A stretch of DNA of 64,000 nt from Chloroflexota bacterium. GTDB taxonomy: Bacteria; Chloroflexota; Anaerolineae; Promineifilales; Promineifilaceae. Positions 1 to 64,000 of this stretch are shown one piece after another (within the stretch, counting starts at the first letter, position 1; every line of letters starts with the position of its first letter). Under the pieces are notes generated by a model. That model was not told the DNA's origin. It did no database searches and was given only the letters and a program-made list of their open reading frames with translations. The position numbers were made by a program, and so were the translations under genes. The stretch is from positions 1 through 64,000 of the forward strand of contig JAKEFB010000042.1 in the NCBI GenBank assembly GCA_022616275.1, in the 5' to 3' direction.

Positions 1-60
1 GCCCGCGGCTTCAATCCCCTCTTTGAATGCTGGCGCCACTTGGGCTTTGTCTTCGACCAT
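1..60 (-). CDS. Possible start of a CDS running off the left edge
   Basis: An ATG at 58-60 on the minus strand opens a frame that stays open to the window edge. It has a GGGAG ribosome-binding site about five bases upstream and encodes roughly 20 residues beginning MVEDKAQVAP. Too little is visible to name a product. The plus strand of the same bases reads as an open frame ending in TGA at 70-72, so the end of a plus-strand gene is an equal alternative. Confidence 0.3.
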   Translation of the reverse strand, partial: MVEDKAQVAPAFKEGIEAAG

Positions 61-115
61 GCCGCTCCCTGACCACTTCTGACACAATTCTGAACTGTTA
101 CGTGCCAGAATTCAT

Positions 116-144
116 TTGACCACCCTATACCGCTCATGTATAAT
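116..144 (+). promoter_or_regulatory. Sigma70-type promoter of the rpmH operon
   Basis: TTGACC at 116-121 and a perfect TATAAT at 139-144 are separated by 17 bases, matching the housekeeping sigma-factor consensus. Transcription should start near 151, giving a leader of about 120 bases before rpmH. No other promoter of this quality lies ahead of the six-gene run up to 3998, so it probably drives the whole operon. Confidence 0.8.
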
Positions 145-236
145 CATCCATCGGCTTTGTGAAGAACAACGCAAGCCATTAAAGCAGGCGGCCAGACCAA
201 TAGAAGTTGGCGGCCTGTGTGAGTGACAATTCCACG

Positions 237-260
237 GGGCTTATAAGCCCTTGTTTTTTT
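237..260 (+). promoter_or_regulatory. Terminator-like hairpin in the rpmH leader
   Basis: The self-complementary GGGCTTATAAGCCC at 237-250 is followed directly by a T-rich run at 251-260, the form of an intrinsic terminator. It lies between the promoter and the GGAG ribosome-binding site at 261-264. A second imperfect stem lies upstream, CAGGC with GCCTG plus inner pairs, at about 185-217. Such a position suggests attenuation of the ribosomal-protein operon. An RNA processing or stability element is the alternative. Confidence 0.55.
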
Positions 261-272
261 GGAGAAAGAGTC

Positions 273-506
273 ATGCCAAAACGTACTTATCAACCCAAAA
301 TTCGCCGGCGCGTGAGGGTGCATGGTTTCCGGGCCCGGATGCGGACCAGGGGCGGCCGTGACGTCTTGAAAAGCCGCCGCTTGAGAGGCCGGAAAACCCT
401 GACTCCGAAGATGAATAACCACGTCAAGCGCATCAACTGGAACGGCACCCGGGCACGCAGCTACCGGGCGATCAAAGAAGCCACTGGCGGTAAGCAATCT
501 GCCTGA
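273..506 (+). CDS. rpmH: 50S ribosomal protein L34, C-terminally extended
   Basis: L34 is a small basic protein of the large ribosomal subunit. The start at 273 is set by GGAGAAAGAG at 261-270; the frame is open further upstream but without a ribosome-binding site. Residues 1-48 carry the family signature: [15 protein letters not shown], then a basic stretch ending GRKTLTP. The protein is 77 residues whereas L34 is usually 44-50, so about 28 residues are added at the C-terminus. rnpA follows four bases later, the classic order. Confidence 0.95.
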
Positions 507-509
507 CGG

Positions 510-884
510 ATGCAGCGCCGCTTTCGTCTGCGGCGCCAGGCTGACTTTGAGCAATTGCGCCATCATGGCCAGCGCTGGCGCCATCCCCTGGCTCTCCTGA
601 TTGTCGTGACCAATCACCAGACTGTAAGCCGGTTCGGTTTTTCCGCCAGCAAACGGGTTGGTAAGGCAACCGTGCGTAATCGCGCCCGACGGTTGCTGCG
701 CGAGGCCGTTCGTCTTCACCTGCATGAGATCAGTCAGGGGTGGGATTGCCTGTTTGTGGCCCGTCAGGAGACGGCCGACGCACCTTTGGCCGAGGTAGAA
801 GCGGCCGTTTTGCAATTATTGGGCCGCGCCGGTGTCCTGGCGCTGGAGCAAAAACCGGGTCTTGCGGAAGCACCCGGTTCTTAG
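510..884 (+). CDS. rnpA: Ribonuclease P protein component
   Basis: The protein subunit of RNase P binds the catalytic RNA and helps mature the 5' ends of tRNAs. The 124-residue length is normal. The N-terminal RRQADFEQL segment and the family signature KRVGKATVRNRARRLLREA (about residues 47-65) are clear. It sits four bases after rpmH and ten bases before yidD, consistent with one transcript. The start codon ATG at 510 has only weak ribosome-binding sequence, so it may be translationally coupled to rpmH. Confidence 0.95.
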   Translation: MQRRFRLRRQADFEQLRHHGQRWRHPLALLIVVTNHQTVSRFGFSASKRVGKATVRNRARRLLREAVRLHLHEISQGWDCLFVARQETADAPLAEVEAAVLQLLGRAGVLALEQKPGLAEAPGS

Positions 885-893
885 TGTGGGACT

Positions 894-1103
894 ATGAAAC
901 AAATCGCCTTGCTCCTGATTCGAATTTATCAGAAAACTCTTTCCCGGGTCCTGCCCCCCAGTTGCCGTTTTACGCCATCTTGTTCGCATTACGGGTATGA
1001 AGCGATTGCCAAGTATGGCTTTGTCAAAGGGGGCTGGCTGGCTATGAAGCGCATTAGCCGCTGCCATCCCCTCAATCCGGGGGGATATGACCCGGTTCCT
1101 TAG
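894..1103 (+). CDS. yidD: Membrane protein insertion efficiency factor YidD
   Basis: YidD is a small membrane-associated protein that assists YidC-dependent insertion. The 69 residues include the family core: [10 protein letters not shown], then [15 protein letters not shown], then [15 protein letters not shown]. The four cysteines typical of the family are present. It follows rnpA and lies one gene before yidC, as in most bacteria. It ends in TAG at 1101-1103. Confidence 0.95.
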
Positions 1104-1113
1104 TGGAGGAAAC

Positions 1114-2259
1114 TTGTATTCTATCAGACGGCCGGCCGGACAGCCGGCTCTCTTGTTCTTTATTCTGGCCAGCCTCATCCTGGCCGCTTGCGGTACTCAG
1201 GTGGCCAATACCGATTGGCCGGGTCTGACGGCCGCCGACAACCAGGTCTACGTGGCCTCTGGCTCTGGCGTGCTGGCCGTGGACGTGGCCGAGGAAAAGC
1301 AGCTCTGGCTCTTCCCGGAAGATCCGCAAGCCCGGCTGCAATTTTACGCCGCCCCCGCAGTGGCCGAGGATCGGGTGATCGTTGGCGATTATGGCGCGGC
1401 CGGCGGCCTGTTTTCACCCAGCGTGCGGGTAAGTATCTACGCCCTGAACGCCGATAACGGGCAGGTAGCCTGGGTGGTGAGCGACGTGGCCAAAGACCGG
1501 ATTATTGCTCCGCCGCTGCAGGTGGAAGAGATGGTTTTTGTCGGCACGGCCGACAACGTGCTGCTGGCCCTGGACGCCGGCAGCGGGCAGTTGCGCTGGC
1601 GGTTTGATACTGGCCACAGCATTTGGGGCCAGCCGACCTACGACGATGGCGTTTTGTTTGTCTCTTCCCTGGACAAAGAAGTGTATGCCCTGGACGCGGA
1701 CAGCGGCCGGGAAATATGGCGCCACACCTTCGCCGGCGCGGTCGCCAGCAAGCCCATCGTAGACGATGGCCTGGTCTACGTCAGTAGCTTTGATAAACGC
1801 CTGCACGCCCTGGATCGCGAAACCGGCAACGAGGAATGGTCGGCCGAGGCCGGCGATTGGGTCTGGGCCGCGCCGGTCCTGAATGGCGACCTGGTCTATT
1901 ACGTGGACGTGAGCGGCAACGTTTACGCCGTCGAGGCAGCTTCCGGGACCAGGGTCTGGATGCAAAATATAGGTGGCCTGGTTCGGGCAACCCCTTTGCT
2001 GGTAGACGGCGTGCTTTACGTGGCTTCGGCCGGCGACGTGAACGTAAACGAAGCCGAGCGGCAAGGGGCGCTCATTGCCCTGGACGACGAAGACGGCCGG
2101 GAATTGTGGCGCAAGACGACCTCGGCCCCACTCTATACCACACCTGTGGCCGTGAATGATACTATTGTGGTCGCCCTGATTAGCCAGGATGCATTGTTGT
2201 TGGTCTTTGACCAGAAAGACGGCAGCCAGCGCTGGAGCTTCCGGCCGGCGCTTGAGTAG
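1114..2259 (+). CDS. PQQ-like beta-propeller lipoprotein (BamB-like)
   Basis: An exported beta-propeller protein anchored as a lipoprotein. A hydrophobic segment ends in the lipobox LAAC about 20 residues in. The rest is a series of propeller blades with repeated motifs such as VYALDADSGREIW, LHALDRETGNEEW and VYAVEAASGTRVW, the PQQ/BamB repeat. A TTG at 1114 with GGAGGA at 1105-1110 is preferred. An ATG at 1087 in the same frame would overlap yidD and lacks a good site. Its place between yidD and yidC suggests a role in envelope assembly, but BamB itself belongs to Gram-negative outer membranes and equivalence is not shown. Confidence 0.8.
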   Translation: MYSIRRPAGQPALLFFILASLILAACGTQVANTDWPGLTAADNQVYVASGSGVLAVDVAEEKQLWLFPEDPQARLQFYAAPAVAEDRVIVGDYGAAGGLFSPSVRVSIYALNADNGQVAWVVSDVAKDRIIAPPLQVEEMVFVGTADNVLLALDAGSGQLRWRFDTGHSIWGQPTYDDGVLFVSSLDKEVYALDADSGREIWRHTFAGAVASKPIVDDGLVYVSSFDKRLHALDRETGNEEWSAEAGDWVWAAPVLNGDLVYYVDVSGNVYAVEAASGTRVWMQNIGGLVRATPLLVDGVLYVASAGDVNVNEAERQGALIALDDEDGRELWRKTTSAPLYTTPVAVNDTIVVALISQDALLLVFDQKDGSQRWSFRPALE

Positions 2260-2291
2260 GCGCCCCGGCCCAGCTTTGTAGGAAAATAACT

Positions 2292-3203
2292 ATGTGGGAT
2301 GCATTAATCATTGACCCCATGACCAATGCGTTGTTGCTCTTTTATCATTTCCTGGGCAACAACTTTGTCCTGGCTATTGCCGTCTTTACCGTCGTGGTTC
2401 GCCTGATTACGCTGCCGTTGAATTTGCGCCAGCAACAGACGAGCCTGAGAATGCAGGAGCTTCAGCCGCAAATTCAGGCCATTCAAAAGAAATATAAGGA
2501 CAACCCGGCCAAGATGCAGGAAGAGTTCCGCAGAATTGGCTATAACCCGGCCGAAAGTCTCTCCGGCTGCTTGCCCCTTATTCCGACCATGGTTGTCTTG
2601 TTGGGGTTGTACCGGGCGATCATTATCCTGCTGGGCTCTACCCCTAAATCCCTGTTTGAGTTGACTGATCGCGTCTATGGTTGGGTGGATCAGCTTGTGA
2701 ATCTGTCCTCAACGTTACCTATCCCCAACAAGTTTTTGTGGATGAACCTGGCCCAGCCGGACCCCTTTTACGCGCTGCCCATCCTGGTCTTTGTGACCAT
2801 GTACATCAGCCAGAAGTTCCTGACGCCAACCCCCAAACCACAGCAGAATGGCAAGAAGCCGCAAGATGAAAACCCGATGGCGTCCATGACCCAGTCCATG
2901 CAGTACACGATGCCGATCATGTTTGGCTTCTTTTCCCTTTCTTTTCCGGCCGGCCTGTCTGTCTACTTCATTCTGTCTAACATTATCAGCATCGGCCAGG
3001 GGTACATCACCAAGGCCAACATGAATAAGCTGCAAAGCGCCAGGGGCAGCAACAATTTGCCGGCCACGACAGGTATCCCGGAGACCGAAGAGGTAAAGGG
3101 TACGGCTGTGCCCGAGAGCAGGGCCAACGGCCAGCCTGGCAGTAAGAAGCCAGCCAAGCGATCTACCAGACAACGCAGACGCCGCTCGGCCAAGCGGCGG
3201 TAA
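2292..3203 (+). CDS. yidC: Membrane protein insertase YidC/Oxa1
   Basis: YidC inserts and folds inner-membrane proteins, alone or with SecYEG. The 303-residue protein is of the short Oxa1/SpoIIIJ type without a large periplasmic domain. It has a first membrane segment near residues 22-45, then the conserved cytoplasmic hairpin (LRMQELQPQIQAIQKKYKDN), and the LSGCLPLIPTMVVLLGLYRAI segment, followed by two more membrane spans. The last ~20 residues are almost all Arg, Lys and Ser, as in YidC forms with a ribosome-binding tail. It lies in the usual order before jag. Confidence 0.95.
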   Translation: MWDALIIDPMTNALLLFYHFLGNNFVLAIAVFTVVVRLITLPLNLRQQQTSLRMQELQPQIQAIQKKYKDNPAKMQEEFRRIGYNPAESLSGCLPLIPTMVVLLGLYRAIIILLGSTPKSLFELTDRVYGWVDQLVNLSSTLPIPNKFLWMNLAQPDPFYALPILVFVTMYISQKFLTPTPKPQQNGKKPQDENPMASMTQSMQYTMPIMFGFFSLSFPAGLSVYFILSNIISIGQGYITKANMNKLQSARGSNNLPATTGIPETEEVKGTAVPESRANGQPGSKKPAKRSTRQRRRRSAKRR

Positions 3204-3257
3204 GAGGTCGGGAAGAGCGGCCGGGCGAGAAGGCGAACAGAGGTGCAAGGGAGAACG

Positions 3258-3998
3258 ATGTCAACGGAAAGACGTACCCTGGAAGTGCGGGGCGAAAATG
3301 TCGAGCAGGCTATCGAGGCGGGCCTGGCTGAGTTAGGACTGACCCGCGCGGATGCTATTGTTGAAGTTTTAGATGAAGGGAGCAGCGGTTTCCTGGGTAT
3401 CGGCGGCCGGGACGCCGTGGTGCGGTTGACTATGCTGGCAGAGTCGCCACCAGAACCGGCCGTGGCTCCTGTAGCGCCGGAAGCTGCCCAAGTTCCAGGC
3501 GAGCCAGGCGTTTCCGAACCGGATGAGGCGGAAGCAGCGCGAGAAGTTGTTACCACGCTGTTGGAGAAAATGCACGTCAGGGCCACAGTCACCGTCCACT
3601 ATTCAGACCCGGACGACATAACCGGCGAGCGCCGGCCGGTGGTCAACATTGAGGGTGATGACCTGAGTATGTTGATTGGGCCGCACGGCGAGACGTTGAA
3701 CGCCTTCCAATTCGTGTCGCGGCTGATAGCCGGACACGCCCTGCACAAACGGCCGGCGTTCATAGTAGACGTGGCCAGTTACCGGGAGCGACGCGAACAG
3801 GCCCTGGCTCGCCTGGCCGAGCGTATGGCCAGCAAAGCGATGCAACAGGGCCGGCCGATTAGCCTGGAGCCGATGCCGGCCAACGAGCGCCGCATCATTC
3901 ACATGACGCTGCGCGACCACCGCGGCGTCTACACCGAGAGCATGGGGGAAGGGAACCGGCGCAAGGTCCGCATTTTCCCTAAACCTACCCGGCGCTGA
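3258..3998 (+). CDS. jag: RNA-binding protein Jag/KhpB (SpoIIIJ-associated)
   Basis: Jag (KhpB/EloR) is an RNA-binding protein often encoded beside yidC. The start ATG at 3258 is preceded by AGGGAG; an in-frame GTG at 3243 is less likely. Domains are in family order: Jag_N at about residues 1-60 (GSSGFLGIGGRDAVV), an acidic Ala/Pro linker, a KH domain at about 110-175 with LIGPHGETLNAFQFV, and a C-terminal R3H domain with PMPANERRIIHMTL. Length is 246 residues. The operon ends here; mnmE and mnmG, common next neighbours, are absent. Confidence 0.93.
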   Translation: MSTERRTLEVRGENVEQAIEAGLAELGLTRADAIVEVLDEGSSGFLGIGGRDAVVRLTMLAESPPEPAVAPVAPEAAQVPGEPGVSEPDEAEAAREVVTTLLEKMHVRATVTVHYSDPDDITGERRPVVNIEGDDLSMLIGPHGETLNAFQFVSRLIAGHALHKRPAFIVDVASYRERREQALARLAERMASKAMQQGRPISLEPMPANERRIIHMTLRDHRGVYTESMGEGNRRKVRIFPKPTRR

Positions 3999-4005
3999 CA
4001 GGAAA

Positions 4006-4088
4006 ACGCGAATGATGCGAATGAACGAATCACGCGAATAATTTATTAAAAATTGGCGTAATTCGCTTATTCGTGCCATTCGCGATTA
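4006..4088. repeat. Imperfect inverted repeat between convergent genes
   Basis: The left arm (4007-4030, words CGCGAATG, GCGAAT and CGAAT) is matched by the right arm (about 4061-4084, ATTCGC, ATTCG and CATTCGCG), with an AT-rich loop between. The arms pair imperfectly over about 24 positions. It starts eight bases after the jag stop and ends at the stop of the opposing gene. It probably acts as a two-way terminator, although neither side has a clean T-run. Confidence 0.6.
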
Positions 4089-5207
4089 GTGATCGCGTAT
4101 CAACCGGACCACCTGGCGGGCGGTCAGGCCGGCCCGTTGCCAGAGACGCCGGCCGTAACCCAAGGCCCGGCCGCCGTCTGTGGCGTAGTTCTGGCGAACG
4201 AATTCAGGCGGGGGAACGAGTAGCCGGCCGGCCAGGCGCAGCGTATCAGCCACAGAATCCACCAACAGCAATTCAATCAGGCGGGGCACAGGTCCCTGGC
4301 GCAGAGCTTTACGGCCGGGGGTCAGAGAATGCCAGCCGGCCGTTCGCCGGGCCAGCCAGCGCTGGGCTGGTGGGGTAGCCGGTTGGGGCAAGCCGGCCAG
4401 CTCGAAAAGCCGGGCGGCCACGTCCAGGATGTGGGCCAGGGCGCAGCGCGCCCCGGCCTCGCCAGCCAACTGGCGCAGCAGGTCTGGATCGGCAATGGCG
4501 CGAGCCAGTAGCGCGGCATCTATCATAAACGAGAGACGGTTGTAGAGGTTGTGGCGGGCGTGCAGCGCCGTGTAGACCAACGCGTCCTCGCCGGCCATCA
4601 GCCATGTTTCCAGGCCGGCTATCTGACCCGGCCGGGCCCTCTGCCAGATTTGCTCGACGTCCCAGCCCGGCCGGATCCGTCGCACCAGGTCGGTGTGGAT
4701 CTCAATCATGGTGTGATGCCGGTTGTGGACGTAGGGCGGCAGGTGGTGCCACTCCGGCCGGGGCACGTTGGGGTGAGGGTGATAGCCGCTTTCCTGGAGA
4801 ACAGTTAGGGCAGCCGGGCCGGCGCCGGGTGGCACCAGCAGGTCCAGGTCGTCGAAGTAACGCAGAGTGATACTGGGGTAAACGGTGTGGGCCAGGGCAA
4901 TGCCCTTGATCGGCATGACTCGAATGCCGGCCGCTGCCAGGCGCTGGTGCAGTTCCTGGAAAGCTTCGACCATCACCGCCGCCCGCATCCGCCGCCGCCG
5001 GGCCTCGTGCAGGATTTTGGCGGCCACGCCATCCGGTATTCCCTGGCGTGGCAGCGTGGCCTCGATCACGGGAACCAGGTTATGGCCGGCCGCCAGTTGA
5101 AAAAGCCGCTCCCAATCTATGCTGAGGGCCGGGATTTCAGTGAAGGGCCGGCCGGTGATCAGGCTGTGGATGGCCCGGAGTAGAAGATGCTCTTCGGCCG
5201 TAATCAT
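4086..5207 (-). CDS. Nucleotidyltransferase family protein (PF14907-like)
   Basis: Resembles the family of uncharacterised nucleotidyltransferases found near glycan and peptide biosynthesis genes. The 373-residue protein has a helical N-terminus. Around residues 100-135 lies the nucleotidyltransferase core with PIKGIALA followed by RYFDDLDLLVP, the Asp-x-Asp type metal site. A histidine-rich stretch (PEWHHLPPYVHNRHH) and IEIHTDL follow, then an alpha-helical C-terminal half. Its start overlaps the stop of the upstream gene by four bases, so the two are coupled. The substrate is unknown. Confidence 0.7.
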   Translation of the reverse strand: MITAEEHLLLRAIHSLITGRPFTEIPALSIDWERLFQLAAGHNLVPVIEATLPRQGIPDGVAAKILHEARRRRMRAAVMVEAFQELHQRLAAAGIRVMPIKGIALAHTVYPSITLRYFDDLDLLVPPGAGPAALTVLQESGYHPHPNVPRPEWHHLPPYVHNRHHTMIEIHTDLVRRIRPGWDVEQIWQRARPGQIAGLETWLMAGEDALVYTALHARHNLYNRLSFMIDAALLARAIADPDLLRQLAGEAGARCALAHILDVAARLFELAGLPQPATPPAQRWLARRTAGWHSLTPGRKALRQGPVPRLIELLLVDSVADTLRLAGRLLVPPPEFVRQNYATDGGRALGYGRRLWQRAGLTARQVVRLIRDH

Positions 5208-5779
5208 TCGGCCTGAAGGATGCTGCCGCAGTAAGCGCAGGCGGCGTTGTGGCTATCTATCCACTCGACTTCGTCGCTGCGAACCGGCGCAGCGCATTGG
5301 GGGCATTGGGCCGGCAGCCGGCCGGGTGGTTGCCCGGCCGGTTCCATAGGAGCGGCCACAGAGAGACGGCCCTGGTACTCCCTTTGCAGGGTATCGGCTT
5401 CAGCCGCCAGGTTGTTCCGGCGCAAGGCAGCCAGGAGGCGCTCCAGGGCCTGGCTGGCCTGGCCGGTCCGGCCGTGAGCCAGCATGGTATCCAGGGTGGC
5501 GCGGGCGTGGACTAATGTAGTCTGGCCATTGCCGGCCAGGCCAAAGCTTTCGGCGGCGCGCAGGTGTAACTGCACGGCCCGGCGGGGCATGTGATGGGCT
5601 TCGGCTTCCTGGGCCAGGCGAGCGAACAATGGCCCAGCTTCTTGATAGCGGCCGGCATTAAAAAGCTGGTTGGCTTCGTGCAGCACAGCCAGCAAGCCGC
5701 CACGGAGCGGGCGGGGCCGGCCGCCGAACAACGGTGGCCCCCAACGCATTGGACCCGGGCGGCGTGGTCGAAAACGCAC
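5204..5779 (-). CDS. TPR-like protein with C-terminal zinc ribbon
   Basis: A 191-residue soluble protein of unknown role. The start is a GTG at 5779 with GGAGGTAAT just upstream. The N-terminal 20 residues are Arg/Pro/Gly-rich. Residues 25-125 are helical with TPR-like pairs (LFNAGRYQEAGPLFARLA, AVQLHLRAAESFGLAG). The C-terminus has two Cys-x-x-Cys pairs, CPQC and CAYC, forming a zinc ribbon about 28 residues apart. It lies between a HemL-like gene (21 bases) and the nucleotidyltransferase (four-base overlap), so the three are probably co-transcribed. Confidence 0.6.
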   Translation of the reverse strand: MRFRPRRPGPMRWGPPLFGGRPRPLRGGLLAVLHEANQLFNAGRYQEAGPLFARLAQEAEAHHMPRRAVQLHLRAAESFGLAGNGQTTLVHARATLDTMLAHGRTGQASQALERLLAALRRNNLAAEADTLQREYQGRLSVAAPMEPAGQPPGRLPAQCPQCAAPVRSDEVEWIDSHNAACAYCGSILQAE

Positions 5780-5800
5780 AGGATTACCTCCGCTTCTCCA

Positions 5801-7117
5801 TTATCGCTTGGCCAGCACGTGCTTGACGGCGTCCTCGTACTTTTGCAGCGTTTCGTCCGCGTCGGCTTCGGTATGGTCTGAGCAGAGGAACCACGGCTCA
5901 CGGCCGTCGGGATCAGGCATGACGCCGTTGTCTACCAGGTGCATGGCGATTTCTTCGTACAGTTCCCAATCGCCAAATTCGGATAGCTCGCGGAAGTCGC
6001 GCGGCCGCCTGTCGCTGAGGCAGATGCCGAACATGCCCGGCGTACCAAAGACATAGTGGGGAACAGCGTGGCGGCTGAGGATTTCGTCAATGCCTTTCAT
6101 CAGTATGGTGCCGACGTGGTTGATTTTTCCAAAGACGTCGTGGGTGCGCATATATTCCAGCGTGGCGTCGGCCGCGGCCGTCCCAACTGCATTGCCGGTG
6201 TAGGTGCCGCCCTGGGCGACTTTACCGGGGGCAATGGTCATCATGATGTCGCGGTGGCCGCCGATGGCGGCAATGGGATAACCGTTGCCCATGGCCTTGG
6301 CGTAGGTAGACAGGTCGGGGATCACGCCGAAATATTCCCGAGCCCCACCCAGGGCAATACGGAAGCCGGTCTTGACCTCGTCAAAGATCAAAACGATCCC
6401 GTAATGGTCGCACTGTTCACGCAAAAATTGCAGGTAGCCTGGCTGGGGCATCAGGGCGCAGGCGTTGCCTAAAATCGGCTCGACGATGATGGCGGCAATC
6501 TGCTCACCTTTTTCCTTGAGGATGTCGCCTAATATTTCCACGTCGTTCCAGGGGCAGAGCTGGACCAGGTCGCGGAGGACTTCGGGAATGCCCAGGCTTT
6601 GCTTATAGGCCACCGGCTTGTGGCGTTCGCCCATGCCCTCAACCTTGCCGTTGGCCGTGGACCAGAGCAGGTAATCCTGGAAGCCGTGGTAGGAGCCTTC
6701 AAATTTCAAGACTATGTCCCGGCCGGTGTAGCCGCGCGCCATCCGGATGGCGTGCATGGTGCATTCGGTGCCGGTGTTGGTCAGACGGACCATCTCAACC
6801 CCAGGACAGGTGGCGATAATGTGCTCAGCCACGCGCACCTCGTATTCGTGGGTGGCGGCAAAGGTAACGCCGTGGTGGATAGCCTCGATGACCCGCTCGA
6901 TGACATAGGGGTCTACGTGGCCCAGGATAATGGGGCCGAAGCCCAGCCGGTAATCAATGTACCGCTTGCCGTCGAAATCGTAGACGTAGCCATCCTGGCC
7001 ACGGGCCACCACCGGCGTCGTGTCGTCACTCCAGTAGCGGAAATTGGAGTTAACGCCATAGGGAATCACCCGGCGGGCGCGCTCATAAAATTCGTGGGAC
7101 TTTTGTCCGTGGGGCAT
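5801..7117 (-). CDS. Glutamate-1-semialdehyde aminomutase-family aminotransferase
   Basis: A class-III PLP-dependent aminotransferase of the HemL type, 438 residues. Seen are GVNSNFRYW near the N-terminus, the cofactor-contacting NTGTECTMHAIRMARGYTGR, IVEPILGN, the Asp of LIFDEVKTGFR and the presumed Schiff-base lysine in TYAKAMGNGYPIAA. In HemL, glutamate-1-semialdehyde becomes 5-aminolevulinate for tetrapyrroles. This copy has no haem genes beside it and departs from the canonical N-terminal GVNSPVRAF, so another substrate is possible. AAGGAAGG precedes the start. Confidence 0.75.
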   Translation of the reverse strand: MPHGQKSHEFYERARRVIPYGVNSNFRYWSDDTTPVVARGQDGYVYDFDGKRYIDYRLGFGPIILGHVDPYVIERVIEAIHHGVTFAATHEYEVRVAEHIIATCPGVEMVRLTNTGTECTMHAIRMARGYTGRDIVLKFEGSYHGFQDYLLWSTANGKVEGMGERHKPVAYKQSLGIPEVLRDLVQLCPWNDVEILGDILKEKGEQIAAIIVEPILGNACALMPQPGYLQFLREQCDHYGIVLIFDEVKTGFRIALGGAREYFGVIPDLSTYAKAMGNGYPIAAIGGHRDIMMTIAPGKVAQGGTYTGNAVGTAAADATLEYMRTHDVFGKINHVGTILMKGIDEILSRHAVPHYVFGTPGMFGICLSDRRPRDFRELSEFGDWELYEEIAMHLVDNGVMPDPDGREPWFLCSDHTEADADETLQKYEDAVKHVLAKR

Positions 7118-7139
7118 AGAACCTTCCTTGTTTTAAATA

Positions 7140-7202
7140 GTTGATGGTTGATGGTGGATAGTTGATGGTGGACTACCAACCACCAACTAACAACTATCAA
7201 CT
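7140..7202. repeat. Word-built inverted repeat downstream of serA
   Basis: The left half repeats GTTGATGG and GGATAGTTGATGG; the right half repeats the complement, CCACCAAC, CAACTA and CAACTATCAAC. The two halves can fold into an imperfect long hairpin. It ends seven bases from the stop of serA and also fills the leader of the HemL-like gene. It may serve as a terminator or 3'-end stabiliser for serA. Confidence 0.6.
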
Positions 7203-7209
7203 TGCCTTT

Positions 7210-8790
7210 TTACAGATTAACCAGCTTGACGCCAGTGACGGCCGGGATTTTTTCCAATGCCTGGAGCACGGGTGGGGGTAGCTCGCTATCCAGGTTAATG
7301 AAGGAGAGCGCCTCGCCGCCCGGCTCGTGACGGCCCATCCGCCACTCGCCAATATTGACGTCGTAAGCGGCCAGGATAGTGCCGACCTGGCCAATGACGC
7401 CGGGCACGTCCCGGTTTTGCATCACCAGGACCACCCCGTCTGGCTTGGCTTCCAGGTGGTAGTCGTCCACCTGGACAATGCGCGGCCCGCTGCCGAAAAT
7501 GGCCCCGGCCAGCAATCGTTGGCCTTCGTGCCAGTAAACCCGGCAGGAGATGAGGTTGGGATAGTCGGCCACGCTCATGCCCTTGGTCTGGGAGATGGAC
7601 ATGCCATCTTCCTCAGCCAGGATCGGGGCATTGATGTAATTGACGCTCTCGGCCAGGGATCTTTGCAGCAGGCCCTTGAGGAGGGCGGCTGCCACCGGCT
7701 TCACCAGCCGGTCTACTGTCTCTCCCCGCACTTCAATCTCAACCCGGCGGATGCGAGAGGCGGAGAGGGCCGATTGCAAGATACCTAACTTTTCGGCCAG
7801 TTCCATGTACGGCCGGGTCGTGGCGAAATCGGGGCCGGCGTGGAAGGGCATGTTGACGGTGTTGCGGAAATCGGTGCCACGCAAGGCGTCCATCACCTGG
7901 TCTACGATTTGGATAGCTACGTCCCGCTGGGCCTCGGCTGTGGTAGCCCCCAGGTGTGGCGTGTGGACGACGTTAGACAGCCCAATCAACGGATTGTCAG
8001 CCGGGGGCTCGTTGCTGTAAACGTCCACCCCGGCCGCCCGGACCTGGCCCCTTTGGAGCGCCTCGGCCAGGGCCTGTTCGTCAATGAGTTTGCCCCGGGC
8101 GGTGTTAATGAGAATGACACCGTCTTTCATCTGGCGGATGACCTCGGCGTTAATCATGTGCTCCGTTTCCGGCGTCAGCACCGTGTGCAAGGTGATGTAA
8201 TCGGCCTGGGCCAGCAGGTCGTCCAGGTCTACCAGGGTCACGCCCAGATCGTGGCCCACTTCCTCAGATACGAAAGGGTCGTAGGCCAGGACCTCCATGC
8301 CGAAAGCCTGGGCGCGCTGGGCCACCAGCCGGCCGATGCGGCCAAAGCCGACAATGCCCAACGTTTTGCGGTACAGTTGCCAGCCGGTAAAGTCGGAGCG
8401 GCGCCACTCGCCGGCTTTCAGCGAGGCGTGGGCGACGGCCGTGAAACGGCTGGCGGCCAGGATCAGGGCCATTGTCTGCTCGGCCGTGGCGATGGCGTTG
8501 GCCTGGGGAGTGTTCATGACGATGATACCCCGCAGCGTGGCCGCCTTGACGTCAATGTTGTCCACGCCGATGCCGGCCCGCCCGACGAGCTTCAAATTCT
8601 TGCCGGCCTTCAGGACGTCGGCGTCTACCTTTGTCCCGCTGCGAACGATCAGGGCATCATATTCAGGAATAATTTCCAGTAGTTCTTCTTTGGCCAGGTC
8701 GGTTTTTGAATCATAGGTGGCATCCTGGACCTGGTTCAGCCGTTCCAGGCCCACGTCACCCAATTTGTCTGCTACCAGAATGCGAAACAT
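7210..8790 (-). CDS. serA: D-3-phosphoglycerate dehydrogenase
   Basis: SerA oxidises 3-phosphoglycerate to 3-phosphohydroxypyruvate, the first step of serine synthesis. The 526-residue length is that of the long form with three domains. The NAD-binding motif is GFGRIGRLVAQRAQAFGMEV and the catalytic histidine lies in HTPHLGATT. An intervening domain occupies about residues 320-445, and a C-terminal ACT domain (from VPGVIGQVGTILAAYDVNIG) probably binds serine for feedback control. AAAAGGA precedes the ATG. The genes for the next two pathway steps lie directly upstream on the same strand. Confidence 0.95.
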   Translation of the reverse strand: MFRILVADKLGDVGLERLNQVQDATYDSKTDLAKEELLEIIPEYDALIVRSGTKVDADVLKAGKNLKLVGRAGIGVDNIDVKAATLRGIIVMNTPQANAIATAEQTMALILAASRFTAVAHASLKAGEWRRSDFTGWQLYRKTLGIVGFGRIGRLVAQRAQAFGMEVLAYDPFVSEEVGHDLGVTLVDLDDLLAQADYITLHTVLTPETEHMINAEVIRQMKDGVILINTARGKLIDEQALAEALQRGQVRAAGVDVYSNEPPADNPLIGLSNVVHTPHLGATTAEAQRDVAIQIVDQVMDALRGTDFRNTVNMPFHAGPDFATTRPYMELAEKLGILQSALSASRIRRVEIEVRGETVDRLVKPVAAALLKGLLQRSLAESVNYINAPILAEEDGMSISQTKGMSVADYPNLISCRVYWHEGQRLLAGAIFGSGPRIVQVDDYHLEAKPDGVVLVMQNRDVPGVIGQVGTILAAYDVNIGEWRMGRHEPGGEALSFINLDSELPPPVLQALEKIPAVTGVKLVNL

Positions 8791-8810
8791 GAAGTAGTAG
8801 TCCTTTTAAA

Positions 8811-8880
8811 AGAGGAGATTAGAGATTAGAGATTGGAGTGAGCAACCTTTGGTTGCCAATCTCTAATCTCCAATCTCTCC
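8811..8880. repeat. GAGATT-family hairpin between serine genes
   Basis: The left arm is made of GGAGATT and AGAGATT words and the right arm of AATCTCT and AATCTCC words. At the centre is a tight stem, GCAACC-TTT-GGTTGC at about 8840-8854. It abuts the stop codon of the aminotransferase (8881-8883) with no spacing. An element at 33432-33510 has the same arms and the same GCAACC/GGTTGC core with a different loop, so this is a dispersed repeat family. Confidence 0.75.
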
Positions 8881-9999
8881 TTACGCAGTTGTCAAATATT
8901 CGTCAATAGCTGCCAGTAGCTCTTCCATGTCACTGAACTGGAGATCGCCCATATGGGCGATGCGGAAGTTTTTGCCTTTGAGCTGGCCATAGCCGTTGGA
9001 GATAATCATCCCCTGGGAGCGCAGGTACTGGTTGAGGGCGCCAATGTCCAGTCCTCTGTCATTATTAATGCAAGTGACGGTCGAGGACTCGTACCCGGCG
9101 GCGGCAAAAAGGCTGAACCCCCGCTGCCCGGCCCAGGCAATAGTCATGTCGCGCATGGCCAGGTGACGGGCGAAGCGGGCTTCCATCCCTTCGGCCAGCA
9201 TGTCGTCCAACTGCTGCTCCAGGGCATACATCAGGGAAATAGCCGGTGTAGCGGGCGTCTGGTTGCGCAGAAGGTATTTTTCCAGTTCGACAAAGTCAAA
9301 GTAATAGCCCCGGTGAGGCACTGTTTTAGCCTTTTCCAGCGCCCGGTCAGACACGGCGCAAAAGGCCAGGCCGGGGGGTAGGGCAAACGCTTTCTGGCTG
9401 GAAGTCAGGGCTACGTCTAGATCCCAGGCGTCGAACTCCAGGCGCGCCCCGGACAGACCGCTCACCGAATCTATCAGGATCATGATGTGCTCACCATTGG
9501 GCAGGCTGCGGATAGCCTGGGCAATCTCCTGGATGGGACTGGTGACGCCGGTACTGGTCTCGTTGTGGACAACCGTCACGGCGTCAAAGCCGCCGGCGCT
9601 CAACCGTTCGGCCACCTGTTCCGGCCGGATGGGCTGGCCCCATTCTACGGATAGGACCTCGTTGTCTTTGCCGTTAGCTTCAGTTACCTGCCGCCAGCGG
9701 TCAGCAAAGGCGCCATTGACGCAGTTAAGCACTTTTTGGTTGCTGCAGTTGCGCACGGCCGCTTCTTGCAAGCCGGTACCGGAAGCTGCATTGACATAAA
9801 CGCGGCTCTGAGTCAGAAAAACCTGGCGAATTTTGCCCTGAATGCTGGCAAACAGATCGGCGCACTCGGGCATGCGGTGGCCGATCATCCACCTGCTTTG
9901 GGCCTCCAGGATTTCCCGCCGGACCTCAATGGGGCCGGGAATAAACAGCTTTATGTGAGGCGCTCCAGGCCTCGAGGAACTTGGTTTTGAGTTGTTCAT
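8881..9999 (-). CDS. Class V aminotransferase, probable phosphoserine aminotransferase role
   Basis: A 372-residue PLP enzyme of the alanine-glyoxylate/phosphoserine aminotransferase group. Seen are KLFIPGPIEV at the start of the fold, SGTGLQEAAVRN, VVHNETSTGV, the cofactor-binding aspartate in MILIDSVSGL and the Schiff-base lysine in TSSQKAFALPPGLAF. Position between serA and a SerB-like phosphatase argues that it makes phosphoserine from phosphohydroxypyruvate with glutamate; serine-glyoxylate or alanine-glyoxylate transamination remains possible. Its first ~25 codons overlap the 3' end of the phosphatase gene by 74 bases, so the true start may lie slightly later. Confidence 0.85.
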   Translation of the reverse strand: MNNSKPSSSRPGAPHIKLFIPGPIEVRREILEAQSRWMIGHRMPECADLFASIQGKIRQVFLTQSRVYVNAASGTGLQEAAVRNCSNQKVLNCVNGAFADRWRQVTEANGKDNEVLSVEWGQPIRPEQVAERLSAGGFDAVTVVHNETSTGVTSPIQEIAQAIRSLPNGEHIMILIDSVSGLSGARLEFDAWDLDVALTSSQKAFALPPGLAFCAVSDRALEKAKTVPHRGYYFDFVELEKYLLRNQTPATPAISLMYALEQQLDDMLAEGMEARFARHLAMRDMTIAWAGQRGFSLFAAAGYESSTVTCINNDRGLDIGALNQYLRSQGMIISNGYGQLKGKNFRIAHMGDLQFSDMEELLAAIDEYLTTA

Positions 10000-10789
10000 C
10001 TTTAAACGTAATCGCTCCAGTCGCTATGAAATGATGGGCTTTCTCAAGAATAGCCTGGTAGCGGGAATTGCCTAAGCGGTAAACGGCCATGGGACCAGCG
10101 GCCAGGGCCAGCAGCGGGGCCAGACTGGGACTGTGGACGTAGACCGGCGCTTCAGCGACCACGCGCGGCCGCTGGACAACACCGCCAAAACCGACAAACA
10201 AGTCCACAGCTCGGCTGGCTATCAGGTCACTCACGCCATCGCCAACGAGCAAGGAACGGCCAGGCTGGTCGCCCAGCAGTTTACGCACCAGGTCGGCCTT
10301 GCCGTCGCTAAGGGTCAGAACTTCTTCGGCGAAGTCCAGATACTTTTCGGCCGTATTGGGCTGCTCGTCCAGCCGCTGCCACCAATTGCCGCTGAGCTGA
10401 TTGTACTCAATGGGCACAGCGTGGATGTTTTCTCGGGGGACGCCCAGGTAAAGGCCAAACTCAACCACCGGCTCGGCCAGGCCACCGCTAATAATGTACA
10501 CCTTCAGGCCCAGGGCTTGCAAGGCGGCGATTACTTCGGCCGCATCGGAGACTGCCCTGGCCTTATAGACCTGGCGAATGGTCTGGATCTGGCCGCGCGT
10601 CGGGTTTACGGCGCGCAGTCGCTTGGCATAGATTTCTTCCAGGTCCAGATCGCCGTTCATGGCTGCCTCGGTCAAGACACTCACTCGCCAGCCTTTACCG
10701 GCCGCCTGGGCCAGGGCGTCAATGCCTTCGACGGCCGTTAAGGTGGAGTCACAGTCAAAAAAGATGTGCTCAAAAGGAGGCCAACGCAT
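9926..10789 (-). CDS. HAD-family phosphatase, SerB-like
   Basis: Likely dephosphorylates phosphoserine, the last step of serine synthesis. The HAD motifs are complete: FFDCDSTLTAVEG with the nucleophilic Asp (motif I), YIISGG (motif II), a lysine in the SDGKADLVRKLLG helix (motif III) and LLVGDGVSDLIA (motif IV). The cap lies between motifs I and II. The protein is 287 residues, longer than a minimal SerB, with a C-terminal tail that overlaps the next gene. It is first of three serine-pathway genes in transcription order. Confidence 0.85.
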   Translation of the reverse strand: MRWPPFEHIFFDCDSTLTAVEGIDALAQAAGKGWRVSVLTEAAMNGDLDLEEIYAKRLRAVNPTRGQIQTIRQVYKARAVSDAAEVIAALQALGLKVYIISGGLAEPVVEFGLYLGVPRENIHAVPIEYNQLSGNWWQRLDEQPNTAEKYLDFAEEVLTLSDGKADLVRKLLGDQPGRSLLVGDGVSDLIASRAVDLFVGFGGVVQRPRVVAEAPVYVHSPSLAPLLALAAGPMAVYRLGNSRYQAILEKAHHFIATGAITFKDEQLKTKFLEAWSASHKAVYSRPH

Positions 10790-10866
10790 ACCTTTTGTCC
10801 CGAATTGCAGATGACAATGGCTTTAAGAGTGGCACTCAGAAATAGTGAATTGCCAGGGGATTGTAC

Positions 10867-10918
10867 GCAACCTCCCGGAGGTTCGCAACCTCCCGGAGGT
10901 TCGCAACCTCCCGGAGGC
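10867..10918. repeat. Three tandem palindromic repeats (CCTCCCGGAGG)
   Basis: Three copies of an 18-base unit (GCAACCTCCCGGAGGTTC; starts at 10867, 10885 and 10903, the last incomplete) stand head to tail. Each contains the palindrome AACCTCCCGGAGGTT. The run ends on the stop codon of the inositol-phosphatase-family gene at 10918-10920. The same palindrome and its inverted form return at 62596-62652. Confidence 0.85.
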
Positions 10919-11769
10919 TATAATCCTTCCAGGAGCGCCAGAAAGGAGGCGTGCAGCCGGCCGTTGCTGGCCACGCAGCCACCATCGTCCAGCGACCAGG
11001 GGTGGCCTTGGGCATTGGTCACCTGGCCCCCGGCTTCGGCGATGATCAGGCTGCCGGCGGCCGCGTCCCAGGCGCTTAACGAGGCATGGCAGTAGGCGTC
11101 CAGCCGGCCGGCGGCCAGCCAGGCCAGGGCCAGCGCCGCCGAGCCAAGCGCCCGGATAGTATGAACGTGATGGGCAAAGTGGCCGAGAGCGGCCAACATT
11201 AGCTGCCGCTTTTCCGGGTGGCGGCTCCAGTCCAGGGCGACAATTGCTTCTCCCAGGTTGTCTATCTGGCTGACCTGGAGGGGGTGATCGTTTAAGTGGC
11301 TGCCATGCCCGGCGGCAGCGCTGAACATCTCGTCGCGTAGCGGATCATAAATCACGCCGGCCACCACGTGGTAAACGCCGGCGGCCGGCGCCGGGCGCTC
11401 AGGGGCGGGGCCAGATAAGGGGCCGGGCAGGTCGCGGGGCATGGCCGTGGCGATGGACAGGCAAAAGTTGGGCTGCTGGCGGCTGTAATTGCTGGTTCCG
11501 TCTACGGGGTCAATGATCCAGACGACCGGGCCGTGGGCGGGGAGGCTGGCCTCTTCCTCGGTTAAAAAGCCGTGGTCAGGAAAGCGCTGGCGGATCAGGC
11601 TGGTAATGATGGCCTGGGACGCTTTGTCAGCGTCAGTTACCCAGTCACGAAAACCTTTGTTGCTGACCTGGCGCGGCTGCTGCCACTGCTGGCGCAGCCA
11701 CTCGCCAGCCGGGGCGGCGGCGGCTTGGGCTGTTTCCAGCAGGTCGAGGTAAGAATGAGGTAGGCCCAT
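10918..11769 (-). CDS. Inositol monophosphatase family protein
   Basis: A magnesium-dependent phosphatase of the IMPase/CysQ/FBPase-like superfamily, 283 residues. Metal-site motifs are present: DWVTDADKASQ, the glutamates of LTEEEAS, WIIDPVDGTSNY and AWDAAAGSLIIAEAGG. Substrate cannot be told from motifs; inositol-1-phosphate, fructose-1,6-bisphosphate and adenosine bisphosphate are all known in the family. ATG at 11769 is preferred over an in-frame TTG at 11778, although neither has a clear ribosome-binding site. Confidence 0.87.
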   Translation of the reverse strand: MGLPHSYLDLLETAQAAAAPAGEWLRQQWQQPRQVSNKGFRDWVTDADKASQAIITSLIRQRFPDHGFLTEEEASLPAHGPVVWIIDPVDGTSNYSRQQPNFCLSIATAMPRDLPGPLSGPAPERPAPAAGVYHVVAGVIYDPLRDEMFSAAAGHGSHLNDHPLQVSQIDNLGEAIVALDWSRHPEKRQLMLAALGHFAHHVHTIRALGSAALALAWLAAGRLDAYCHASLSAWDAAAGSLIIAEAGGQVTNAQGHPWSLDDGGCVASNGRLHASFLALLEGL

Positions 11770-11776
11770 TGGGGTC

Positions 11777-11812
11777 AAAAAAACAGGCCAGAGGATTTTC
11801 CCCTGGCCCGTT
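11777..11812 (-). terminator. Intrinsic terminator of the ABC-transporter gene
   Basis: Read on the minus strand, GGGCCAGGGG and CTCTGGCC form a stem around an AAAATC loop, followed by a run of seven T. It lies 27 bases after the stop of the solute-binding protein gene and should end that transcript before the phosphatase gene. Confidence 0.8.
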
Positions 11813-11838
11813 TTTACTTTCAGGGGCTTCGGCCCAGG

Positions 11839-13434
11839 TTAGCCGCCAACCTCAGACATCAACTCTGCCTCGAGTTCGTTGGCCGTTTCGGTCAGCTCGT
11901 CGAGAATGGCCTTGACGTCGTCACGAGACGCGCCGGCCGGCAGTTGCATGATCTCGTTGAAGGCCGCCTGCGCTGCGTCCCGAACGCCCGTGTAGGAAAT
12001 AAGTTGCGGCTCGTAGTAGGAATAGGGCAACAGATCGCGCGCCTGGCCCCACTGAGGGTTCTCGTCTACGTAGTCGCCCAGGAATTCGTTCGTTTCCTGG
12101 CGGGTGGGGAAGTAGCCGCTGATGATATCCCACTCAGCCTGGATTTCTGGCAGGGTAAACCACTTGATAAAGATCCAGCCGGCCAGTTGCTGCTCAGGGG
12201 TATTGGCGGTGATCATGATGTCGCCGCCATAGATATTCTGCACCGGGTCGGGGGTGGTATGGGGGATGGCGGCCACACCCCACTCATCCGGTTCCCGCCC
12301 CGCCTCCTCGGCCGCCGTAGCGACGTCGCCGGCGTAGAAGGGAATGCCGGAGCTAGAACCCTGGGCGAAAATACCTCGGCGGGCAGCAAATTCAGGGTTG
12401 GGGAAACCAACGTCGGCCGGCAAGAAGTAAGCGCAGCCGTCGTCGTATAGTTGCTTCAGGAAGAGTAAAGCGTCCACGGTGGCGTCGCTGTTATAGACGT
12501 AACCGGTCCCGTCCTCGGTCAACACGTCGCCGCCAAAGGCATAGGTCCAGGAGGCGACGGCCGACGCGTCGTCACGCAGGATGTAACCACCAGTCCCGTC
12601 GCCGTTGGCCTCAGCCCCGGCGCAGGCCATTTCGCGGAACTCTTCCGGCGTTTCCGGCGGGCCGTCAAAGCCCAGTTCTTCCAGCCAGGTCTGGTTGTAG
12701 AACAGGACTTCCATCGAGCGGTTGGGCGGGAATCCCAGGCGTTGGTTGTCGAAGACGGGGTGGATACTCTGGTTGAAGAAGCTGGCGTAGAAGTCCGCCT
12801 GATCCTCGGCCGTCAGGCCCCAGGCGGGGTCGCTCACGTAGGCGTCCAGGTCCACCAGGCCCTGGTTCAATTGGTAGAAAGCCTGGTCGTTCTGGTAGCC
12901 GACGATCAGGGCGGCCGGCAGGTCCCCGGCGTTAATGCTGGCGTTGAACTTGTCGCGAATGTCGTCATAACTACCCTGGTTCTGGGGCTCCACGGTAATG
13001 CCGCAGGCATTTTCGTCGCTGAAACGCTGGACCAGGGGGATCAACTGCTCTTCACGGGAGCCACTATGGTTGTGCCACCAGACAATGGACTGGCCGGACG
13101 GGTCAACCCCGGCCAGCGGCCCGTCTGCGGCGACTTCACAAGCCTCGATGCCGTTGAGGCTGTTGCTGACCATCGCTTCCTCTTCGCCACCGCCACCGGC
13201 CACCTCGGTAGCGACCGCTTCCACCGTTGGGGCTACTTCCGTTGCCGCCGATTCTACAGTAGCCGAGACCTCCGTCAGGGCCGATTCGATGGTCGGGCCG
13301 GCTACCGTCGCCGCCGATTCCACTGTACCGGCAGCCTGGGTCGCTAATTGTTCTCCCTGGCCCTGGGTGCAGGCGACGAGCACGACGGCCGCAACCAGGA
13401 ACAGGACAAAGATATGAGATACTTTGCGAAACAT
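11839..13434 (-). CDS. ABC transporter sugar-type solute-binding lipoprotein
   Basis: The binding component of a carbohydrate ABC importer, 531 residues. A signal segment ends in lipobox VLVAC at about residue 22. Residues 28-90 form a low-complexity linker of repeated short units around VESAAT, IESALT and VEAVATE. The binding domain (family 1) follows, with [21 protein letters not shown] at its start and the family-like [20 protein letters not shown] near the C-terminus. Two permease genes lie upstream on the same strand. AGGAGAAG precedes the start. The substrate is not readable from sequence. Confidence 0.9.
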
Positions 13435-13618
13435 TTTTCTTCTCCTCGTTTATCGTTAGAGTACACCTCTAATCTGTACTCGAAACTCTTGTTGTCTTTG
13501 GTCATAAGTGGCCAAAGTTCTTGTGGCGTTTTCTCTTCTTGATTACTCCGACGTTGGAAACAATCTCTCCAATAACTCGATGTTATCACCTCCTCATAGA
13601 GTGATAGGGACTGAAGAA

Positions 13619-13675
13619 TGAGCGAGTCTGCGAGTTTGCGAGTATCTACTCACTTGCCACTTGCCTACTTGCCAC
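13619..13675. repeat. GCGAGT/CACTTGCC word repeat after permease gene
   Basis: One half is built of GCGAGT words (GAGCGAGTCTGCGAGTTTGCGAGTA), the other of CACTTGCC and TACTTGCC. The element ends one base before the stop of the permease gene at 13677. The word GCGAGTTTGCGAGTAT recurs exactly at about 20953 upstream of the second hsp20, and similar words lie at 57258-57299. Confidence 0.6.
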
Positions 13676-13676
13676 T

Positions 13677-14567
13677 TTAACCCTTCAGGCCGGTTGTGGC
13701 AATACCCTCCGTAAATTGCCGTTGAGTGAAGAAGTAGACGAGGATCAGCGGCAAAATGGTAATCATCGCCCCGGCCATCTGCAAATGGACCTGGGTACCG
13801 CCTTCGGTCACGAAGTTGAGCAGCCCATAGGAAATAGGGCGCCAATCCGGTGTGGTCGTGACCAGGATTGGCCAGGCCAGGGAGTTCCAGGTCCCGATGA
13901 AGCTGAACAGGATGACGGTGACGACGGCCGCACGAGAGAGAGGTAACACGACCTGGATCAGGTAGCGAATGTGACCGGCCCCGTCAATTTGAGCTGAGTC
14001 CCACAGCTCGCCGGGAATTTGCTGGAAGAACTGGCGTAAAATCAGGATGCTAAAGGCGCTGGCCATAAAGGGCACAGTCAGCGCCGGCCAGTTATTCACC
14101 CACTGGAAAGGCGTCACCCGGCCGAGCCAGGAAACGGTAATGAAATTCGGCACCCAAGTAATGGCCTCCGGCAGAATCAGAGTGGATAAGATCAGCGCAA
14201 ACAGGAACTCTTTAGCCGGAAACTCGATGCGGGCAAAGGCGTAAGCGGCCATGGTGCAAAAAACAAGCTGGCCCAGGACGGTAATGAAGGTAATTCTGAC
14301 ACTGTTCCAGAAGTACAGGCCAAACTCTGCCCCTTCCCAGGCGGCCAGGTAATTCCCCCACTGGGGAATTACCGGCAGAATAGCGCTGCCCCCGGCTTCC
14401 GTTTGAGTCATAAGGGAAATATTGATCGTCAGAATGAACGGGATCAGGGCAATCATAGCGCCAAAGAGCAAGACCAGGTACATAACCACCCGGCCGGCGT
14501 CTATCCGGCGAGCCTGGGGATGGCGTTCCGGTTTTTGGGAGGCAGCAGCCATGCTAACGTTAGCCAT
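13677..14567 (-). CDS. Carbohydrate ABC transporter permease (MalG-like)
   Basis: One of two membrane subunits of the importer, 296 residues. The start at 14567 ([10 protein letters not shown]) has AGAGGG upstream; an open frame reaching 14687 lies inside the neighbouring gene and is rejected. Six membrane segments are evident. The EAA loop reads [28 protein letters not shown], the contact site for the ATPase. The start overlaps the end of the other permease by eight bases. No ATPase gene lies nearby, so a shared MsmX-type ATPase elsewhere is inferred. Confidence 0.9.
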
Positions 14568-16290
14568 AAAAAACCCTCTTACTGGCAATGCGATTGTTGA
14601 GAATGGTGAGTCCCATGACGATGATGAGTAACAGAATAGCCAGGGCGGAAGCGTAGCCATAGCGTGTGTCGCGTTTGAAGGCGTCAAAGATAACCAGGGT
14701 GACGGTATCGGTGGTGCCCAGGGCTGCGCCGGTCCGCATCACGAAAATGTGGTTAAAAGCCTTAAACGTTCCAATCACTGCATACAAGGTCAGCAGGTAA
14801 ATGGTGGGGGAGAGGAGCGGCAGGGTAATGTGGCGGAACTGCGCCCACCGGCCGGCCCCGTCAATGGAGGCCGCTTCATACAACTCACTGGGAATGTTGC
14901 CCAGCCCGGCCATAAAAATAACGGTGTTGAAGCCGACAAAAGTCCAGATGCCAAACAAAATGACGACGACCATAGATAGGCTGGGACCAACAGCCCACTC
15001 CGGCAGGGTCACAGCCTCGCCCAGGATCATCTGGAAAATGCCATGAGGCTCGTTGAGCCAGCCCTGAGGGTTCAGGCCCAAGACACCGAAGAGAGCGTTA
15101 GCCGGGGATTCGGGACGGTTGGAAAAAATCACCCGGAAGACGGCCGCCGCGCCCACGGCCGGGGTTATATAGGGCAAGAAGTAAATCATGCGCAGCAACC
15201 CTTTGCCCTTGATATTCTGAAATAGGAATGTGGCCAGTACCAGGGAGACGCCAAACTGGACGGGAATAGAACCGACCGAGTAGTAGACAGTATAGAGCAG
15301 CCCATACCACCAATCCTCGTCCCCGGCGGCAACGGCCTGGGGTAGCTCAACCACCAGGATCCACCCGCCAATCAGCAGCAGGATGGCCCCCCCCAGCCGG
15401 AGCAGCGTGCTGGCATTAGAATCGCGCCGGCCGGCGCTGCTCCACAAAAGGAATGATAGCGAGAAGAGGAGGAAACCGGCGCTGATGGTCACTACCTGGG
15501 ACCAGATGTCCAGCGATTGACCCTCAGCCAGCGCTTCGGCGTAGGCGGCCTGGATTTCAGTCCAGGTGAACCAGGTCAGGGCCAGGGCGGCGATGAGCAT
15601 GAGCGCCACCTGGACAAACGCCCCATAATATTTGCCGGCGCGCTTGCTATCGTGGGGAACAAAGCGCATAAGGAGGTAAGTGAGGGCCAGACCGGCCAGG
15701 AAAACGGCGACCGAAAGCCAGAAAGCCTGCTGGATGGCCGGGAGCCGCCACGATTCGCCCAGGAATTGCCGGAACAGCGCCGAAGGCGGCCCCTGGTTGG
15801 CCTGTTGGGCGGCCCGCATCTTATCGGCAACGCCGAGCAGTTCGGGCAGCCAGCGGAAGAAAAAGCGGAGAAAGAGGGCGAAAGCCAGGGCCAGGAGGGT
15901 GGTCGCGGGGAGCAGGAACCATGGCCGGTCTCCGTGGCGGCCGGCCTCCTGCCGTGTTTGCAGCCATGTTCGGACGGCGGCATAGATTAAGACGATGGCC
16001 AACCAGAACCCGACGACGTAAGCCAGGTTATCAATGGCTCTCAGATAATTGGCCAACCCCTCGTAAGTACCGACGATCCGGTTGAGCCCCTGTAATGTGC
16101 TTTCATAAGCTGAAAAGGCCAGGGGAAAAAGGCCGAAAATAAAGATGATCAGGAAGGCGGGCAGGAGTAAGGCATAGCCCAATAGACTCTCTCGTAATTG
16201 CCGGCCGCGCCGGCCAGCAAATACGTTTATACCGCTGATAGCTCTAGGGGGAGCGGCATCTCTACTAGGGGTTAGCAGGGTATTGCTCAT
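14560..16290 (-). CDS. Carbohydrate ABC transporter permease (MalF-like), enlarged
   Basis: The second membrane subunit, 576 residues, nearly twice the usual 290-330. After the first membrane segment ([20 protein letters not shown], about residues 38-57) there is an insertion of about 230 residues carrying several more hydrophobic segments and charged loops. The standard permease core then resumes, with the EAA loop [27 protein letters not shown] at about 470-500. The core matches MalF/UgpA-type permeases. The insertion is not recognised. GAGGTAG precedes the start. Confidence 0.88.
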
Positions 16291-16408
16291 GGGCTACCTC
16301 AGGCAAGCAGGAGATCTGGTTTTTGGGGAGCAGCAACAGCCTCTCTATATATCACCAGTAGAAAGATTATATCATGCCTGGGGAGAGGGGCAAAAGGGGG
16401 GAGGGGGG

Positions 16409-16480
16409 AGAATGGAGAATGGAGATTAGAGATTGGAGATTAGAGATTATCAATCTCCTATCTCCAATCTCTAATCTCTA
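16409..16480. repeat. GAGATT-family hairpin at the end of surE
   Basis: GGAGAAT, AGAGATT and GGAGATT words on the left and AATCTCC, AATCTCT and TATCTCC words on the right form an imperfect hairpin of over 20 pairs. The stop codon of surE (TAG, 16478-16480) lies inside the right arm. It belongs with the elements at 8811, 27834, 31527 and 33432. Confidence 0.7.
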
Positions 16481-17305
16481 AACAAGCACAGTCTCTGCCA
16501 CCCGGCCGTTTACCGCCGGGGCCAGCTCTGGCTCATTCCAGGTCCAGCCCCAGTCCACCAGGTTAGGCAGGGCGTGGGGGGCGGTCAGGTCTAGCTGCAT
16601 GGGCGTCACCGAGGCGTAGCTGGCGGCCAGCGCCCCTACGTCGGTGCCTTCTTCGGGAATGCCGGTGGGCGTGTCGCCACCAATCCAGAAATAATCGTGG
16701 CCGCGCGGGTCCTGCCGCTTCTCCAGCCGGTCTCGGTAAACACGCAGCCCCTGGCGGGTCAGGTGAATGCCTCGCAGTTGCTCCACCGGACAGTAGGGGA
16801 CATTGACGTTGAGGAAAACACCCTTGGGCAGCCCGTGTTTCATCACCGCCCGGGTAACCATCCGGGCAATACGGGCCGCCGCGCCATACTCCAGGCCTTC
16901 TGGGCTTTGGCGGCCGCCATCCAGGGAGACAGCGATGCCGGGTACGCCCCAGATGATGCTCTCCATGACGGCCGTCACCGTCCCCGAATAAGTTACGTCG
17001 TGGCCCAGGTTGGCCTGGGGGTTAATGCCGGAGACTACCAGGTCTACCTTGCGCGGCAACAGCCCCATGAGGGCCAGGGCGACGCAATCGGAGGGAGCGC
17101 CGTCACTGGTTAGAGCCGTCGTCCCGTCGGCCAGGGTTACTTCGCGCACCCGCAGCGGCCGGCTAAGCGTCTTAACGTGGCCGCCGCCCGACCAGTTGCG
17201 GTCTGGGGCGACGATGCTGACGTCACCGCATTGGCGCATCACCTGGACCAGAGCCAGCAGGCCGGGGGCTGTCACGCCGTCGTCGTTCGTTACCAAAATG
17301 TGCAT
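16478..17305 (-). CDS. surE: 5'/3'-nucleotidase SurE
   Basis: SurE is a metal-dependent phosphatase acting on nucleoside monophosphates, linked to stationary survival. The N-terminal ILVTNDDGVTAPGL holds the Asp-Asp metal site. NWSGGG (about 43-48), SDGAPSDCV and the asparagine of VSGINPQANLGHDVTYSGTV complete the active site. The start at 17305 (MHILVTNDDG) with AAGGA seven bases upstream fits the family; an upstream in-frame ATG at 17341 would add 12 atypical residues. Length is 275 residues. The stop codon is contributed by the adjacent repeat. Confidence 0.93.
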   Translation of the reverse strand: MHILVTNDDGVTAPGLLALVQVMRQCGDVSIVAPDRNWSGGGHVKTLSRPLRVREVTLADGTTALTSDGAPSDCVALALMGLLPRKVDLVVSGINPQANLGHDVTYSGTVTAVMESIIWGVPGIAVSLDGGRQSPEGLEYGAAARIARMVTRAVMKHGLPKGVFLNVNVPYCPVEQLRGIHLTRQGLRVYRDRLEKRQDPRGHDYFWIGGDTPTGIPEEGTDVGALAASYASVTPMQLDLTAPHALPNLVDWGWTWNEPELAPAVNGRVAETVLV

Positions 17306-17595
17306 ATCTCCATCCTTATTACGATGTATCGTGTCTTGCATGGATACATCCTAGCAAGGTGACGTTAACAGCTTTTTAAGGCCGCGTTACCGTTTTGCTA
17401 ACCCCTAACTTTAGTCAGTTTTTTTACCTGTCTTTGGTAAGGAATGACTCCCTAACTTTTGTCTGGATGAGAACCCTGCTGGAGACAGGTGCGCGGCCGG
17501 CCCACTTCCGTGTATCCTGGTCTGGACGCTTTGGCCGGCTAATGCCATAATACCCCTGCGTTTAAGGGTTTCGTCCAATTTGAGGAGGCACGTGG

Positions 17596-20166
17596 ATGTT
17601 TAAGCAACTTGGGTTTTTGGGTACGGGAGCCACGTTTGGGGCAGATCTAACCCTCATCGTCCAGACTTTGTTTTACCTGGCCTTGTTGGTTGGCATTGCC
17701 GCCCAGCTCAGGCGAAAGTACAAGTGGCACGACCGGATTCAAGCGCCCGTCGTCGTGCTGAACCTATTCTTCATTTTCTTCATCATGGTCGTCTCCCTGC
17801 GGGAGGCCCAGATCCTCAGCACCCTGCCCAAGCGGCCGGGCGACCCGTTCTACCTGGCGGCCGGGCTACACGCCATCCTGGGCACGGTTACCGAAGGGCT
17901 GGCTATTTATTGTCTGCTGGCCGGCTTCAAGATTTTGCCCCGTAAAATCGGCCGGCTAAAGCACTTCATGCGGGCTACCTATGCCCTGTGGACCGTGACC
18001 TTCTTGTTTGGCCTGGGAACGTACTACGTCTGGTATCTCCGGCCGGTCGAGGCCGTGCCCCTGGGCGAAGTGGAGGATCTGGCCAATACAACCGATCCCC
18101 TGGACCCTAACGCCCCGCCGCCACCCCGGCGCGTCTCGCTCCAGAATTTTGCCTTTGCCCCAGTTGACCTGACCGTGGTGGCAGGCACGACGGTCATCTG
18201 GGTCAACCAGGACAGCGCCCCCCACAACGTGACCTTCGTTGACAACAGTGTGGCCAGCGACAACTACTTCCAGGGTGAGGCCTTTGAACACGATTTCCGC
18301 GCCGTGGGGACTTTCTCCATTTACTGTACCCTGCATGGCAACCCGGGTAACGGCATGGCCGGGACGGTGACCGTGGTCGAGGCCAGCGAAGAGAACGTGA
18401 CCGAACTGGCCGCCCAACCAGTGGAAGTGAATACCGTGCCCCCGGCGCCAACCCCGGCCCCGCCGGTGCCGCCGGCCCCGGTCTCGTTCGTCGAGCCGGC
18501 CGAGCCCAGCGACGTCGTCGCCGGCATCCTGACCTTCCGGGACAACGTTGCTCCCAGCGATTCGGTGATCCTAGTGATGAACAACATTGCGCCGGCCGGG
18601 GCCGGCATGGCGCTGCACGCCTGGCTCACCGCCGGCGACGGCTCCATTTTTGACATTGGCATCGTCGCGCCGGACGCGCAGGGCAACGTCTTCTACGTTT
18701 ACAGCCACCCGGAGCGGCAGAACCTGATGGCCCTTTACGATGGGGTGGAAGTGACGGCCGAGCCGGAGCCGGACACAGACCCGGCCCCGGGTGAGGCACT
18801 GTACAGCGGCCGGCAGGCTCCCCAGGCCTACGCCGCCATCCGCCAGATTACCGTTAGCGCCGAGACGCCGGGTAACTATGGCTATGGCGTGGCTGCCCGG
18901 TTGCAGACCGAAGAGGTGATCCGCCATGCCCTCTACCTTCAATTGGCCTACGACCTGGGTAGCCTTGGCGACGCCCAGCGCCACGCCGAGCACATTGTCA
19001 ACATTATCGAAGGCCAGAGCGGCGAATTTTTCGGTGACCTGGACGGCGCTCACGGGGTACAAAACCCAGGCGATGGCGTTGGCGTTATTCCTTATATCTT
19101 CAGTATGAAGGAGGTGGCTTTACAGGCTTTTGAAGCCGGCGACTCCACCCCGGCCATTCGCTATCACGCCGAGCACGTAGACGTGGCCGCCAACAACTCC
19201 CGGCAGACAGCCCAGTCGCTGCGGGAAGCGGCCGTCGCCGTAACCGAAGCGGGCAGCATCGGCGAGATTGGCGAGTGGGTAGCCACGATTAACACGCTCA
19301 GTCAGCGACTGCTGCTCGGCGAGGACCTGAACGGGGATGGCAACATTGCCCTGGCCGAAGGCGGCATCTTCATTGCCTACCAACACGCCCAATATATGGG
19401 CGCCATCGGCATCATTGCCGGGGCCGACGCGGCCATCGTGGACCCAACCTCGGTCGGCGGCGTCAGCGAATCAGCCCAGGCCACCGGCGACCAGGTGGTC
19501 ATTGACATGCTGGATTTCGCCTACAGCCTGCCGACGGTGACCATTCCGGCCGGCACGGCCGTACGTTTCGTCAACGTCGGCCAGGCCCAGCACTCAGCCA
19601 CGGCCGACGACCAGAGCTTTGACTCCGGCCTCCTTGGCCCCGGCGAGGAGTTTACCATCTCCTTTGAGCAACCCGGCTTTGTGCCCTACTACTGTATTCT
19701 GCACGGCACGCCTGGGCATACCGGCATGGCCGGCAGTATTACAGTGGCCGAGCCGGGGGCGGAAGTCGTTATACCGACCCCGGAACCGGCCGAAGCGCCG
19801 CCGGCCGCGTCCCAGGTCAGCCTGGAAATGTTGGACTTTGAATTCAGCCAGCTTGAAATGACCATCCCGGCCGGCACGACAGTGACCTGGTTTAACACCG
19901 GCGAGGAGAAGCACTCGGCCACGGCCGACGATGCCAGTTGGGATACAGGGTTGCTGGACCACGGCACACAGGCCAGCATCACCTTTGATACCCCCGGTAC
20001 GTTCGCCTACTTCTGCATTCTGCACGGCGCGCCCGGCGGGGTAGGGATGTCGGCCACGATTACAGTGGTCGAGCCCAGCTCCCAGAATGATGGCGGGCCA
20101 CGAGTAGCCGCGGCCGAGATCAGAGCCAACCGGTCCAGCCTGCCCCGGCGCGGGCCGCCGTCTTAA
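17596..20166 (+). CDS. Membrane-anchored protein with three cupredoxin domains
   Basis: An 856-residue redox protein. Residues 1-150 form a four-helix membrane domain (segments near 18-38, 50-68, 85-110 and 123-147), resembling small DUF420-like membrane proteins. Cupredoxin I follows at about 178-262. Residues 310-420 resemble the RskA anti-sigma C-terminal fold (MALHAWLTAGDGS, VEVTAEP). A histidine-containing helical region with EF-hand-like DLNGDGNIALAEGG covers 430-625. Cupredoxins II and III lie at about 635-715 and 740-825. Each copper domain keeps the His, Cys-x-x-His and Met ligands: PHN/YCTLHG/GM, QHS/YCILHG/GM, KHS/FCILHG/GM. GAGGAGG precedes the start. Electron transfer in the envelope is inferred; the partner is unknown. 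Confidence 0.85.
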   Translation: MFKQLGFLGTGATFGADLTLIVQTLFYLALLVGIAAQLRRKYKWHDRIQAPVVVLNLFFIFFIMVVSLREAQILSTLPKRPGDPFYLAAGLHAILGTVTEGLAIYCLLAGFKILPRKIGRLKHFMRATYALWTVTFLFGLGTYYVWYLRPVEAVPLGEVEDLANTTDPLDPNAPPPPRRVSLQNFAFAPVDLTVVAGTTVIWVNQDSAPHNVTFVDNSVASDNYFQGEAFEHDFRAVGTFSIYCTLHGNPGNGMAGTVTVVEASEENVTELAAQPVEVNTVPPAPTPAPPVPPAPVSFVEPAEPSDVVAGILTFRDNVAPSDSVILVMNNIAPAGAGMALHAWLTAGDGSIFDIGIVAPDAQGNVFYVYSHPERQNLMALYDGVEVTAEPEPDTDPAPGEALYSGRQAPQAYAAIRQITVSAETPGNYGYGVAARLQTEEVIRHALYLQLAYDLGSLGDAQRHAEHIVNIIEGQSGEFFGDLDGAHGVQNPGDGVGVIPYIFSMKEVALQAFEAGDSTPAIRYHAEHVDVAANNSRQTAQSLREAAVAVTEAGSIGEIGEWVATINTLSQRLLLGEDLNGDGNIALAEGGIFIAYQHAQYMGAIGIIAGADAAIVDPTSVGGVSESAQATGDQVVIDMLDFAYSLPTVTIPAGTAVRFVNVGQAQHSATADDQSFDSGLLGPGEEFTISFEQPGFVPYYCILHGTPGHTGMAGSITVAEPGAEVVIPTPEPAEAPPAASQVSLEMLDFEFSQLEMTIPAGTTVTWFNTGEEKHSATADDASWDTGLLDHGTQASITFDTPGTFAYFCILHGAPGGVGMSATITVVEPSSQNDGGPRVAAAEIRANRSSLPRRGPPS

Positions 20167-20190
20167 CAGGGCAGTTCCCTACCAGCACCG

Positions 20191-20233
20191 CCCGCCAGGA
20201 AAGGATTGCAAGCCGTTTCCTGGCGGGCTTTTT
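20191..20233 (+). terminator. Intrinsic terminator of the cupredoxin gene
   Basis: A perfect 12-base stem, CCCGCCAGGAAA (20191-20202) with TTTCCTGGCGGG (20216-20227), is followed by C and five T. It lies 25 bases after the stop codon at 20166 and separates the gene from the hsp20 cluster. Confidence 0.92.
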
Positions 20234-20380
20234 CGTGTATACAGCTCTTACTTTTTTCTATTATTGCTCTAACACTCGTCTTACAGTTGGCGCCTATATT
20301 TTGGACGTAAAAAAGATGCCTTCCTCTACGTGCTAGAGAGGAACCGGCATGTTTTTCTGCGTAAAAGTGAAGTACACGGA

Positions 20381-20404
20381 TCCTACAAATGAGTGTAAGG
20401 AGGT
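20381..20404 (+). promoter_or_regulatory. Candidate RNA thermometer hiding the hsp20 ribosome-binding site
   Basis: TCCTACA at 20381-20387 can pair with TGTAAGGA at 20394-20401, leaving one bulged A and a six-base loop. The right arm contains most of the strong Shine-Dalgarno TAAGGAGGT (20396-20404) of the first hsp20 gene. A short, bulged hairpin masking the Shine-Dalgarno just before a small heat-shock gene is the layout of ROSE/fourU thermometers. The pairing is seen; the temperature response is inferred. Confidence 0.35.
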
Positions 20405-20411
20405 TTTGAGT

Positions 20412-20867
20412 ATGTTGTGGCGAAATTGGTACGGAAACGGAAATACCTCGCGGTCACTATGGCCGGTCTCGTCCATGTGGCGTGAGATGCGCCGCCTACA
20501 GAACGAGGTAGACCAGGTCTTGGACAGAGGAGCCGCTGTTCGCGCTTTCCCCTTAATTAACCTGTATGCGGGTGACGAAGGTGTGATTGCCACGGCCGAA
20601 ATCCCTGGCGTCAGTCCGGAGAACCTCAACATTACCGTCGAGGGTGATCTATTGACTCTGAGTGGCTCGCGGCCAGTAGAAGAGGGCGATAGCCTGACCT
20701 ATCACCGTCGTGAACGCGTTGTCGGCGAGTTCAGCCGGACTGTGCAACTACCCTTCCGCGTCAACGCCGAAAAGGTGGAAGCTAACTTCCGTAATGGCGT
20801 CCTGCACATCACCTTACCCCGCCTGGAAGAAGACAAGCCGCGCAAGATTTCTGTCAAGACGCCCTGA
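20412..20867 (+). CDS. Small heat-shock protein Hsp20, first of three
   Basis: An ATP-independent chaperone of the alpha-crystallin family that holds unfolding proteins. The start at 20412 follows a perfect TAAGGAGGT seven bases upstream; an upstream in-frame ATG at 20349 lacks a site. The 151 residues have a short N-terminal arm, then the crystallin domain (about 45-150) with EIPGVSPENLNITVEGDLL and RNGVLHITLPR. The I-x-V-type tail is short (ISVKTP). Two further hsp20 genes follow on the same strand. Confidence 0.93.
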   Translation: MLWRNWYGNGNTSRSLWPVSSMWREMRRLQNEVDQVLDRGAAVRAFPLINLYAGDEGVIATAEIPGVSPENLNITVEGDLLTLSGSRPVEEGDSLTYHRRERVVGEFSRTVQLPFRVNAEKVEANFRNGVLHITLPRLEEDKPRKISVKTP

Positions 20868-20878
20868 GATGAGTTGGC

Positions 20879-20944
20879 GAGTGGCGACCAAAGGTCGCTA
20901 AAGTGGCGACCAAAGGTCGCTAAAGTGGCGACCAAAGGTCGCTA
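20879..20944 (+). repeat. Three tandem 22-base hairpin units
   Basis: Three nearly identical copies (AAGTGGCGACCAAAGGTCGCTA; 20879-20900, 20901-20922, 20923-20944) each hold a hairpin, GCGACC-AAA-GGTCGC. They start 11 bases after the first hsp20 stop and fill most of the gap before the second hsp20. They could shape mRNA processing between the chaperone genes. Confidence 0.88.
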
Positions 20945-20985
20945 CAAGTATGCGAGTTTGCGAGTATGCAAGTAGGAGGTACAGA

Positions 20986-21393
20986 ATGACCGAGCGGACT
21001 ATGGAATTAGAAAAACAGCAGACCCAGACTCCCACAAATGTGGAGCGGACACGCCAGACTCGGGCTTACATGCCCAACGTAGATATCTTTGAAACCGGCG
21101 ACAGGGTCATTTTGCTGGCCGACATGCCCGGCGTAAGTGAGGACTCGCTGGATATTACCCTGGAGAAGAACGTCCTGACCATCCGTGGCTATACTGCGGC
21201 CCAGGCGCCGGAAGGATTTCAGCCGGCCTACGCCGAGTATGGTGTGGGTAATTACGAGCGGACCTTCGCCCTCTCGGACGAAGTAGATCGCAACCAGATT
21301 GAGGCCACTATTAAGAATGGTGTGTTGCGCCTGGAGATGCCTAAGGCCGAAACGGCCAAGACCCGCAAAATTACCGTCAAGGCGCAAAGTTAG
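20986..21393 (+). CDS. Small heat-shock protein Hsp20, second of three
   Basis: 135 residues, start at 20986 set by AGGAGGT at 20974-20980. A Gln/Thr-rich N-terminal arm leads into the crystallin domain with LADMPGVSEDSLDITLEKNVL and IKNGVLRLEMPKAE, ending KITVKAQS. It differs clearly from its two neighbours, so the three are old paralogues rather than recent copies. The gap to each neighbour (about 120 and 95 bases) contains repeats but no recognised promoter, so a shared transcript is likely. Confidence 0.92.
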   Translation: MTERTMELEKQQTQTPTNVERTRQTRAYMPNVDIFETGDRVILLADMPGVSEDSLDITLEKNVLTIRGYTAAQAPEGFQPAYAEYGVGNYERTFALSDEVDRNQIEATIKNGVLRLEMPKAETAKTRKITVKAQS

Positions 21394-21396
21394 ACC

Positions 21397-21470
21397 GTGT
21401 CACGTGTTTCCGTGTCAAGTGTCATGTAACTTTCTCACTTGACACCTGACACTTGACACCTGACACCTGA
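21397..21470. repeat. GTGTCA-word inverted repeat between hsp20 genes
   Basis: The left side carries GTGTCACGTG, GTGTCAAGTGTCATG; the right side carries CACTTGACAC, CTGACACTTGACAC and CACCTGACACCTG. The halves can pair imperfectly. It begins three bases after the second hsp20 stop and ends next to the third gene's ribosome-binding site at 21475-21480. Confidence 0.65.
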
Positions 21471-21487
21471 AAGTGGAGGTATGGACA

Positions 21488-21994
21488 ATGAATATCAATG
21501 ATTTGGTACCCTGGAGAGGAAATCGCGGCAGCAATTTAGCCGTTCGCCAGGAAGAGGATTATCCTTATTCCCTGCAGCGTGAAGTGAACCGTCTGTTTGA
21601 CGATTTCTTCAGTGGTTTTGACTTGGCTCCGTCTCCGTGGTGGGGCGAGCGCACCACTTTCCTGCCCCGGGTCAACGTGACGGAACGGGAAAAGGAAATC
21701 GAAGTGACGGCCGAATTGCCTGGCCTGAGCCAGGAAGACGTTGATATCTCCCTGGCCCGTGATACTCTGACCATCAAAGGTGAGAAGAAGCAGGAAGAGG
21801 AGCACAAAGGCGAGAATTATTACCGCATGGAACGCTCCTACGGCCAGTTCAGCCGGACCATCCCCTTGCCCGAAGGCGTGGTGGACCCGAATAAGGTCGA
21901 GGCCATGTTCAAGAACGGCGTTCTGACCATTACCCTGCCTAAACGCAAGGAAGCCCAGCAGGTTTCCAAGCGCATCACTGTAAAGGCAGGCTAA
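21488..21994 (+). CDS. Small heat-shock protein Hsp20, third of three
   Basis: 168 residues, start at 21488 with GGAGGT at 21475-21480. N-terminal LVPWRG and FDDFFSGFD are typical of bacterial class-A small heat-shock proteins. The crystallin domain has TAELPGLSQEDVDISLARD, GENYYRMERSYGQFSRTIPLP and FKNGVLTITLPK, and the C-terminal KRITVKAG fits the I-x-V motif. The last seven codons, including the stop, form the first unit of a 21-base tandem repeat. Confidence 0.95.
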   Translation: MNINDLVPWRGNRGSNLAVRQEEDYPYSLQREVNRLFDDFFSGFDLAPSPWWGERTTFLPRVNVTEREKEIEVTAELPGLSQEDVDISLARDTLTIKGEKKQEEEHKGENYYRMERSYGQFSRTIPLPEGVVDPNKVEAMFKNGVLTITLPKRKEAQQVSKRITVKAG

Positions 21995-22064
21995 TTGCCT
22001 GTAAAGGCAGGCTAATTGCCTGTAAAAGCAGGCTAATTGCCTGTGAAAGCAGGCTAAATGCCTG
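21981..22064 (+). repeat. Four 21-base tandem repeats starting inside hsp20
   Basis: Four copies of a 21-base unit (TAAAGGCAGGCTAATTGCCTG-like; starts 21981, 22002, 22023, 22044) follow each other with few changes. The first copy includes the last codons and the stop of the third hsp20. Each holds the small stem AGGCA/TGCCT and a TAA. This looks like tandem duplication of a gene's 3' end. Confidence 0.9.
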
Positions 22065-22079
22065 TTGACGATTTTCCGG

Positions 22080-22108
22080 CCGGGGCAGAAATGCCCCGGC
22101 TTTTTTTT
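22080..22108 (+). terminator. Intrinsic terminator of the hsp20 cluster
   Basis: CCGGGGCA (22080-22087) and TGCCCCGG (22092-22099) form a stem with a GAAA loop, followed by C and eight T. It closes the hsp20 run. Its last bases touch the stop codon of the convergent M23 gene. Confidence 0.93.
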
Positions 22109-24449
22109 AGCGGAAGATGCCTTCCAGCCACTCTCGCAGCTCCACCGGCCGCAGGAATTGGCCCAGGTAATACTGCCCCAACCATAGCTCGAAATGAAGG
22201 TGAGCGTCGGCCGTCTCGCTATTAACCGAGAGGATAGAGCCGGAGTTACCAACCGCACCAATGGTCTGTCCCTGGACGACAGCGACCCCTTCGACAATGG
22301 CTGGATCAATGGCGCCCAGGTGGGCGTAGTGGGAGACCAGGCCGTTGGGGTGGGCAATCCATACCTGCCGGCCGCGGTAAAAGTCCTGGGCCTCGGGCGA
22401 AGTGTAGCCAAGCTGCTGTGTTTGGGAGCGCCAGTAGTCGAAGATAATGTCGGCCGGCGTGGCATAATCTACGTCGGCCCGGACCACCACCCCGTCGGCC
22501 ACGACCCTTACCGGCGTCCCCGGCCCCCAGTAAAAGTCCACTCCCTCGTGAATGCCCAGGCGATAATGGCGTGGCGCGCCCGGCATCTGATTGTCCCGCC
22601 CGGTCACGGCCGCGCCGGCTACCGGCGGAATCAAACCATGCAGACCGGCCAGGAACACCGGGTCGTGGATCTGCGGGTCGGGAGCTGGGGCCGGGCCGGA
22701 GACCACTGCCTGGCGGCCGGGCTGGCCGTAGAAGTAGAGTGTGTCCGGGCCGGCCAGGATCAGTTGCTCCCCGGCCGGGTCGGCCCAAAAGGCGCTGATC
22801 GGCTGGCGGTTGGCCAGTTGGTATATGGCCAGCAGCACCCCACTACCTGGGGCCAGCGCCAGCAGCCGGTAGCCGTCCCGGTCCAGGACGTACACGGCGC
22901 GCGACGTGGCCTGTACCTGGCGCGGCCGCGTCATGGCCACGGCCGGTTGAAAGTCGTCCACGGTGGCCCCATTATTATAGTGGACCAGGCTGGCCAGGGG
23001 GAAGTCTAACGCCTGGCTCAATACGTAGACTTCCTCACCAACCGCGCTTACGTCCACCTGGTGACTTTCCGGCAGGAGCCAGGCAAAGTCCGGCTGACCG
23101 GCCGTGTAGCGCACCACCATTTCGTAATTGGTTTCCAATAAATAGTGGCTACCGGCGGCCGCGGCCAGGGCCAGGTAATAGTGGGCCGAGGTCTGGCTTA
23201 CCGGCCGGTTGTAGCGGTCCAGACGCCAGGTATTGCCGGCCGGGTCGTAGCCGTACACGTCGGCCGCCCGGTCCAGGGCCAGTAGCGAGTCGTCGTCCAG
23301 GGCCAGGTCCAACGGCTCCATCACCCTCACGCCGTCAACCACGTCGCCGCCGGCCAGCAGCGGCCGGGGCAGGTCAGGTACGGCCAGATCCAACGCCAGG
23401 ACGCGCCCGCCGTCCAACAAATAGGCCCTCTCGCCGCTGACCTCTAGGGCCAGCGGATGGATAAAAGTACCGGCCGGAAAGCGCCAGACGCCCGTGTTGC
23501 TGCTGTCCAGCCAGGTAAAGGTTGCGCTATTGGCCGTTGCTTCGGCGGCAGCAATATCGCCCACGGCGGCCAGCGCCGCCTGGACGCCGGCCAGGGCCTG
23601 CTCAAATTCGGCCGGGGGCAGCACGGCCGTGGCCGCGCCGCTGCCGGCCAGGGCATCGGCCAGGTGGCCGGCCGGCAGGGACCCGGCCGAGAGGGCGCTA
23701 TCGCTGTTGCCCGCCAGCAAGGACGCCAGTTGGTTGGCCGGGACATACTGGCCGCAGCCGCCGGCGGTGACGCCGGGTTGGGCTGGCTCATAAAAGATGG
23801 CCACCCAGGCGTCGGCCAGGAAGTCGCGGGCGGCCCGGCTTTCCGGCTCGGAGAAAGGATAAGGGCCACCCTCGCCGGCCGCCCAATCATTATCTGGGCA
23901 GGTGTCCAGGCCGGTATCGGCGTCGCGGCTCAGGTGGACGCCGTTGGCGTTGACCAGGCTGCCAGCGCCGGCCGCATCGGGATTCAGCGTGGGCACAATC
24001 CACAAGGCCAGGTGGGCCGGTACGGCCGCCGGATGGGCCTGGAAATAGACCAACAATTCCCCGGCCAGCGGGCCGCCGCCGACCACGGCTACCTTAATCG
24101 CTCCCCGGCCAACCCGATAGGCAATGAGTGGCCGCCCCTCAACTGACGTACCAATGGTGATTTGCCCCGTCTCCAGGACAGGAGTTGGGCTCGGTAACGG
24201 CGTTGGGCCGGTGGTGGGTAGCGGGGTGGGAGTGGCTGGCTCAGGGACGGCCGTGACTCTGGCCGGCGGAGGCGCCGCGAGCGACGTGGCGGCCGAAGTA
24301 GTCGTGGTCGCGGCCGGTGAGGCAGCGACTTCTTCTCCTCGTCCGGCCGGCGATTCACCCGTTACAGCGACAAGGAGCAGGCCGGCCAGGAGCACCCCCC
24401 CCAACCCCAGGACAGCCACAATGGTAAAAACGGTTGGCCGGCGGATCAT
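22107..24449 (-). CDS. M14-like / beta-propeller / M23 peptidase fusion
   Basis: A 780-residue exported envelope protein. A signal or anchor helix near residues 8-30 is followed by a Ser/Thr/Pro-rich linker. Residues 95-310 resemble M14 carboxypeptidases (GTSVEGRPLIAYRVG, IVPTLNPDAAGAGSLVNANGVHLSRD). However the zinc motif expected as HGNE or HxxE reads GGGPLAGE, so this part is probably inactive. A propeller-like region follows. The C-terminal M23 (LytM) domain, from about 645, keeps its metal ligands: HEGVDF, YAHLG and HLHFEL. Cell-wall peptide cleavage is likely. The stop of the adjacent epimerase gene overlaps its start by four bases. Confidence 0.8.
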   Translation of the reverse strand: MIRRPTVFTIVAVLGLGGVLLAGLLLVAVTGESPAGRGEEVAASPAATTTTSAATSLAAPPPARVTAVPEPATPTPLPTTGPTPLPSPTPVLETGQITIGTSVEGRPLIAYRVGRGAIKVAVVGGGPLAGELLVYFQAHPAAVPAHLALWIVPTLNPDAAGAGSLVNANGVHLSRDADTGLDTCPDNDWAAGEGGPYPFSEPESRAARDFLADAWVAIFYEPAQPGVTAGGCGQYVPANQLASLLAGNSDSALSAGSLPAGHLADALAGSGAATAVLPPAEFEQALAGVQAALAAVGDIAAAEATANSATFTWLDSSNTGVWRFPAGTFIHPLALEVSGERAYLLDGGRVLALDLAVPDLPRPLLAGGDVVDGVRVMEPLDLALDDDSLLALDRAADVYGYDPAGNTWRLDRYNRPVSQTSAHYYLALAAAAGSHYLLETNYEMVVRYTAGQPDFAWLLPESHQVDVSAVGEEVYVLSQALDFPLASLVHYNNGATVDDFQPAVAMTRPRQVQATSRAVYVLDRDGYRLLALAPGSGVLLAIYQLANRQPISAFWADPAGEQLILAGPDTLYFYGQPGRQAVVSGPAPAPDPQIHDPVFLAGLHGLIPPVAGAAVTGRDNQMPGAPRHYRLGIHEGVDFYWGPGTPVRVVADGVVVRADVDYATPADIIFDYWRSQTQQLGYTSPEAQDFYRGRQVWIAHPNGLVSHYAHLGAIDPAIVEGVAVVQGQTIGAVGNSGSILSVNSETADAHLHFELWLGQYYLGQFLRPVELREWLEGIFR

Positions 24450-25363
24450 AAGCCTGTCGCTTGCTGGTAAAGACGGCGCAGCCCCTCCTCCAGGGAAACA
24501 GCGGCCTGCCAGCCAATCAGCTCACGGCTCCGGCCGGCGTCGGCCGCCTGGCGGGCTTCCTCGCCCGGCCGGCCGGGCAAGACCCCCACCAGCGGCCGGC
24601 CGAGGCGGCTGGCCAACTCGAAGATTTTTTGGACGACCTCGACCACCGGCGTTAACCGGCCGGTCCCCAGCTCAAACGTTTCGCCGGGAGGCAGGTCCGC
24701 ATCCAGGGCGGCCAGCAGGCCGTCCACCACGTCGTCCAGGTAAATCCAGTCCCTTTCCTGGGCCCCGGCCGTCATGGGGAAATCGGCCCCGGCCAGGGCG
24801 GCCGCCAGGGCAGAGGGGATGAGCATCTGGGCTGGCTGGCCCGGCCCGTAGGCCTGGAAGATCGTCGCCCCGTGGATGGGCCAGCCCTGGGTGCGGGCGT
24901 ACATCTGGCAGAAGCTCCAGGCGGCCGCCTTGCTGGCGGCGTAGACGTTCATGGCGCTCTGTTCGCCAGGGGTGCGACCGCTAATCAATTGCCGGGGCCG
25001 CTCGACCAGCCCTGGCGCTGCAAAGCAGGCCCGCAGCAGGTTCAGTGTGCCATCCAGATTGTGGCGCAGGGCGGTCTCCGGCGGCAGGAATGGGTCGCTA
25101 ACGCCGGCCGCGGCCAGGTGGATGACGTGGCTGGGGCTGGCGGCACGGACGGCCTGGCTGGTCAGGCTGTAATTGCGCAGGTCGGCGTAGGCCACGTCGA
25201 GCTGGGGGCGCAGCGTGGCCAGGGGTGAGGGTAGCGGCCGCCCCTGGCCAACCGTTTCCCGCATCAGGATGGTCACCGGTAGACCTGACTCGACCAGCCG
25301 CTGGACCAGGCGACGGCCGATAAAGCCGGTGGCCCCGGTGACCAGGACGCGGGTGATCGTCAT
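24446..25363 (-). CDS. NAD-dependent epimerase/dehydratase
   Basis: An extended short-chain dehydrogenase of 305 residues acting on a nucleotide sugar. The N-terminal VLVTGATGFIGRRLV binds the dinucleotide, and Tyr-x-x-x-Lys appears in YAASKAAAW. The C-terminal part (GTGRLTPVVEVVQKIFELA, IGWQAAVSLEEGLRRLY) matches UDP- or dTDP-sugar epimerase relatives. The exact reaction cannot be told. It is translationally coupled to the M23 gene downstream, hinting at a shared envelope role. Confidence 0.85.
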   Translation of the reverse strand: MTITRVLVTGATGFIGRRLVQRLVESGLPVTILMRETVGQGRPLPSPLATLRPQLDVAYADLRNYSLTSQAVRAASPSHVIHLAAAGVSDPFLPPETALRHNLDGTLNLLRACFAAPGLVERPRQLISGRTPGEQSAMNVYAASKAAAWSFCQMYARTQGWPIHGATIFQAYGPGQPAQMLIPSALAAALAGADFPMTAGAQERDWIYLDDVVDGLLAALDADLPPGETFELGTGRLTPVVEVVQKIFELASRLGRPLVGVLPGRPGEEARQAADAGRSRELIGWQAAVSLEEGLRRLYQQATGL

Positions 25364-25510
25364 GCCGGCCTGGCCTGCTGCCGGCGGGAATGGCGATGGT
25401 AGAGGTAGGTTAGCAGGCGGTTTTTGTCGCGGGGTAGGAAAAACAATGGTGGCTTCAGTTCAGGTTATTCCCAGAGGTATTGATGAACGGCCGCCCATCA
25501 CTAATAGCAG

Positions 25511-25785
25511 TTAAGGCGAGTGATCGCCCTCAGTTTCTGTATCCGCCTGGGAGGAGAGGAATTCGGTGATGGTGGCGAGCGAGGTGGCTTCCAGGGCAAT
25601 CCTGGCCAGTTGGCGAAGTTGATCGGGGCGCAGTCGGCCGATTCTGGCTACCAGTTCAGGCTGCACGGCGTGAAAGCGATGTTGCAGGATGAGTAAGACC
25701 ATTTCTACCAGGCCTTCCTCACGTCCTTGTGCAATTCTTCCTTAAGAATTTCCTGATACCAGGGCGATTCCCGTAAAACAGCCAT
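25511..25785 (-). pseudogene. Frameshifted Rpn/DUF4351-type protein remnant
   Basis: From ATG at 25783-25785, with GAGGTG upstream, the frame reads MAVLRESPWYQEILKEELHK and stops at 25705. In a different frame the DNA continues as a coherent sequence: GRIAQGREEGLVEMVLLILQHRF, then LVARIGRLRPDQLRQLARIAL to 25511. The two parts are one protein broken by a single indel near 25735-25745. The ESPWYQEIL start and the LRPDQLRQLA helix are typical of the C-terminal part of Rpn/PD-(D/E)XK transposase-like proteins. No nuclease domain is present here. Confidence 0.6.
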
Positions 25786-25943
25786 ATCCCACCTCATAAT
25801 TTTTCGTACCACACTGGATTCTAAAACAAAACTGGCAAAGAAAGCAAGCAATCGTTGGTGAGCCAGCGCGCCCAGGCTGTTGGCGCCAGGCTAATGAGTC
25901 GTTCTGTGCCGATGTCGGCCGCTTTTGCCATTTTTGAGCGTGC

Positions 25944-26918
25944 TTACCCGGTAAAAAAGGCCATGTACCAGTCCATTGTCTCTTCCAGGCCTTGCTCCAA
26001 CGTGTAATCAGGTTGCCAGCCTAGAAAGCGGTGGGCTTTTTCCGAGGCCAGGTACTGGTCCCGGATTTCGTTGTGGGCTTCATTTAAGATGACCGGTTCC
26101 AGGTCGGGGTAATCAGATAGAGCAATAATCGTCTGGACCACTTCCAGGGCTGTGGCCGGCCGGTCCAGGCCGAAGTTAAAGCTTTGCCCGCAGACGGCCG
26201 GGTCGGCCAGGCGCTCGCCCAGCAGGAGGTAGCCGTTGACCGCGTCCTGCACGTAGAGGTAATCCCGCTTGAACGTGCCATCGGAGCGGACGACCGGCCG
26301 CTCGCCGCGCAACACGCTGCGGACCGTCCCCGGCACAATCCGGTTCCAGTTCAAGTCGCCGCCGCCATAGAGGTTGGCGAAGCGGGTGACGGCCAGCGGC
26401 ATTTGGTAAGTGTGGGCGTAAGCCTGAGCGATCAGATCGGCGCAGCTCTTGGAGACGTCGTAAGGGTGGCGGCCCTGTAGGGGGGCCTCCTCGCGATAGG
26501 GCAGTTCGGGCTGGTCGCCGTAGGCCTTGTCGCTGCTGGCGACGACGACGCCCTGCACCGTTGGATTGCGCCGGGCCGCCTCCAGCAGCGCCCAGGTCCC
26601 CTTGACGTTGGTCTCAAAGGTGGACAGAGGCGCCCGGTTGGCAATGCCGACGATGGTTTGGGCGGCCAAGTGGAAGATAAAACCCACTTCGTACTCGGCC
26701 AGGGAGCGCTCCATTAAGGTGTAGTCGCTCACGTCCCCTTCGACTATTTTGATGCGTTGGACAGTTCCGGAACGGACCAACTGGGACTGGGGGACCCGGT
26801 CGCGGATGAGGCCGATGACGTCGGCTCCGGCCGATACCAGGGCGGCCGTTAGCCAGGAGCCGAGGAAACCAGCGCAGCCGGTCACAAAAACACGTTTATC
26901 TTGCCAGAATGAAGACAC
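25944..26918 (-). CDS. rfbG: CDP-glucose 4,6-dehydratase-like protein
   Basis: A short-chain dehydrogenase of 324 residues that most resembles RfbG, which converts CDP-glucose to CDP-4-keto-6-deoxyglucose. Seen are [37 protein letters not shown], the Tyr-Lys pair in [24 protein letters not shown] and [16 protein letters not shown] at 26918 with AAGGAG six bases upstream is preferred. The longer ATG frame from 26960 runs back into a repeat. Its neighbour upstream encodes the matching cytidylyltransferase. Confidence 0.8.
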
Positions 26919-26938
26919 AAATGACTCCTTCAATGAGC

Positions 26939-27001
26939 AGGTAATTAAGTAATTGGTCATGAGTAATTGGTAATTACCAAATTACCTAATTACCCAATTA
27001 C
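26939..27001. repeat. GTAATT-word inverted repeat between rfb genes
   Basis: The left half repeats GTAATT and AATTGG words, the right half AATTACC and CCAATTAC. They meet in a tight centre GGTAATTACC. The element ends one base from the stop of the cytidylyltransferase gene (27003). It is AT-rich in an otherwise GC-rich region. Confidence 0.7.
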
Positions 27002-27002
27002 G

Positions 27003-27791
27003 TCACCATACTTTCCACGGGGCGCCTTGCTGCCACAATTCTTCCAGGAGAAGGTTATCTTTCATGGTGTTCATGGACTGCCAGAAGCCGGTGTGGCGGT
27101 AAATCATGAGCTGGCCTTGCCGGGCCAGTTCGGGCAGCACCTCTGTTTCCAGGTTGACGTCGTCGCCCTCGGCCATCAAGGCCAGGGCCGGCCGTTCAAA
27201 GAGCATAAAGCCGCCGTTAATCCAGTAGGGCAGGCGCGGCCGTTCGACAAAACCAGTGACCAGGCCGGCCTCGTCGGCCTCCACCACCCCGTAGGGGAGG
27301 GCAATTTGTACAGCCGTGATCGTCGCCAGCCGGCCGTGCCCGCAATGGAAGGCCACCAGAGCGTTCAAATCCACGTCGCTGACGTCATCGCCATAAGCGA
27401 CGAAAAAGCGATCGCCGTTCAGATGCCCGGCCACCTGGGCAATGCGGCTGGCTTTTTCCGTGTGCAGGCCGGTATCTACCAGGAGTACTTCCCAGGCCGG
27501 GTGGCCGGCGTCGTGATGGAACTGCACCTGGGGCTGGCTATCGTGTTCACCAAGCTGCAGCGTCAAATCGCGGCTCATCGCCTCATATTCCAGGAAGTAG
27601 CGCTTGAGCTGCTCGGCCTGGTAACCCAGGGTGAGGATGAAACGGTTGTGGCCGTAAGCGGAAAAGATGCGCATGACGTGCCAGATAATTGGCCGGCCGC
27701 CCACCCGGACCAGTTCTTTCTTGGTCAGAGTCTCGCCGCGCATGCGCGTGCCCTGACCGCCACAGAGAATGACAACGGGAATATCTTCCAT
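27003..27791 (-). CDS. rfbF: Glucose-1-phosphate cytidylyltransferase-like protein
   Basis: Likely forms CDP-glucose from CTP and glucose-1-phosphate. The 262 residues carry the nucleotidyltransferase signature ILCGGQGTRMRGETLTKKELVRVGG, then PIIWHVMRIFSAYGHNRFIL. The aspartates of YGDDVSDVD, EADEAGLVTGFVERP and the family-like C-terminus TGFWQSMNTMKDNLLLEELW are also seen. This matches RfbF rather than GalU or RmlA. The product would feed the dehydratase next door; the third enzyme, RfbH, is not in the window. Confidence 0.82.
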   Translation of the reverse strand: MEDIPVVILCGGQGTRMRGETLTKKELVRVGGRPIIWHVMRIFSAYGHNRFILTLGYQAEQLKRYFLEYEAMSRDLTLQLGEHDSQPQVQFHHDAGHPAWEVLLVDTGLHTEKASRIAQVAGHLNGDRFFVAYGDDVSDVDLNALVAFHCGHGRLATITAVQIALPYGVVEADEAGLVTGFVERPRLPYWINGGFMLFERPALALMAEGDDVNLETEVLPELARQGQLMIYRHTGFWQSMNTMKDNLLLEELWQQGAPWKVW

Positions 27792-27833
27792 AGAAACTCG
27801 TCTAGTAATAGCTTTGGGCCTGACCGGAGAGTA

Positions 27834-27854
27834 GAGATTGGAGATTGGAGATTA
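27834..27854. repeat. Single-arm GAGATTGG repeat at the mtnA stop
   Basis: Three adjacent GAGATT(GG) words without a facing arm. The stop codon of mtnA (27852-27854) lies in the last word. It appears to be a partial member of the GAGATT family. Confidence 0.55.
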
Positions 27855-28907
27855 TGTTTCCTTTTGCGCTTTTTCCACGGCGGCGCGCAAGTTCTTTTCG
27901 AAAGGTGGGTAAACAATGCCCGCTTCGGTGACAATGCCGGTGACGTAGCGGTGGGGGGTTACGTCAAAGGCCGGGTTGCGGGCGGTGATACCCGGCGGGG
28001 CAATCGGCCGGTCAATGGCCCGCAGGACCTCGTCCGGCGAACGTTCCTCAATGGGGATCAGGTCGCCGTTGGCCAGGTCCAGGTCAATGGTGCTGGTTGG
28101 CACGACCGGGTAGAAGGGCACGCCGTTTTCTTTGGCGACCACGGCCAGCTTGTAGGTACCGACCTTATTGGCCACGTCGCCGTTGGCCGCCGTCCGGTCC
28201 GAACCGACCAGGACGATATTGACCTGCCCGGTGCGCATGAAGTGGCCGGCGGCGTTGTCGGCAATGAGGTCAAAAGGGATGCCTCGCTGTTGCAACTCCC
28301 AGGTGGTCAGTAGCGCCCCCTGCAGGCGCGGCCGGGTCTCGTCCACCAGGACGTGGATTTTCTTGCCCTGCTCGTGGGCGGCAAAGATAACGCCCAGGGC
28401 CGTGCCCCAGTCCACGGTGGCCAGCGCGCCGGTGTTGCAGTGGTGCAGAATAGTGTCGCCGTCGGCGATCAGCTCGGCGCCGTAGTAGCCCATCCGCCGG
28501 TTCAGTTTCACGTCGTCGTCGGCAATTTTCTGGGCCGCCTGGAGCAATGCCTCCCGCACGTCGCCGGCCGTCTCCAGTTCTTCGCTGGCGGCCAGGCGCA
28601 ACTGCCGGGCTACGGCCCAGGCCAGGTTGACGGCCGTCGGCCGGGCGGCTTTGAGCGCTTCGGCGGCCGTTTCCAGGTCACGCAGCAAGGCCAAACGGTC
28701 CGTGGCCTGGCTTTGTCGGGCGGCCAGAGCCAGGCCAAACGCGGCCGTCGCTCCAATGGCTGGCGCGCCACGCACTACCATCTCCCGGATAGCGCGGGCC
28801 ACTTCCTGGTAGTCGTCAAACTCGGCAATCACCAGCTCAAAGGGCAGCAATCGCTGGTCAATCATTTTGACCGTGTGATTGTCGTAATCCCAGAAAACTG
28901 TTCGCAT
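27852..28907 (-). CDS. mtnA: S-methyl-5-thioribose-1-phosphate isomerase
   Basis: MtnA turns methylthioribose-1-phosphate into methylthioribulose-1-phosphate in methionine salvage. The 351 residues contain [57 protein letters not shown] and the catalytic-region [19 protein letters not shown], all typical. ATG at 28907 with GAGAGG upstream is preferred over TTG at 28910. No other salvage gene is adjacent. Some bacterial homologues are annotated as eIF2B-alpha-like, but the motif set supports MtnA. Confidence 0.92.
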
Positions 28908-29038
28908 CAACGCCTCTCACTCGCAAATTCGCCCGATGATAGCACAGGCTATTTACCCCGGCCAAACGAGTACGGTCGTGGTACAATAGGTCGCTGGACG
29001 GGGCATGGGGGCCTTGTTAGAATGAGTAGAAGGGCCAC

Positions 29039-30391
29039 ATGAACGAACGATCTTCTTTGGGCAAAGCCTGGACACTCTCAAGCCGATGGTTGACACCGGG
29101 GATGGGCATCAAGCGCTGGCTGGCGGTGCTGGGGTTGGGCGCTATGGTCGTCGGTATGGGTGTGGGCTCATTTATCATTGCCTTGCGCCAGGAAAACCTG
29201 CTACCGGCCGATGTTTATGATTTGTTGACCCTCCAATTTTTGCCTGTTGGCTTGCGTGTTTTATTGCCCCTGCTTACCGGTAGCCTGATCATGTTTGTCG
29301 CTATCCTGCGCCTGGGGGCTAACCTGGTGGCCCCATTTCGCCGGCCGGGGGAAGAAGTCGTGGATTCGCTCTACGATTACAGCCAGCGTAACCGAGGGCC
29401 ACAGGTGGTAGCCATCGGCGGTGGGACAGGCATGCCCAGCCTGCTGCGTGGCCTCACCCGCTATACCAGCAACATCACCGCCATCGTCACCGTGGCCGAC
29501 GACGGCGGTAGCAGCGGCCGGCTGCGCCGAGAGCTGGGCGTGCTGCCGCCCGGCGACTTTCGCAACAATATCGCCGCCCTGGCCCGCGACGAGGCCCTGA
29601 TGACCCAATTGTTGCAATACCGTTTTGGCTCGAACGTTTCCCCTAACGGCTCGCCGGATGGCGACGGCCAGGAGCGGGGCGAGCTGCAAGGACACGCCTT
29701 TGGCAATTTGCTGCTGGCAGCGCTGGCCGGTATTACCGGCAGCTTTGACGAGGCGCTGGTGGCCGCCGAGCGGGTCCTGGCCATGCGCGGTCGGGTGCTG
29801 CCTTCCACGTTGGCTAATGTCGCCCTGGTGGCAGAAGTGGCCGTGGGAGAGGCCGCCTCGCGGCGGGTGGTGGGCGAGTCGGCTATCCCTAAGGCCGGCG
29901 GCCGGATCAGACGAGTGAGCCTGGAGCCGGCCAACGCACCTGCTTATCCGGCCGCCATGCAGGCCATCCTGCAGGCCGACCTGGTCGTCATCGGCCCAGG
30001 CAGCCTGTATACCAGCATCCTGCCCAATCTGCTGGTGACCGGGATTGCCAGCGCCTTGCGGCGGACCCGCGCTACCCGCGTTTACGTTTGCAACCTTGCC
30101 ACACAGCCAGGGGAGACGGATAATTATAGTGTATCTGACCACGTGGTGGCGATTCAGCGGCACATGCCCGCAGAAAAAGGCAATGCCCCTGGTTGGGTAG
30201 ACGTTGTCCTGGCCAACGGCAACCTGTCTATTCCCTCGGACGCCGGTGGCGGCCATACTGTTTTTGTGCAGCCCGTTGGACCGAAAGATGTAAAAATGGT
30301 CACCGCCGACCTGGTAGACGAGCAGCGACCGTGGCGCCACGACAGCGCCAAGCTGGCCTGGGCCGTGATGAGCCTGGGCTTTAAGCGTTAA
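29039..30391 (+). CDS. yvcK: YvcK/CofD-like protein with N-terminal membrane region
   Basis: YvcK (GlmR) binds UDP-sugars and guides carbon towards cell-wall precursors. The C-terminal ~320 residues carry the family core: [48 protein letters not shown] and [21 protein letters not shown]. The first ~115 residues add two hydrophobic segments (about 25-45 and 65-100) that the classic protein lacks, suggesting membrane attachment. Length is 450. The neighbours rapZ and whiA, common elsewhere, are absent. Confidence 0.9.
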
Positions 30392-30415
30392 AAGCTGGCG
30401 CGCTGGCCGGAGTGA

Positions 30416-30477
30416 AAGTGCTAGGCACTTGTCCATTTTGAGCAGTGATTAATATCGGTTGAAGTGCCTGGCATTTG
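30416..30477. repeat. Two AAGTGC..GGCA(C/T)TT hairpins between yvcK and gap
   Basis: AAGTGCTAGGCACTT at 30416-30430 is a perfect short hairpin, and AAGTGCCTGGCATTTG at 30462-30477 is a diverged second copy. Both are followed by T-G-T-t/c. They fill the 117-base gap between yvcK and gap. Confidence 0.7.
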
Positions 30478-30508
30478 TTCTAGAGATAAGGAAAAGGAGA
30501 ATTAGGTC

Positions 30509-31525
30509 ATGACAGTCAAAGTTGGCATTAACGGTTTCGGCCGTATCGGCCGTCAGGTTTACAAGGCTATTTACGAAAATTACCGGGGCATCCTGGACGT
30601 AGAGGCGATTAACGATCTGATGAGCGTGGACGTTAACGCTCACTTGCTCAAGTACGACTCCACCTATCACCGCTTCCCTGGCGAAGTTGAAGTCCGCGAC
30701 GGCGACCTCACCATTGACGGAGAAAAGTTGAAGAGCTATGCCGTCCGCAACCCGGCCGAGTTGCCGTGGCGTGACCTGGGCGTGGACGTCGTCCTGGAGT
30801 GTACCGGTATCTTCCGGGAGCGCGACCAGGCGGCCGCCCATCTGGATGCTGGAGCCAAGAAGGTGCTCATTTCCTCACCGGGCAAGAAGGTGGACGCGAC
30901 CTTCTGCCTGGGTGTCAACGAAGAGAGCTACGATCCAAACAAACATCACGTCATTTCCAATGCCAGTTGCACCACTAACTGCCTGGCTCCGGTGGCCAGG
31001 GTGCTGAATGACCATTTTGGCATCCGGCGGGCGTTGATGACCACCATTCACGCCTACACCAACGACCAGCGCATTCTGGATCTGGCCCACAAGGATTTGC
31101 GCCGGGCACGGGCAGCCGCGGTCAACATCATCCCTACCACCACCGGCGCAGCCAAGGCGGTGGCCCTGGTTATCCCTGAATTGGAAGGGCGGTTCGACGG
31201 CATGGCCTTCCGCGTCCCGGTCCAGACAGTCTCGGTGATTGACCTGGTAGCCGAGACCGAGAAAGAAACCTCGATTGACGAAATCAACGCAGCCTTCAAA
31301 GCCGCTTCGGAGAGTGGGGGCTGGCTGGGCAAGGTGCTGGGCTACACGGAGGAGCCGTTAGTGTCCAGCGACTTTATCGGCGATGCCAGGTCTTCCACGA
31401 TAGACGCCCTTTCGACGCAGGTCATTGGCGGCACCCTGGTGAAGGTCATCTCCTGGTACGATAATGAGTGGGGCTACGCCTCACGCCTGGCCGATCTGGC
31501 CGCCTACGTCGCCGAGCGACTCTAA
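30509..31525 (+). CDS. gap: Glyceraldehyde-3-phosphate dehydrogenase
   Basis: Glycolytic NAD-dependent dehydrogenase of the type I family, 338 residues. The NAD site is [16 protein letters not shown]. The catalytic cysteine lies in [12 protein letters not shown] (about residues 151-162). [27 protein letters not shown] and the C-terminal [15 protein letters not shown] are standard. AAAGGAGAA lies upstream of the ATG. A type-I gap alone cannot show whether it serves glycolysis or gluconeogenesis; the YvcK neighbour is a carbon-flux regulator. Confidence 0.97.
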
Positions 31526-31526
31526 A

Positions 31527-31590
31527 AGAGAGATTAGAGATTGGTTATTGTCCAATCTCCAATCTCTAATCTCTAATCTCCAATCTCCCC
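31527..31590. repeat. GAGATT-family hairpin after gap
   Basis: AGAGATTAGAGATTGG on the left is matched by a longer right arm of AATCTCC and AATCTCT words. It starts one base after the gap stop and runs to two bases before the next start codon. It therefore replaces any ribosome-binding site for that gene. Confidence 0.75.
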
Positions 31591-31592
31591 TT

Positions 31593-31898
31593 ATGCACCT
31601 CAAAGAACTGGAAGCACAGATGCACGCCTTTGTCGCCGGCAAGGGCTGGTACGCCACCGACTCTCCCAAGAAACAAACACCCCGCAACCTGGCCACTTCC
31701 CTGGCAATTGAAGGGGCCGAAGTGTTGGAACAGTTCCAATGGCGAGAGGAGGTCACCGACCGGGAGGCCCTGGCCGAGGAGCTGGCCGACGTGGCCCTTT
31801 ACCTGCTGCAATTGGCCAGCGTCACCAACATAGACCTGGAACAGGCCATCCTGGACAAGCTGGCAAAAAATCGGGAGCGAGAATGGCCAATCCCCTAA
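31593..31898 (+). CDS. MazG-like nucleotide pyrophosphohydrolase
   Basis: A 101-residue all-helical NTP pyrophosphohydrolase, probably cleaning up damaged nucleotides. Metal-site motifs are IEGAEVLEQFQW (E-x-x-E type) and EELADVALYLLQLA (E-x-x-D). The KGWYATDSPKKQTPRNLATSLA segment is common in RS21-C6/MazG-like proteins. ATG at 31593 is chosen because homology begins there. No Shine-Dalgarno is visible since a repeat fills the leader, so expression may depend on reinitiation after gap. Confidence 0.85.
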   Translation: MHLKELEAQMHAFVAGKGWYATDSPKKQTPRNLATSLAIEGAEVLEQFQWREEVTDREALAEELADVALYLLQLASVTNIDLEQAILDKLAKNREREWPIP

Positions 31899-31914
31899 GA
31901 AGATGGTAGGGGCC

Positions 31915-32550
31915 ATGCGCATTATGGCGGTAAGTGATCGCGTTTTAGATCACTTGTATTCCCCCGACGTTGGCCAGAAATACCCGGCGATTGACCTGTT
32001 GATTGGTTGCGGTGATTTACCTTTTTATTACCTGGAATTTTTACTTTCGGCGCTAGATACCACGCTGGTTTACGTGCGCGGCAACCACGACGCCGGCCCC
32101 CAATATACCGCCGAAGGACGAGTCTTGATGGATGCCCAGGGAGGGGTGGATCTTCACGGCCGGGTGGTGCGAGTTAAGGATCTATTGATCGCCGGCCTGG
32201 AAGGCTCAATGCGTTACCGGCCGGAAGCGCCCCACATGTACACTGAATGGGAAATGACCAGGAACGCCGGCCGGCTGCTGCCGCAACTGCTATGGTACAG
32301 GCAGCGCTACGGCCGGTCGTTGGACATCCTGGTAACCCATTCTCCACCCTGGAGAATACACGACGCCCAGGATATTGCCCACACCGGTTTCAAAATCTTT
32401 CTGACTTTTATGCGGTTGTTCCGGCCGCGTTACCTGCTACACGGCCACGTCCACATTTACCGGAATGAGCTTCCCCGGATCACCCGGTACCACGAGACGA
32501 CGATTATCAACGTTTACCCCTGGCAGATGTTTGACTATGGCACGCTTTAG
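31915..32550 (+). CDS. Metallophosphoesterase
   Basis: A calcineurin-like phosphoesterase of 211 residues. Seen are the start of the fold MRIMAVSDRV, the metal ligands of LIGCGDLPF and VRGNHDAG, and HSPPW and LHGHVHIY near the end. The first Asp-x-His motif is reduced to SDRV, lacking the usual histidine. ATG at 31915 with a GTAGGGG site is preferred over 31903. The substrate is unknown. Its 3' end overlaps the start of the next gene by 14 bases. Confidence 0.82.
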   Translation: MRIMAVSDRVLDHLYSPDVGQKYPAIDLLIGCGDLPFYYLEFLLSALDTTLVYVRGNHDAGPQYTAEGRVLMDAQGGVDLHGRVVRVKDLLIAGLEGSMRYRPEAPHMYTEWEMTRNAGRLLPQLLWYRQRYGRSLDILVTHSPPWRIHDAQDIAHTGFKIFLTFMRLFRPRYLLHGHVHIYRNELPRITRYHETTIINVYPWQMFDYGTL

Positions 32551-33448
32551 AACGAGAAGAGCCATTCTGGCCGGCTGGTTGGGCTGGCTACTCCTGGCCG
32601 GCGTGATGGTAGTGGCGCTGCTGCCGGCCGGGCCCAGCCAAAATGTGGTTCGCGCTGGGGGCGCTGCCGTGGAGTTGGTTCCGGACAACAACGGCGCCGG
32701 CCAGCCGGGGGACACAGTCATTTACGTCCACACCATTACCAACCTGGGAGACAGCACCGACACGTTTACCATGACCGTCGGCTCCAGCCGGGGATGGCAG
32801 GTAGCCGTTTCACCTCCGCAGGTCACTTTGGGCGCTAACCAGGACGAAACGATCCTGGTAACGGTCGTCGTTCACCCGTCAGCTCAGGTTGGCGATACGG
32901 ACATCACCACCGTCACAGCCACGTCCGGCAACGTTCCCTCGGTTTCTGATTCGGCCGTGGACGCCACTGTCGTGCCGTCCCCTGTTTTTTTGCCTTTTAT
33001 CAGCCACAACGTGGGTGTTGACCCGCCACCCCCCAACTGCCAGTTAAACCCACCGCCCCCAGCCAATCCGGCCGGGGTGGACCTGGTGGTGACCAATCTG
33101 ACGGTAGCGCCCAACCCGCCGCCGGCCGGCCAGCCGGCAATGGTCCAGGTGACGCTAAAGAATCAGGGCACAGCCAGCGTGCTGCCCGGCAACAATTTCT
33201 TGCTGGATTTTTACGTAGACCCCAACCCGGAGCCGCCCCAGCCCCAACAGCCGGGTGTTTTGTATTGGGGCATCCAGGGGAGCGATTTGCCGGCCGGGGC
33301 CAGCCGGACGTACAGCGCCCAATACGTGTTTGTCGCCGGGTCTCACCACCTCTACGCCCGAGCTGACACCGACAACAACGTCGTCGAGGCGATTGAGAAC
33401 AATAATGTTTATGGCTGCCTGGGTGTAACAACAGAGATTGGAGATTAG
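32537..33448 (+). CDS. Secreted CARDB-domain protein (mini version of the giant protein's end)
   Basis: A 303-residue exported protein. A signal segment spans about residues 10-35. One repeat of the NEW3-like kind follows (VIYVHTITNLGDSTDTF, SRGWQVAVSPPQVTL), then VFLPFISHN. A proline-rich hinge leads to a CARDB-type domain (VDLVVTNLTVAPNPPPAGQP, VTLKNQG, NNFLLDFYVDPNPEPPQP, YGCLGV). The same modules in the same order end the 4250-residue protein 13 kb downstream. The last residues TEIGD and the stop come from a GAGATT repeat. Surface attachment or adhesion is inferred. Confidence 0.8.
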   Translation: MARFRTRRAILAGWLGWLLLAGVMVVALLPAGPSQNVVRAGGAAVELVPDNNGAGQPGDTVIYVHTITNLGDSTDTFTMTVGSSRGWQVAVSPPQVTLGANQDETILVTVVVHPSAQVGDTDITTVTATSGNVPSVSDSAVDATVVPSPVFLPFISHNVGVDPPPPNCQLNPPPPANPAGVDLVVTNLTVAPNPPPAGQPAMVQVTLKNQGTASVLPGNNFLLDFYVDPNPEPPQPQQPGVLYWGIQGSDLPAGASRTYSAQYVFVAGSHHLYARADTDNNVVEAIENNNVYGCLGVTTEIGD

Positions 33449-33510
33449 AGATTGGAGATGAGAGATTGTGAGCAACCCCTGGTTGCCAATCTCTCATCTC
33501 CAATCTTTCC
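33432..33510. repeat. GAGATT-family hairpin ending the CARDB gene
   Basis: Arms of GAGATT/AATCTC words surround the core GCAACC-CCT-GGTTGC, the same design as the element at 8811-8880. The stop codon and last five codons of the CARDB gene lie within the left arm. The rest of the 33449-33771 gap holds a promoter at 33561-33589 and an untranslated leader with no recognisable gene. Confidence 0.8.
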
Positions 33511-33560
33511 CCGACTGCCTGCCGTCTAGCAATCGTTGGTGTAGGGTGTGAAAAAAAACC

Positions 33561-33589
33561 TTGTGTTTTGAGACTATACTCTTTATACT
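33561..33589 (+). promoter_or_regulatory. Likely promoter of the pilin gene
   Basis: TTGTGT at 33561-33566 and TATACT at 33584-33589 are 17 bases apart, preceded by an A-tract at 33551-33558. Transcription would begin near 33596, leaving a leader of about 175 bases before the pilin start at 33772. Confidence 0.5.
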
Positions 33590-33771
33590 GAAAGATGCCG
33601 GCCGGGGGCTGGTTTATCCAGGTTCGAGCGTCACTCAAACGTGGTGGAGCAGACCCCGTTAGGAAATTATACCTATTCGCGCCAGAATTGGCGGAGTTTG
33701 GGTATAGTAGAGTATTGGGCTTTTTGCCAGTTAAATCCATATTTCTGAATTATTCCATAGGAGATGGGGAC

Positions 33772-34236
33772 ATGAAAATAGTCAAGAAACAAGAGGGCCA
33801 GGGTTTGGTAGAGTATGCTCTACTCCTGGTGTTGGTAGCCATTGTCGTGATTGCCATTCTGGCCATATTAGGCGACCAGATCAGCGTCGTCTTCGCCCGC
33901 GTGGTGGCCGGCCTGAATGGTCAGGATATTAGCGGGACGGGGACAGAATACATCATTTCTGGCGTTGACGTCTCGGTTAGCGGTGTACCGCCGTTTTGCA
34001 CCGTGTCTGTGGGAGGGACGGTTATCGTCTTTGAAGATGGACAGACGGCCGGCTCCGGGGTAGGGGTATCCGGTAGCGCCAGTTGGTCAGGTGGTAGTGG
34101 CGGTTCGGTCAGCGGCTCAACCAACTCTAGCGGTATCGCCAATCTGAGCAGCGCCTCGGGGGGTGGCAACTGTAGTGGTCAGGCGACAATATCTATCTCT
34201 GGCGGTCCGTCGAGAACTGTGGATTATGGCAACTGA
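33772..34236 (+). CDS. Flp-type pilin fused to an Ig-like region
   Basis: The start at 33772 has GGAGATGGGG just upstream. Residues 1-40 are a type IVb (Flp) prepilin: a short basic leader, EGQGLVEYALLLVLVAIVVIA with the Glu at +5 after the Gly cleavage site, and a hydrophobic helix. Flp pilins are usually 50-60 residues; this protein has 154. The added ~110 residues are Gly/Ser/Val-rich with TNSSGIANLSSASGG, like bacterial Ig-like domains, and contain two cysteines (PPFC, GGNC) that could pair. No tad assembly gene is in the window. A surface fibre subunit is inferred. Confidence 0.75.
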   Translation: MKIVKKQEGQGLVEYALLLVLVAIVVIAILAILGDQISVVFARVVAGLNGQDISGTGTEYIISGVDVSVSGVPPFCTVSVGGTVIVFEDGQTAGSGVGVSGSASWSGGSGGSVSGSTNSSGIANLSSASGGGNCSGQATISISGGPSRTVDYGN

Positions 34237-34289
34237 TCCCGATCAGTGGACCAGTTGTAAGTATCGGCTGTTGGCGATTTCTCTCCAGG

Positions 34290-34319
34290 TTGCCTGTTTT
34301 ATTGACATAAGTTTATAAT
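34290..34319 (+). promoter_or_regulatory. Likely promoter of the giant protein gene
   Basis: TTGCCT at 34290-34295 and a perfect TATAAT at 34314-34319 are 18 bases apart. The predicted start of transcription is near 34326, at the foot of the hairpin at 34322-34362. Confidence 0.5.
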
Positions 34320-34321
34320 AG

Positions 34322-34362
34322 CAGCCGTCCTGTTGCCACCATTTTCGGCAATAGGGCGGCTG
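34322..34362 (+). promoter_or_regulatory. Long hairpin at the 5' end of the giant mRNA
   Basis: CAGCCGTCCTGTTGCC (34322-34337) pairs with GGCAATAGGGCGGCTG (34347-34362): 14 Watson-Crick pairs and two G-U pairs around a nine-base loop. No T-run follows, so it is not a typical terminator. It would sit within a few bases of the mRNA 5' end, where such stems are known to slow 5'-dependent decay. A weak terminator of the pilin transcript is the alternative. Confidence 0.55.
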
Positions 34363-34422
34363 TTGTTGGCATTCCAGACGCGCGCCAGTTTCAATTCAAG
34401 TAGTTGTAGAGGTTGTAGTGCC

Positions 34423-37400
34423 ATGAAAAAATCAAACGGCTCAACTCTCCGGCAGGTAAATGGTCCAGCCTATTCCTCCTTGCATCTTGAGCGGCTCGGA
34501 CGCCTTTTCGTTGCTCCGGTAGGCGGGTTGGTTTTGCTAGCATGGGTTTTGCTGTTAATGAATTTCCAGCTTTCCCCAGCGCAGGCGGCTGCTCCTGAAA
34601 CTGTCGGGGCCACGCCGGAAGCAGCCAGGTCTGGAGCGACAGCGATAGCAGGCGAGATACCCCTGGCCGGACAGACGTTGTACGTCACGGCCGACGCGAC
34701 GGGTGTGGCCTGCACGCCGGCCGAGCCGTGTCCGCTGCAGGTAGCCGCGAACCAGGCGTTAGATGGGGATGAGATCCGGGTAGCCGGTGGTCTGTACGAC
34801 GAACTGCTATCCATTGACGGCTTTACCCAGACGCTGCGGCTGGAAACATCCATCACCATTCGCGGGGGATACACCTCAACCAACTGGCTGGCCGAGCCTG
34901 ATCCGGTGGCCAACGAGACGATCCTCGACGGCCTGGGCCAGGCGCGGGTCGTCTACATCGTCGGCCCGATCCAACCGACGATCACCGGCTTTGCCATTCG
35001 CAACGGGGAGGCCACGGAAGGCGCCGGCGTCTATCACCCTGACGCCAACGGTGGGGCCGTTATTGAAGCCAACCAGATCTATGATAACGTGGCTACCGGC
35101 GGCACGGCTCGCGGTGGCGGCGTCTTCCTGGGCGGTCCGGGTACAGTAACTAACAATGATATTTACAACAACAGCGCCGCCGGCCGCGGCGGCGGCGTCT
35201 TTGTCGAAAATTTGAACACAGGCGGCGACACGGCCGTGATCCAGGCCAACAAAATTCATGGCAATTCGGCCGGGACGGTGGGGAGCAACGCCCTGGCCGG
35301 TGGCCTGGGCATTGCCGATGGCAATGTGACCGTGGACGCCAACGAGATTTACCAGAATACGGCCGATTTCGCTGCCGGTATTCTGGTTGACCTTGACGGC
35401 AACGTGACGCTGCAAAATAACGTCGTCTATCTCAACACGGCGACTTTCAACAACAGTTCGGCCGGGGCGGGCGGCGGCTTGCTCACCCGGGGCACGGTCA
35501 ACATCTGGCACAACACTTTTGCCAAGAACAGCGCAACCAACGCCCAGGGCGGCGGGATCTACCTGTTTGGCGGCACGGCCGTTATCAGCAACACCATCGT
35601 CGCCCACAACACGGCGGCCAGCAATTCTGGCATTCACGAGCTGACGCCGGGCATTGGCAGCGGTGGTTTTAACAACATCTTCAATAACACCAGCAACGCC
35701 ACTGGCTTGGTCAACACCATTATTACCGATCCGCTCTTTGTCAGCCTGGCCGGGAACGACTTTCACCTGACGGCCGCCAGCCTCAACATTAACGCCGGCG
35801 ACCCCTCCGTCCCGGTCAACACTGACTTCGACAACCAGGTCCGGCCGTTTGACGGCGGCATAGACGTGGGCGCGGACGAGTTTTACGACCCGGCCAACAC
35901 CTGCTACGCCCGCTTTAACAACGGCCCGGTCTTTGACACTATTGACGAGGCGATGGCCCTGGTCACCAGTCCGTCCGACGTGGTCAAGGTCGCCGGCCGC
36001 TGTACCGGAACGGGCAGCCAGGTAGTGCTGCTTACCCAGACCTTCACCCTCCAGGGCGGCTACACTACGACCAACTGGGTCGAGCGCGGCTTTGGCCCGA
36101 CGATCATTGACGCCGAGGGCGTCTCCGGCCGGCGCGGCATTCACGTCACGGCCGGCAGCCCGACCATTGATAGCCTGCGCGTCACCGGCGGCAACCTGGC
36201 TTCCGGCAATGGGGCCGGCATTTACGCTGCCGCCGGCTCGCCGACCATCCAGAACGCCGTCCTCTACGACAACAGCGCCCCCAGTAGCAACGGTGCGTTG
36301 GGCGTCGGGTCGGGGGCCAGCGCCACGCTCCGCTTTTTGACCATTGCCGATAACAGCGCCGACGGCGTCCGTTTTGAGGGCAGCGGCTCTCTGCACAACA
36401 GCATTGTTTACAATAATACCGGCGTGGCCATTGGCGGCGGCAGCGGCCACACCTTCAACCTGGTCAACGTCAACCCGCTCTTTGCCAACGCCCCGGCCGG
36501 CGATTACCACATTACGGCCGCTTCGCCGGCCATGGCCATAGCCGACCCGGCGACGACGCTGGCCGAGGACTTTGAGGGCGATAGCCGGCCGTCCGGCTTC
36601 CTCTTTGACGTGGGCGCCGACGAGGCCAACGACTACCCGGCGATTGACTTCCGGCCGGCTCTCATCGCCCGCGACGTCAATCGGGGCTTTACCTACACCT
36701 TCACCCACGTCCTGACCAATGCCGGCACTCTGACCGACAGTTACAACCTGGCCGGCAACAACAGCGCCGGCTGGAGTATCAGCTTCCCTGGATCTATTTC
36801 TAACTTGCCGCCCGGCCAGTCTACTGAAGTGCCGGTGATAGTCCAGGTCCCGGCCGGGGCCAGCCCGCAGCAGGTAGCCACGACCACAGTCACGGCCACT
36901 TCCACGGCCAATACCAACGTCTACGCCGTTGTGGAAGATGTGGCTACAGTCTTACAGCTTCCCAGCATCGCTTTCACCCCCTCCTATTCCGACACCGTCT
37001 TGCCGGGCACGGTACTGACTTACGTCCACACCCTGACCAACACCGGCGACTACACCGACACCTTCGTCATTGCCGTGGCCAGCGATCCCTTCAACTGGGT
37101 GGAGTTGCTGCCCACCGATCCCCAAAGCGTGACCCTGCCGGCCGGCGGCGTGGACATGGTCCAGGTCCGGGTAGAAGTGCCGCCCTTCGCCTCGTCCGGC
37201 TTTGCCAACGAAGCCCTCATCCGGGCCACCTCCGTCTTCTCGCCAGTGGTTACGGCCGTCGTCACCGACCGGGTAACGGCCAAGGCCACCGTCGGCACGC
37301 GCTACGTGTCGCCCGGCGGCGTAGACCTGAACAACAACTGTACCCAGACGAGCTTTCCCTGTGCGACGGTGGCCCGGGGTGTCAGTCAGGCTTCCTTTGA

Positions 37401-40400
37401 AGACCAGGTGCGGGTGGCTACGGGGACTTATCTTGAGATTAACATTAACGTCAATGACACTATCTCTGTGACCGGCGGCTGGGTCAACGACTTCACCGAG
37501 CAGCAGGGGCCGGAGACGACGATCATTGACGCCAACCAGCAAAACCGCATCTTCATCATTGCTCCCGGCTCGAATATCCAGCCTTTCCTGGGCAACTTTA
37601 CGCTGCGGGACGGTCTCAACGCCTCGGTTGGTGGAGCGATGATTGTCGGCCAGAATGCCCAACCCCAGTTGAGTAGGATAATTTTCGACAACAACCAGGG
37701 CTCGGACGGTGGGGCTCTCTATCTGCAGCCAGGGGCCAACGTCTTGCTGGAGAAGAGCAGGTTCGTCGGCAACACGGCCACCCGCGATGGTGGGGCCGTC
37801 TTTGTCCAGGGTGCGACGCTGTCGGCCGAAAACAACCTCTTTGACAGCAACGTCGCCCAGCGCAACGGCGGGGCGCTCTATACCAACGGCGGCCAGGTGA
37901 CCGTCGTCCACAACACCATCCACGAAAATGCAGCCGCGACGCGGGGTGGCGGCCTGTACAACAACGGGGCCACGGTCGCCATCGCCAATACCATCCTGGT
38001 CAGCAACACCGCCACCACCGGCGGCGGCGCGGTCTACCAGGCCAGCGGCGCGACGACGCTGGACTACGACGACGTCTGGAACAACAGCGTGCCGGAAACC
38101 AATGTGCCCGTGGGGGCTAATTCCATCAGCGCCGATCCCGACTTTGCCGACGCCCTGTTCCGCCTCCAGGCCAGTTCGCCGGCCGTAGACACGGCCGACC
38201 CGGCCTCGACAGTAGGGGAGGACTTTGAAGACGATCCCCGGCCGGTAGACCAGGGCTTCGACATGGGCTGGGACGAGCGGGCCGGCTGCCTGGCCAAGCG
38301 CGGCGAAATAATTTACGGCAGCATTCAGGCGGCCATTGAGGCTGGAGGTATTGAAACCCTCATCCTGGTTTCCGGTTACTGCCGGGGTGTCCACCCCATC
38401 GTTGTCAATAGCCAGACGATCAGCCAGACGGTGGACCTGGACGAGAGCCTGACCATCCAGGGTGGCTGGGATTCCACCTTTGCCACTCGTGGATTCCCCA
38501 CCTACGTGGATCCCGAAGGGCGCGGCCGGGCTTTCTACGTCAGCGGCAGCGCCACGCCCGTCCTGGAAGATTTGATCCTGCTCAACGGCGACGCGGCCGG
38601 CCTGGGCGGTGGCCCGGCCGGCGAGGACGCCGGCGGCGCTATCTACAACGCCGACAGCGACCTGACGCTCGTTGACATGAACGTGTTCACCAGCACAGCC
38701 GGAGTGGGCGGCGGCGTCTACAACGACACCGGCCTGTTAACCGTGACCTATGCCATTGACTCGCAATCCGGGAGCATCTCGCGCACAGTTGTGGCCAGCA
38801 ATACGGCCGTTCTGGGCGCCGGCCTGTTCAACAACGCCGGGCAAATGATCGTCCAGAGCGCCCATATTCGCGACAACCAGGCCACAACCGGCGGAGCGTT
38901 GGCCAATGAGAGCGGTGCGCTGTACGCCGAAAACAGCCTCGTCTGGGACAACAGCGCCACCGGCAATGGCGGCGCGGTCTACGGCAAGGGCCAGGTCACG
39001 CTGCTGCACCTGACCTTCTACGAAAACACGGCCGGCGGCAGCGGCGAAGCCGTCTACCAGGCCAGCGGCAACCTGGTGGCCCGCAGTAACATCTTCCAGG
39101 GAGACGTCGCTTCCCTGGGAGCAGCCATTCACGTGGCCGGCGGCTCGACCGACATTGACTACAACTATTACTACAGGCACACCACCCCGGCCGTGACCGG
39201 CGCGGCCGAGGGGCCCAACTCGATCAACTCGACCACCCCGCCCGGCCTGATAAACCCGGCCGGCGGCGACTTCCACCTCTTTGACAGCGCGCCGGCCGTG
39301 GATCAGGGCGACCTGAACACGCCTGTGTTGCTGGACTTTGAGGAGGACTTGCGACCGTCGAACCAGAGTTCGGACATGGGCGCCGACGAAGTCGCCAACT
39401 GTTACGCCCGCGTTCGCAGCACGGGCATCATTTACGGCAACGTTCAATCGGCCGTGGACGTCGCCCCGGTGGGTGACTGGGTAGACGTGGCCGGCAAATG
39501 CACCGGCGTTCACACCATTGACGCCGGCGGGCTGGGCGTCATCAGCCAGACCGTCCACCTGACCAAGAACGTCAACTTGCAAGGTGGTTGGACTATTGAC
39601 TTCAGCAGCCAGACGGACGAGACCATCCTGGACGCCCTGGGCATGGGCCGGGTCATTTACGCCGGTCCGGCCATTACCTCGACGATTGACAACTTCAACG
39701 TCACCGGCGGCAATGGCAACGCGCCCGGCCTGAACGGCAACGGCGGGGCCATTTACCTGGACAACGCCCAGGCCTCGTTGCAACGAAACGAGATTTACAC
39801 CAACACCGCCAGCAACGGCGCTGGGATTTACATCAGCAGCGGGTCGGCCGCCGTCGAGGCTGGCAACCGCATTTTTGGCAATACGGCCACCAACGGCGGG
39901 GCCATCTACCTGGCCGGAACGGCCACGGTGGTCAACAACTTCATCTACCTCAACACCGCTACGACGAACGGCGGCGCGGTCTACCAGGCCAGCGGCAACA
40001 GCAGTTTCTGGCACAACGACCTGGTGCAAAACACGGCCAATAATAGTGGTGGCGGCCTCTTTGTGGCCGGCGGCTCGCCCTCCATTCGCAGCAACATTGT
40101 CATGGACAACGACGCCAATGTGGGCGGTGGCGGCGCGCACGGCAGCGGCGGCGCCCCCAGCCTGGGCTACAACGACTTTTACCTGAACACGCCCGCTAAC
40201 TTTGGTGGCACGATTGCCGGTGGTGGGTCGGGCAATCTCTCGGTAGACCCCTTGTTTACCGACCTGCCCGGTTTCGACCTGACCATCACCGTCACCTCGC
40301 CGGTGATAGACAAGGGCGATCCTGCGTTGTCGCTGGAGGTGGACTTCGAGGACGACATCCGGCCGTCGCAGCAGGGCTTCGACGTTGGCGCCGACGAAAT

Positions 40401-43400
40401 TGGCGGCTGCTACGCGATGGTGGTGAGTTCGGGCGAGATTTACGGCAGCCCGCAGTTGGCCATAGACGTGGCCTTGAACAACGATACGATCCTGATTGAC
40501 GGCACCTGCTATGGGGTCAATGGACAGTTGGTGAGCGCTACTACCGTGAGCCAGACGGTCTTTTTGAACAAAAACCTGACCATTGACGGCGATTGGGACT
40601 CCGGTTTCCTGCCGGCGGGCACCCCGGCCATTTTCGACGCCCTGGGCCTCGGCCGGACGGTGTACGTAGACACCGCCGTGACGGTGGTGGTTAAGGACCT
40701 GGAGCTGCGCAATGGCGACGCCAACGCCACCGGTTTCACCGGCAACGGTGGAGCGGTCTACAACACCGGCGTATTGAGCCTGACCGAGGTCCTGGCCCAC
40801 GACAGCACGGCTATCAACGGCGGTGGTGTGTACAACGCCGGCGGCCAACTCACCATCGAGTATAGCCGGATTGCCACCAACACCGTCACCGGCGGCGGCG
40901 GCGGCGTGTACCACAACGCCGGCAGCCTGCTGCTCCACAAGAGCGACATTTATAATAACGACGCCGCCAACGGCGCCGGTATCTACCTGAACAGCAGTGC
41001 CGGCCCGAATCCGGCCGTTCAGAACAACTTTATCTACGACAACCAGGCCACGGCCAATGGCGGTGGCCTCTACAACGCCAACACGACGGCGGCCATCTGG
41101 CACAATACCTTTGTCAACAACGGGGCCACCGGCAGCGGTGGCGGTATCTATACCACCGGCGGCTCGTCCGTTGTCATCCGCAACGACATTGTGGACAGCA
41201 ACTCAGGCACGGGTATTCACGCCAGCGGCGCGGCCCCCAACACCGGCTACAACAACGTTATTGGCAACAGCGGGGGTAATTACGGCGGTACGGCCGTGGC
41301 CGGCGCTGGCGCTATTTCTGCGCCACCCGACTATGTGGACCCGGCTAACAATGATTTCCACCTGGAAGACGACACGGCTGGGGTGGATGTCGGCGATCCC
41401 GCCTCACCTGTCACCGACGATTACGACGACGACGTCCGGCCGAGCAACGCCGGCTTTGACATGGGTGCTGACGAAGTCAACTCCTGCCTCATTCGCGTGG
41501 TAGACCCATCTGGCCCCGGCACGCGCATCTTTGGCGTGCTGCAGTTTGCCATTGATTACGCCGAAGCCAACAATTTCACCCTGGTCCAGATTGCTCGCGG
41601 CGAATGCAAGGGCGTCCGGCAAGACCCGACCAGCCTGACCTGGCAGGTGGGTTACGTCCGGGAGAGCCTGCAATTTGTCGGCTCGCTGCGGCGGCTGGAC
41701 TTCTCCGACCCCAACGACTTCGAGACGCTGGGAACGTTGACCACGATCATTAACGCCGAGAACAACGGCCGGGTGCTGCACATTGCCAGCGGCGCTTCGC
41801 CAACCTTCCTCCACCTGGTCTTTGTCAACGGCGATGCTGCCCCGGCCGGCGGCGGGACAAATGGTGGGGCTATCTACAGCGCCGGCGATCCGACCTTCGT
41901 CGAGAGCTTCATCAGCCAGAGCAGCGCCAGCAACGGCGGCGGCTATTATGGGGCCGCCTCATCCCACGTTTCCTTCCGGGGTGGTGAGGAATTCGACGCT
42001 ATCCCGCCGGATCTCGATGGGCGAGCGCCCGACGATACTATTCTCGGTGACGCGGCCATCGTGGGCTTCAGCATTGCGGCCCTGGTCAAGGAAGACGAGA
42101 CTGGCCAGATCATTGACATCACCTTCAAGGTTTACACCGGCAATGTTGCCTTGAACAATGGTGGCGGTATCTACAACGCCGGCGATATGTATGTCAGCGG
42201 CGTTAGCTTCTTCCTTAACTCGGCCGGCAACCAGGGTGGTGGCCTCTACAATAACGGCCCGGACTTTGAATTTGTTAACGTCCTCTTCTGGCGCAATCAG
42301 GCCACCAACCAGGGTGGCGGTATCTACAACAGTGGCTCAAATGCCCTGTTTATCAATGGCGTCTTCCAACTGAATGAAAGCCTGGCGGCCGAGGGCGGCG
42401 CCATCTACAACGCCAACTCTATAGCGATTTATCACAACACCATCCGCGATAACACGGCCCAGGGCAATGGCGGTGGTATCTTTAACAGCAGTACCAGCTT
42501 CGTCCTGAACAGCACCATTGTCTACAGCAACGCCTCGACCCTGGGAACCGGGGGTGGCCTGAACAGTGTCGCCAATCCTGGTGTCCTGCTGAGCTATAAC
42601 AACTTCTACAACAATCTTCCTAACGACTCGACGGTGGGCATTGGCAGCAACTCAATTTCTGCGCAACCCCAGTTTGAGCCCCTCAGCGCCTGGCGCCTGC
42701 TGGGTTCCTCGCCAGACATAGACCGCGCCGACCCCGCCCTGGTGGGCTCGCCGCTGTTTATTGACTTCGACATCGAGCTGGACATCCGGCCAGACGGTGG
42801 CATCACTAATACCATCGCCTATACCAGCGACATTGGCGCTGACGAATATCCCAAGAACTTTGGCTGTTCGATCACGCCCGACAACTTTAGTCTGGCCGAT
42901 CCTGGTGAGACTGTCACCTATACCCACACTGTTGCCAATTCCGGCAATTACACCGATATTGTCACTATTACCCTGACCAGCACTTCCCAGGGCTGGGCCA
43001 CGTTGGTTGGTGGGCCGCAGGTGGTCGCCCTGGGCGCCAATGAGAGCGTCGAGGTAGAGGTCGAGGTGGTCGTGCCCTTTGGCGTCCTGGCCGGCGTTCA
43101 GGACGTCTCTGTCGTCCAGTGTCAGTCAACGGCTATTCCTGACCAGACCGACACGGCCACCGATATCACCGAGGTAGCTGAGCTGCGCGGGGTCATTATT
43201 ATCCCTGACTACATCACCACGGCCGTACCCGGCCAGGTGCTGACCTTTACCCATACCATTATCAACATTGGCAACATCTCCGACACGTTCCGCTACACCC
43301 CCAACTCCGGGCCGGCTTACGCCAACGCCGTGATCGTCAACCCGCTGACTGATACGGTCTTCCTGGTTCCCAGCCAGTCCATTACCATTGACCTGCAGGT

Positions 43401-46400
43401 GACCATCTTTGACGACGCCATGGCCACCGGAACGGCCACCCCCGGAGCGGTGGTCCGCTCGGTGACCGAGCCAACTATCTTTGACGCTGCCCTGGACACG
43501 ATTCTGATTGGCTACACCAGCGGGACGCGTTACGTGGCCGCCGAAAACTCGGCCGATACTACCAACTGCACCAACTTCCAAAACCCCTGCGCTACCATCC
43601 AACATGCCGTAGACCAGGCAGTGGACGGCGACGCCATCCTGGTCGCCCTGGGGACTTACACCGATTCCCAGACGAGCACCGTCGGGCAGCACAACGTCCA
43701 CGTCTACAAGTCACTCTCCATTGACGGCGGCTACGACGCGGCCGAGGATTACGCCACGTCTGAGCCAATTACGAATGCTGTCATCCTGGATGGCGAAGGC
43801 GCGCGCCGCGTCATTTACGTGGACGCGGGTCTGGTGGTGACCATCAGCAGCCTCTTCATCCAGAACGGCGTGGCCCCCACGACGGCTGCCCTGCCCGAAC
43901 CGGGCCTGGTCCCGGTAGCCCGGGTGCTGCTCCAGCCCAACGCCGGTGGCGGCATTTACAACGACGGCGCTGACCTGACGCTGAACGGCGTCTGGCTGTT
44001 GAACAACACGGCCGAGTTCGGCGGCGGCCTCTACCATCTGACCAACACCCTGCACCTGAACAGCGTCGTCCTGGCCTACAACGGCAACGTGCCCGGAACC
44101 AATGGCGAGGGTGGTGGCGTCTACGCCGCCGGCGGCGACGTGTTGGTGGAGAACGGCACCTTTGCCTATAACGACGTCATTGTCCCGGCCAACCTGGTGG
44201 CTACCGGCAGTGGTGGCGGCCTGTACCAGGCCAACGGTTCGCTGGTCATTACGAACACCATCTTCCTTAGCAACACGGCCAGCAACTACGGCGCTTTCTT
44301 TGGCCCGCCGGCCACCAGCAACGATTACAACCTGACCTTCGGCAACTCGTCGCCGGAGACGAACGTGCCGCTAGGCAGTAATAGCTTCTCGGCCGACCCG
44401 CTCATTGCCGACGGCTTCTTCCACCTGGCGGCCGGCTCGCCGGCCATAGACGAAGGCACCGACCTGGTGACGCTGGGCTTCGACATAGACCGGCAGCCGC
44501 GCCGGCAGGGGCCGCGGGTAGACATCGGCGCCGACGAATACCTGCAGGTGCCGGACTTTGTCTTCGTTCCCGTCAGCCAGACGGCGACGATTAGCAGCGG
44601 CGTCGTGTACACCTATAGCCACGTCATTACCAACACCGGTGACTTTACGGATAGCTACAGCCTGGCCATGAACAACCAGACGACCGGTGGGACCGGCTGG
44701 GGCTATTTCCTGACGCCGACATTGATCACTGATCTGCCGGTGGAGGCTTCGGTCCAGGTGACATTTGTCATCACCGGCGGCTCGCCTGGCTACGTGGACA
44801 CGACGGTCATTACGGCCACCTCGGCCACCGACCCGTTGCTGACACGGAGCGTGGTGGACACGACGATCATCAGCCAGACGGCCGGTGTGGACATTGAGCC
44901 GTCGCTGTCCGGCAGTGGCCTGCCAGGAGAGGTCATCACCTATAACCACATCCTGACCAACACTGGCGATGGGCCGGATACCTATACCCTGACGGTGACC
45001 TCGGCTGTGCCGCCCGGCTGGAACATCACTATCACGCCCAGCAACACCGGTGTGGTCCTGCCGGGGGCGACGCTGCCTTTTACCGTGGCCGTGGAGATTC
45101 CGGCCACGGCCGTAAGCGGCACGGTCCACACAGCCCAGATCACGGCCATTTCCGGCGCGAACCCGGTCATCAGCGACACGCTGACCGACACGACGACGGT
45201 CGAGGTGGTCTACGGCCTGACTCTGACGCCCGACAACGTCGCCTCAGTCCCGCCGGGAACAGCCGTGGTCTACACCCACACCCTGGCCAGCCAGTCCAAC
45301 CTGAGCGATACCGTCAACCTGACCGTTACCTCACTCTTGGGCTGGCCGGTCTCGCTGTCAGATTCGGTGGTGAACCTGCCGCCGTTTGGCTCGCAGATCA
45401 TCTCGGTGACGGTGACTGTGCCGGTGACGGCTTCAATAGGCATCAGCGATACGGCTATCGTCACGGCCACTTCGTCCATCAGCCCCAGCCTGGTGGCGAC
45501 GGCTACAAATACAACCTTTGTCGTCAGCCAGACATACGGCGTGGACATCGAACCGGACCGCAGCCAGAATACGCCGCCCAGCACAGTTATCGTCTATACT
45601 CACACGGTGACTAACACCGGCAACGGGCAGGACATTATCACCCTGGCGGCGGCCAGCAGCAATGGTTGGGGCGCGACGATTACGCCGACGCAGGTGACGC
45701 TCTCGCCGCAGCAATCCACACCGGTAACAGTGACGCTCTCGGTCCCGGCCGTCCCGCTGGGCACGTTGGACACGATGGTCGTCACGGCCACCTCGACCTT
45801 GACCTCGGTCTTCGATACGGTTACTGACACGACCCTGGTGACCGATACCGTGCCTGGGGCCGGGGTGCTGCTGGAACCGGACCTGAGCGCTACGGGTCTG
45901 GTCAGCGATTTCGTCGTCTACAACCACGTCATCACCAACACGGGCGACAGCGCCGATACCTTTGACCTGGTCGCCCAGTCCAGCCAGGCCTGGCCGGTGA
46001 CGGTTAACCCAACCAACATTAGCCTGGCGGCCGGGCAGAGCGCGCCGGTGGTGATGCAGATCTTTATCCCACCCGGAACGCTGAGCGGCACGGTGGACGT
46101 GACGGTGATTACGGCGACTTCGACGGTCAATCCGGCCGTCTTTGACACGGCCACGGACACGACGACGGTGACCACTGAGCCGGTGGCCGGCGTCAGCCTG
46201 GTCCCCAACAACAGCAGCACGGCCGCGCCGGGCGATACGGTCGTTTACAACCACACCCTGACCAACCTGGGCAACAACTCCGACACCTTTACCCTGGCGG
46301 GCAACTCCAGCCAGAGCTGGAGCGTGACCGTGTTGCCGTCGGTAATTACGCTGTTGGCCGGTGAGAACCGGGGTATCTCGGTGACGGTGGTGGTACCGCC

Positions 46401-47175
46401 TTCGGCTCCCAGCGGGACGGTGGACATTACCCTGGTGACGGCGACCTCCGGCGATGATCCCGGCGTCACTGATTCGGCCACTGACACGACCACGGTCATA
46501 GGCGCCGGTGGGCTGCCGGAACTGTTCCTGCCGATCATATTCCAGGCCTCAGCCGCGCCGCCCCCGCCGCCCACACCGACGCCGACCCCCACGCCGACCA
46601 ACACCCCGCCACCGCCAGCCTGCACGCTGAACGTGCCACCGCCGGCCAACCCGCCGGGCATAGACTTGGTCATCACCAATATGACCATTGTCCCCAACCC
46701 GCCGGGCGCCGGCCAGCCGGCGACGATCTTTGTAACCATCAAGAACCAGGGCCAGACCGACGTACCTTACGGCAATAACTTCTACCTGGACTTCTACGAC
46801 AACCCCAACCCCGAGCCACCGCAGCCGCTGCAAATCGGCAACGTCGCCTGGGGCGTTCAGGGCGTCTGGCTGAATGCCGGGGCCAGCGTAGTCTTCCAAA
46901 GTCCCTACGTTTTCGGTAGCGGGCAACACCGGTTGTGGGCCCAGGTGGACACAGACGGTACGGTGGTGGAAGCGAACGAAGGCAACAACCTCTATGGTTG
47001 CCTGGCGCTGGCGGTGACTGGGGCGGGCGACCTCGCAGTGACGCCGCAGCCACCCTCCCAGCCGGCCGACCTGCCGCGCAGCACGCCGACCAGCGCACCG
47101 CTGGCCGATACCCCGGTGGCCAACGAACCACCGGCGACGCCTGTCCCCGGCGGGACCCCCGTTCCTGGCCGTTAA
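34423..47175 (+). CDS. Giant secreted beta-helix/NEW3-repeat/CARDB surface protein
   Basis: A 4250-residue exported protein. Start ATG at 34423 follows AGAGGTTG; a signal segment covers about residues 28-60 and ends in AQAAAP. Eight large beta-helix blocks follow, rich in GGGIYN and NNTA words. They end in DxGADE-type anchors (about residues 483, 731, 1281, 1653, 1989, 2348, 2805 and 3369; the third reads GWDE), the choice-of-anchor Q pattern. Two NEW3-like repeats lie at about 745-960, two at 2815-3030 and six at 3380-4025, each with a TYTHTxTNTG core. Then come LFLPIIF, a Pro/Thr linker and a CARDB domain at about 4065-4190. It is likely a cell-surface stalk or adhesin. No enzyme motif, LPxTG or SLH domain was seen. 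Confidence 0.85.
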   Translation: MKKSNGSTLRQVNGPAYSSLHLERLGRLFVAPVGGLVLLAWVLLLMNFQLSPAQAAAPETVGATPEAARSGATAIAGEIPLAGQTLYVTADATGVACTPAEPCPLQVAANQALDGDEIRVAGGLYDELLSIDGFTQTLRLETSITIRGGYTSTNWLAEPDPVANETILDGLGQARVVYIVGPIQPTITGFAIRNGEATEGAGVYHPDANGGAVIEANQIYDNVATGGTARGGGVFLGGPGTVTNNDIYNNSAAGRGGGVFVENLNTGGDTAVIQANKIHGNSAGTVGSNALAGGLGIADGNVTVDANEIYQNTADFAAGILVDLDGNVTLQNNVVYLNTATFNNSSAGAGGGLLTRGTVNIWHNTFAKNSATNAQGGGIYLFGGTAVISNTIVAHNTAASNSGIHELTPGIGSGGFNNIFNNTSNATGLVNTIITDPLFVSLAGNDFHLTAASLNINAGDPSVPVNTDFDNQVRPFDGGIDVGADEFYDPANTCYARFNNGPVFDTIDEAMALVTSPSDVVKVAGRCTGTGSQVVLLTQTFTLQGGYTTTNWVERGFGPTIIDAEGVSGRRGIHVTAGSPTIDSLRVTGGNLASGNGAGIYAAAGSPTIQNAVLYDNSAPSSNGALGVGSGASATLRFLTIADNSADGVRFEGSGSLHNSIVYNNTGVAIGGGSGHTFNLVNVNPLFANAPAGDYHITAASPAMAIADPATTLAEDFEGDSRPSGFLFDVGADEANDYPAIDFRPALIARDVNRGFTYTFTHVLTNAGTLTDSYNLAGNNSAGWSISFPGSISNLPPGQSTEVPVIVQVPAGASPQQVATTTVTATSTANTNVYAVVEDVATVLQLPSIAFTPSYSDTVLPGTVLTYVHTLTNTGDYTDTFVIAVASDPFNWVELLPTDPQSVTLPAGGVDMVQVRVEVPPFASSGFANEALIRATSVFSPVVTAVVTDRVTAKATVGTRYVSPGGVDLNNNCTQTSFPCATVARGVSQASFEDQVRVATGTYLEININVNDTISVTGGWVNDFTEQQGPETTIIDANQQNRIFIIAPGSNIQPFLGNFTLRDGLNASVGGAMIVGQNAQPQLSRIIFDNNQGSDGGALYLQPGANVLLEKSRFVGNTATRDGGAVFVQGATLSAENNLFDSNVAQRNGGALYTNGGQVTVVHNTIHENAAATRGGGLYNNGATVAIANTILVSNTATTGGGAVYQASGATTLDYDDVWNNSVPETNVPVGANSISADPDFADALFRLQASSPAVDTADPASTVGEDFEDDPRPVDQGFDMGWDERAGCLAKRGEIIYGSIQAAIEAGGIETLILVSGYCRGVHPIVVNSQTISQTVDLDESLTIQGGWDSTFATRGFPTYVDPEGRGRAFYVSGSATPVLEDLILLNGDAAGLGGGPAGEDAGGAIYNADSDLTLVDMNVFTSTAGVGGGVYNDTGLLTVTYAIDSQSGSISRTVVASNTAVLGAGLFNNAGQMIVQSAHIRDNQATTGGALANESGALYAENSLVWDNSATGNGGAVYGKGQVTLLHLTFYENTAGGSGEAVYQASGNLVARSNIFQGDVASLGAAIHVAGGSTDIDYNYYYRHTTPAVTGAAEGPNSINSTTPPGLINPAGGDFHLFDSAPAVDQGDLNTPVLLDFEEDLRPSNQSSDMGADEVANCYARVRSTGIIYGNVQSAVDVAPVGDWVDVAGKCTGVHTIDAGGLGVISQTVHLTKNVNLQGGWTIDFSSQTDETILDALGMGRVIYAGPAITSTIDNFNVTGGNGNAPGLNGNGGAIYLDNAQASLQRNEIYTNTASNGAGIYISSGSAAVEAGNRIFGNTATNGGAIYLAGTATVVNNFIYLNTATTNGGAVYQASGNSSFWHNDLVQNTANNSGGGLFVAGGSPSIRSNIVMDNDANVGGGGAHGSGGAPSLGYNDFYLNTPANFGGTIAGGGSGNLSVDPLFTDLPGFDLTITVTSPVIDKGDPALSLEVDFEDDIRPSQQGFDVGADEIGGCYAMVVSSGEIYGSPQLAIDVALNNDTILIDGTCYGVNGQLVSATTVSQTVFLNKNLTIDGDWDSGFLPAGTPAIFDALGLGRTVYVDTAVTVVVKDLELRNGDANATGFTGNGGAVYNTGVLSLTEVLAHDSTAINGGGVYNAGGQLTIEYSRIATNTVTGGGGGVYHNAGSLLLHKSDIYNNDAANGAGIYLNSSAGPNPAVQNNFIYDNQATANGGGLYNANTTAAIWHNTFVNNGATGSGGGIYTTGGSSVVIRNDIVDSNSGTGIHASGAAPNTGYNNVIGNSGGNYGGTAVAGAGAISAPPDYVDPANNDFHLEDDTAGVDVGDPASPVTDDYDDDVRPSNAGFDMGADEVNSCLIRVVDPSGPGTRIFGVLQFAIDYAEANNFTLVQIARGECKGVRQDPTSLTWQVGYVRESLQFVGSLRRLDFSDPNDFETLGTLTTIINAENNGRVLHIASGASPTFLHLVFVNGDAAPAGGGTNGGAIYSAGDPTFVESFISQSSASNGGGYYGAASSHVSFRGGEEFDAIPPDLDGRAPDDTILGDAAIVGFSIAALVKEDETGQIIDITFKVYTGNVALNNGGGIYNAGDMYVSGVSFFLNSAGNQGGGLYNNGPDFEFVNVLFWRNQATNQGGGIYNSGSNALFINGVFQLNESLAAEGGAIYNANSIAIYHNTIRDNTAQGNGGGIFNSSTSFVLNSTIVYSNASTLGTGGGLNSVANPGVLLSYNNFYNNLPNDSTVGIGSNSISAQPQFEPLSAWRLLGSSPDIDRADPALVGSPLFIDFDIELDIRPDGGITNTIAYTSDIGADEYPKNFGCSITPDNFSLADPGETVTYTHTVANSGNYTDIVTITLTSTSQGWATLVGGPQVVALGANESVEVEVEVVVPFGVLAGVQDVSVVQCQSTAIPDQTDTATDITEVAELRGVIIIPDYITTAVPGQVLTFTHTIINIGNISDTFRYTPNSGPAYANAVIVNPLTDTVFLVPSQSITIDLQVTIFDDAMATGTATPGAVVRSVTEPTIFDAALDTILIGYTSGTRYVAAENSADTTNCTNFQNPCATIQHAVDQAVDGDAILVALGTYTDSQTSTVGQHNVHVYKSLSIDGGYDAAEDYATSEPITNAVILDGEGARRVIYVDAGLVVTISSLFIQNGVAPTTAALPEPGLVPVARVLLQPNAGGGIYNDGADLTLNGVWLLNNTAEFGGGLYHLTNTLHLNSVVLAYNGNVPGTNGEGGGVYAAGGDVLVENGTFAYNDVIVPANLVATGSGGGLYQANGSLVITNTIFLSNTASNYGAFFGPPATSNDYNLTFGNSSPETNVPLGSNSFSADPLIADGFFHLAAGSPAIDEGTDLVTLGFDIDRQPRRQGPRVDIGADEYLQVPDFVFVPVSQTATISSGVVYTYSHVITNTGDFTDSYSLAMNNQTTGGTGWGYFLTPTLITDLPVEASVQVTFVITGGSPGYVDTTVITATSATDPLLTRSVVDTTIISQTAGVDIEPSLSGSGLPGEVITYNHILTNTGDGPDTYTLTVTSAVPPGWNITITPSNTGVVLPGATLPFTVAVEIPATAVSGTVHTAQITAISGANPVISDTLTDTTTVEVVYGLTLTPDNVASVPPGTAVVYTHTLASQSNLSDTVNLTVTSLLGWPVSLSDSVVNLPPFGSQIISVTVTVPVTASIGISDTAIVTATSSISPSLVATATNTTFVVSQTYGVDIEPDRSQNTPPSTVIVYTHTVTNTGNGQDIITLAAASSNGWGATITPTQVTLSPQQSTPVTVTLSVPAVPLGTLDTMVVTATSTLTSVFDTVTDTTLVTDTVPGAGVLLEPDLSATGLVSDFVVYNHVITNTGDSADTFDLVAQSSQAWPVTVNPTNISLAAGQSAPVVMQIFIPPGTLSGTVDVTVITATSTVNPAVFDTATDTTTVTTEPVAGVSLVPNNSSTAAPGDTVVYNHTLTNLGNNSDTFTLAGNSSQSWSVTVLPSVITLLAGENRGISVTVVVPPSAPSGTVDITLVTATSGDDPGVTDSATDTTTVIGAGGLPELFLPIIFQASAAPPPPPTPTPTPTPTNTPPPPACTLNVPPPANPPGIDLVITNMTIVPNPPGAGQPATIFVTIKNQGQTDVPYGNNFYLDFYDNPNPEPPQPLQIGNVAWGVQGVWLNAGASVVFQSPYVFGSGQHRLWAQVDTDGTVVEANEGNNLYGCLALAVTGAGDLAVTPQPPSQPADLPRSTPTSAPLADTPVANEPPATPVPGGTPVPGR

Positions 47176-47180
47176 ACCAG

Positions 47181-47225
47181 CTCCGGGCGAGGTAACCAGA
47201 TTTGGTTGCCTCGCCCGGAGTTTTT
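47181..47225 (+). terminator. Intrinsic terminator of the giant protein gene
   Basis: CTCCGGGCGAGG (47181-47192) pairs perfectly with CCTCGCCCGGAG (47209-47220), with extra AACCA/TGGTT pairing inside, followed by five T. It lies six bases after the stop and isolates the 12.7-kb gene from the STAS gene. Confidence 0.95.
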
Positions 47226-47263
47226 GACTTTTCTCCTGGCCACAATCGGATAGACTTACATTC

Positions 47264-47611
47264 ATGGACGTTCAAATTAGCCAGGTTGGCGACCTCATGG
47301 TGGTCGCGCTGGCCGGTGAGATTGATGGCCGTACCGCCCCGGCCATTCAAGAACAACTGTTGCCGCTGGCTCAGCCGGGGTGCAAGATTCTGCTGGACAT
47401 GAGCGGGGTCAGCTACCTATCCAGCGCCGGTCTGCGCCTGTTGCTCGTCCTCTACCGCCAGATCAATGACAACCACGGCCGCGTCGTCTTAGCTGGACTC
47501 CGGGAACCGATTCGGGATACGATGGCCATTACCGGTTTCCTTGATTTCTTTGCCACTTACGGGACCTCAGACGAGGGTGCGGCCGCTCTAAAAAGCGATG
47601 CAGCGGATTGA
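47264..47611 (+). CDS. STAS-domain anti-sigma factor antagonist
   Basis: A 115-residue protein of the SpoIIAA/RsbV family. Such proteins free a sigma factor or other target when unphosphorylated and are switched off by a RsbW-type kinase. The core reads LAGEIDGRTAPAIQEQLLPL, then ILLDMSGVSYLSSAGLRLLL with the phosphorylatable serine in SSAG. Its stop overlaps the start of glgX by 14 bases. The matching kinase and phosphatase functions are fused in the gene after glgX. Confidence 0.9.
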   Translation: MDVQISQVGDLMVVALAGEIDGRTAPAIQEQLLPLAQPGCKILLDMSGVSYLSSAGLRLLLVLYRQINDNHGRVVLAGLREPIRDTMAITGFLDFFATYGTSDEGAAALKSDAAD

Positions 47612-49718
47612 CATTTATCCCACCCACCAACATGAAAAATTCTTGTTGCGGGTGGGGAAGCCGTTTCTTTTTGGAGCTACATTTGTGCCAGGAGGAGTCA
47701 ACTTTGCCGTTTTCTCCCGTCACGCCACTTCCTGTACGCTGGTTTTGTTTGCCAGGGGACAGCCGGAACCGCTGGTAGAAATCCCCTTTCCCGACGAGTT
47801 CCGGATTGGCCATGTCTTTGCCATGATCGTCTTCGGCCTCGATTACGAGAACGTCGAGTACGGTTTTCGGATGGATGGACCCTATGCGCCCCAGGCCGGC
47901 CATCGTTTTGATCGCTCGAAGATCTTGCTGGACCCTCATGCCAGGGGGATCAACGGCCGGGGCGTGTGGGGCGAACCGCCCGATCCCACCAATCGCTACC
48001 AGCAGCGGGCGTTGCTCGTCTATGACGATTTCGATTGGGGCAACGACCGGCCATTGGAGATTCCGGCCGAGGATCTGATCATCTATGAAATGCACGTCCG
48101 GGGCTTTACTCGCCACCCCTCCTCGGGAGTGAAATACCCGGGCACCTTCGCCGGCATTCGCAACAAGGTCGCCTATCTCAAGGAACTGGGCGTCAATTGC
48201 GTTGAGTTCATGCCCATCCACGAATTTGATGAGTTTGAAAACAACCGGGTTAACCCGGAAACGGGCGAACAGCTTCTTAACTACTGGGGTTACAGTTCGG
48301 TCGGATTTTTTGCTCCCAAGGCCGGCTACGCCGCCACCGGCCGGCACGGCATGCAGGTTGACGAGTTTAAGGCGCTGGTCAAGTTGTTGCATCAAAACGG
48401 CATTGAAGTCATCCTGGACGTGGTCTTTAACCACACGGCCGAGGGCGGCCAGGGTGGCCCGACCATCTCCTACCGGGGTATAGACAATAAGACGTACTAT
48501 ATGCTCCGGCCCGACGGCGCTTACTATGATTTCAGCGGTTGCGGGAACACCATGAACTGCAACAACCCGGTCGTCCGCGACATGGTGCTGGAGTGTCTGC
48601 GTTACTGGGCGGCCGAATACCACATTGACGGCTTCCGTTTTGACCTGGCTTCAATCCTGGGGCGGGATGACCACGGGCGTCCCCTGGCCAACCCACCCCT
48701 GCTGGAAGCCCTGGCCCACGACCCCATCCTGGGCCGCTGCAAGTTGATTGCCGAAGCCTGGGACGCGGGAGGGCTTTACCAGGTCGGGTCGTTCCCATCT
48801 TACGGCCGCTGGGCCGAGTGGAACGGCAAATATCGTGACACCCTCCGCAAATTCCTGAGAGGCGAGCTGGGCCAGAGCTGGGAGATGGCCCAGCGCATAC
48901 AAGGCTCGCCTGACCTGTACGCCGGTCGCGGCCCGGCTGCCTCCATTAACTTCGTGACCTGCCACGACGGCTTTACGCTGGCCGACCTGTTTTCGTACGA
49001 TGAAAAGCACAACTGGGCCAACGGCGAGGGCAACAGAGACGGGGCCGACGACAACAGTAGTTGGAACTGCGGCCGGGAAGGTCCCACTGCTGACCAGGAG
49101 ATCAATGCCCTGCGCCGCCGGTTGATGAAAAACGCCGTGGCCATTCTGGCTGTCAGCCAGGGCGTGCCCATGATCTTGATGGGGGATGAAGCCGGCCACA
49201 CCAAGCAGGGCAACAACAATACCTATTGCCAGGACAACGAGCTGAACTGGCTGGACTGGACGTTGCTGGAGCGTAACGGTGACCTGTTTCGCTTTTTCAA
49301 GCAGTGCCTGGCCTTTCGCCGGGCCCATTCGGCGCTGCGAAATCGGACCCATTTTGGCCAGAAGGATTACACTGATAGCGGCTTGCCTGGCATTTCCTGG
49401 CACGGCGTCGAAGCCTGGCAGCCGGACTGGGCTTACCACAGCCGCACGCTGGCCTTTATGCTCGCCGGCCGGCACGTCCGAGAGGGCAAGGAGCGGGATG
49501 ATACTATCTACGTGGCCATGAATATGTACTGGGAGCCCCTCGTCTTTAAGCTGCCCGGCTTGCCTGAGGCAGAGAAGTGGCGGGTTTTCGCCAACACTGC
49601 GCTGGCCTCGCCAGGAGACGTTTGTTTGCCCGGCGACGAACCGCTCCTGGTCCTTCAGGGACACATCGTGGTTGGCCCTCGCTCTGTGGTGATATTAGTC
49701 GGCCGTCCACAGAAATAA
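47598..49718 (+). CDS. glgX: Glycogen debranching enzyme GlgX
   Basis: A GH13 isoamylase-type enzyme that cuts alpha-1,6 branches of glycogen. The 706 residues include an N-terminal CBM48-like domain (GGVNFAVFSRHATSCTLVLF). The catalytic regions are DVVFNHTAEGG, GFRFDLASILGRD with the nucleophile Asp, IAEAWDAGGLYQVG with the acid Glu, and FVTCHDGFTLADLFSY. It sits between the STAS gene and the kinase-phosphatase fusion, an unusual place for a metabolic gene, with an overlap on one side and a 33-base gap on the other. Confidence 0.93.
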   Translation: MQRIDIYPTHQHEKFLLRVGKPFLFGATFVPGGVNFAVFSRHATSCTLVLFARGQPEPLVEIPFPDEFRIGHVFAMIVFGLDYENVEYGFRMDGPYAPQAGHRFDRSKILLDPHARGINGRGVWGEPPDPTNRYQQRALLVYDDFDWGNDRPLEIPAEDLIIYEMHVRGFTRHPSSGVKYPGTFAGIRNKVAYLKELGVNCVEFMPIHEFDEFENNRVNPETGEQLLNYWGYSSVGFFAPKAGYAATGRHGMQVDEFKALVKLLHQNGIEVILDVVFNHTAEGGQGGPTISYRGIDNKTYYMLRPDGAYYDFSGCGNTMNCNNPVVRDMVLECLRYWAAEYHIDGFRFDLASILGRDDHGRPLANPPLLEALAHDPILGRCKLIAEAWDAGGLYQVGSFPSYGRWAEWNGKYRDTLRKFLRGELGQSWEMAQRIQGSPDLYAGRGPAASINFVTCHDGFTLADLFSYDEKHNWANGEGNRDGADDNSSWNCGREGPTADQEINALRRRLMKNAVAILAVSQGVPMILMGDEAGHTKQGNNNTYCQDNELNWLDWTLLERNGDLFRFFKQCLAFRRAHSALRNRTHFGQKDYTDSGLPGISWHGVEAWQPDWAYHSRTLAFMLAGRHVREGKERDDTIYVAMNMYWEPLVFKLPGLPEAEKWRVFANTALASPGDVCLPGDEPLLVLQGHIVVGPRSVVILVGRPQK

Positions 49719-49751
49719 TCTCGCGGAGGTTGACGACAGAAGACGGACGAG

Positions 49752-51989
49752 ATGGATGCACTCACGATACCTGGTACAGTGGCCGCGCTGGGCGAGGTCA
49801 CCAATTATGTTCTGGCGGCTGCGGCTGCGGCCGGGCTGGACGAAAAGATGAGCTATCGCCTCCGCCTGGCGGTGGATGAAATAGCCACCAACGTCGTTAC
49901 CCACGGTTACGCCGAGGCCGGGCTATCCGGGACATTGACAATCTGGGCCGACCAGGACGAGAAACATCTTACCGTGTACCTGGAGGATAGTGGCGTCACT
50001 TACGATCCTCACCAGGCGCTGCCGGAGAATGGGCCACGGCCGTCGCTAGAAGAGCCGCCGGTGGGCGGCCTGGGTGCTTTTCTGGCCCTGGCCGGCGTCA
50101 ATCAATTTCACTACCAGCAGATTCAGGGGCGCAATCGCAGCACCTTTGTCGTCCGGCGAATGGAACCAACCGGTGACCACCTGCTGTTGGTTGACAAAGA
50201 TGAGCTACGGCTCAACGCGCTGGCCAGGTGGTTGGAGGAATGGGGGCCGGCCGTCTCCACGGCCACAGGCAAAGCGCACGCCCTGGCCTTGCTGGCCGCC
50301 TGGCGCTTTGACGCGGTGTTGATTGACCTGGCTGTTGCCAGCCAGAATGATTTTGCCCTGCTGCGCCGCCTCCAGTCAGAGGCAGAAGGCCGCCAGGGGC
50401 CGGTCATTGTCCTGGCTTCACCCGTCGAGGAGATAGAGATAAGCCGTTGTATTGAGTTGGGTGTGGTTGACTATCTCCACTATCCTCTGGACCTGGCCTT
50501 GTTAAAGCTCCGCCTTCAAGCCCACCTGGCTCGCAGAGATCTTCAGACAGAAGCAGCCTCAGCCCGCCTGGCCCTGGACGAAATGAAGCACCTGGCCGAC
50601 CAGCTCAGGCTGGTGATATTGCCCCTCGGCATTGCCCTGTCGGCCGAAAAGGAGTTCGACCGCCTGCTGGAGCGGATCGTGGTCGAAGCGAAACGGATCT
50701 GCAAGGCCGATGCCGGCACGCTCTATTTGCGGGCGGCCGACGATCACCTCCACTTTACCATTACGCAGACCGACTCCCTGGGCGTGGCTTATGGCGGAAC
50801 GACTGGCCGGCCGGTTCCCTATTCTCCTTTGCCTTTGTACGACGAGAACGGGGCGCCCAACTACCATAACGTGGCCACTTATGTCGCCCACCACGGCCGT
50901 ACCGTAAATATCCCTGACGTTTACCAGGCGCCTGGCTTTGACTTCTCCGGAACGAGAGTCTTCGACCAGGCCAATGGTTACCGCTCTATCTCTTGTTTGA
51001 CCGTACCCCTGAAGCGCCACGACGTCATTGGCGTCCTGCAGCTATTAAATGCCCGGGATCCCGGGCACGACCTGACGATTCCCTTTAGCGAATACCACCA
51101 ACTGGTGGCTGAATCTCTCGCCTCCCAGGCCGCCATTGTGCTCCATAACCACATCTTGCGCCAGCGCCAGGAAGAGCTGCAGGAGTTTGGACGAGAGTTG
51201 GAGATCGCCAGGCAGATTCAGGCCAGTTTTTTGCCGGTTGAGCTGCCCCGGCCGCCCGGCTGGGAAATAGCCGTCCGCTTCCGGCCGGCCCGCGTGGTGG
51301 CTGGCGACTTTTACGACGTTTTTGCCACGTCCGGCGGCAGGATAGGGCTGGTAGTAGCCGACGTTTGTGGCAAAGGGGTCGGCGCGGCGCTTTTCATGGC
51401 CCTGGTGCGGAGTCTATTGCGGGCCTTTGCCCAGCGACTCGAAAACCAGCCCCGCTCTGGCCCGCCCGCCTCTATATCTGATTCCGAGCCAGACCGGCCG
51501 GTTCTTTCTGAGACGGCCGATGCCCTCCTGGACACGATTTCCCTGACCAACCTGTACCTCGTCCGCAATCATCTGCAAACTAATATGTTCGCCACGCTCT
51601 TCTTCGGCGTATTAGATCCGTCCACGGGCTATCTGTCGTACGTGAATGGCGGGCACAACCCGCCGGCCGTCCTAAACGGTGGCCAGGTGAGGCTCCGCCT
51701 GGCCCCGACCGGTCCGGCGGTGGGGCTCAGGGCAGACGCTCGCTTCGAGGTGGGCGAGGCCCACCTGGCGCCGGCCGACGTTCTGCTGGTCTATACCGAT
51801 GGCCTGACCGAGGCCCGTGACCCGCACGGCGTGATGCTTACCGAAAAACGATTCCTGTCCCTAATCCCGGCGCAGCTAGAGTCGGCCGGAGCCTTGCTCG
51901 ACCACGTCGAGTCGGTGGTCCAGGCCCACGTGAGCGTCGCCGGCCAATATGACGACATTACTATCCTGGCTGTGAAACGGGCTGGCTAA
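49752..51989 (+). CDS. RsbW-like kinase / receiver / GAF / RsbU-like phosphatase fusion
   Basis: A 745-residue regulator. Residues 1-135 form an anti-sigma-type ATPase domain (DEIATNVVTHGY, EDSGVTYDP, GGLGAFLALAG). Residues 143-262 resemble a receiver (LLLVDKDE, DAVLIDLAV) though the usual Lys-Pro is replaced by HYPLD. A GAF domain lies at about 295-450. The SpoIIE/PP2C domain at 487-745 keeps its metal motifs: VAGDFYDVF, VADVCGKGVGAALFM, NGGHNPP, YTDGLTEARD and QYDDITILAV. It would both phosphorylate and dephosphorylate a STAS partner, presumably the product of the gene at 47264. The start has only a weak ribosome-binding site. Confidence 0.88.
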   Translation: MDALTIPGTVAALGEVTNYVLAAAAAAGLDEKMSYRLRLAVDEIATNVVTHGYAEAGLSGTLTIWADQDEKHLTVYLEDSGVTYDPHQALPENGPRPSLEEPPVGGLGAFLALAGVNQFHYQQIQGRNRSTFVVRRMEPTGDHLLLVDKDELRLNALARWLEEWGPAVSTATGKAHALALLAAWRFDAVLIDLAVASQNDFALLRRLQSEAEGRQGPVIVLASPVEEIEISRCIELGVVDYLHYPLDLALLKLRLQAHLARRDLQTEAASARLALDEMKHLADQLRLVILPLGIALSAEKEFDRLLERIVVEAKRICKADAGTLYLRAADDHLHFTITQTDSLGVAYGGTTGRPVPYSPLPLYDENGAPNYHNVATYVAHHGRTVNIPDVYQAPGFDFSGTRVFDQANGYRSISCLTVPLKRHDVIGVLQLLNARDPGHDLTIPFSEYHQLVAESLASQAAIVLHNHILRQRQEELQEFGRELEIARQIQASFLPVELPRPPGWEIAVRFRPARVVAGDFYDVFATSGGRIGLVVADVCGKGVGAALFMALVRSLLRAFAQRLENQPRSGPPASISDSEPDRPVLSETADALLDTISLTNLYLVRNHLQTNMFATLFFGVLDPSTGYLSYVNGGHNPPAVLNGGQVRLRLAPTGPAVGLRADARFEVGEAHLAPADVLLVYTDGLTEARDPHGVMLTEKRFLSLIPAQLESAGALLDHVESVVQAHVSVAGQYDDITILAVKRAG

Positions 51990-51991
51990 AG

Positions 51992-53182
51992 CTAGAGAGT
52001 TGGCGCGGTTTTTCTGGCGGCGGCAAAGCCGGGCAAAGCACCGGTGATCATCTCGTCGTTGGCCGTGAGGGAAATCCTGAAATAACCCGGCATCTCCGCC
52101 ACCGTCCCCGGCAGGCAAAAGACGTTATGCTCGGCCAGCCGCTCGCAAAAGGCACCGTCGTCGGAGATGGGCGAACGGACCAGCAGGTAAAACGTCCCTT
52201 CTGGCGGGTCGAGCTGGTAGCCCATCGCCTGCAGCTCGCCGGCCAGCCAGTCACGCTTATACTGGAGATGCTCAATGTCAATGGACTGCCGTTCCAGGTC
52301 GGGCAGAGCGTGTTGCAGGAGGGCGTTGGGGAAGGCGTAGCCGTTGGCCAGTTGCGCCACCAGCAGGGCCGGCCGCAAGGCGTCGCGTTCCGGCATGTCG
52401 GGTGGCAGAGCCAGGTAGCCCAGCCGCTGCCCCGGCGTCAGCAGCGTCTTGCCGTAGGTGTAAAGCAGGAAGGAGTAGGGGTAGCAGGTGGCTGGACTGG
52501 TGTACGGCCGGCCGTCAAAGATAATCCGGCTGTAAGCGTCATCAGACAGCAGGTAAATCGGCCGGCTGTGGCGCTGGCTGGCGTCGGCCAGCAAGGCCGC
52601 CAGGCCGCCTAACGTCTCCGGCTTGTAGATTTTGCCGGTCGGGTTGTTAGGCGAGTTGACGATGATGGCCCGCGTGCGCGGGGTAATCGCCCCGGCAATG
52701 GCTTCCAGGTCCAGGTCGAACGTGTCAGGATTGACCCTGACCCGCACCGGCCGGCCGTTGTTGGCCACAATCAGGGCACTGTAGAAGAACCAGGGCGGGC
52801 TGATGAAAATGACTTCGTCGTCCGGATCGGTGATGGCCGCCAGGCCCACGCCTAAGGCCGCAAAAGCGCCGTTGGTGAGAAAGATGTCCTCCGGCTGGAA
52901 AGGCTGGCCGTAGCGCTGGCGCAGCGTCTCGGCCACGGACGCCTGGGCATCCGGCTCGCTCATCTTGTAAGCGTACTAATCCTTGTTCTGGGGCACGTGC
53001 CAGTTTCCTAGCGCAGCCACAAAACCCGCCAGGGGCATCTCGTGTGGATTGCCGAAAGCAAAGTCGTAAATGCCCGGTTCGCCCACCCGCCGGGCATAGG
53101 TAGACCGGGTGGCAAAATAAAAGATAGGACTCGCCTCGTCCAGGACGGCCGCCATACGGCGGGAAATGTGGTGGCTGGTCAT
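51992..53182 (-). pseudogene. Class I/II aminotransferase interrupted by one TAG
   Basis: From ATG at 53182, with GAGGAAA upstream, the frame reads a normal aminotransferase N-terminus (ISRRMAAVLDEASPIFYF, GIYDFAFGNPHEMPL) to VPQNKD. It meets TAG at 52976-52978. The same frame then continues without shift as YAYKMSEPDAQASVAE to 51992 with all later motifs: FISPPWFFY, NSPNNPTGKIYK, SDDAYSRIIFD, the lysine of YGKTLLTPGQRLGY, and YFRISLTAN. In relatives this position is, from memory, a Trp (TGG), so one base change explains the stop. Without the stop it would be 396 codons and probably active. The 323-residue downstream part could be translated alone but would lack the N-terminal arm. Confidence 0.8.
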
Positions 53183-53282
53183 AAGGTTTCCTCGTTTAGG
53201 GGTAGCCGGGGGAATAAATTCTTGTTTATTAGGCACGGCGGCATTGTACTGCTTTCACTATTGTGCGCCAATATAAAGAACT

Positions 53283-53939
53283 TTAACTGGACTTCTCTCC
53301 CAACCCCGCTTCACGGGCACGGATAATGGCCTGCGCCCGGTCAGTGACCTGCAGCTTGTTGAAGATATTAGAAACTTGATTGCGTACGGTCTTCTCGCTA
53401 ATCCCTAGCCGGTGGGCAATCTCGGGATTGGTGAGATGTTGGGCCATCAGGGCCAGAATTTCACGCTCCCGCTCGGTGAGTTCCGGGAAGGTCTGTGGCG
53501 GCGCAGGCGGGCGAGGAGTGGCGAAGTAATGCATGACCTGGCGGGCCACGGCCGCGCCGAAAATGGCTTCGCCGCTGTTAATAGCCCGCACGGCACGGAC
53601 GATTTCGGCCTTCAAGGCGCCCTTCAACACGTAACCACGCGCCCCGGCCCGCACGGCGGCAAAGACGGAATCATTGTCGTCGAACATGGTCAAAACGAGA
53701 ATACCGATGTGGGGGCTGGTGTGCAGGATGTGGCGCGTTGCTTCGATGCCGTTAACGCCAGGCATATTGAGGTCCATGAGGACCACGTCTGGCTGCAATT
53801 TCACAGCCAGTGTCACCGCTTCCTCGCCGGTGGTTGCTTCGCCGGCCACCGTGAAATCGGGAACAGAATCGCACAGCGCCCGGAGTCCCTCGCGGAACTC
53901 AGTGTTGTCGTCGGCGATGAGAATGGAGATTGGTTCCAT
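53283..53939 (-). CDS. NarL/LuxR-family response regulator
   Basis: A 218-residue DNA-binding response regulator. The receiver has the acidic pair in LIADDNTEFREG, the phosphorylated Asp in VVLMDLNMPGVNG and the Lys in GYVLKGAL. The C-terminal LuxR helix-turn-helix covers about residues 148-208 (LTEREREILALMAQ, ISEKTVRNQVSNIF). GGAGAATT precedes the ATG and overlaps the end of the sensor gene, only three bases away. The target genes are unknown. Confidence 0.95.
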   Translation of the reverse strand: MEPISILIADDNTEFREGLRALCDSVPDFTVAGEATTGEEAVTLAVKLQPDVVLMDLNMPGVNGIEATRHILHTSPHIGILVLTMFDDNDSVFAAVRAGARGYVLKGALKAEIVRAVRAINSGEAIFGAAVARQVMHYFATPRPPAPPQTFPELTEREREILALMAQHLTNPEIAHRLGISEKTVRNQVSNIFNKLQVTDRAQAIIRAREAGLGEKSS

Positions 53940-53942
53940 ACT

Positions 53943-56054
53943 TCAATTCTCCTGGCGGGCAATGGGCAAGCTGGCCGTCACGCGTGTACCTCCGCCGGGT
54001 AGAGCTTCGACCAAGCACTCCCCGCCTAACTCCTCAGCCCGTTCGCGCATGGAACTCAGCCCAACACCGGCCTGGTGCTCCGGCGACAACCCGATACCAT
54101 CGTCGCTGATTTCCAGGGAGAGCGCCATTTGCCCGGTGGTGTGACGCAAATCGAGCGAAATGAAGCAATTTTGGGCGTGGGCATGGCGTACGACGTTCGT
54201 CAAGGCTTCCTGCACAATGCGATAGGCAGCTACTTCGACGGCGGCCGGCAGAGCGGGCAGGTGTTCCGGCGCAGAGAGGGTGACCTGGGCGCCGTCTAGT
54301 TCACTCTGAGCGGCGTGCTCCCGCAGCGCAGCCACCAGCCCCAAATCGTCGAGCGCCGGCGGCCGCAGGGCGTAGACCAGCCGCCGGACCTCAACGATAA
54401 TGTTCTGCGTTTTGCCGATCAAGTCATTCAGCAGCGCTTCAGCCTTCTCGGGATTGGCGCTGAGGGAATCACGGGCGGCTTCGAGCTTGAGCGTTTGCCC
54501 GGCGAGTTGGGGGCCAAGGCCGTCGTGTAGGTCGCGGCGCAGGCGGCGGCGTTCCTCCTCCCGCGCCGTCACCAGCCGCTCGCGGGCGCGCTGGAGGTCG
54601 GTGGTGAGGCGCACGGCGTGGGCGGCCACGCTGGCCTGGCGGGCGATATTTTCCAGCAGGCGGCGCTCCGGCGCGGTGAAGGACTCACCTGGTGCGCGGG
54701 CAGCGACGATCAACTGGCCGATGGTTTCGGCCTGGTAAACGAGGGGCAGGTGAAGCAGCGGGGTGACCGGCGAGCCATAAGCGGCGGCAATGGCAAAATT
54801 GTCCGCGCCGGAGTGCTGTTGCTTCAGGGCGACGGCCGCATAGGGCAATTTGAGGGCCTGGGCTATCGTTTCGACCATCGCCGGCAAAACGGCTTCGGGG
54901 GCCAGTGTCGTTTCCAGGCGCTGGCCCAGGCGAGAGAGCACGCCGTAGGGGTCGTCGCGTTCGCCATAGAGCAGGCGATTGACACCCTGTTGCAGCCGCT
55001 GGCGCAGCGGTTGAAAGAGGACGGCAATGAGGCCGGTCGCCAGAAGCGAGACGGTGAAGTGATCGCTGCTGTGAAAAAATTCGCTCAGGTAGCCAACGAC
55101 CAGCGCATAGAGGCCGACCACAATCACAGTCAACGAACCGTAGACGAGGGTGCGATTAATGATCAGGTCAATGTCAAACAGGTGGTAGCGCAGAATGGCA
55201 ATGGCAATAGCAGCCAGGAAAAGCAGTTGAGTAATGGCGATGAAGAGCAAACCAATATTAAGTTGCCGGATATTGGCTGCGGGGTTAGAAAAAAAGGAGG
55301 CCTGGGCTATTAATACCGCCACGATGACGACGCCAGAGGCCCAGACCACCCATTTGATTTGCTGTCGCTCGCGGGCTGGTGAGACGCGGTAACGTAGCAA
55401 GAGGGACGCCATCCCGGCTAGCAAACTAAGGGGCAGCAATATCCCGGTAATACCAATGGTGGCGGCGATGAGGGAGCGATAAGGAGCTAACGTGGGAATA
55501 AACAGGGGATTGGCCGGCAGGGTAAAGATTTTGATCCGTGTGGAGCTGGCCATGATTTCCAGGATCGCGCCAGCAAACTTGACGAGGGCGTAGATTTTTA
55601 CCCAGGGCGCCAGACGCGGTGGATAGACCCGGCCGGTAGGGAAAGTGAGCATGAAATAAGCCAGCGAGGGAGCAGCCACGCCGGCCGCGCCGATCAAAAA
55701 GAGTTCAAAGGCCAGGCCAGAGAGGTATGGCGAACCCAATTCATAGCTGAATTGGGCGCCAATGATAAAAATACTCAACACCACCAGGAAACCACCCACG
55801 ACGTTGCCGGGGACGCGCCAGAGGAGCACGGCGCCCAGCAGCAGCATGGCCGGTCCAATGAGTAAGCCAAACATAATCCGCAAGAGAAAGGTCTGGCCGG
55901 CGATGCCTGGCGTATTGGGATGGGCCCATAAATCAGCGACCAGCGCCCCGGCCGGCAACAGGCTGAGAAGCGCCAGCGCCCGAAACAGATAATCGAGCGG
56001 GCTGAGACGGATGGGGTGTGATGGAGGGATGGTTATTGCGACCGGCCGATTCAT
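53943..56054 (-). CDS. Membrane sensor histidine kinase (HisKA_3 type)
   Basis: The sensor partner of the adjacent regulator, 703 residues. The N-terminal ~340 residues hold about eight or nine membrane segments and the phrase RYHLFDIDLIINRTLVYG, seen in ComP-like sensors. A GAF domain lies at about 370-500. The dimerisation box is RRLRRDLHDGLGPQLAGQTL with the phosphorylated histidine, followed by RRLVYALRPPALDDLGL. The ATPase domain contains AYRIVQEALTNVVRHAHA, ISDDGIGL and GVGLSSMRERAEELGG. The start has no Shine-Dalgarno but has TATAAT just upstream. Confidence 0.93.
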   Translation of the reverse strand: MNRPVAITIPPSHPIRLSPLDYLFRALALLSLLPAGALVADLWAHPNTPGIAGQTFLLRIMFGLLIGPAMLLLGAVLLWRVPGNVVGGFLVVLSIFIIGAQFSYELGSPYLSGLAFELFLIGAAGVAAPSLAYFMLTFPTGRVYPPRLAPWVKIYALVKFAGAILEIMASSTRIKIFTLPANPLFIPTLAPYRSLIAATIGITGILLPLSLLAGMASLLLRYRVSPARERQQIKWVVWASGVVIVAVLIAQASFFSNPAANIRQLNIGLLFIAITQLLFLAAIAIAILRYHLFDIDLIINRTLVYGSLTVIVVGLYALVVGYLSEFFHSSDHFTVSLLATGLIAVLFQPLRQRLQQGVNRLLYGERDDPYGVLSRLGQRLETTLAPEAVLPAMVETIAQALKLPYAAVALKQQHSGADNFAIAAAYGSPVTPLLHLPLVYQAETIGQLIVAARAPGESFTAPERRLLENIARQASVAAHAVRLTTDLQRARERLVTAREEERRRLRRDLHDGLGPQLAGQTLKLEAARDSLSANPEKAEALLNDLIGKTQNIIVEVRRLVYALRPPALDDLGLVAALREHAAQSELDGAQVTLSAPEHLPALPAAVEVAAYRIVQEALTNVVRHAHAQNCFISLDLRHTTGQMALSLEISDDGIGLSPEHQAGVGLSSMRERAEELGGECLVEALPGGGTRVTASLPIARQEN

Positions 56055-56062
56055 TGCATTAC

Positions 56063-56068
56063 ATTATA
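56063..56068 (-). promoter_or_regulatory. -10 element close to the sensor kinase start
   Basis: On the minus strand a perfect TATAAT lies eight bases before the ATG of the kinase gene, with no ribosome-binding site between. Transcription would start at or within a base or two of the ATG, suggesting a leaderless mRNA. The -35 region is poor. Confidence 0.35.
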
Positions 56069-56076
56069 ACGGCTAT

Positions 56077-56658
56077 TTAAGGGTGTGATAGTCTGGCCTG
56101 TACCGTTACCAGCACCAGGGCGGCCACCAGCACAATAGCCAGCAGCAGGATAAATCCCTTACCTGCTGCCGGTGTACCGCCTAACAGGGGGATGTTGTGC
56201 CCTGGCCCCAGCGCAAAGATAAATCCGGCCAGGGCGGTAGAGGTCACGGCCCGCCAGGAGTGCCCTAGCAACCAGCCGGCCGCCCCACCGACCAGCGTGG
56301 CGGTCAACAATAGCTCCAGGAGGAAGTGAACCAGCACTCGCCCGCCCTGACCTTCGGGGATGGCGGTGAAAGGAGGCGGAATGAGCGGTGGGCGTAGCTC
56401 GGCCAGGATAATGGCCGGAACCAGCGTGGCCATAACCAGCGCCGCCAGGGCCGGGAACGTCCACGGCGGTGGCGGCAGGCCGTCACGAATTTCGGCGTAT
56501 GACCAGCCTATGGCTAACCCGCCCAACGCGGCGACGATGAGCCCCACAGGAAGAATAAACCAGATGGGCGCAATCCAGAGGTGGTGGATCGTCAGGAAAA
56601 GCAAAAGACCGGCGACCCCGGCGGCCGCGCCGGCGATTAAGGCGGCGTTGGACGTCAT
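56077..56658 (-). CDS. Small integral membrane protein, unknown function
   Basis: 193 residues with about five hydrophobic segments (near 5-22, 28-48, 70-88, 110-135 and 165-188). The start at 56658 (MTSNAAL) has GGAGAGAAAG upstream; the longer frame from 56676 runs through that site. A Pro-rich loop (LRPPLIPPPF) and GPGHNIPLLGG stand between helices. The pattern recalls CbtA-like or other metal-related membrane proteins, but this is not firm. It follows the similar-sized membrane gene at 56691. Confidence 0.6.
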   Translation of the reverse strand: MTSNAALIAGAAAGVAGLLLFLTIHHLWIAPIWFILPVGLIVAALGGLAIGWSYAEIRDGLPPPPWTFPALAALVMATLVPAIILAELRPPLIPPPFTAIPEGQGGRVLVHFLLELLLTATLVGGAAGWLLGHSWRAVTSTALAGFIFALGPGHNIPLLGGTPAAGKGFILLLAIVLVAALVLVTVQARLSHP

Positions 56659-56690
56659 TTTCTTTCTCTCCATCATTTTTCTGGCCAGAG

Positions 56691-57242
56691 TTAATGGGCG
56701 TACTGCTGCCCACGCTGGTGGTATCGCTGGATGATCTCATAGCCGACCACCGGCGCCACCATGACCACCTGACCGAGCAGCACGTCGTGCCAGAGCTGGT
56801 ATCCGGCGGCCATCTGAAACTCGTTGCGGGCCATCTGCCAGCGGTCAACGACCACCACAATGGGGATGAAGACGAGCACGACCAGCCCATAGGCGAGGAG
56901 TGGACGCGGCATGCGGCGAGCCAACCAGCGGTAGCCCAGCAGCCATAGGGTCCAACCAGGCACACCTCCCAGGGCGGTGAGGAGCATTAGCACTGTAAAC
57001 GGGCGTGGGGCGAGCGCAGGTCCCACCCACCAACCCATCGCTCGAGCGAAGACGTTAACCAACACGAGTAGCGCCGCGCTGCCAATTGCGGTAAGCAGAA
57101 TCACCTGGCGTTGTGGGTGGTCACCGCGCCACGCCCACCAGATCGTCGCGCCACAGGCGATGGCAGTGAGCGTAATGGCCAGACCAGCGCCGAAAGGGCT
57201 GGTGAGGAACTGAACTTCGGGTGGAATTGGTTCTGCTGGCAT
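56691..57242 (-). CDS. Integral membrane protein, unknown function
   Basis: 183 residues with about five hydrophobic segments (near 17-37, 47-66, 80-100, 117-135 and 152-170). AAGGTG lies upstream of the ATG. No family motif was recognised. Charged loops include RGDHPQRQ and VDRWQMARNEFQ. With the next membrane gene and the FAD enzyme upstream it forms a same-strand set, which might be a small redox or transport unit. Confidence 0.55.
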   Translation of the reverse strand: MPAEPIPPEVQFLTSPFGAGLAITLTAIACGATIWWAWRGDHPQRQVILLTAIGSAALLVLVNVFARAMGWWVGPALAPRPFTVLMLLTALGGVPGWTLWLLGYRWLARRMPRPLLAYGLVVLVFIPIVVVVDRWQMARNEFQMAAGYQLWHDVLLGQVVMVAPVVGYEIIQRYHQRGQQYAH

Positions 57243-57257
57243 GATACACCTTCAAAA

Positions 57258-57299
57258 GTAATGTGAGTTTGCGAGCTTGCCAAATCACTTGCCACTCTT
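57258..57299. repeat. Word repeat at the end of the FAD monooxygenase gene
   Basis: GTGAGTTTGCGAGCTTGCC and CACTTGCCACTC words match the vocabulary of the elements at 13619-13675 and 20950-20975. The last five codons and the stop of the FAD enzyme (57285-57287) are made from the repeat. Confidence 0.55.
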
Positions 57300-58580
57300 T
57301 ATGTTTGAGCCTTCTATGGTGAGGTTTGACACTTGCATAGTTGGCTGCCGGAGTGACGGGGCGACGTGCTCGCGACGAACGCCGAAACCGATAAATCGGG
57401 CGGGCAGTTCGCGGACAAAGGGCAACTGCCGCATCAGCGGCAGGCGGAAGAAAAATGGCAACTGGAAAGCCAGGCCCGGGTCGAGGGCGCGGTTAATGAG
57501 CCTATCCTGAAGACCGCTAATGATGGCCTGGACGATGCGGGTTGGCCACTCGCGGCGGCGCTGCACGGCCGCTAAATGGGCCAGGTACACGTCGCCTTCC
57601 TGGAGCGGCCGGGTGAGCATGTTGGCGGCGGCGACGGCGTCCATGATGGCGTAGTTGATGCCGTTGCCACCGGCCGGGGACATGACGTGGGCGGCGTCGC
57701 CAATCAATAGGAGCCCCGGCTTATACCAGCGCGGCAGCCGGTCGGAAGCGACCGAGAGCAGGGACATTTGCTTCCAATCTTTTAGCTCTCCGGCCGCCCC
57801 GGCCAGTTCAGGAACCAGCTCGGCAATGGTGCGGCGAAAGGCCTCAATGCCGGCGGCCTGGAGTTGTTTGTAGCTACCTTTGCGAATGACGTAGCCAACC
57901 TGCCACTGCTCCCCGCGATCCAGCAAAATGAGCAGAGCGCCCTGGCCAAACCGGCCCATCACGCCGCCGGCCGCCTCAGGGTGTTTGGGCAGCCGCAGCC
58001 AGAGCACGTCCATAGGCGGCGAGGTGGTGATGGGCTGGAATCCGGCCAGTTTGCGCGTCTTTGAGAAACGGCCGTCGGCCCCCACCGTCAGCAAGGCCCG
58101 GACTTCGTAACGGCCGTCGCGCCCCACGTAGCGCACGCCCCGCACCACGCCATCCTCCTCAATCAATTCCTGGACGTTGGCGTTGAAAATCAGCGAGAAG
58201 TTTGGATATTGCTGGGCCTCCTGGGTGATGAATTCCAGAAAACGAGTCTGGGGCATCATGGCAATGAAGGGGAAACGTGTTTTCAAAGTGCTGAGATCGA
58301 GAAATTGGACAAAACCGGCCGGCGTGGGGCCGGTGAAGGAATCAATCCTGGCGTAGGGCAGTTGCAGCAGCCGCCCGGCCAGCCCGATCTCATCCAGCAC
58401 TTCCAGGATGGACGGATGCAGGGTGTCGCCCCGGAAGTCGCGGTCGAAATCGGCGTGCAGTTCCAGCAGCATGACCGGGACGCCCTGCCGCGCCAGCAGG
58501 AGAGCCAGCACTGCCCCGGCCGGGCCGCCGCCCACGATGACGCAGGTGGTTTCAAGTTGATGTGGATTTGAATCGTTCAT
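57285..58580 (-). CDS. FAD-dependent monooxygenase
   Basis: A flavoprotein of the p-hydroxybenzoate hydroxylase/UbiH type, 431 residues. The dinucleotide motif is VIVGGGPAGAVLALLLA with the acidic end of the second strand in LLELHADF. The DG motif is VGADGRFSKTRKL, and the FAD-ribityl motif is LLIGDAAHVMSPAGGNGINYAIMDA. It should hydroxylate an aromatic, quinone or polyketide-like substrate with NAD(P)H and oxygen. Context does not reveal which. GAGGAAAG precedes the start. Confidence 0.88.
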   Translation of the reverse strand: MNDSNPHQLETTCVIVGGGPAGAVLALLLARQGVPVMLLELHADFDRDFRGDTLHPSILEVLDEIGLAGRLLQLPYARIDSFTGPTPAGFVQFLDLSTLKTRFPFIAMMPQTRFLEFITQEAQQYPNFSLIFNANVQELIEEDGVVRGVRYVGRDGRYEVRALLTVGADGRFSKTRKLAGFQPITTSPPMDVLWLRLPKHPEAAGGVMGRFGQGALLILLDRGEQWQVGYVIRKGSYKQLQAAGIEAFRRTIAELVPELAGAAGELKDWKQMSLLSVASDRLPRWYKPGLLLIGDAAHVMSPAGGNGINYAIMDAVAAANMLTRPLQEGDVYLAHLAAVQRRREWPTRIVQAIISGLQDRLINRALDPGLAFQLPFFFRLPLMRQLPFVRELPARFIGFGVRREHVAPSLRQPTMQVSNLTIEGSNIKSGK

Positions 58581-58616
58581 CGTCTTTCCTCGGCATGATT
58601 CCCAATGAATAGGTGG

Positions 58617-58635
58617 CGCGATTTGGCAAATCGCG
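58617..58635. repeat. Perfect palindrome CGCGATTTG-G-CAAATCGCG
   Basis: A 9-base perfect inverted repeat with a one-base centre lies about 36 bases before the FAD monooxygenase start and 45 bases after the preceding gene. The form fits a dimeric repressor site or a very tight hairpin. No regulator gene is adjacent. Confidence 0.5.
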
Positions 58636-58679
58636 TTACGGCGGTGCAGCCCGAAAACGCCAATGCCCAGGAGATAATT

Positions 58680-59315
58680 TCAATGGTGGCCAGAATGTTC
58701 GGGGTCAGCCATGTAAGCCCCTTCAGGCTCGCGGTAGGCTAATAACTGCGCAGCGGCCGCCATCAACAATACCACCCAAACCAGGTTATCTGTCCCTCGC
58801 AAGACAACGGCGACGGCCCGGGCCAGCCCGGCCAACACCAGCGTGCCGCCCAGCAGGCGGTGGGCCAGCACAGCCCTGGCCACCGCCCCGGCCGTGCCAT
58901 GCTGCTCGTGTACAATGAAGAGAAGGCCAATGAGAATGAGGGCCAGGGGCATCACCAGGGCCAGCAGGAAGGGCAATACGCCAGCCAGACTCAAGAACTC
59001 GGCCAGCCCGCCGGCGAATAGTAGGCCAGAGAGCAGGAAATGCTGTTGCTGTTGGTGGTCGGCCAGGAGCTGGGCCAGTGGTCGCCGGTAGCGACGCGCT
59101 GCCCAGAGGATGAACAGCGGCACGAACAGTCCAGCGCCAACCAGCAGGCCCGGCCACAGGTAGCGCCAGCCACCCCGGACAAGGCCGAAAGCCTCCAGCG
59201 CGGCCAACAGGGCTACCGCCCCCAGGAGAAGGCCCACGACGATGTGGGCGAAGTTCGAGTAAGCGGCTCTGCGCCTGGCAACGGCCGCATTATCCATAGA
59301 ATCCACTTGAGACAT
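58680..59315 (-). CDS. Integral membrane protein, unknown function
   Basis: 211 residues with about six hydrophobic segments. GGAGGT upstream of the ATG supports the start (MSQVDSMDNAAV). Charged loops include ARRYRRPLAQLLADHQQQQHF and VHEQHG. No family was recognised. It is separated from the FAD enzyme by a gap holding a perfect palindrome. Confidence 0.55.
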   Translation of the reverse strand: MSQVDSMDNAAVARRRAAYSNFAHIVVGLLLGAVALLAALEAFGLVRGGWRYLWPGLLVGAGLFVPLFILWAARRYRRPLAQLLADHQQQQHFLLSGLLFAGGLAEFLSLAGVLPFLLALVMPLALILIGLLFIVHEQHGTAGAVARAVLAHRLLGGTLVLAGLARAVAVVLRGTDNLVWVVLLMAAAAQLLAYREPEGAYMADPEHSGHH

Positions 59316-59342
59316 CGTTCATACCTCCAACTGTTGTTGCTT

Positions 59343-59645
59343 TCATGGTGTGTTGCGCACCAATGGCAGATAGACCTGGTAGCCGGCCGGGCTTTCGACC
59401 CAGAAGCCGCCGGCCAACATGTAATTGCCACCACTGTGCCGCCCGGCGTCCGGCTGGCCGGCCGTGCCGCCCACGGCGTAGCTCCCGCCGCTGCTAAACG
59501 TGGCCCCGCCGCCGTCGGCCGTCCACCAGGCCAGGCCGTAGCCGCCCTCAGGATTGGCTGCCAGAACGGCCGGGACTAAAACCGCCACGAGCAGTACAAG
59601 TAAGAACCACAATAGACGATGTTTCAACTGTCCTGGCTGTTTCAT
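59343..59645 (-). CDS. Small secreted protein ending in YLPLVRN
   Basis: A 100-residue exported protein. The start at 59645 (MKQPGQLKHR) puts a signal peptide at residues 8-32 ending in AVLAAN; the longer open frame upstream is a shadow. The mature part is Gly-rich (WWTADGGGATFSSGGSYAVGGTAGQPDAG, then GGNYMLAGGFWV) and ends QVYLPLVRNTP. Only one beta-repeat pair is present. It is last in a run of four secreted-protein genes on this strand. Confidence 0.7.
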   Translation of the reverse strand: MKQPGQLKHRLLWFLLVLLVAVLVPAVLAANPEGGYGLAWWTADGGGATFSSGGSYAVGGTAGQPDAGRHSGGNYMLAGGFWVESPAGYQVYLPLVRNTP

Positions 59646-59655
59646 GGTTACGCCT

Positions 59656-61025
59656 CTACTGGCAGGTGTTGTTGAGGGGCGCGTAATTGCCGTCGTACAC
59701 GCCCACGCAGGTAAATGGTCCCGTGCCGGTGACCGGGTTAATAAGCTGGCTGGCTCCGACCCGGATGGTGTAGCTGGACAGATTGTTGATGCTGTTGCTG
59801 CCGCCACTGATGGTGGAACGGTCAATAGTCACTGTCGCCGCCGCGCCGGAATTGTACAGGCCGTAACTGCTGCCGCCGCTGGCCCTGGCCACCACGTTCC
59901 GCAGCGTAGACGAGGCGCTGCTGTGGGCCACGGCTGCGTTCAGGCTGCCGCCACTGACAGAAATAGTCACGTCCTGGAGCACGGCCGGAGCAGCGCCGAC
60001 GTTCACGCCAAAGTTGCTGCCGGGGCCGCTGGTGGTGATCGTGGCTCGCTCAAGGGTGAAGGAGGAAATGACGCCGTAAACACCGCTGGTGAAACTACCG
60101 CCGCTGGCGACCAGGTTCACGTCGCGCAGCAGGGGCATAGCGGCGTTGTCCAGGTACACAGCGATATTGCTGTCTGCCCCGGAAGCGATGGCCGTGACGT
60201 GGCTCACGCGGAATGTATCGGCGGCGTTGTAAATGGCGAAGGCGTTGAGCACCGCTCCGCCGCTATTGGCCACGGTCACCAGGCGCAGCTCGGCGTTATT
60301 GGCTCCCAGCACCGTGCCGCCGGTGGCGGAGTCGCTGCCCGAAGCCGTAATAATCGTCACCCCTTCGCCGGCGCCTTCCACGGCAACGTACTCCTTGAGG
60401 CTTAAGTGGTTGCTACCCAGGTTATAGACGCCCGGCTCGATTTTGAGCAGGTAGGGATTGGTCGCCGAAGCACCGCTGATGCCGTCCAGGGCATTGCGCA
60501 GGGCAGTCCCGCTGGCCAGCGGGTCGCCCGGAATTGGGCTGACGACGACAGTCCGTACGTAGCCGGGTGAAAGTCGTCAGCATCCCGGCCGTCGAGCTTG
60601 TCGGCCCCCAGGCTGTAAAGGGCGTAAGGGGCGGCCGTCAATTCCTGGCGCGGCAAGAGGGTGGTGTACCCTCCCGTGCTGCTGCCCGGCCGGACGCTAA
60701 TTTCCAGGTAGCGGGCCTCGCCGGCAAAAGCGGCGCTGCCAAAGTCAAGTTGGGTGGTAAACAGGCCATCGGTGACAGCCACGTCATCCTTGGTTACCGG
60801 GCTGCCGGCCTGGTTGCCGCCACTGGCCGCGTCGAATAACTTAAACTGGAAGTCATATAAACCACCGGTCGGGCTGCCGCCATCGGTTAGCCGGCCCTGG
60901 TAAGTAAAGCTGGCGCTAAGGGCAGGCGCGCCCGCCGGAGTTATGGCCGGGCCATGAGCCGTGGCCCCAGGCGCGCTCAAGAGCAAAAGAACAAGCAAGG
61001 TCAGAGCTAAAAGTTGGCGGTTCAT
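59656..61025 (-). pseudogene. Frameshifted secreted beta-helix protein
   Basis: From ATG at 61025 a signal peptide and ASFTYQGRLTDGGSPTGGLYDFQFKLFDA, then GADKLDGRDADDFHPA, are read. Near 60555-60565 the coherent sequence shifts frame: the other frame continues YVRTVVVSPIPGDPLASGTALRNALDGISG, then NPYLLKIEPGVYNLGSNHLSLKEYVAVEGAGEGVTII and a repeat-rich beta-helix to 59656. One missing base explains the break. Intact, it would be about 455 residues. The start overlaps the stop of the upstream gene by four bases. No slippery heptamer is visible, so programmed frameshifting is unlikely. Confidence 0.75.
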
Positions 61026-62554
61026 AAGGGCCATCTCCTGGTGATGGAAATATTTGGGCCGGTGCCGTTGAGGGCTATCGGCAGATACAACCGGCCAGAC
61101 GCACAGCCACCGGCTTCGTACGCGCCCAGGTCCGGGGTCTGGTCGCGCGGGCAGCCGGCCAGGTCACCGGCCGGGGCGTTGGCGGATATACCGGCGTTAA
61201 TGGCCGGGCTGCCGGCGGCCAGGTGAAAGTCACCCCCGGCCGGGTTAACGAATAAGGGGTCGGCGTAACGGTTGGCTGGCTGGGGCCACCTGCCGTTGTT
61301 GATGTCGGCGTCGCTGAAGCACTGGCCATTGTAGGGGGCAAAGTCAGCGCAAATGACTGCATCGGGCCGGTAAGGGTTAAAAAAGAGGGCATTGCTGACC
61401 GTCTCCAGCACCACCTCCGGCCCAAAGTAGAGCAGGGTGCCCTCGTTGGCCGGGTTGTCGTTGAAGAAGATGGTGTTCTGGAAACGGACCGGCGTTGGAC
61501 CGCTGCTACTGGTATCGCCGGCGACCACCAGGTAAGCGGTGGCGGCCATGTTAGCCACGGTGACGTTGGTGACGGTGTAGCTGCCCCCGGCGGCCAGGAC
61601 CAGGTTGGCGTCGGCCGTGGCCGCATAGGCCAGGGCGTTGACCAGGGTGCTGTTCTGGCCCCACAGCTTGATGTTGTTGCGGGTGTGATGGGCGACCACC
61701 CGCGACAGCAACACGTTGTCGGCCTTGACGTCGAAGCCATCGCCCACCCCGCCGCTGGCCAGCGACCGCTCGATGACTACCCCGTTGCCCCGCTCGATGG
61801 CCAGAGAATCGGTGGCCGTGTCCCCCTGCGTGCCGTTATCTATGGCTTGCAGATCGGCGATGTGCAGGTTGGTGCAGCCGGGGTCGTCCTCGTTGCCGGG
61901 TAGGATGGGGGTGCAGTCAAAACCGCCCTCGTTGTTCTGCAACTGCACGTTGTGTACCTGGCTGCCGTCGCTGTTGGACAGGCGGATGCCCTCGCCGCCG
62001 TTGTTGCGGATCACCAGGTTGGCCAGGGCCAGGCGGTGGTTGACGCTCCAGGCAACGATGCCAAAGTCGCTGTAATTTTGAATGGTAAAGCCGCTAATGG
62101 TGACGTCCGAGACGAAAGGATCAGGTTCGCTAAAGGTGGTCTGAAAGGCGGCGTAGAGCGAGCCCTGGCCGTCCAGGACGGCGGCCTCGCCCGGCCGGGC
62201 GGCAAAAGTGATGGGGTTGCCCGGCTGGCCGGAATGGCTGAGGGTGACGGCCTCGTGATAGGTCCCGGCCCGGACGTACACGGTGTCGCCAGGTTCCAGC
62301 GTATCGGCCGCGTGTTGGATGGTGCGCCAGGGCTGGTCCAGCGCGCCGGGGTTGGCGTCGTCGCCATTGATAGCCACGTAGTAGGTGTTGCCCGGGGGAA
62401 GGGTGAGGACAGCCGTGGGCGCCAGGCCGGCCGGGACCATAACGGTCGTCCCTCCCGAGGCCGTGGTGGGGGCAGCCGGAGTAGCCTGGGACCGGCAGGC
62501 GGTCACAAGAACCATCAGGCTGAGGAAGTAAATCAAACGCCATTTGAGTAGCAT
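61022..62554 (-). CDS. Secreted right-handed beta-helix lipoprotein
   Basis: A 510-residue exported protein. A signal segment ends in the lipobox LVTAC about 20 residues in. A DUF1565-like start (YYVAINGDDANPGALDQPWRTIQHA, GDTVYVRAGTY) leads into a right-handed parallel beta-helix with ISGFTIQN, LVIRNNGGEGIRLSN and NVTVANMA turns. The C-terminus has GSPAINAGI, DLGAYEAG and LYLPIAL. Similar folds bind or cut polysaccharides; no catalytic residues are assigned. ATG at 62554 with AGGCGAAAAG is preferred over 62575. Confidence 0.82.
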   Translation of the reverse strand: MLLKWRLIYFLSLMVLVTACRSQATPAAPTTASGGTTVMVPAGLAPTAVLTLPPGNTYYVAINGDDANPGALDQPWRTIQHAADTLEPGDTVYVRAGTYHEAVTLSHSGQPGNPITFAARPGEAAVLDGQGSLYAAFQTTFSEPDPFVSDVTISGFTIQNYSDFGIVAWSVNHRLALANLVIRNNGGEGIRLSNSDGSQVHNVQLQNNEGGFDCTPILPGNEDDPGCTNLHIADLQAIDNGTQGDTATDSLAIERGNGVVIERSLASGGVGDGFDVKADNVLLSRVVAHHTRNNIKLWGQNSTLVNALAYAATADANLVLAAGGSYTVTNVTVANMAATAYLVVAGDTSSSGPTPVRFQNTIFFNDNPANEGTLLYFGPEVVLETVSNALFFNPYRPDAVICADFAPYNGQCFSDADINNGRWPQPANRYADPLFVNPAGGDFHLAAGSPAINAGISANAPAGDLAGCPRDQTPDLGAYEAGGCASGRLYLPIALNGTGPNISITRRWPL

Positions 62555-62595
62555 CTTTTCGCCTATATTAGACATTATCGGAATTAGCGTTTGAT

Positions 62596-62652
62596 AACCT
62601 CCCGGAGGTTTGACATTAGAAGTTGGCAGTAGACATTAACCTCCGGGAGGTT
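62596..62652. repeat. Pair of CCTCCCGGAGG-type palindromes
   Basis: AACCTCCCGGAGGTT at 62596-62610 and AACCTCCGGGAGGTT at 62638-62652 flank a short spacer containing GACATTA twice. They lie between two secreted-protein genes, 15 bases after the stop of the FG-GAP protein gene. The palindrome is the same as in the tandem repeats at 10867-10918. Confidence 0.8.
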
Positions 62653-62667
62653 ATTTCCGATAAACTA

Positions 62668-64000
62668 TCACCGCCGCACCAGCGGCAGGTAGAGGCGCGC
62701 GCCGCCGCTCAAAGCCCAGACCTGGCCATCGTAACTGGCGGCGATGATCTCCAGCGAACCGTCTCCATCCAGGTCGGCCACGGCCGGCGAGGCAATCGTT
62801 CGTGGGCCAAGCTGAAAGCTCCACTCTTCCGCCCCGGTGGCCCCGTCGTAGGCGTGAATCTTGCCGTAACAGCCGGTGGTCAGCAAGACTTCGAGCTGGC
62901 CATCGCCATCCACGTCGGCCACGGCCACCGAACCACGGACGTTGCCCTCAGTGTCGCCGAAGTTATGCTCCCAGGCAATATCCCCGTCTCCCTCCAGAGC
63001 AATAATGCCGCCGCTGACCGGGTCGCACAGGCCATAGTTGGCCGTGCCCTGCGTGGTGCCGATGCCATAGCCGGTGACCACCAGGGGTGGATTGGCAACC
63101 GGTAGGAGAGCGACAGACGATTTCCAATCATCCCGGCTCTCGGTCCAGCCAGGCGTAAACTGGACCGTTCCGGCGGCCATGTCGGCGTTGAGCCCGACGG
63201 CCGAAATACGCGCCTCCGTGCCGATGGTCCAGTCTGGCATCCAGCCAAAGACGGCCGTTGGCCCGCTGCCAAAGTTGGCCACCAGCGGCGAGCTCCGAAT
63301 CACCGAGGGAGCGTCGGCCGGCACGGTCGGGTCTAGCGTACGGATGTCAAAGCCGTGGCTGATGATGGTATGGTTGGGTTGCCGCCAGGCGACGAGCAGT
63401 TGCGCACCCCAGGAACCCATGATGATCGCCAACCGTGCCTGCCCGTCGCCAGGGTCCAGGTCGGCAATGGCCGGCTCGGCCGAGTCCAGCTTATAGGGGT
63501 AATCATAGGACCACAGGGGCGGGTTCACCCCGCTGGCCTGGGCGGCAAAGACCAGCAGCGAGCCGCCGTTGGTAGAGCCGGGGCAGCCCACTCCTAACTG
63601 GCAATCGGTGACGACAATGACTTCCTGGAGACCGTCTCCTTCCAGGTCGGCGACCATCGGCCCGGCTTCAATAAAGCGGTTACTCTGGTATTCCCAGATG
63701 AGCTGGCCGGTACTCCCTTTCAGGGCGCGGACGTAACCATCCTTGGACGTAAAGAGGACGTCGGGCAGGGTGTCGCCGTCGGCGTCGGCCAGGGCGGCGC
63801 TATACTGGTCAACGCCCCATTGGCCGGCCGTGGCCGTGGCCGTATAGACCCACATGGCCTCCACCGGCGGGACCTGCCCCGGCCGGTCCTGGAGGGCGAT
63901 GACCCGGTCGGCCTCGCCGCTGTTGTCGGGGGTGGTGACGACAACTTCCTGCGTGCCGTCCCCGTCCAGGTCGGCAATGGGAAAGGAGGCGTACCAGCGG
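62668..64000 (-). CDS. FG-GAP/VCBS-repeat secreted protein, 5' end beyond window
   Basis: The frame is open to the right edge, so the visible ~443 residues are the C-terminal part. Propeller repeats with calcium-type loops recur: IADLDGDGTQEVVVTT, LADADGDTLPDVLFTS, VADLEGDGLQEVIVVT, VADVDGDGQLEVLLTT and VADLDGDGSLEIIAAS. These are integrin-like FG-GAP blades mixed with PQQ-like strands (VRALKGSTGQLIWEY). The protein ends ARLYLPLVRR, the shared C-terminal motif of this genome. An ATG at 63864 is internal to the repeats and unlikely to be the start. Confidence 0.85.
   Translation of the reverse strand, partial: RWYASFPIADLDGDGTQEVVVTTPDNSGEADRVIALQDRPGQVPPVEAMWVYTATATAGQWGVDQYSAALADADGDTLPDVLFTSKDGYVRALKGSTGQLIWEYQSNRFIEAGPMVADLEGDGLQEVIVVTDCQLGVGCPGSTNGGSLLVFAAQASGVNPPLWSYDYPYKLDSAEPAIADLDPGDGQARLAIIMGSWGAQLLVAWRQPNHTIISHGFDIRTLDPTVPADAPSVIRSSPLVANFGSGPTAVFGWMPDWTIGTEARISAVGLNADMAAGTVQFTPGWTESRDDWKSSVALLPVANPPLVVTGYGIGTTQGTANYGLCDPVSGGIIALEGDGDIAWEHNFGDTEGNVRGSVAVADVDGDGQLEVLLTTGCYGKIHAYDGATGAEEWSFQLGPRTIASPAVADLDGDGSLEIIAASYDGQVWALSGGARLYLPLVRR

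Follow-up and report, generated by a model that had tools for sequence, protein, structure and literature searches.

The hairpins of short repeated words found at gene ends in this Chloroflexota bacterium are best read, with a probability of about 0.55, as a fast-turnover, REP-like class of dispersed extragenic palindromes. According to this reading, each element consists of two short arrays of a single 7- or 8-nt word in inverted orientation, in most cases ~45-85 bp in total, and copies from a limited set of word families would arrive in short intergenic gaps. There they mostly occupy the stretch left free directly downstream of a stop codon, sometimes supply the stop itself and leave the next ribosome-binding site clear. 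The elements gain and lose words fast, and unlike hairpins replace them at the same junctions. New copies would presumably derive from other copies via a copying agent, and their placement would reflect insertion or retention at stops together with loss elsewhere. Dispersal, stop-proximal placement, turnover, two empty sites located exactly after the stop and a constant polarity of the arms within families were all observed directly. This bacterium and some of its relatives carry many of these small stuttered-word hairpins, which resemble known extragenic palindromes and differ from them in build.

Results

Repeats in the 64-kb window

The window, i.e., the whole stretch of 64,000 nt that was analysed, was assigned 43 genes, called independently for this analysis; its sequence and the repeats of a preliminary description were confirmed at the positions given there. 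Sixteen repeats had been placed by that description within 0-25 bases of a gene end, and every one of the 16 either overlaps a stop codon or is no more than 25 nt away from it, against 3.8 of 16 random intergenic midpoints, these elements being the choice of the earlier reader, with hand-set spans and with one of them (at 30416) at exactly 25 nt. By our own gene calls, 17 of the 43 stops in the window carry such an element.

The 16 repeats belong to more than one element type: the arms of nine consist of 7-8-nt words in tandem, two resemble RAYT-type REP palindromes, and the remaining five are partial arrays or tandem palindromes of other kinds. GAGATTR hairpins lie at 8810..8882 (with the conserved apical core TGAGCAACCTTTGGTTGCC, overlapping the minus-strand stop at 8881), 16407..16478 (overlapping the minus-strand stop at 16478), 31529..31588 (4 nt past the stop at 31525) and 33433..33506 (with the apical core TGAGCAACCCCTGGTTGCC and the stop at 33448 inside the element), and a single-arm GAGATTR array with no partner arm, at 27826..27853, overlaps the minus-strand stop at 27852. 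The hairpin of GCGAATNA words at 4004..4087 (stem score 20) fills a convergent gap and abuts the stop of the minus-strand gene (distance 0); one of GTTGATG / GTTGGTA words at 7137..7202 is 8 nt from the stop of the minus-strand gene 7210-8790, a GTGTCAN hairpin at 21397..21470 begins 4 nt past the stop at 21393, and a GTAATTNN hairpin at 26940..27001 is 2 nt from the minus-strand stop at 27003. The GCGAGTNT / ACTTGC word pair at 13619..13677, overlapping the minus-strand stop at 13677, is a hairpin by eye and falls under the score of the detector, and a short word remnant, GCGAGCTTGCC / CACTTGCCACT, overlaps the minus-strand stop at 57285 (57258..57296, span hand-set). Further repeats are a 22-nt unit present three times, each a short palindrome (GCGACC AAA GGTCGC), at 20880..20949, 13 nt past the stop at 20867; a 21-nt unit present four times at 21978..22065, with the stop at 21994 inside the element; and an imperfect palindrome pair of the AGTGCNAGGCACTT type at 30416..30486, 25 nt past the stop at 30391 (span hand-set). 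The REP-type elements are three tandem AACCTCCCGGAGGTT palindromes, not word-built, at 10866..10917, 1 nt from the stop at 10918, and a AACCTCCCGGAGGTT / AACCTCCGGGAGGTT pair at 62594..62654, 14 nt from the minus-strand stop at 62668; the palindrome of the former also occurs near a RAYT-like gene at C308 (L243). Rfam covariance models gave no match to the window at the gathering score.

Placement at stop codons across the genome

A genome sample of 864 kb with 633 genes, comprising the window and 14 other contig pieces, is a less biased test of placement than the 16 chosen elements; the sampled contigs were drawn from a list of 14-mer matches, so each contains the 14-mer GGAGATTAGAGATT somewhere. 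Word hairpins were defined as hairpins with self-similar arms, a label falsely given to 4 of 318 on shuffled arms. The sample holds 70 of them, 59 being intergenic (46 in same-strand, 6 in convergent and 7 in divergent gaps) and 11 lying within called genes. When distances to stops and starts were compared, as the preliminary description had suggested, the 46 same-strand-gap hairpins lay at a median of 3 nt from the stop and 18.5 nt from the next start; the shared placement at stop codons holds outside the window too. In the first 464 kb, hairpins occupied 53/132 same-strand, 12/24 convergent and 11/34 divergent gaps of 40-600 bp, against 0.3, 0 and 0.7, respectively, in dinucleotide shuffles of those gaps (mean of 3). 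Counted per gap, word hairpins were nearly as frequent in divergent (7/79) as in same-strand gaps (46/463), the divergent shortage existing per kb only.

Within 15 nt of a stop lay 35 of 44 word hairpins against 26 of 63 other hairpins, and the stem overlapped the stop codon in 13 of 44 word hairpins. Much of this closeness is due to lack of room, since the elements fill the space between the stop and the ribosome-binding site: in same-strand gaps, 39 of 46 word hairpins were close to the stop, with 36.1 expected from the available room. In roomy gaps (residual gap of at least 50 nt), 5 of 10 word hairpins of this genome were stop-proximal (within 15 nt) against 1.4 expected, as were 4/5, 6/13 and 4/5 in genomes H, A and F (1.3, 2.0 and 1.4 expected), and non-word hairpins share the preference (14/46 vs 6.9 expected). 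The clearest case of stop placement is a core-marked subfamily of 28 copies sharing a non-word apical core (at most 2 mismatches; reversed control 0): among its 26 intergenic copies, 25 are no further than 22 nt from a stop and none occupies a divergent gap, with no preference of orientation (12 sense, 10 antisense).

Word families and their dispersal

The words had been described as unrelated, a claim that did not survive, because the same word families recur across the genome, i.e., they are dispersed families. The 14-mer GGAGATTAGAGATT occurs 212 times in this genome against 2 for its reversed control. Within the family, 18 of 35 relatives have it (3 of them once only), and none of 24 genomes from outside the family does; the words are met again in hundreds of places and in more than one genus. 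Gap word hairpins were few in four further relatives (1, 8, 4 and 2 in 44, 100, 62 and 85 kb). The period was 7, 8 or 14 in 164 of 176 cases, and single-arm arrays were common.

Arm order is constant within families, 87 inverted pairs running one way and none the other (orthologues in A, H and F counted apart). Among 141 clusters at 104 GTDB loci, GAGATT preceded AATCTC in 85 and followed it in 4, 2 were mixed and 50 were single-arm; with a gene caller trained on mixed genomes, 71 of these clusters lay in same-strand gaps, 35 in called genes, 19 at an edge, 9 in divergent and 7 in convergent gaps. Among the 71, 50 start within 24 nt of a stop and 45 end within 24 nt of the next start. A universal rule placing the G-rich arm first was rejected: it held in 58/59 in this genome and 22/23 in F, but A had 24 G, 8 C and 2 equal and H had 32 G, 11 C and 4 equal, and within-family constancy alone stands. 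With a period of 7 or 8 nt, an array would have a stop in each frame, which is the rationale of a possible all-frame stop cassette. For this candidate the results diverge: compared with permuted words, inward arms close fewer frames in this genome (1.37 vs 1.67) and more in the three sister genomes (2.17, 2.01 and 2.50 vs 1.66, 1.59 and 1.83). Carriage of the word elements by phages was rejected, the 21-mer being contained in 2 IMG/VR stretches.

Turnover between sister genomes

At orthologous junctions of three sister genomes, a hairpin is often kept in position and its words differ. Unlike hairpins were borne by 35 of 106 compared junctions, 25 of these 35 including a word hairpin, and arrays lose and gain words between sisters (e.g., A_C5 37395 and A_C25 5386). 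Most sister differences are replacements, with two clean empty sites only. At one of these, TAG is followed immediately in L001 by a word hairpin of 67 bp net (by eye), where L037 reads TAG-A-ATG; at the other, A_C25 25656, one genome is empty, a 35-bp GTAATT hairpin directly follows TAG in the second, and in the third a GTGTCA hairpin follows TAA (by eye). A target-site duplication, such as a MITE would leave, was not visible by eye at the two clean empty sites. Among 20 pair rows (16 junctions), 8 were at most 12 nt from a stop and 4 equally close to a start; for the 7 rows with good flanks, these figures were 1 and 3. An indel listing with 21 hairpin inserts among 319 indels gave a mixed placement, ~8 inserts being stop-proximal and 3 start-proximal by the same limit.

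Discussion

The preliminary description tentatively attributed the shared position to a process at transcript ends or to selection for 3' hairpins. The position often kept at orthologous junctions agrees with that proposal, and selection on the RNA at the level of base pairs is unsupported by G.U pairs, double changes and arm letters. If a 3' hairpin of the mRNA were selected for protection or translation control, as with E. coli REPs lying no more than 15 nt from a stop, any hairpin would suffice, and words could be swapped while the position stays; we regard this as an unlikely explanation, although several observations favour it. A genome lacking a neighbour's hairpin had another one there in 2/14, 36/49, 42/54 and 28/37 cases (gaps of <20, 20-59, 60-119 and >=120), compared with 3/94, 13/33, 19/34 and 11/23 where the neighbour had none (ordered pairs, not independent); word hairpins lie close to stops more often than other hairpins, as given above, and double changes in non-word hairpins were somewhat in excess (15 vs 2-11 in slid controls). 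However, repeated insertion at tolerant sites would lead just as well to such replacement at junctions, the core subfamily lacks an orientation preference, and sense-strand mismatches showed no excess of G.U over A.C (139 vs 150; 51 vs 54 between orthologues). Letters at variable positions matched between arms in 73 of 133 cases, no better than in re-paired arms (55.3%), and double changes in word hairpins, counting each pair once, were 6 against 2-6 in slid controls (19 comparisons); these tests of base pairing have low power, orthologous pairs being few. Compensatory changes in word hairpins had seemed abundant (14 vs 2.4 expected), and were rejected when counting each pair once left 3, all at one junction. 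Intrinsic (Rho-independent) termination by unusual stems is a very improbable account. Word hairpins share with such terminators a stem-loop at the gene end, convergent gaps included, but differ in a rarity of U-tracts on which the candidate was rejected (at least 5 T in the 8 nt after the stem in 4/46 in this genome and 0/28, 1/34 and 2/20 in others), in A+T-rich stems of repeated words (60% A+T in first arms, in a genome of ~40%) and in stems that sometimes extend over the stop codon; moreover, most lie between same-strand genes, with ~18 nt left before the next start. Both intrinsic termination and pair-by-pair selection are thus unsupported, since U-tracts are rare and neither a G.U bias nor a compensatory excess was found in word hairpins.

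Two further accounts concern how the arms arose. Slippage could enlarge a word array after the stop and fold-back copying add the second arm in place, with no dispersal. Word gain and loss between sisters and the frequency of single-arm arrays speak for this account, which we hold to be improbable given the recurrence of the same words across genera, an arm order that is never reversed in the 87 within-family pairs (although at GTDB loci 4 clusters are reversed, against 85) and the common non-word centre of core-bearing copies. Nor do arms share variable letters in three families, and fold-back was rejected because the match was no more than chance for GAGATT (best register p 0.13), GTAATT (p 0.68) and GTGTCA (p 0.39); the exception is GTAATC (11/11 matched, p 0.002, 8 hairpins), perhaps because this family has G and C subfamilies, and seven other words had too few hairpins for this comparison. 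Alternatively, at the repair of a break or nick near a gene end, a templated enzyme might add copies of one word, out of a small set of short ones, to both 3' ends before joining, which would leave two arrays head to head. Such word writing would explain why the word is shared and the variable letter is not, as well as unrelated arm lengths, constant arm order and differing words in sisters, yet we judge it very improbable; the apical core conserved in one subfamily rather suggests whole-element copying.

Dispersed extragenic palindromes, the reading preferred here, have their closest known parallel in REP/BIME elements, which are likewise short, high-copy and extragenic, many within 15-20 nt of a stop. 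A 15-nt-from-stop rule is described for E. coli REPs (PMC12306157), and the terminus of GTAG REPs is described as often supplying a TAG stop (PMC3733652; PMC12306157). Word hairpins are high-copy extragenic palindromes as in REP/RAYT systems, but their arms are tandem 7-8-nt words with a variable letter, in many word families, and no constant tetranucleotide foot (GTAG or CGTC) was seen by eye in the flanks of 28 core copies. Among Y1 transposases, the class looked for, no mobilising enzyme for word hairpins was identified. Mobilisation of the GAGATT family by a RAYT was rejected, as copy number did not correlate with Y1 count (Spearman 0.17, p 0.33, 36 genomes); two genomes (G009 and G023) with 23 and 70 copies had no Y1 match. 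None of the six Y1 loci of this genome has GAGATT arrays (single words in L242), and at L246, a Y1 locus between other word hairpins, the long ORF is by eye not transposase-like.

The TAACTGA heptamer repeats of Beggiatoaceae, described also in cyanobacteria and Bacteroidetes, are, like word hairpins, dispersed intergenic short arrays of a 7-nt word, and as described are nearly all direct, of one word and, in the main genome, mostly just upstream of starts (PMC4679880). Word hairpins, in contrast, are inverted pairs of many words, mostly just downstream of stops. The STRR repeats of filamentous cyanobacteria, also intergenic tandem (degenerate) heptanucleotides, are known as direct arrays, without the inverted partner present in word hairpins. 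Our literature search, which covered few subscription papers, gave no match in titles or the start of abstracts on word-built hairpins in Chloroflexota.

Heptameric repeats are described as abundant in bacteria (PMC4692102). In the Chloroflexota group studied here, which is known from MAGs, heptamers form numerous inverted pairs at the ends of genes. We know of no accepted cause for the abundance of bacterial heptameric repeats; as sister genomes differ at the same stop codons, their origin is directly testable here by strain comparison. That hairpin position is often kept with no detected base-pair selection also counsels caution towards untested RNA-structure readings.

The two AACCTCCCGGAGGTT elements of the window look like ordinary REP/RAYT members. 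At L243, AACCTCCCGGAGGTT palindromes lie 68 nt before a PF01797 match and again beyond the next ORF, so that they flank a RAYT-like gene and its neighbour, as copies flank a cognate RAYT.

Stop-codon placement in a wider sample

The contig holding the window (C209) belongs to an 8.5-Mb genome in 309 contigs. Since the 16 repeats of the preliminary description had been picked by its reader, a wider count was made on an 864-kb sample, window included, with the shuffle comparison run on the first 464 kb; genes came from a purpose-made, simple codon-usage caller, reliable for stops and less so for starts. Tandem and inverted repeats were present at the listed positions, and their reported proximity to gene 3' ends was confirmed, as 16/16 lay within 25 nt of a stop vs. 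3.8 for random intergenic points. Gap hairpins in the first 464 kb were far more numerous than in shuffled sequence, and 42 of 54 same-strand hairpins there were closer to the stop than to the start (expected, 26.9). Three unlisted non-word hairpins occur in the window (11779-11815, 20190-20228 and 47181-47220), at distances of 23, 23 and 5 nt downstream of a stop, and a 4280-aa open reading frame (34333-47175) occupies 13 kb.

Word-built hairpins, i.e., inverted pairs of arrays of one short word, numbered 70 in the 864 kb. Called genes contained 11 of them; the others lay in gaps (same-strand, 46; convergent, 6; divergent, 7). Those in same-strand gaps started at a median of 3 nt from the stop (864 kb); in gaps up to 800 bp, 35/44 lay within 15 nt of it vs. 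26/63 other hairpins, and 13/44 overran it.

We then weighed this placement against available room, taken as the given gap minus a reserved 18-nt ribosome-binding strip. Word hairpins within 25 nt of a stop were 39/46, with 36.1 expected from gap size (p 0.04); therefore, most of the stop pattern is the element filling its gap. In roomy gaps (at least 50 nt left over), a clear stop preference of word hairpins was observed in this genome (5/10, expected 1.4) and in sister genomes H (4/5, 1.3), A (6/13, 2.0) and F (4/5, 1.4), these three being close relatives whose counts are not independent. Non-word hairpins share this preference (14/46, 7/26, 7/20 and 4/9 in the same order; expected 6.9, 2.9, 2.2 and 1.0). 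Divergent gaps were not much poorer in word hairpins per gap (7/79 vs. 46/463 same-strand) and were poorer per residual kb (0.38 vs. 1.07).

Words, arms and a dispersed subfamily

Each arm repeats a word in tandem, its core fixed and one letter variable; the families comprise GAGATTR, GTAATTNN, GTGTCAN, GCGAGTNT, GCGAATNN, GTTATTG, GTTGATG and others. Among 176 hairpins from the four genomes, the best period was 7 in 98, 8 in 41, 14 in 25, 6 in 5, 9 in 4 and another in 3. The period-6 hairpins (TTAGAG/GAGCTA words; C86 63649, 39660 and 43758; C17 66089 and 87796), only five in number, differ from those of period 7 or 8: 3/5 occupied divergent gaps, and distances to a stop were 364 nt for one and 22 nt for another.

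Array facing was constant within each family (87 pairs vs. 0, this genome and three sisters), and across 104 GTDB loci the GAGATT arrays were ordered one way in 85 and reversed in 4. Variable letters of GAGATTR agreed between arms at 73/133 positions, the level of random re-pairing, and arm lengths were uncorrelated (-0.16, 85 elements); the two arms of one element are not copies of each other. Chloroflexota titles stood on 76/80 of the 21-mer loci among the GTDB matches listed, mostly Anaerolineae MAGs; the window's genome is accordingly treated as a Chloroflexota member of that group. Single-arm arrays of this 21-mer, with no partner arm by eye, are found in L033, L045 and L062, from contigs of a Lewinellaceae, a Mucilaginibacter and a Tychonema.

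Some GAGATT-type hairpins share a non-word apical core: the centre TGAGCAACNNNTGGTTGCC beside AATCTC had 28 copies (up to 2 mismatches), the reversed control having 0, and four words per side was the commonest state (12/28 and 13/28). Of these copies, 22 fell in same-strand gaps, 21 of them within 22 nt of a stop; 4 in convergent gaps, all over a stop or within 3 nt of one; none in divergent gaps; one in a called gene and one at a contig edge. A random intergenic point lies that close to a stop with a chance of 14%. This core-marked subfamily consists of dispersed copies.

Turnover at sister junctions and possible selection for hairpins

A (L001), F (L029) and H (L037) share syntenic stretches, with 84-98% identity in long matches. 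From the 173 junctions of A, H allowed 97 to be read and F 79, with 70 readable in both; pairwise, 77 held like hairpins, 54 unlike ones, 46 a hairpin in one genome only and 69 in neither. At A_C4 (contig of A) 21023, one stop has a different hairpin in each of the three genomes; at A_C4 34081 GTAATT occupies A and F, and GAGATT occupies H. A_C25 25656 is an empty site in F; there, GTAATT directly follows TAG in A, and GTGTCA follows TAA in H. Comparing L001 with L037 gave another empty site, again directly behind TAG. Words also differ at one junction shared by the window's genome and L008. Most sister differences are replacements with unclear edges; 20 pair rows gave 8 cases no more than 12 nt from a stop and 4 equally near a start, and the corresponding numbers for the seven with good flanks were 1 and 3. 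Among the sisters (G060-G062), some have the non-word palindrome ACCTGACAGGTTT-AAACCTGTCAGGT at a junction where others hold a word-type hairpin (A_C4 18878, A_C25 23283, A_C1 18001). A stretch of ~890 bp (L029 2813-3706) with an ORF resembling by eye a NUDIX hydrolase is flanked by inverted GAGATT arrays and missing from the close relative L072; such arrays may thus act as ends for recombination by which genes are gained.

Selection for 3' hairpins, the alternative raised in the preliminary description, may operate here. With gap length controlled, and counting ordered pairs that are not independent, a missing hairpin was replaced by another in 2/14 cases vs. 3/94 at hairpin-free junctions (gaps below 20 nt), 36/49 vs. 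13/33 (20-59 nt), 42/54 vs. 19/34 (60-119 nt) and 28/37 vs. 11/23 (120 nt or more), an excess expected both if a hairpin is needed there and if tolerant sites receive insertions repeatedly. However, no pair-level signature of it was seen: word hairpins displayed no excess of G.U over A.C (pooled, 139 vs. 150; this genome, 57 vs. 44; H, 20 vs. 40; orthologues, 51 vs. 54), nor of double changes (6 vs. 2-6 in slid controls), these being somewhat in excess in other hairpins (15 vs. 2-11). The other hairpins were also weak for G.U (34 vs. 27 in this genome), thus the power of the test is limited. At least five T in the 8 nt following the stem were rare (4/46 word hairpins).

Relation to REP elements

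Six matches to the Y1-type transposase profile were found in this genome. At L243 (contig C308), a RAYT-like gene has AACCTCCCGGAGGTT palindromes at 780-852, ahead of its Y1 match, and at 2057-2113, beyond the ORF downstream of it; because they flank this gene and its neighbour, the simplest reading of elements 10866 and 62594 in the window, and a likely one, is as REPs of the L243 enzyme. Two further RAYT-like genes (L244 and L245, contig C22) lie between AGGTGACWGTCACCT/AGGTGACAGTCACCT palindromes, near copies of which (AGGTGACTGTCACTT) follow genes elsewhere in the sampled contigs, at their ends (C10 6487, C116 15103). GAGATT arrays were absent beside all six Y1 loci, L242 having one word each way, and word numbers did not correspond to Y1 numbers across genomes.

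In E. coli, REPs lying 1-20 nt from an ORF end have been described, those within 15 nt affecting translation (PMC12306157), and GTAG REPs often supply a TAG stop (PMC3733652); stop-proximal placement is therefore already known for palindromic repeats generally. Titles and the opening lines of abstracts, a range that leaves most subscription papers outside, did not mention hairpins of the word-built type for this group. Word hairpins are genuine in this genome and its sisters, and are best classed as a new form of REP-like extragenic palindrome. Some genomes of the family show them strongly; in four more relatives, the short stretches sampled held few in gaps (G015, 1 in 44 kb; G025, 8 in 100 kb; G014, 4 in 62 kb; G032, 2 in 85 kb). 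Among minor observations, a 372-aa ORF at L246 1080-2198 (contig C182) has a weak Y1-like match and by eye is not a transposase, and at least 12 relatives contain open frames of 376-395 aa that match Y1 weakly.
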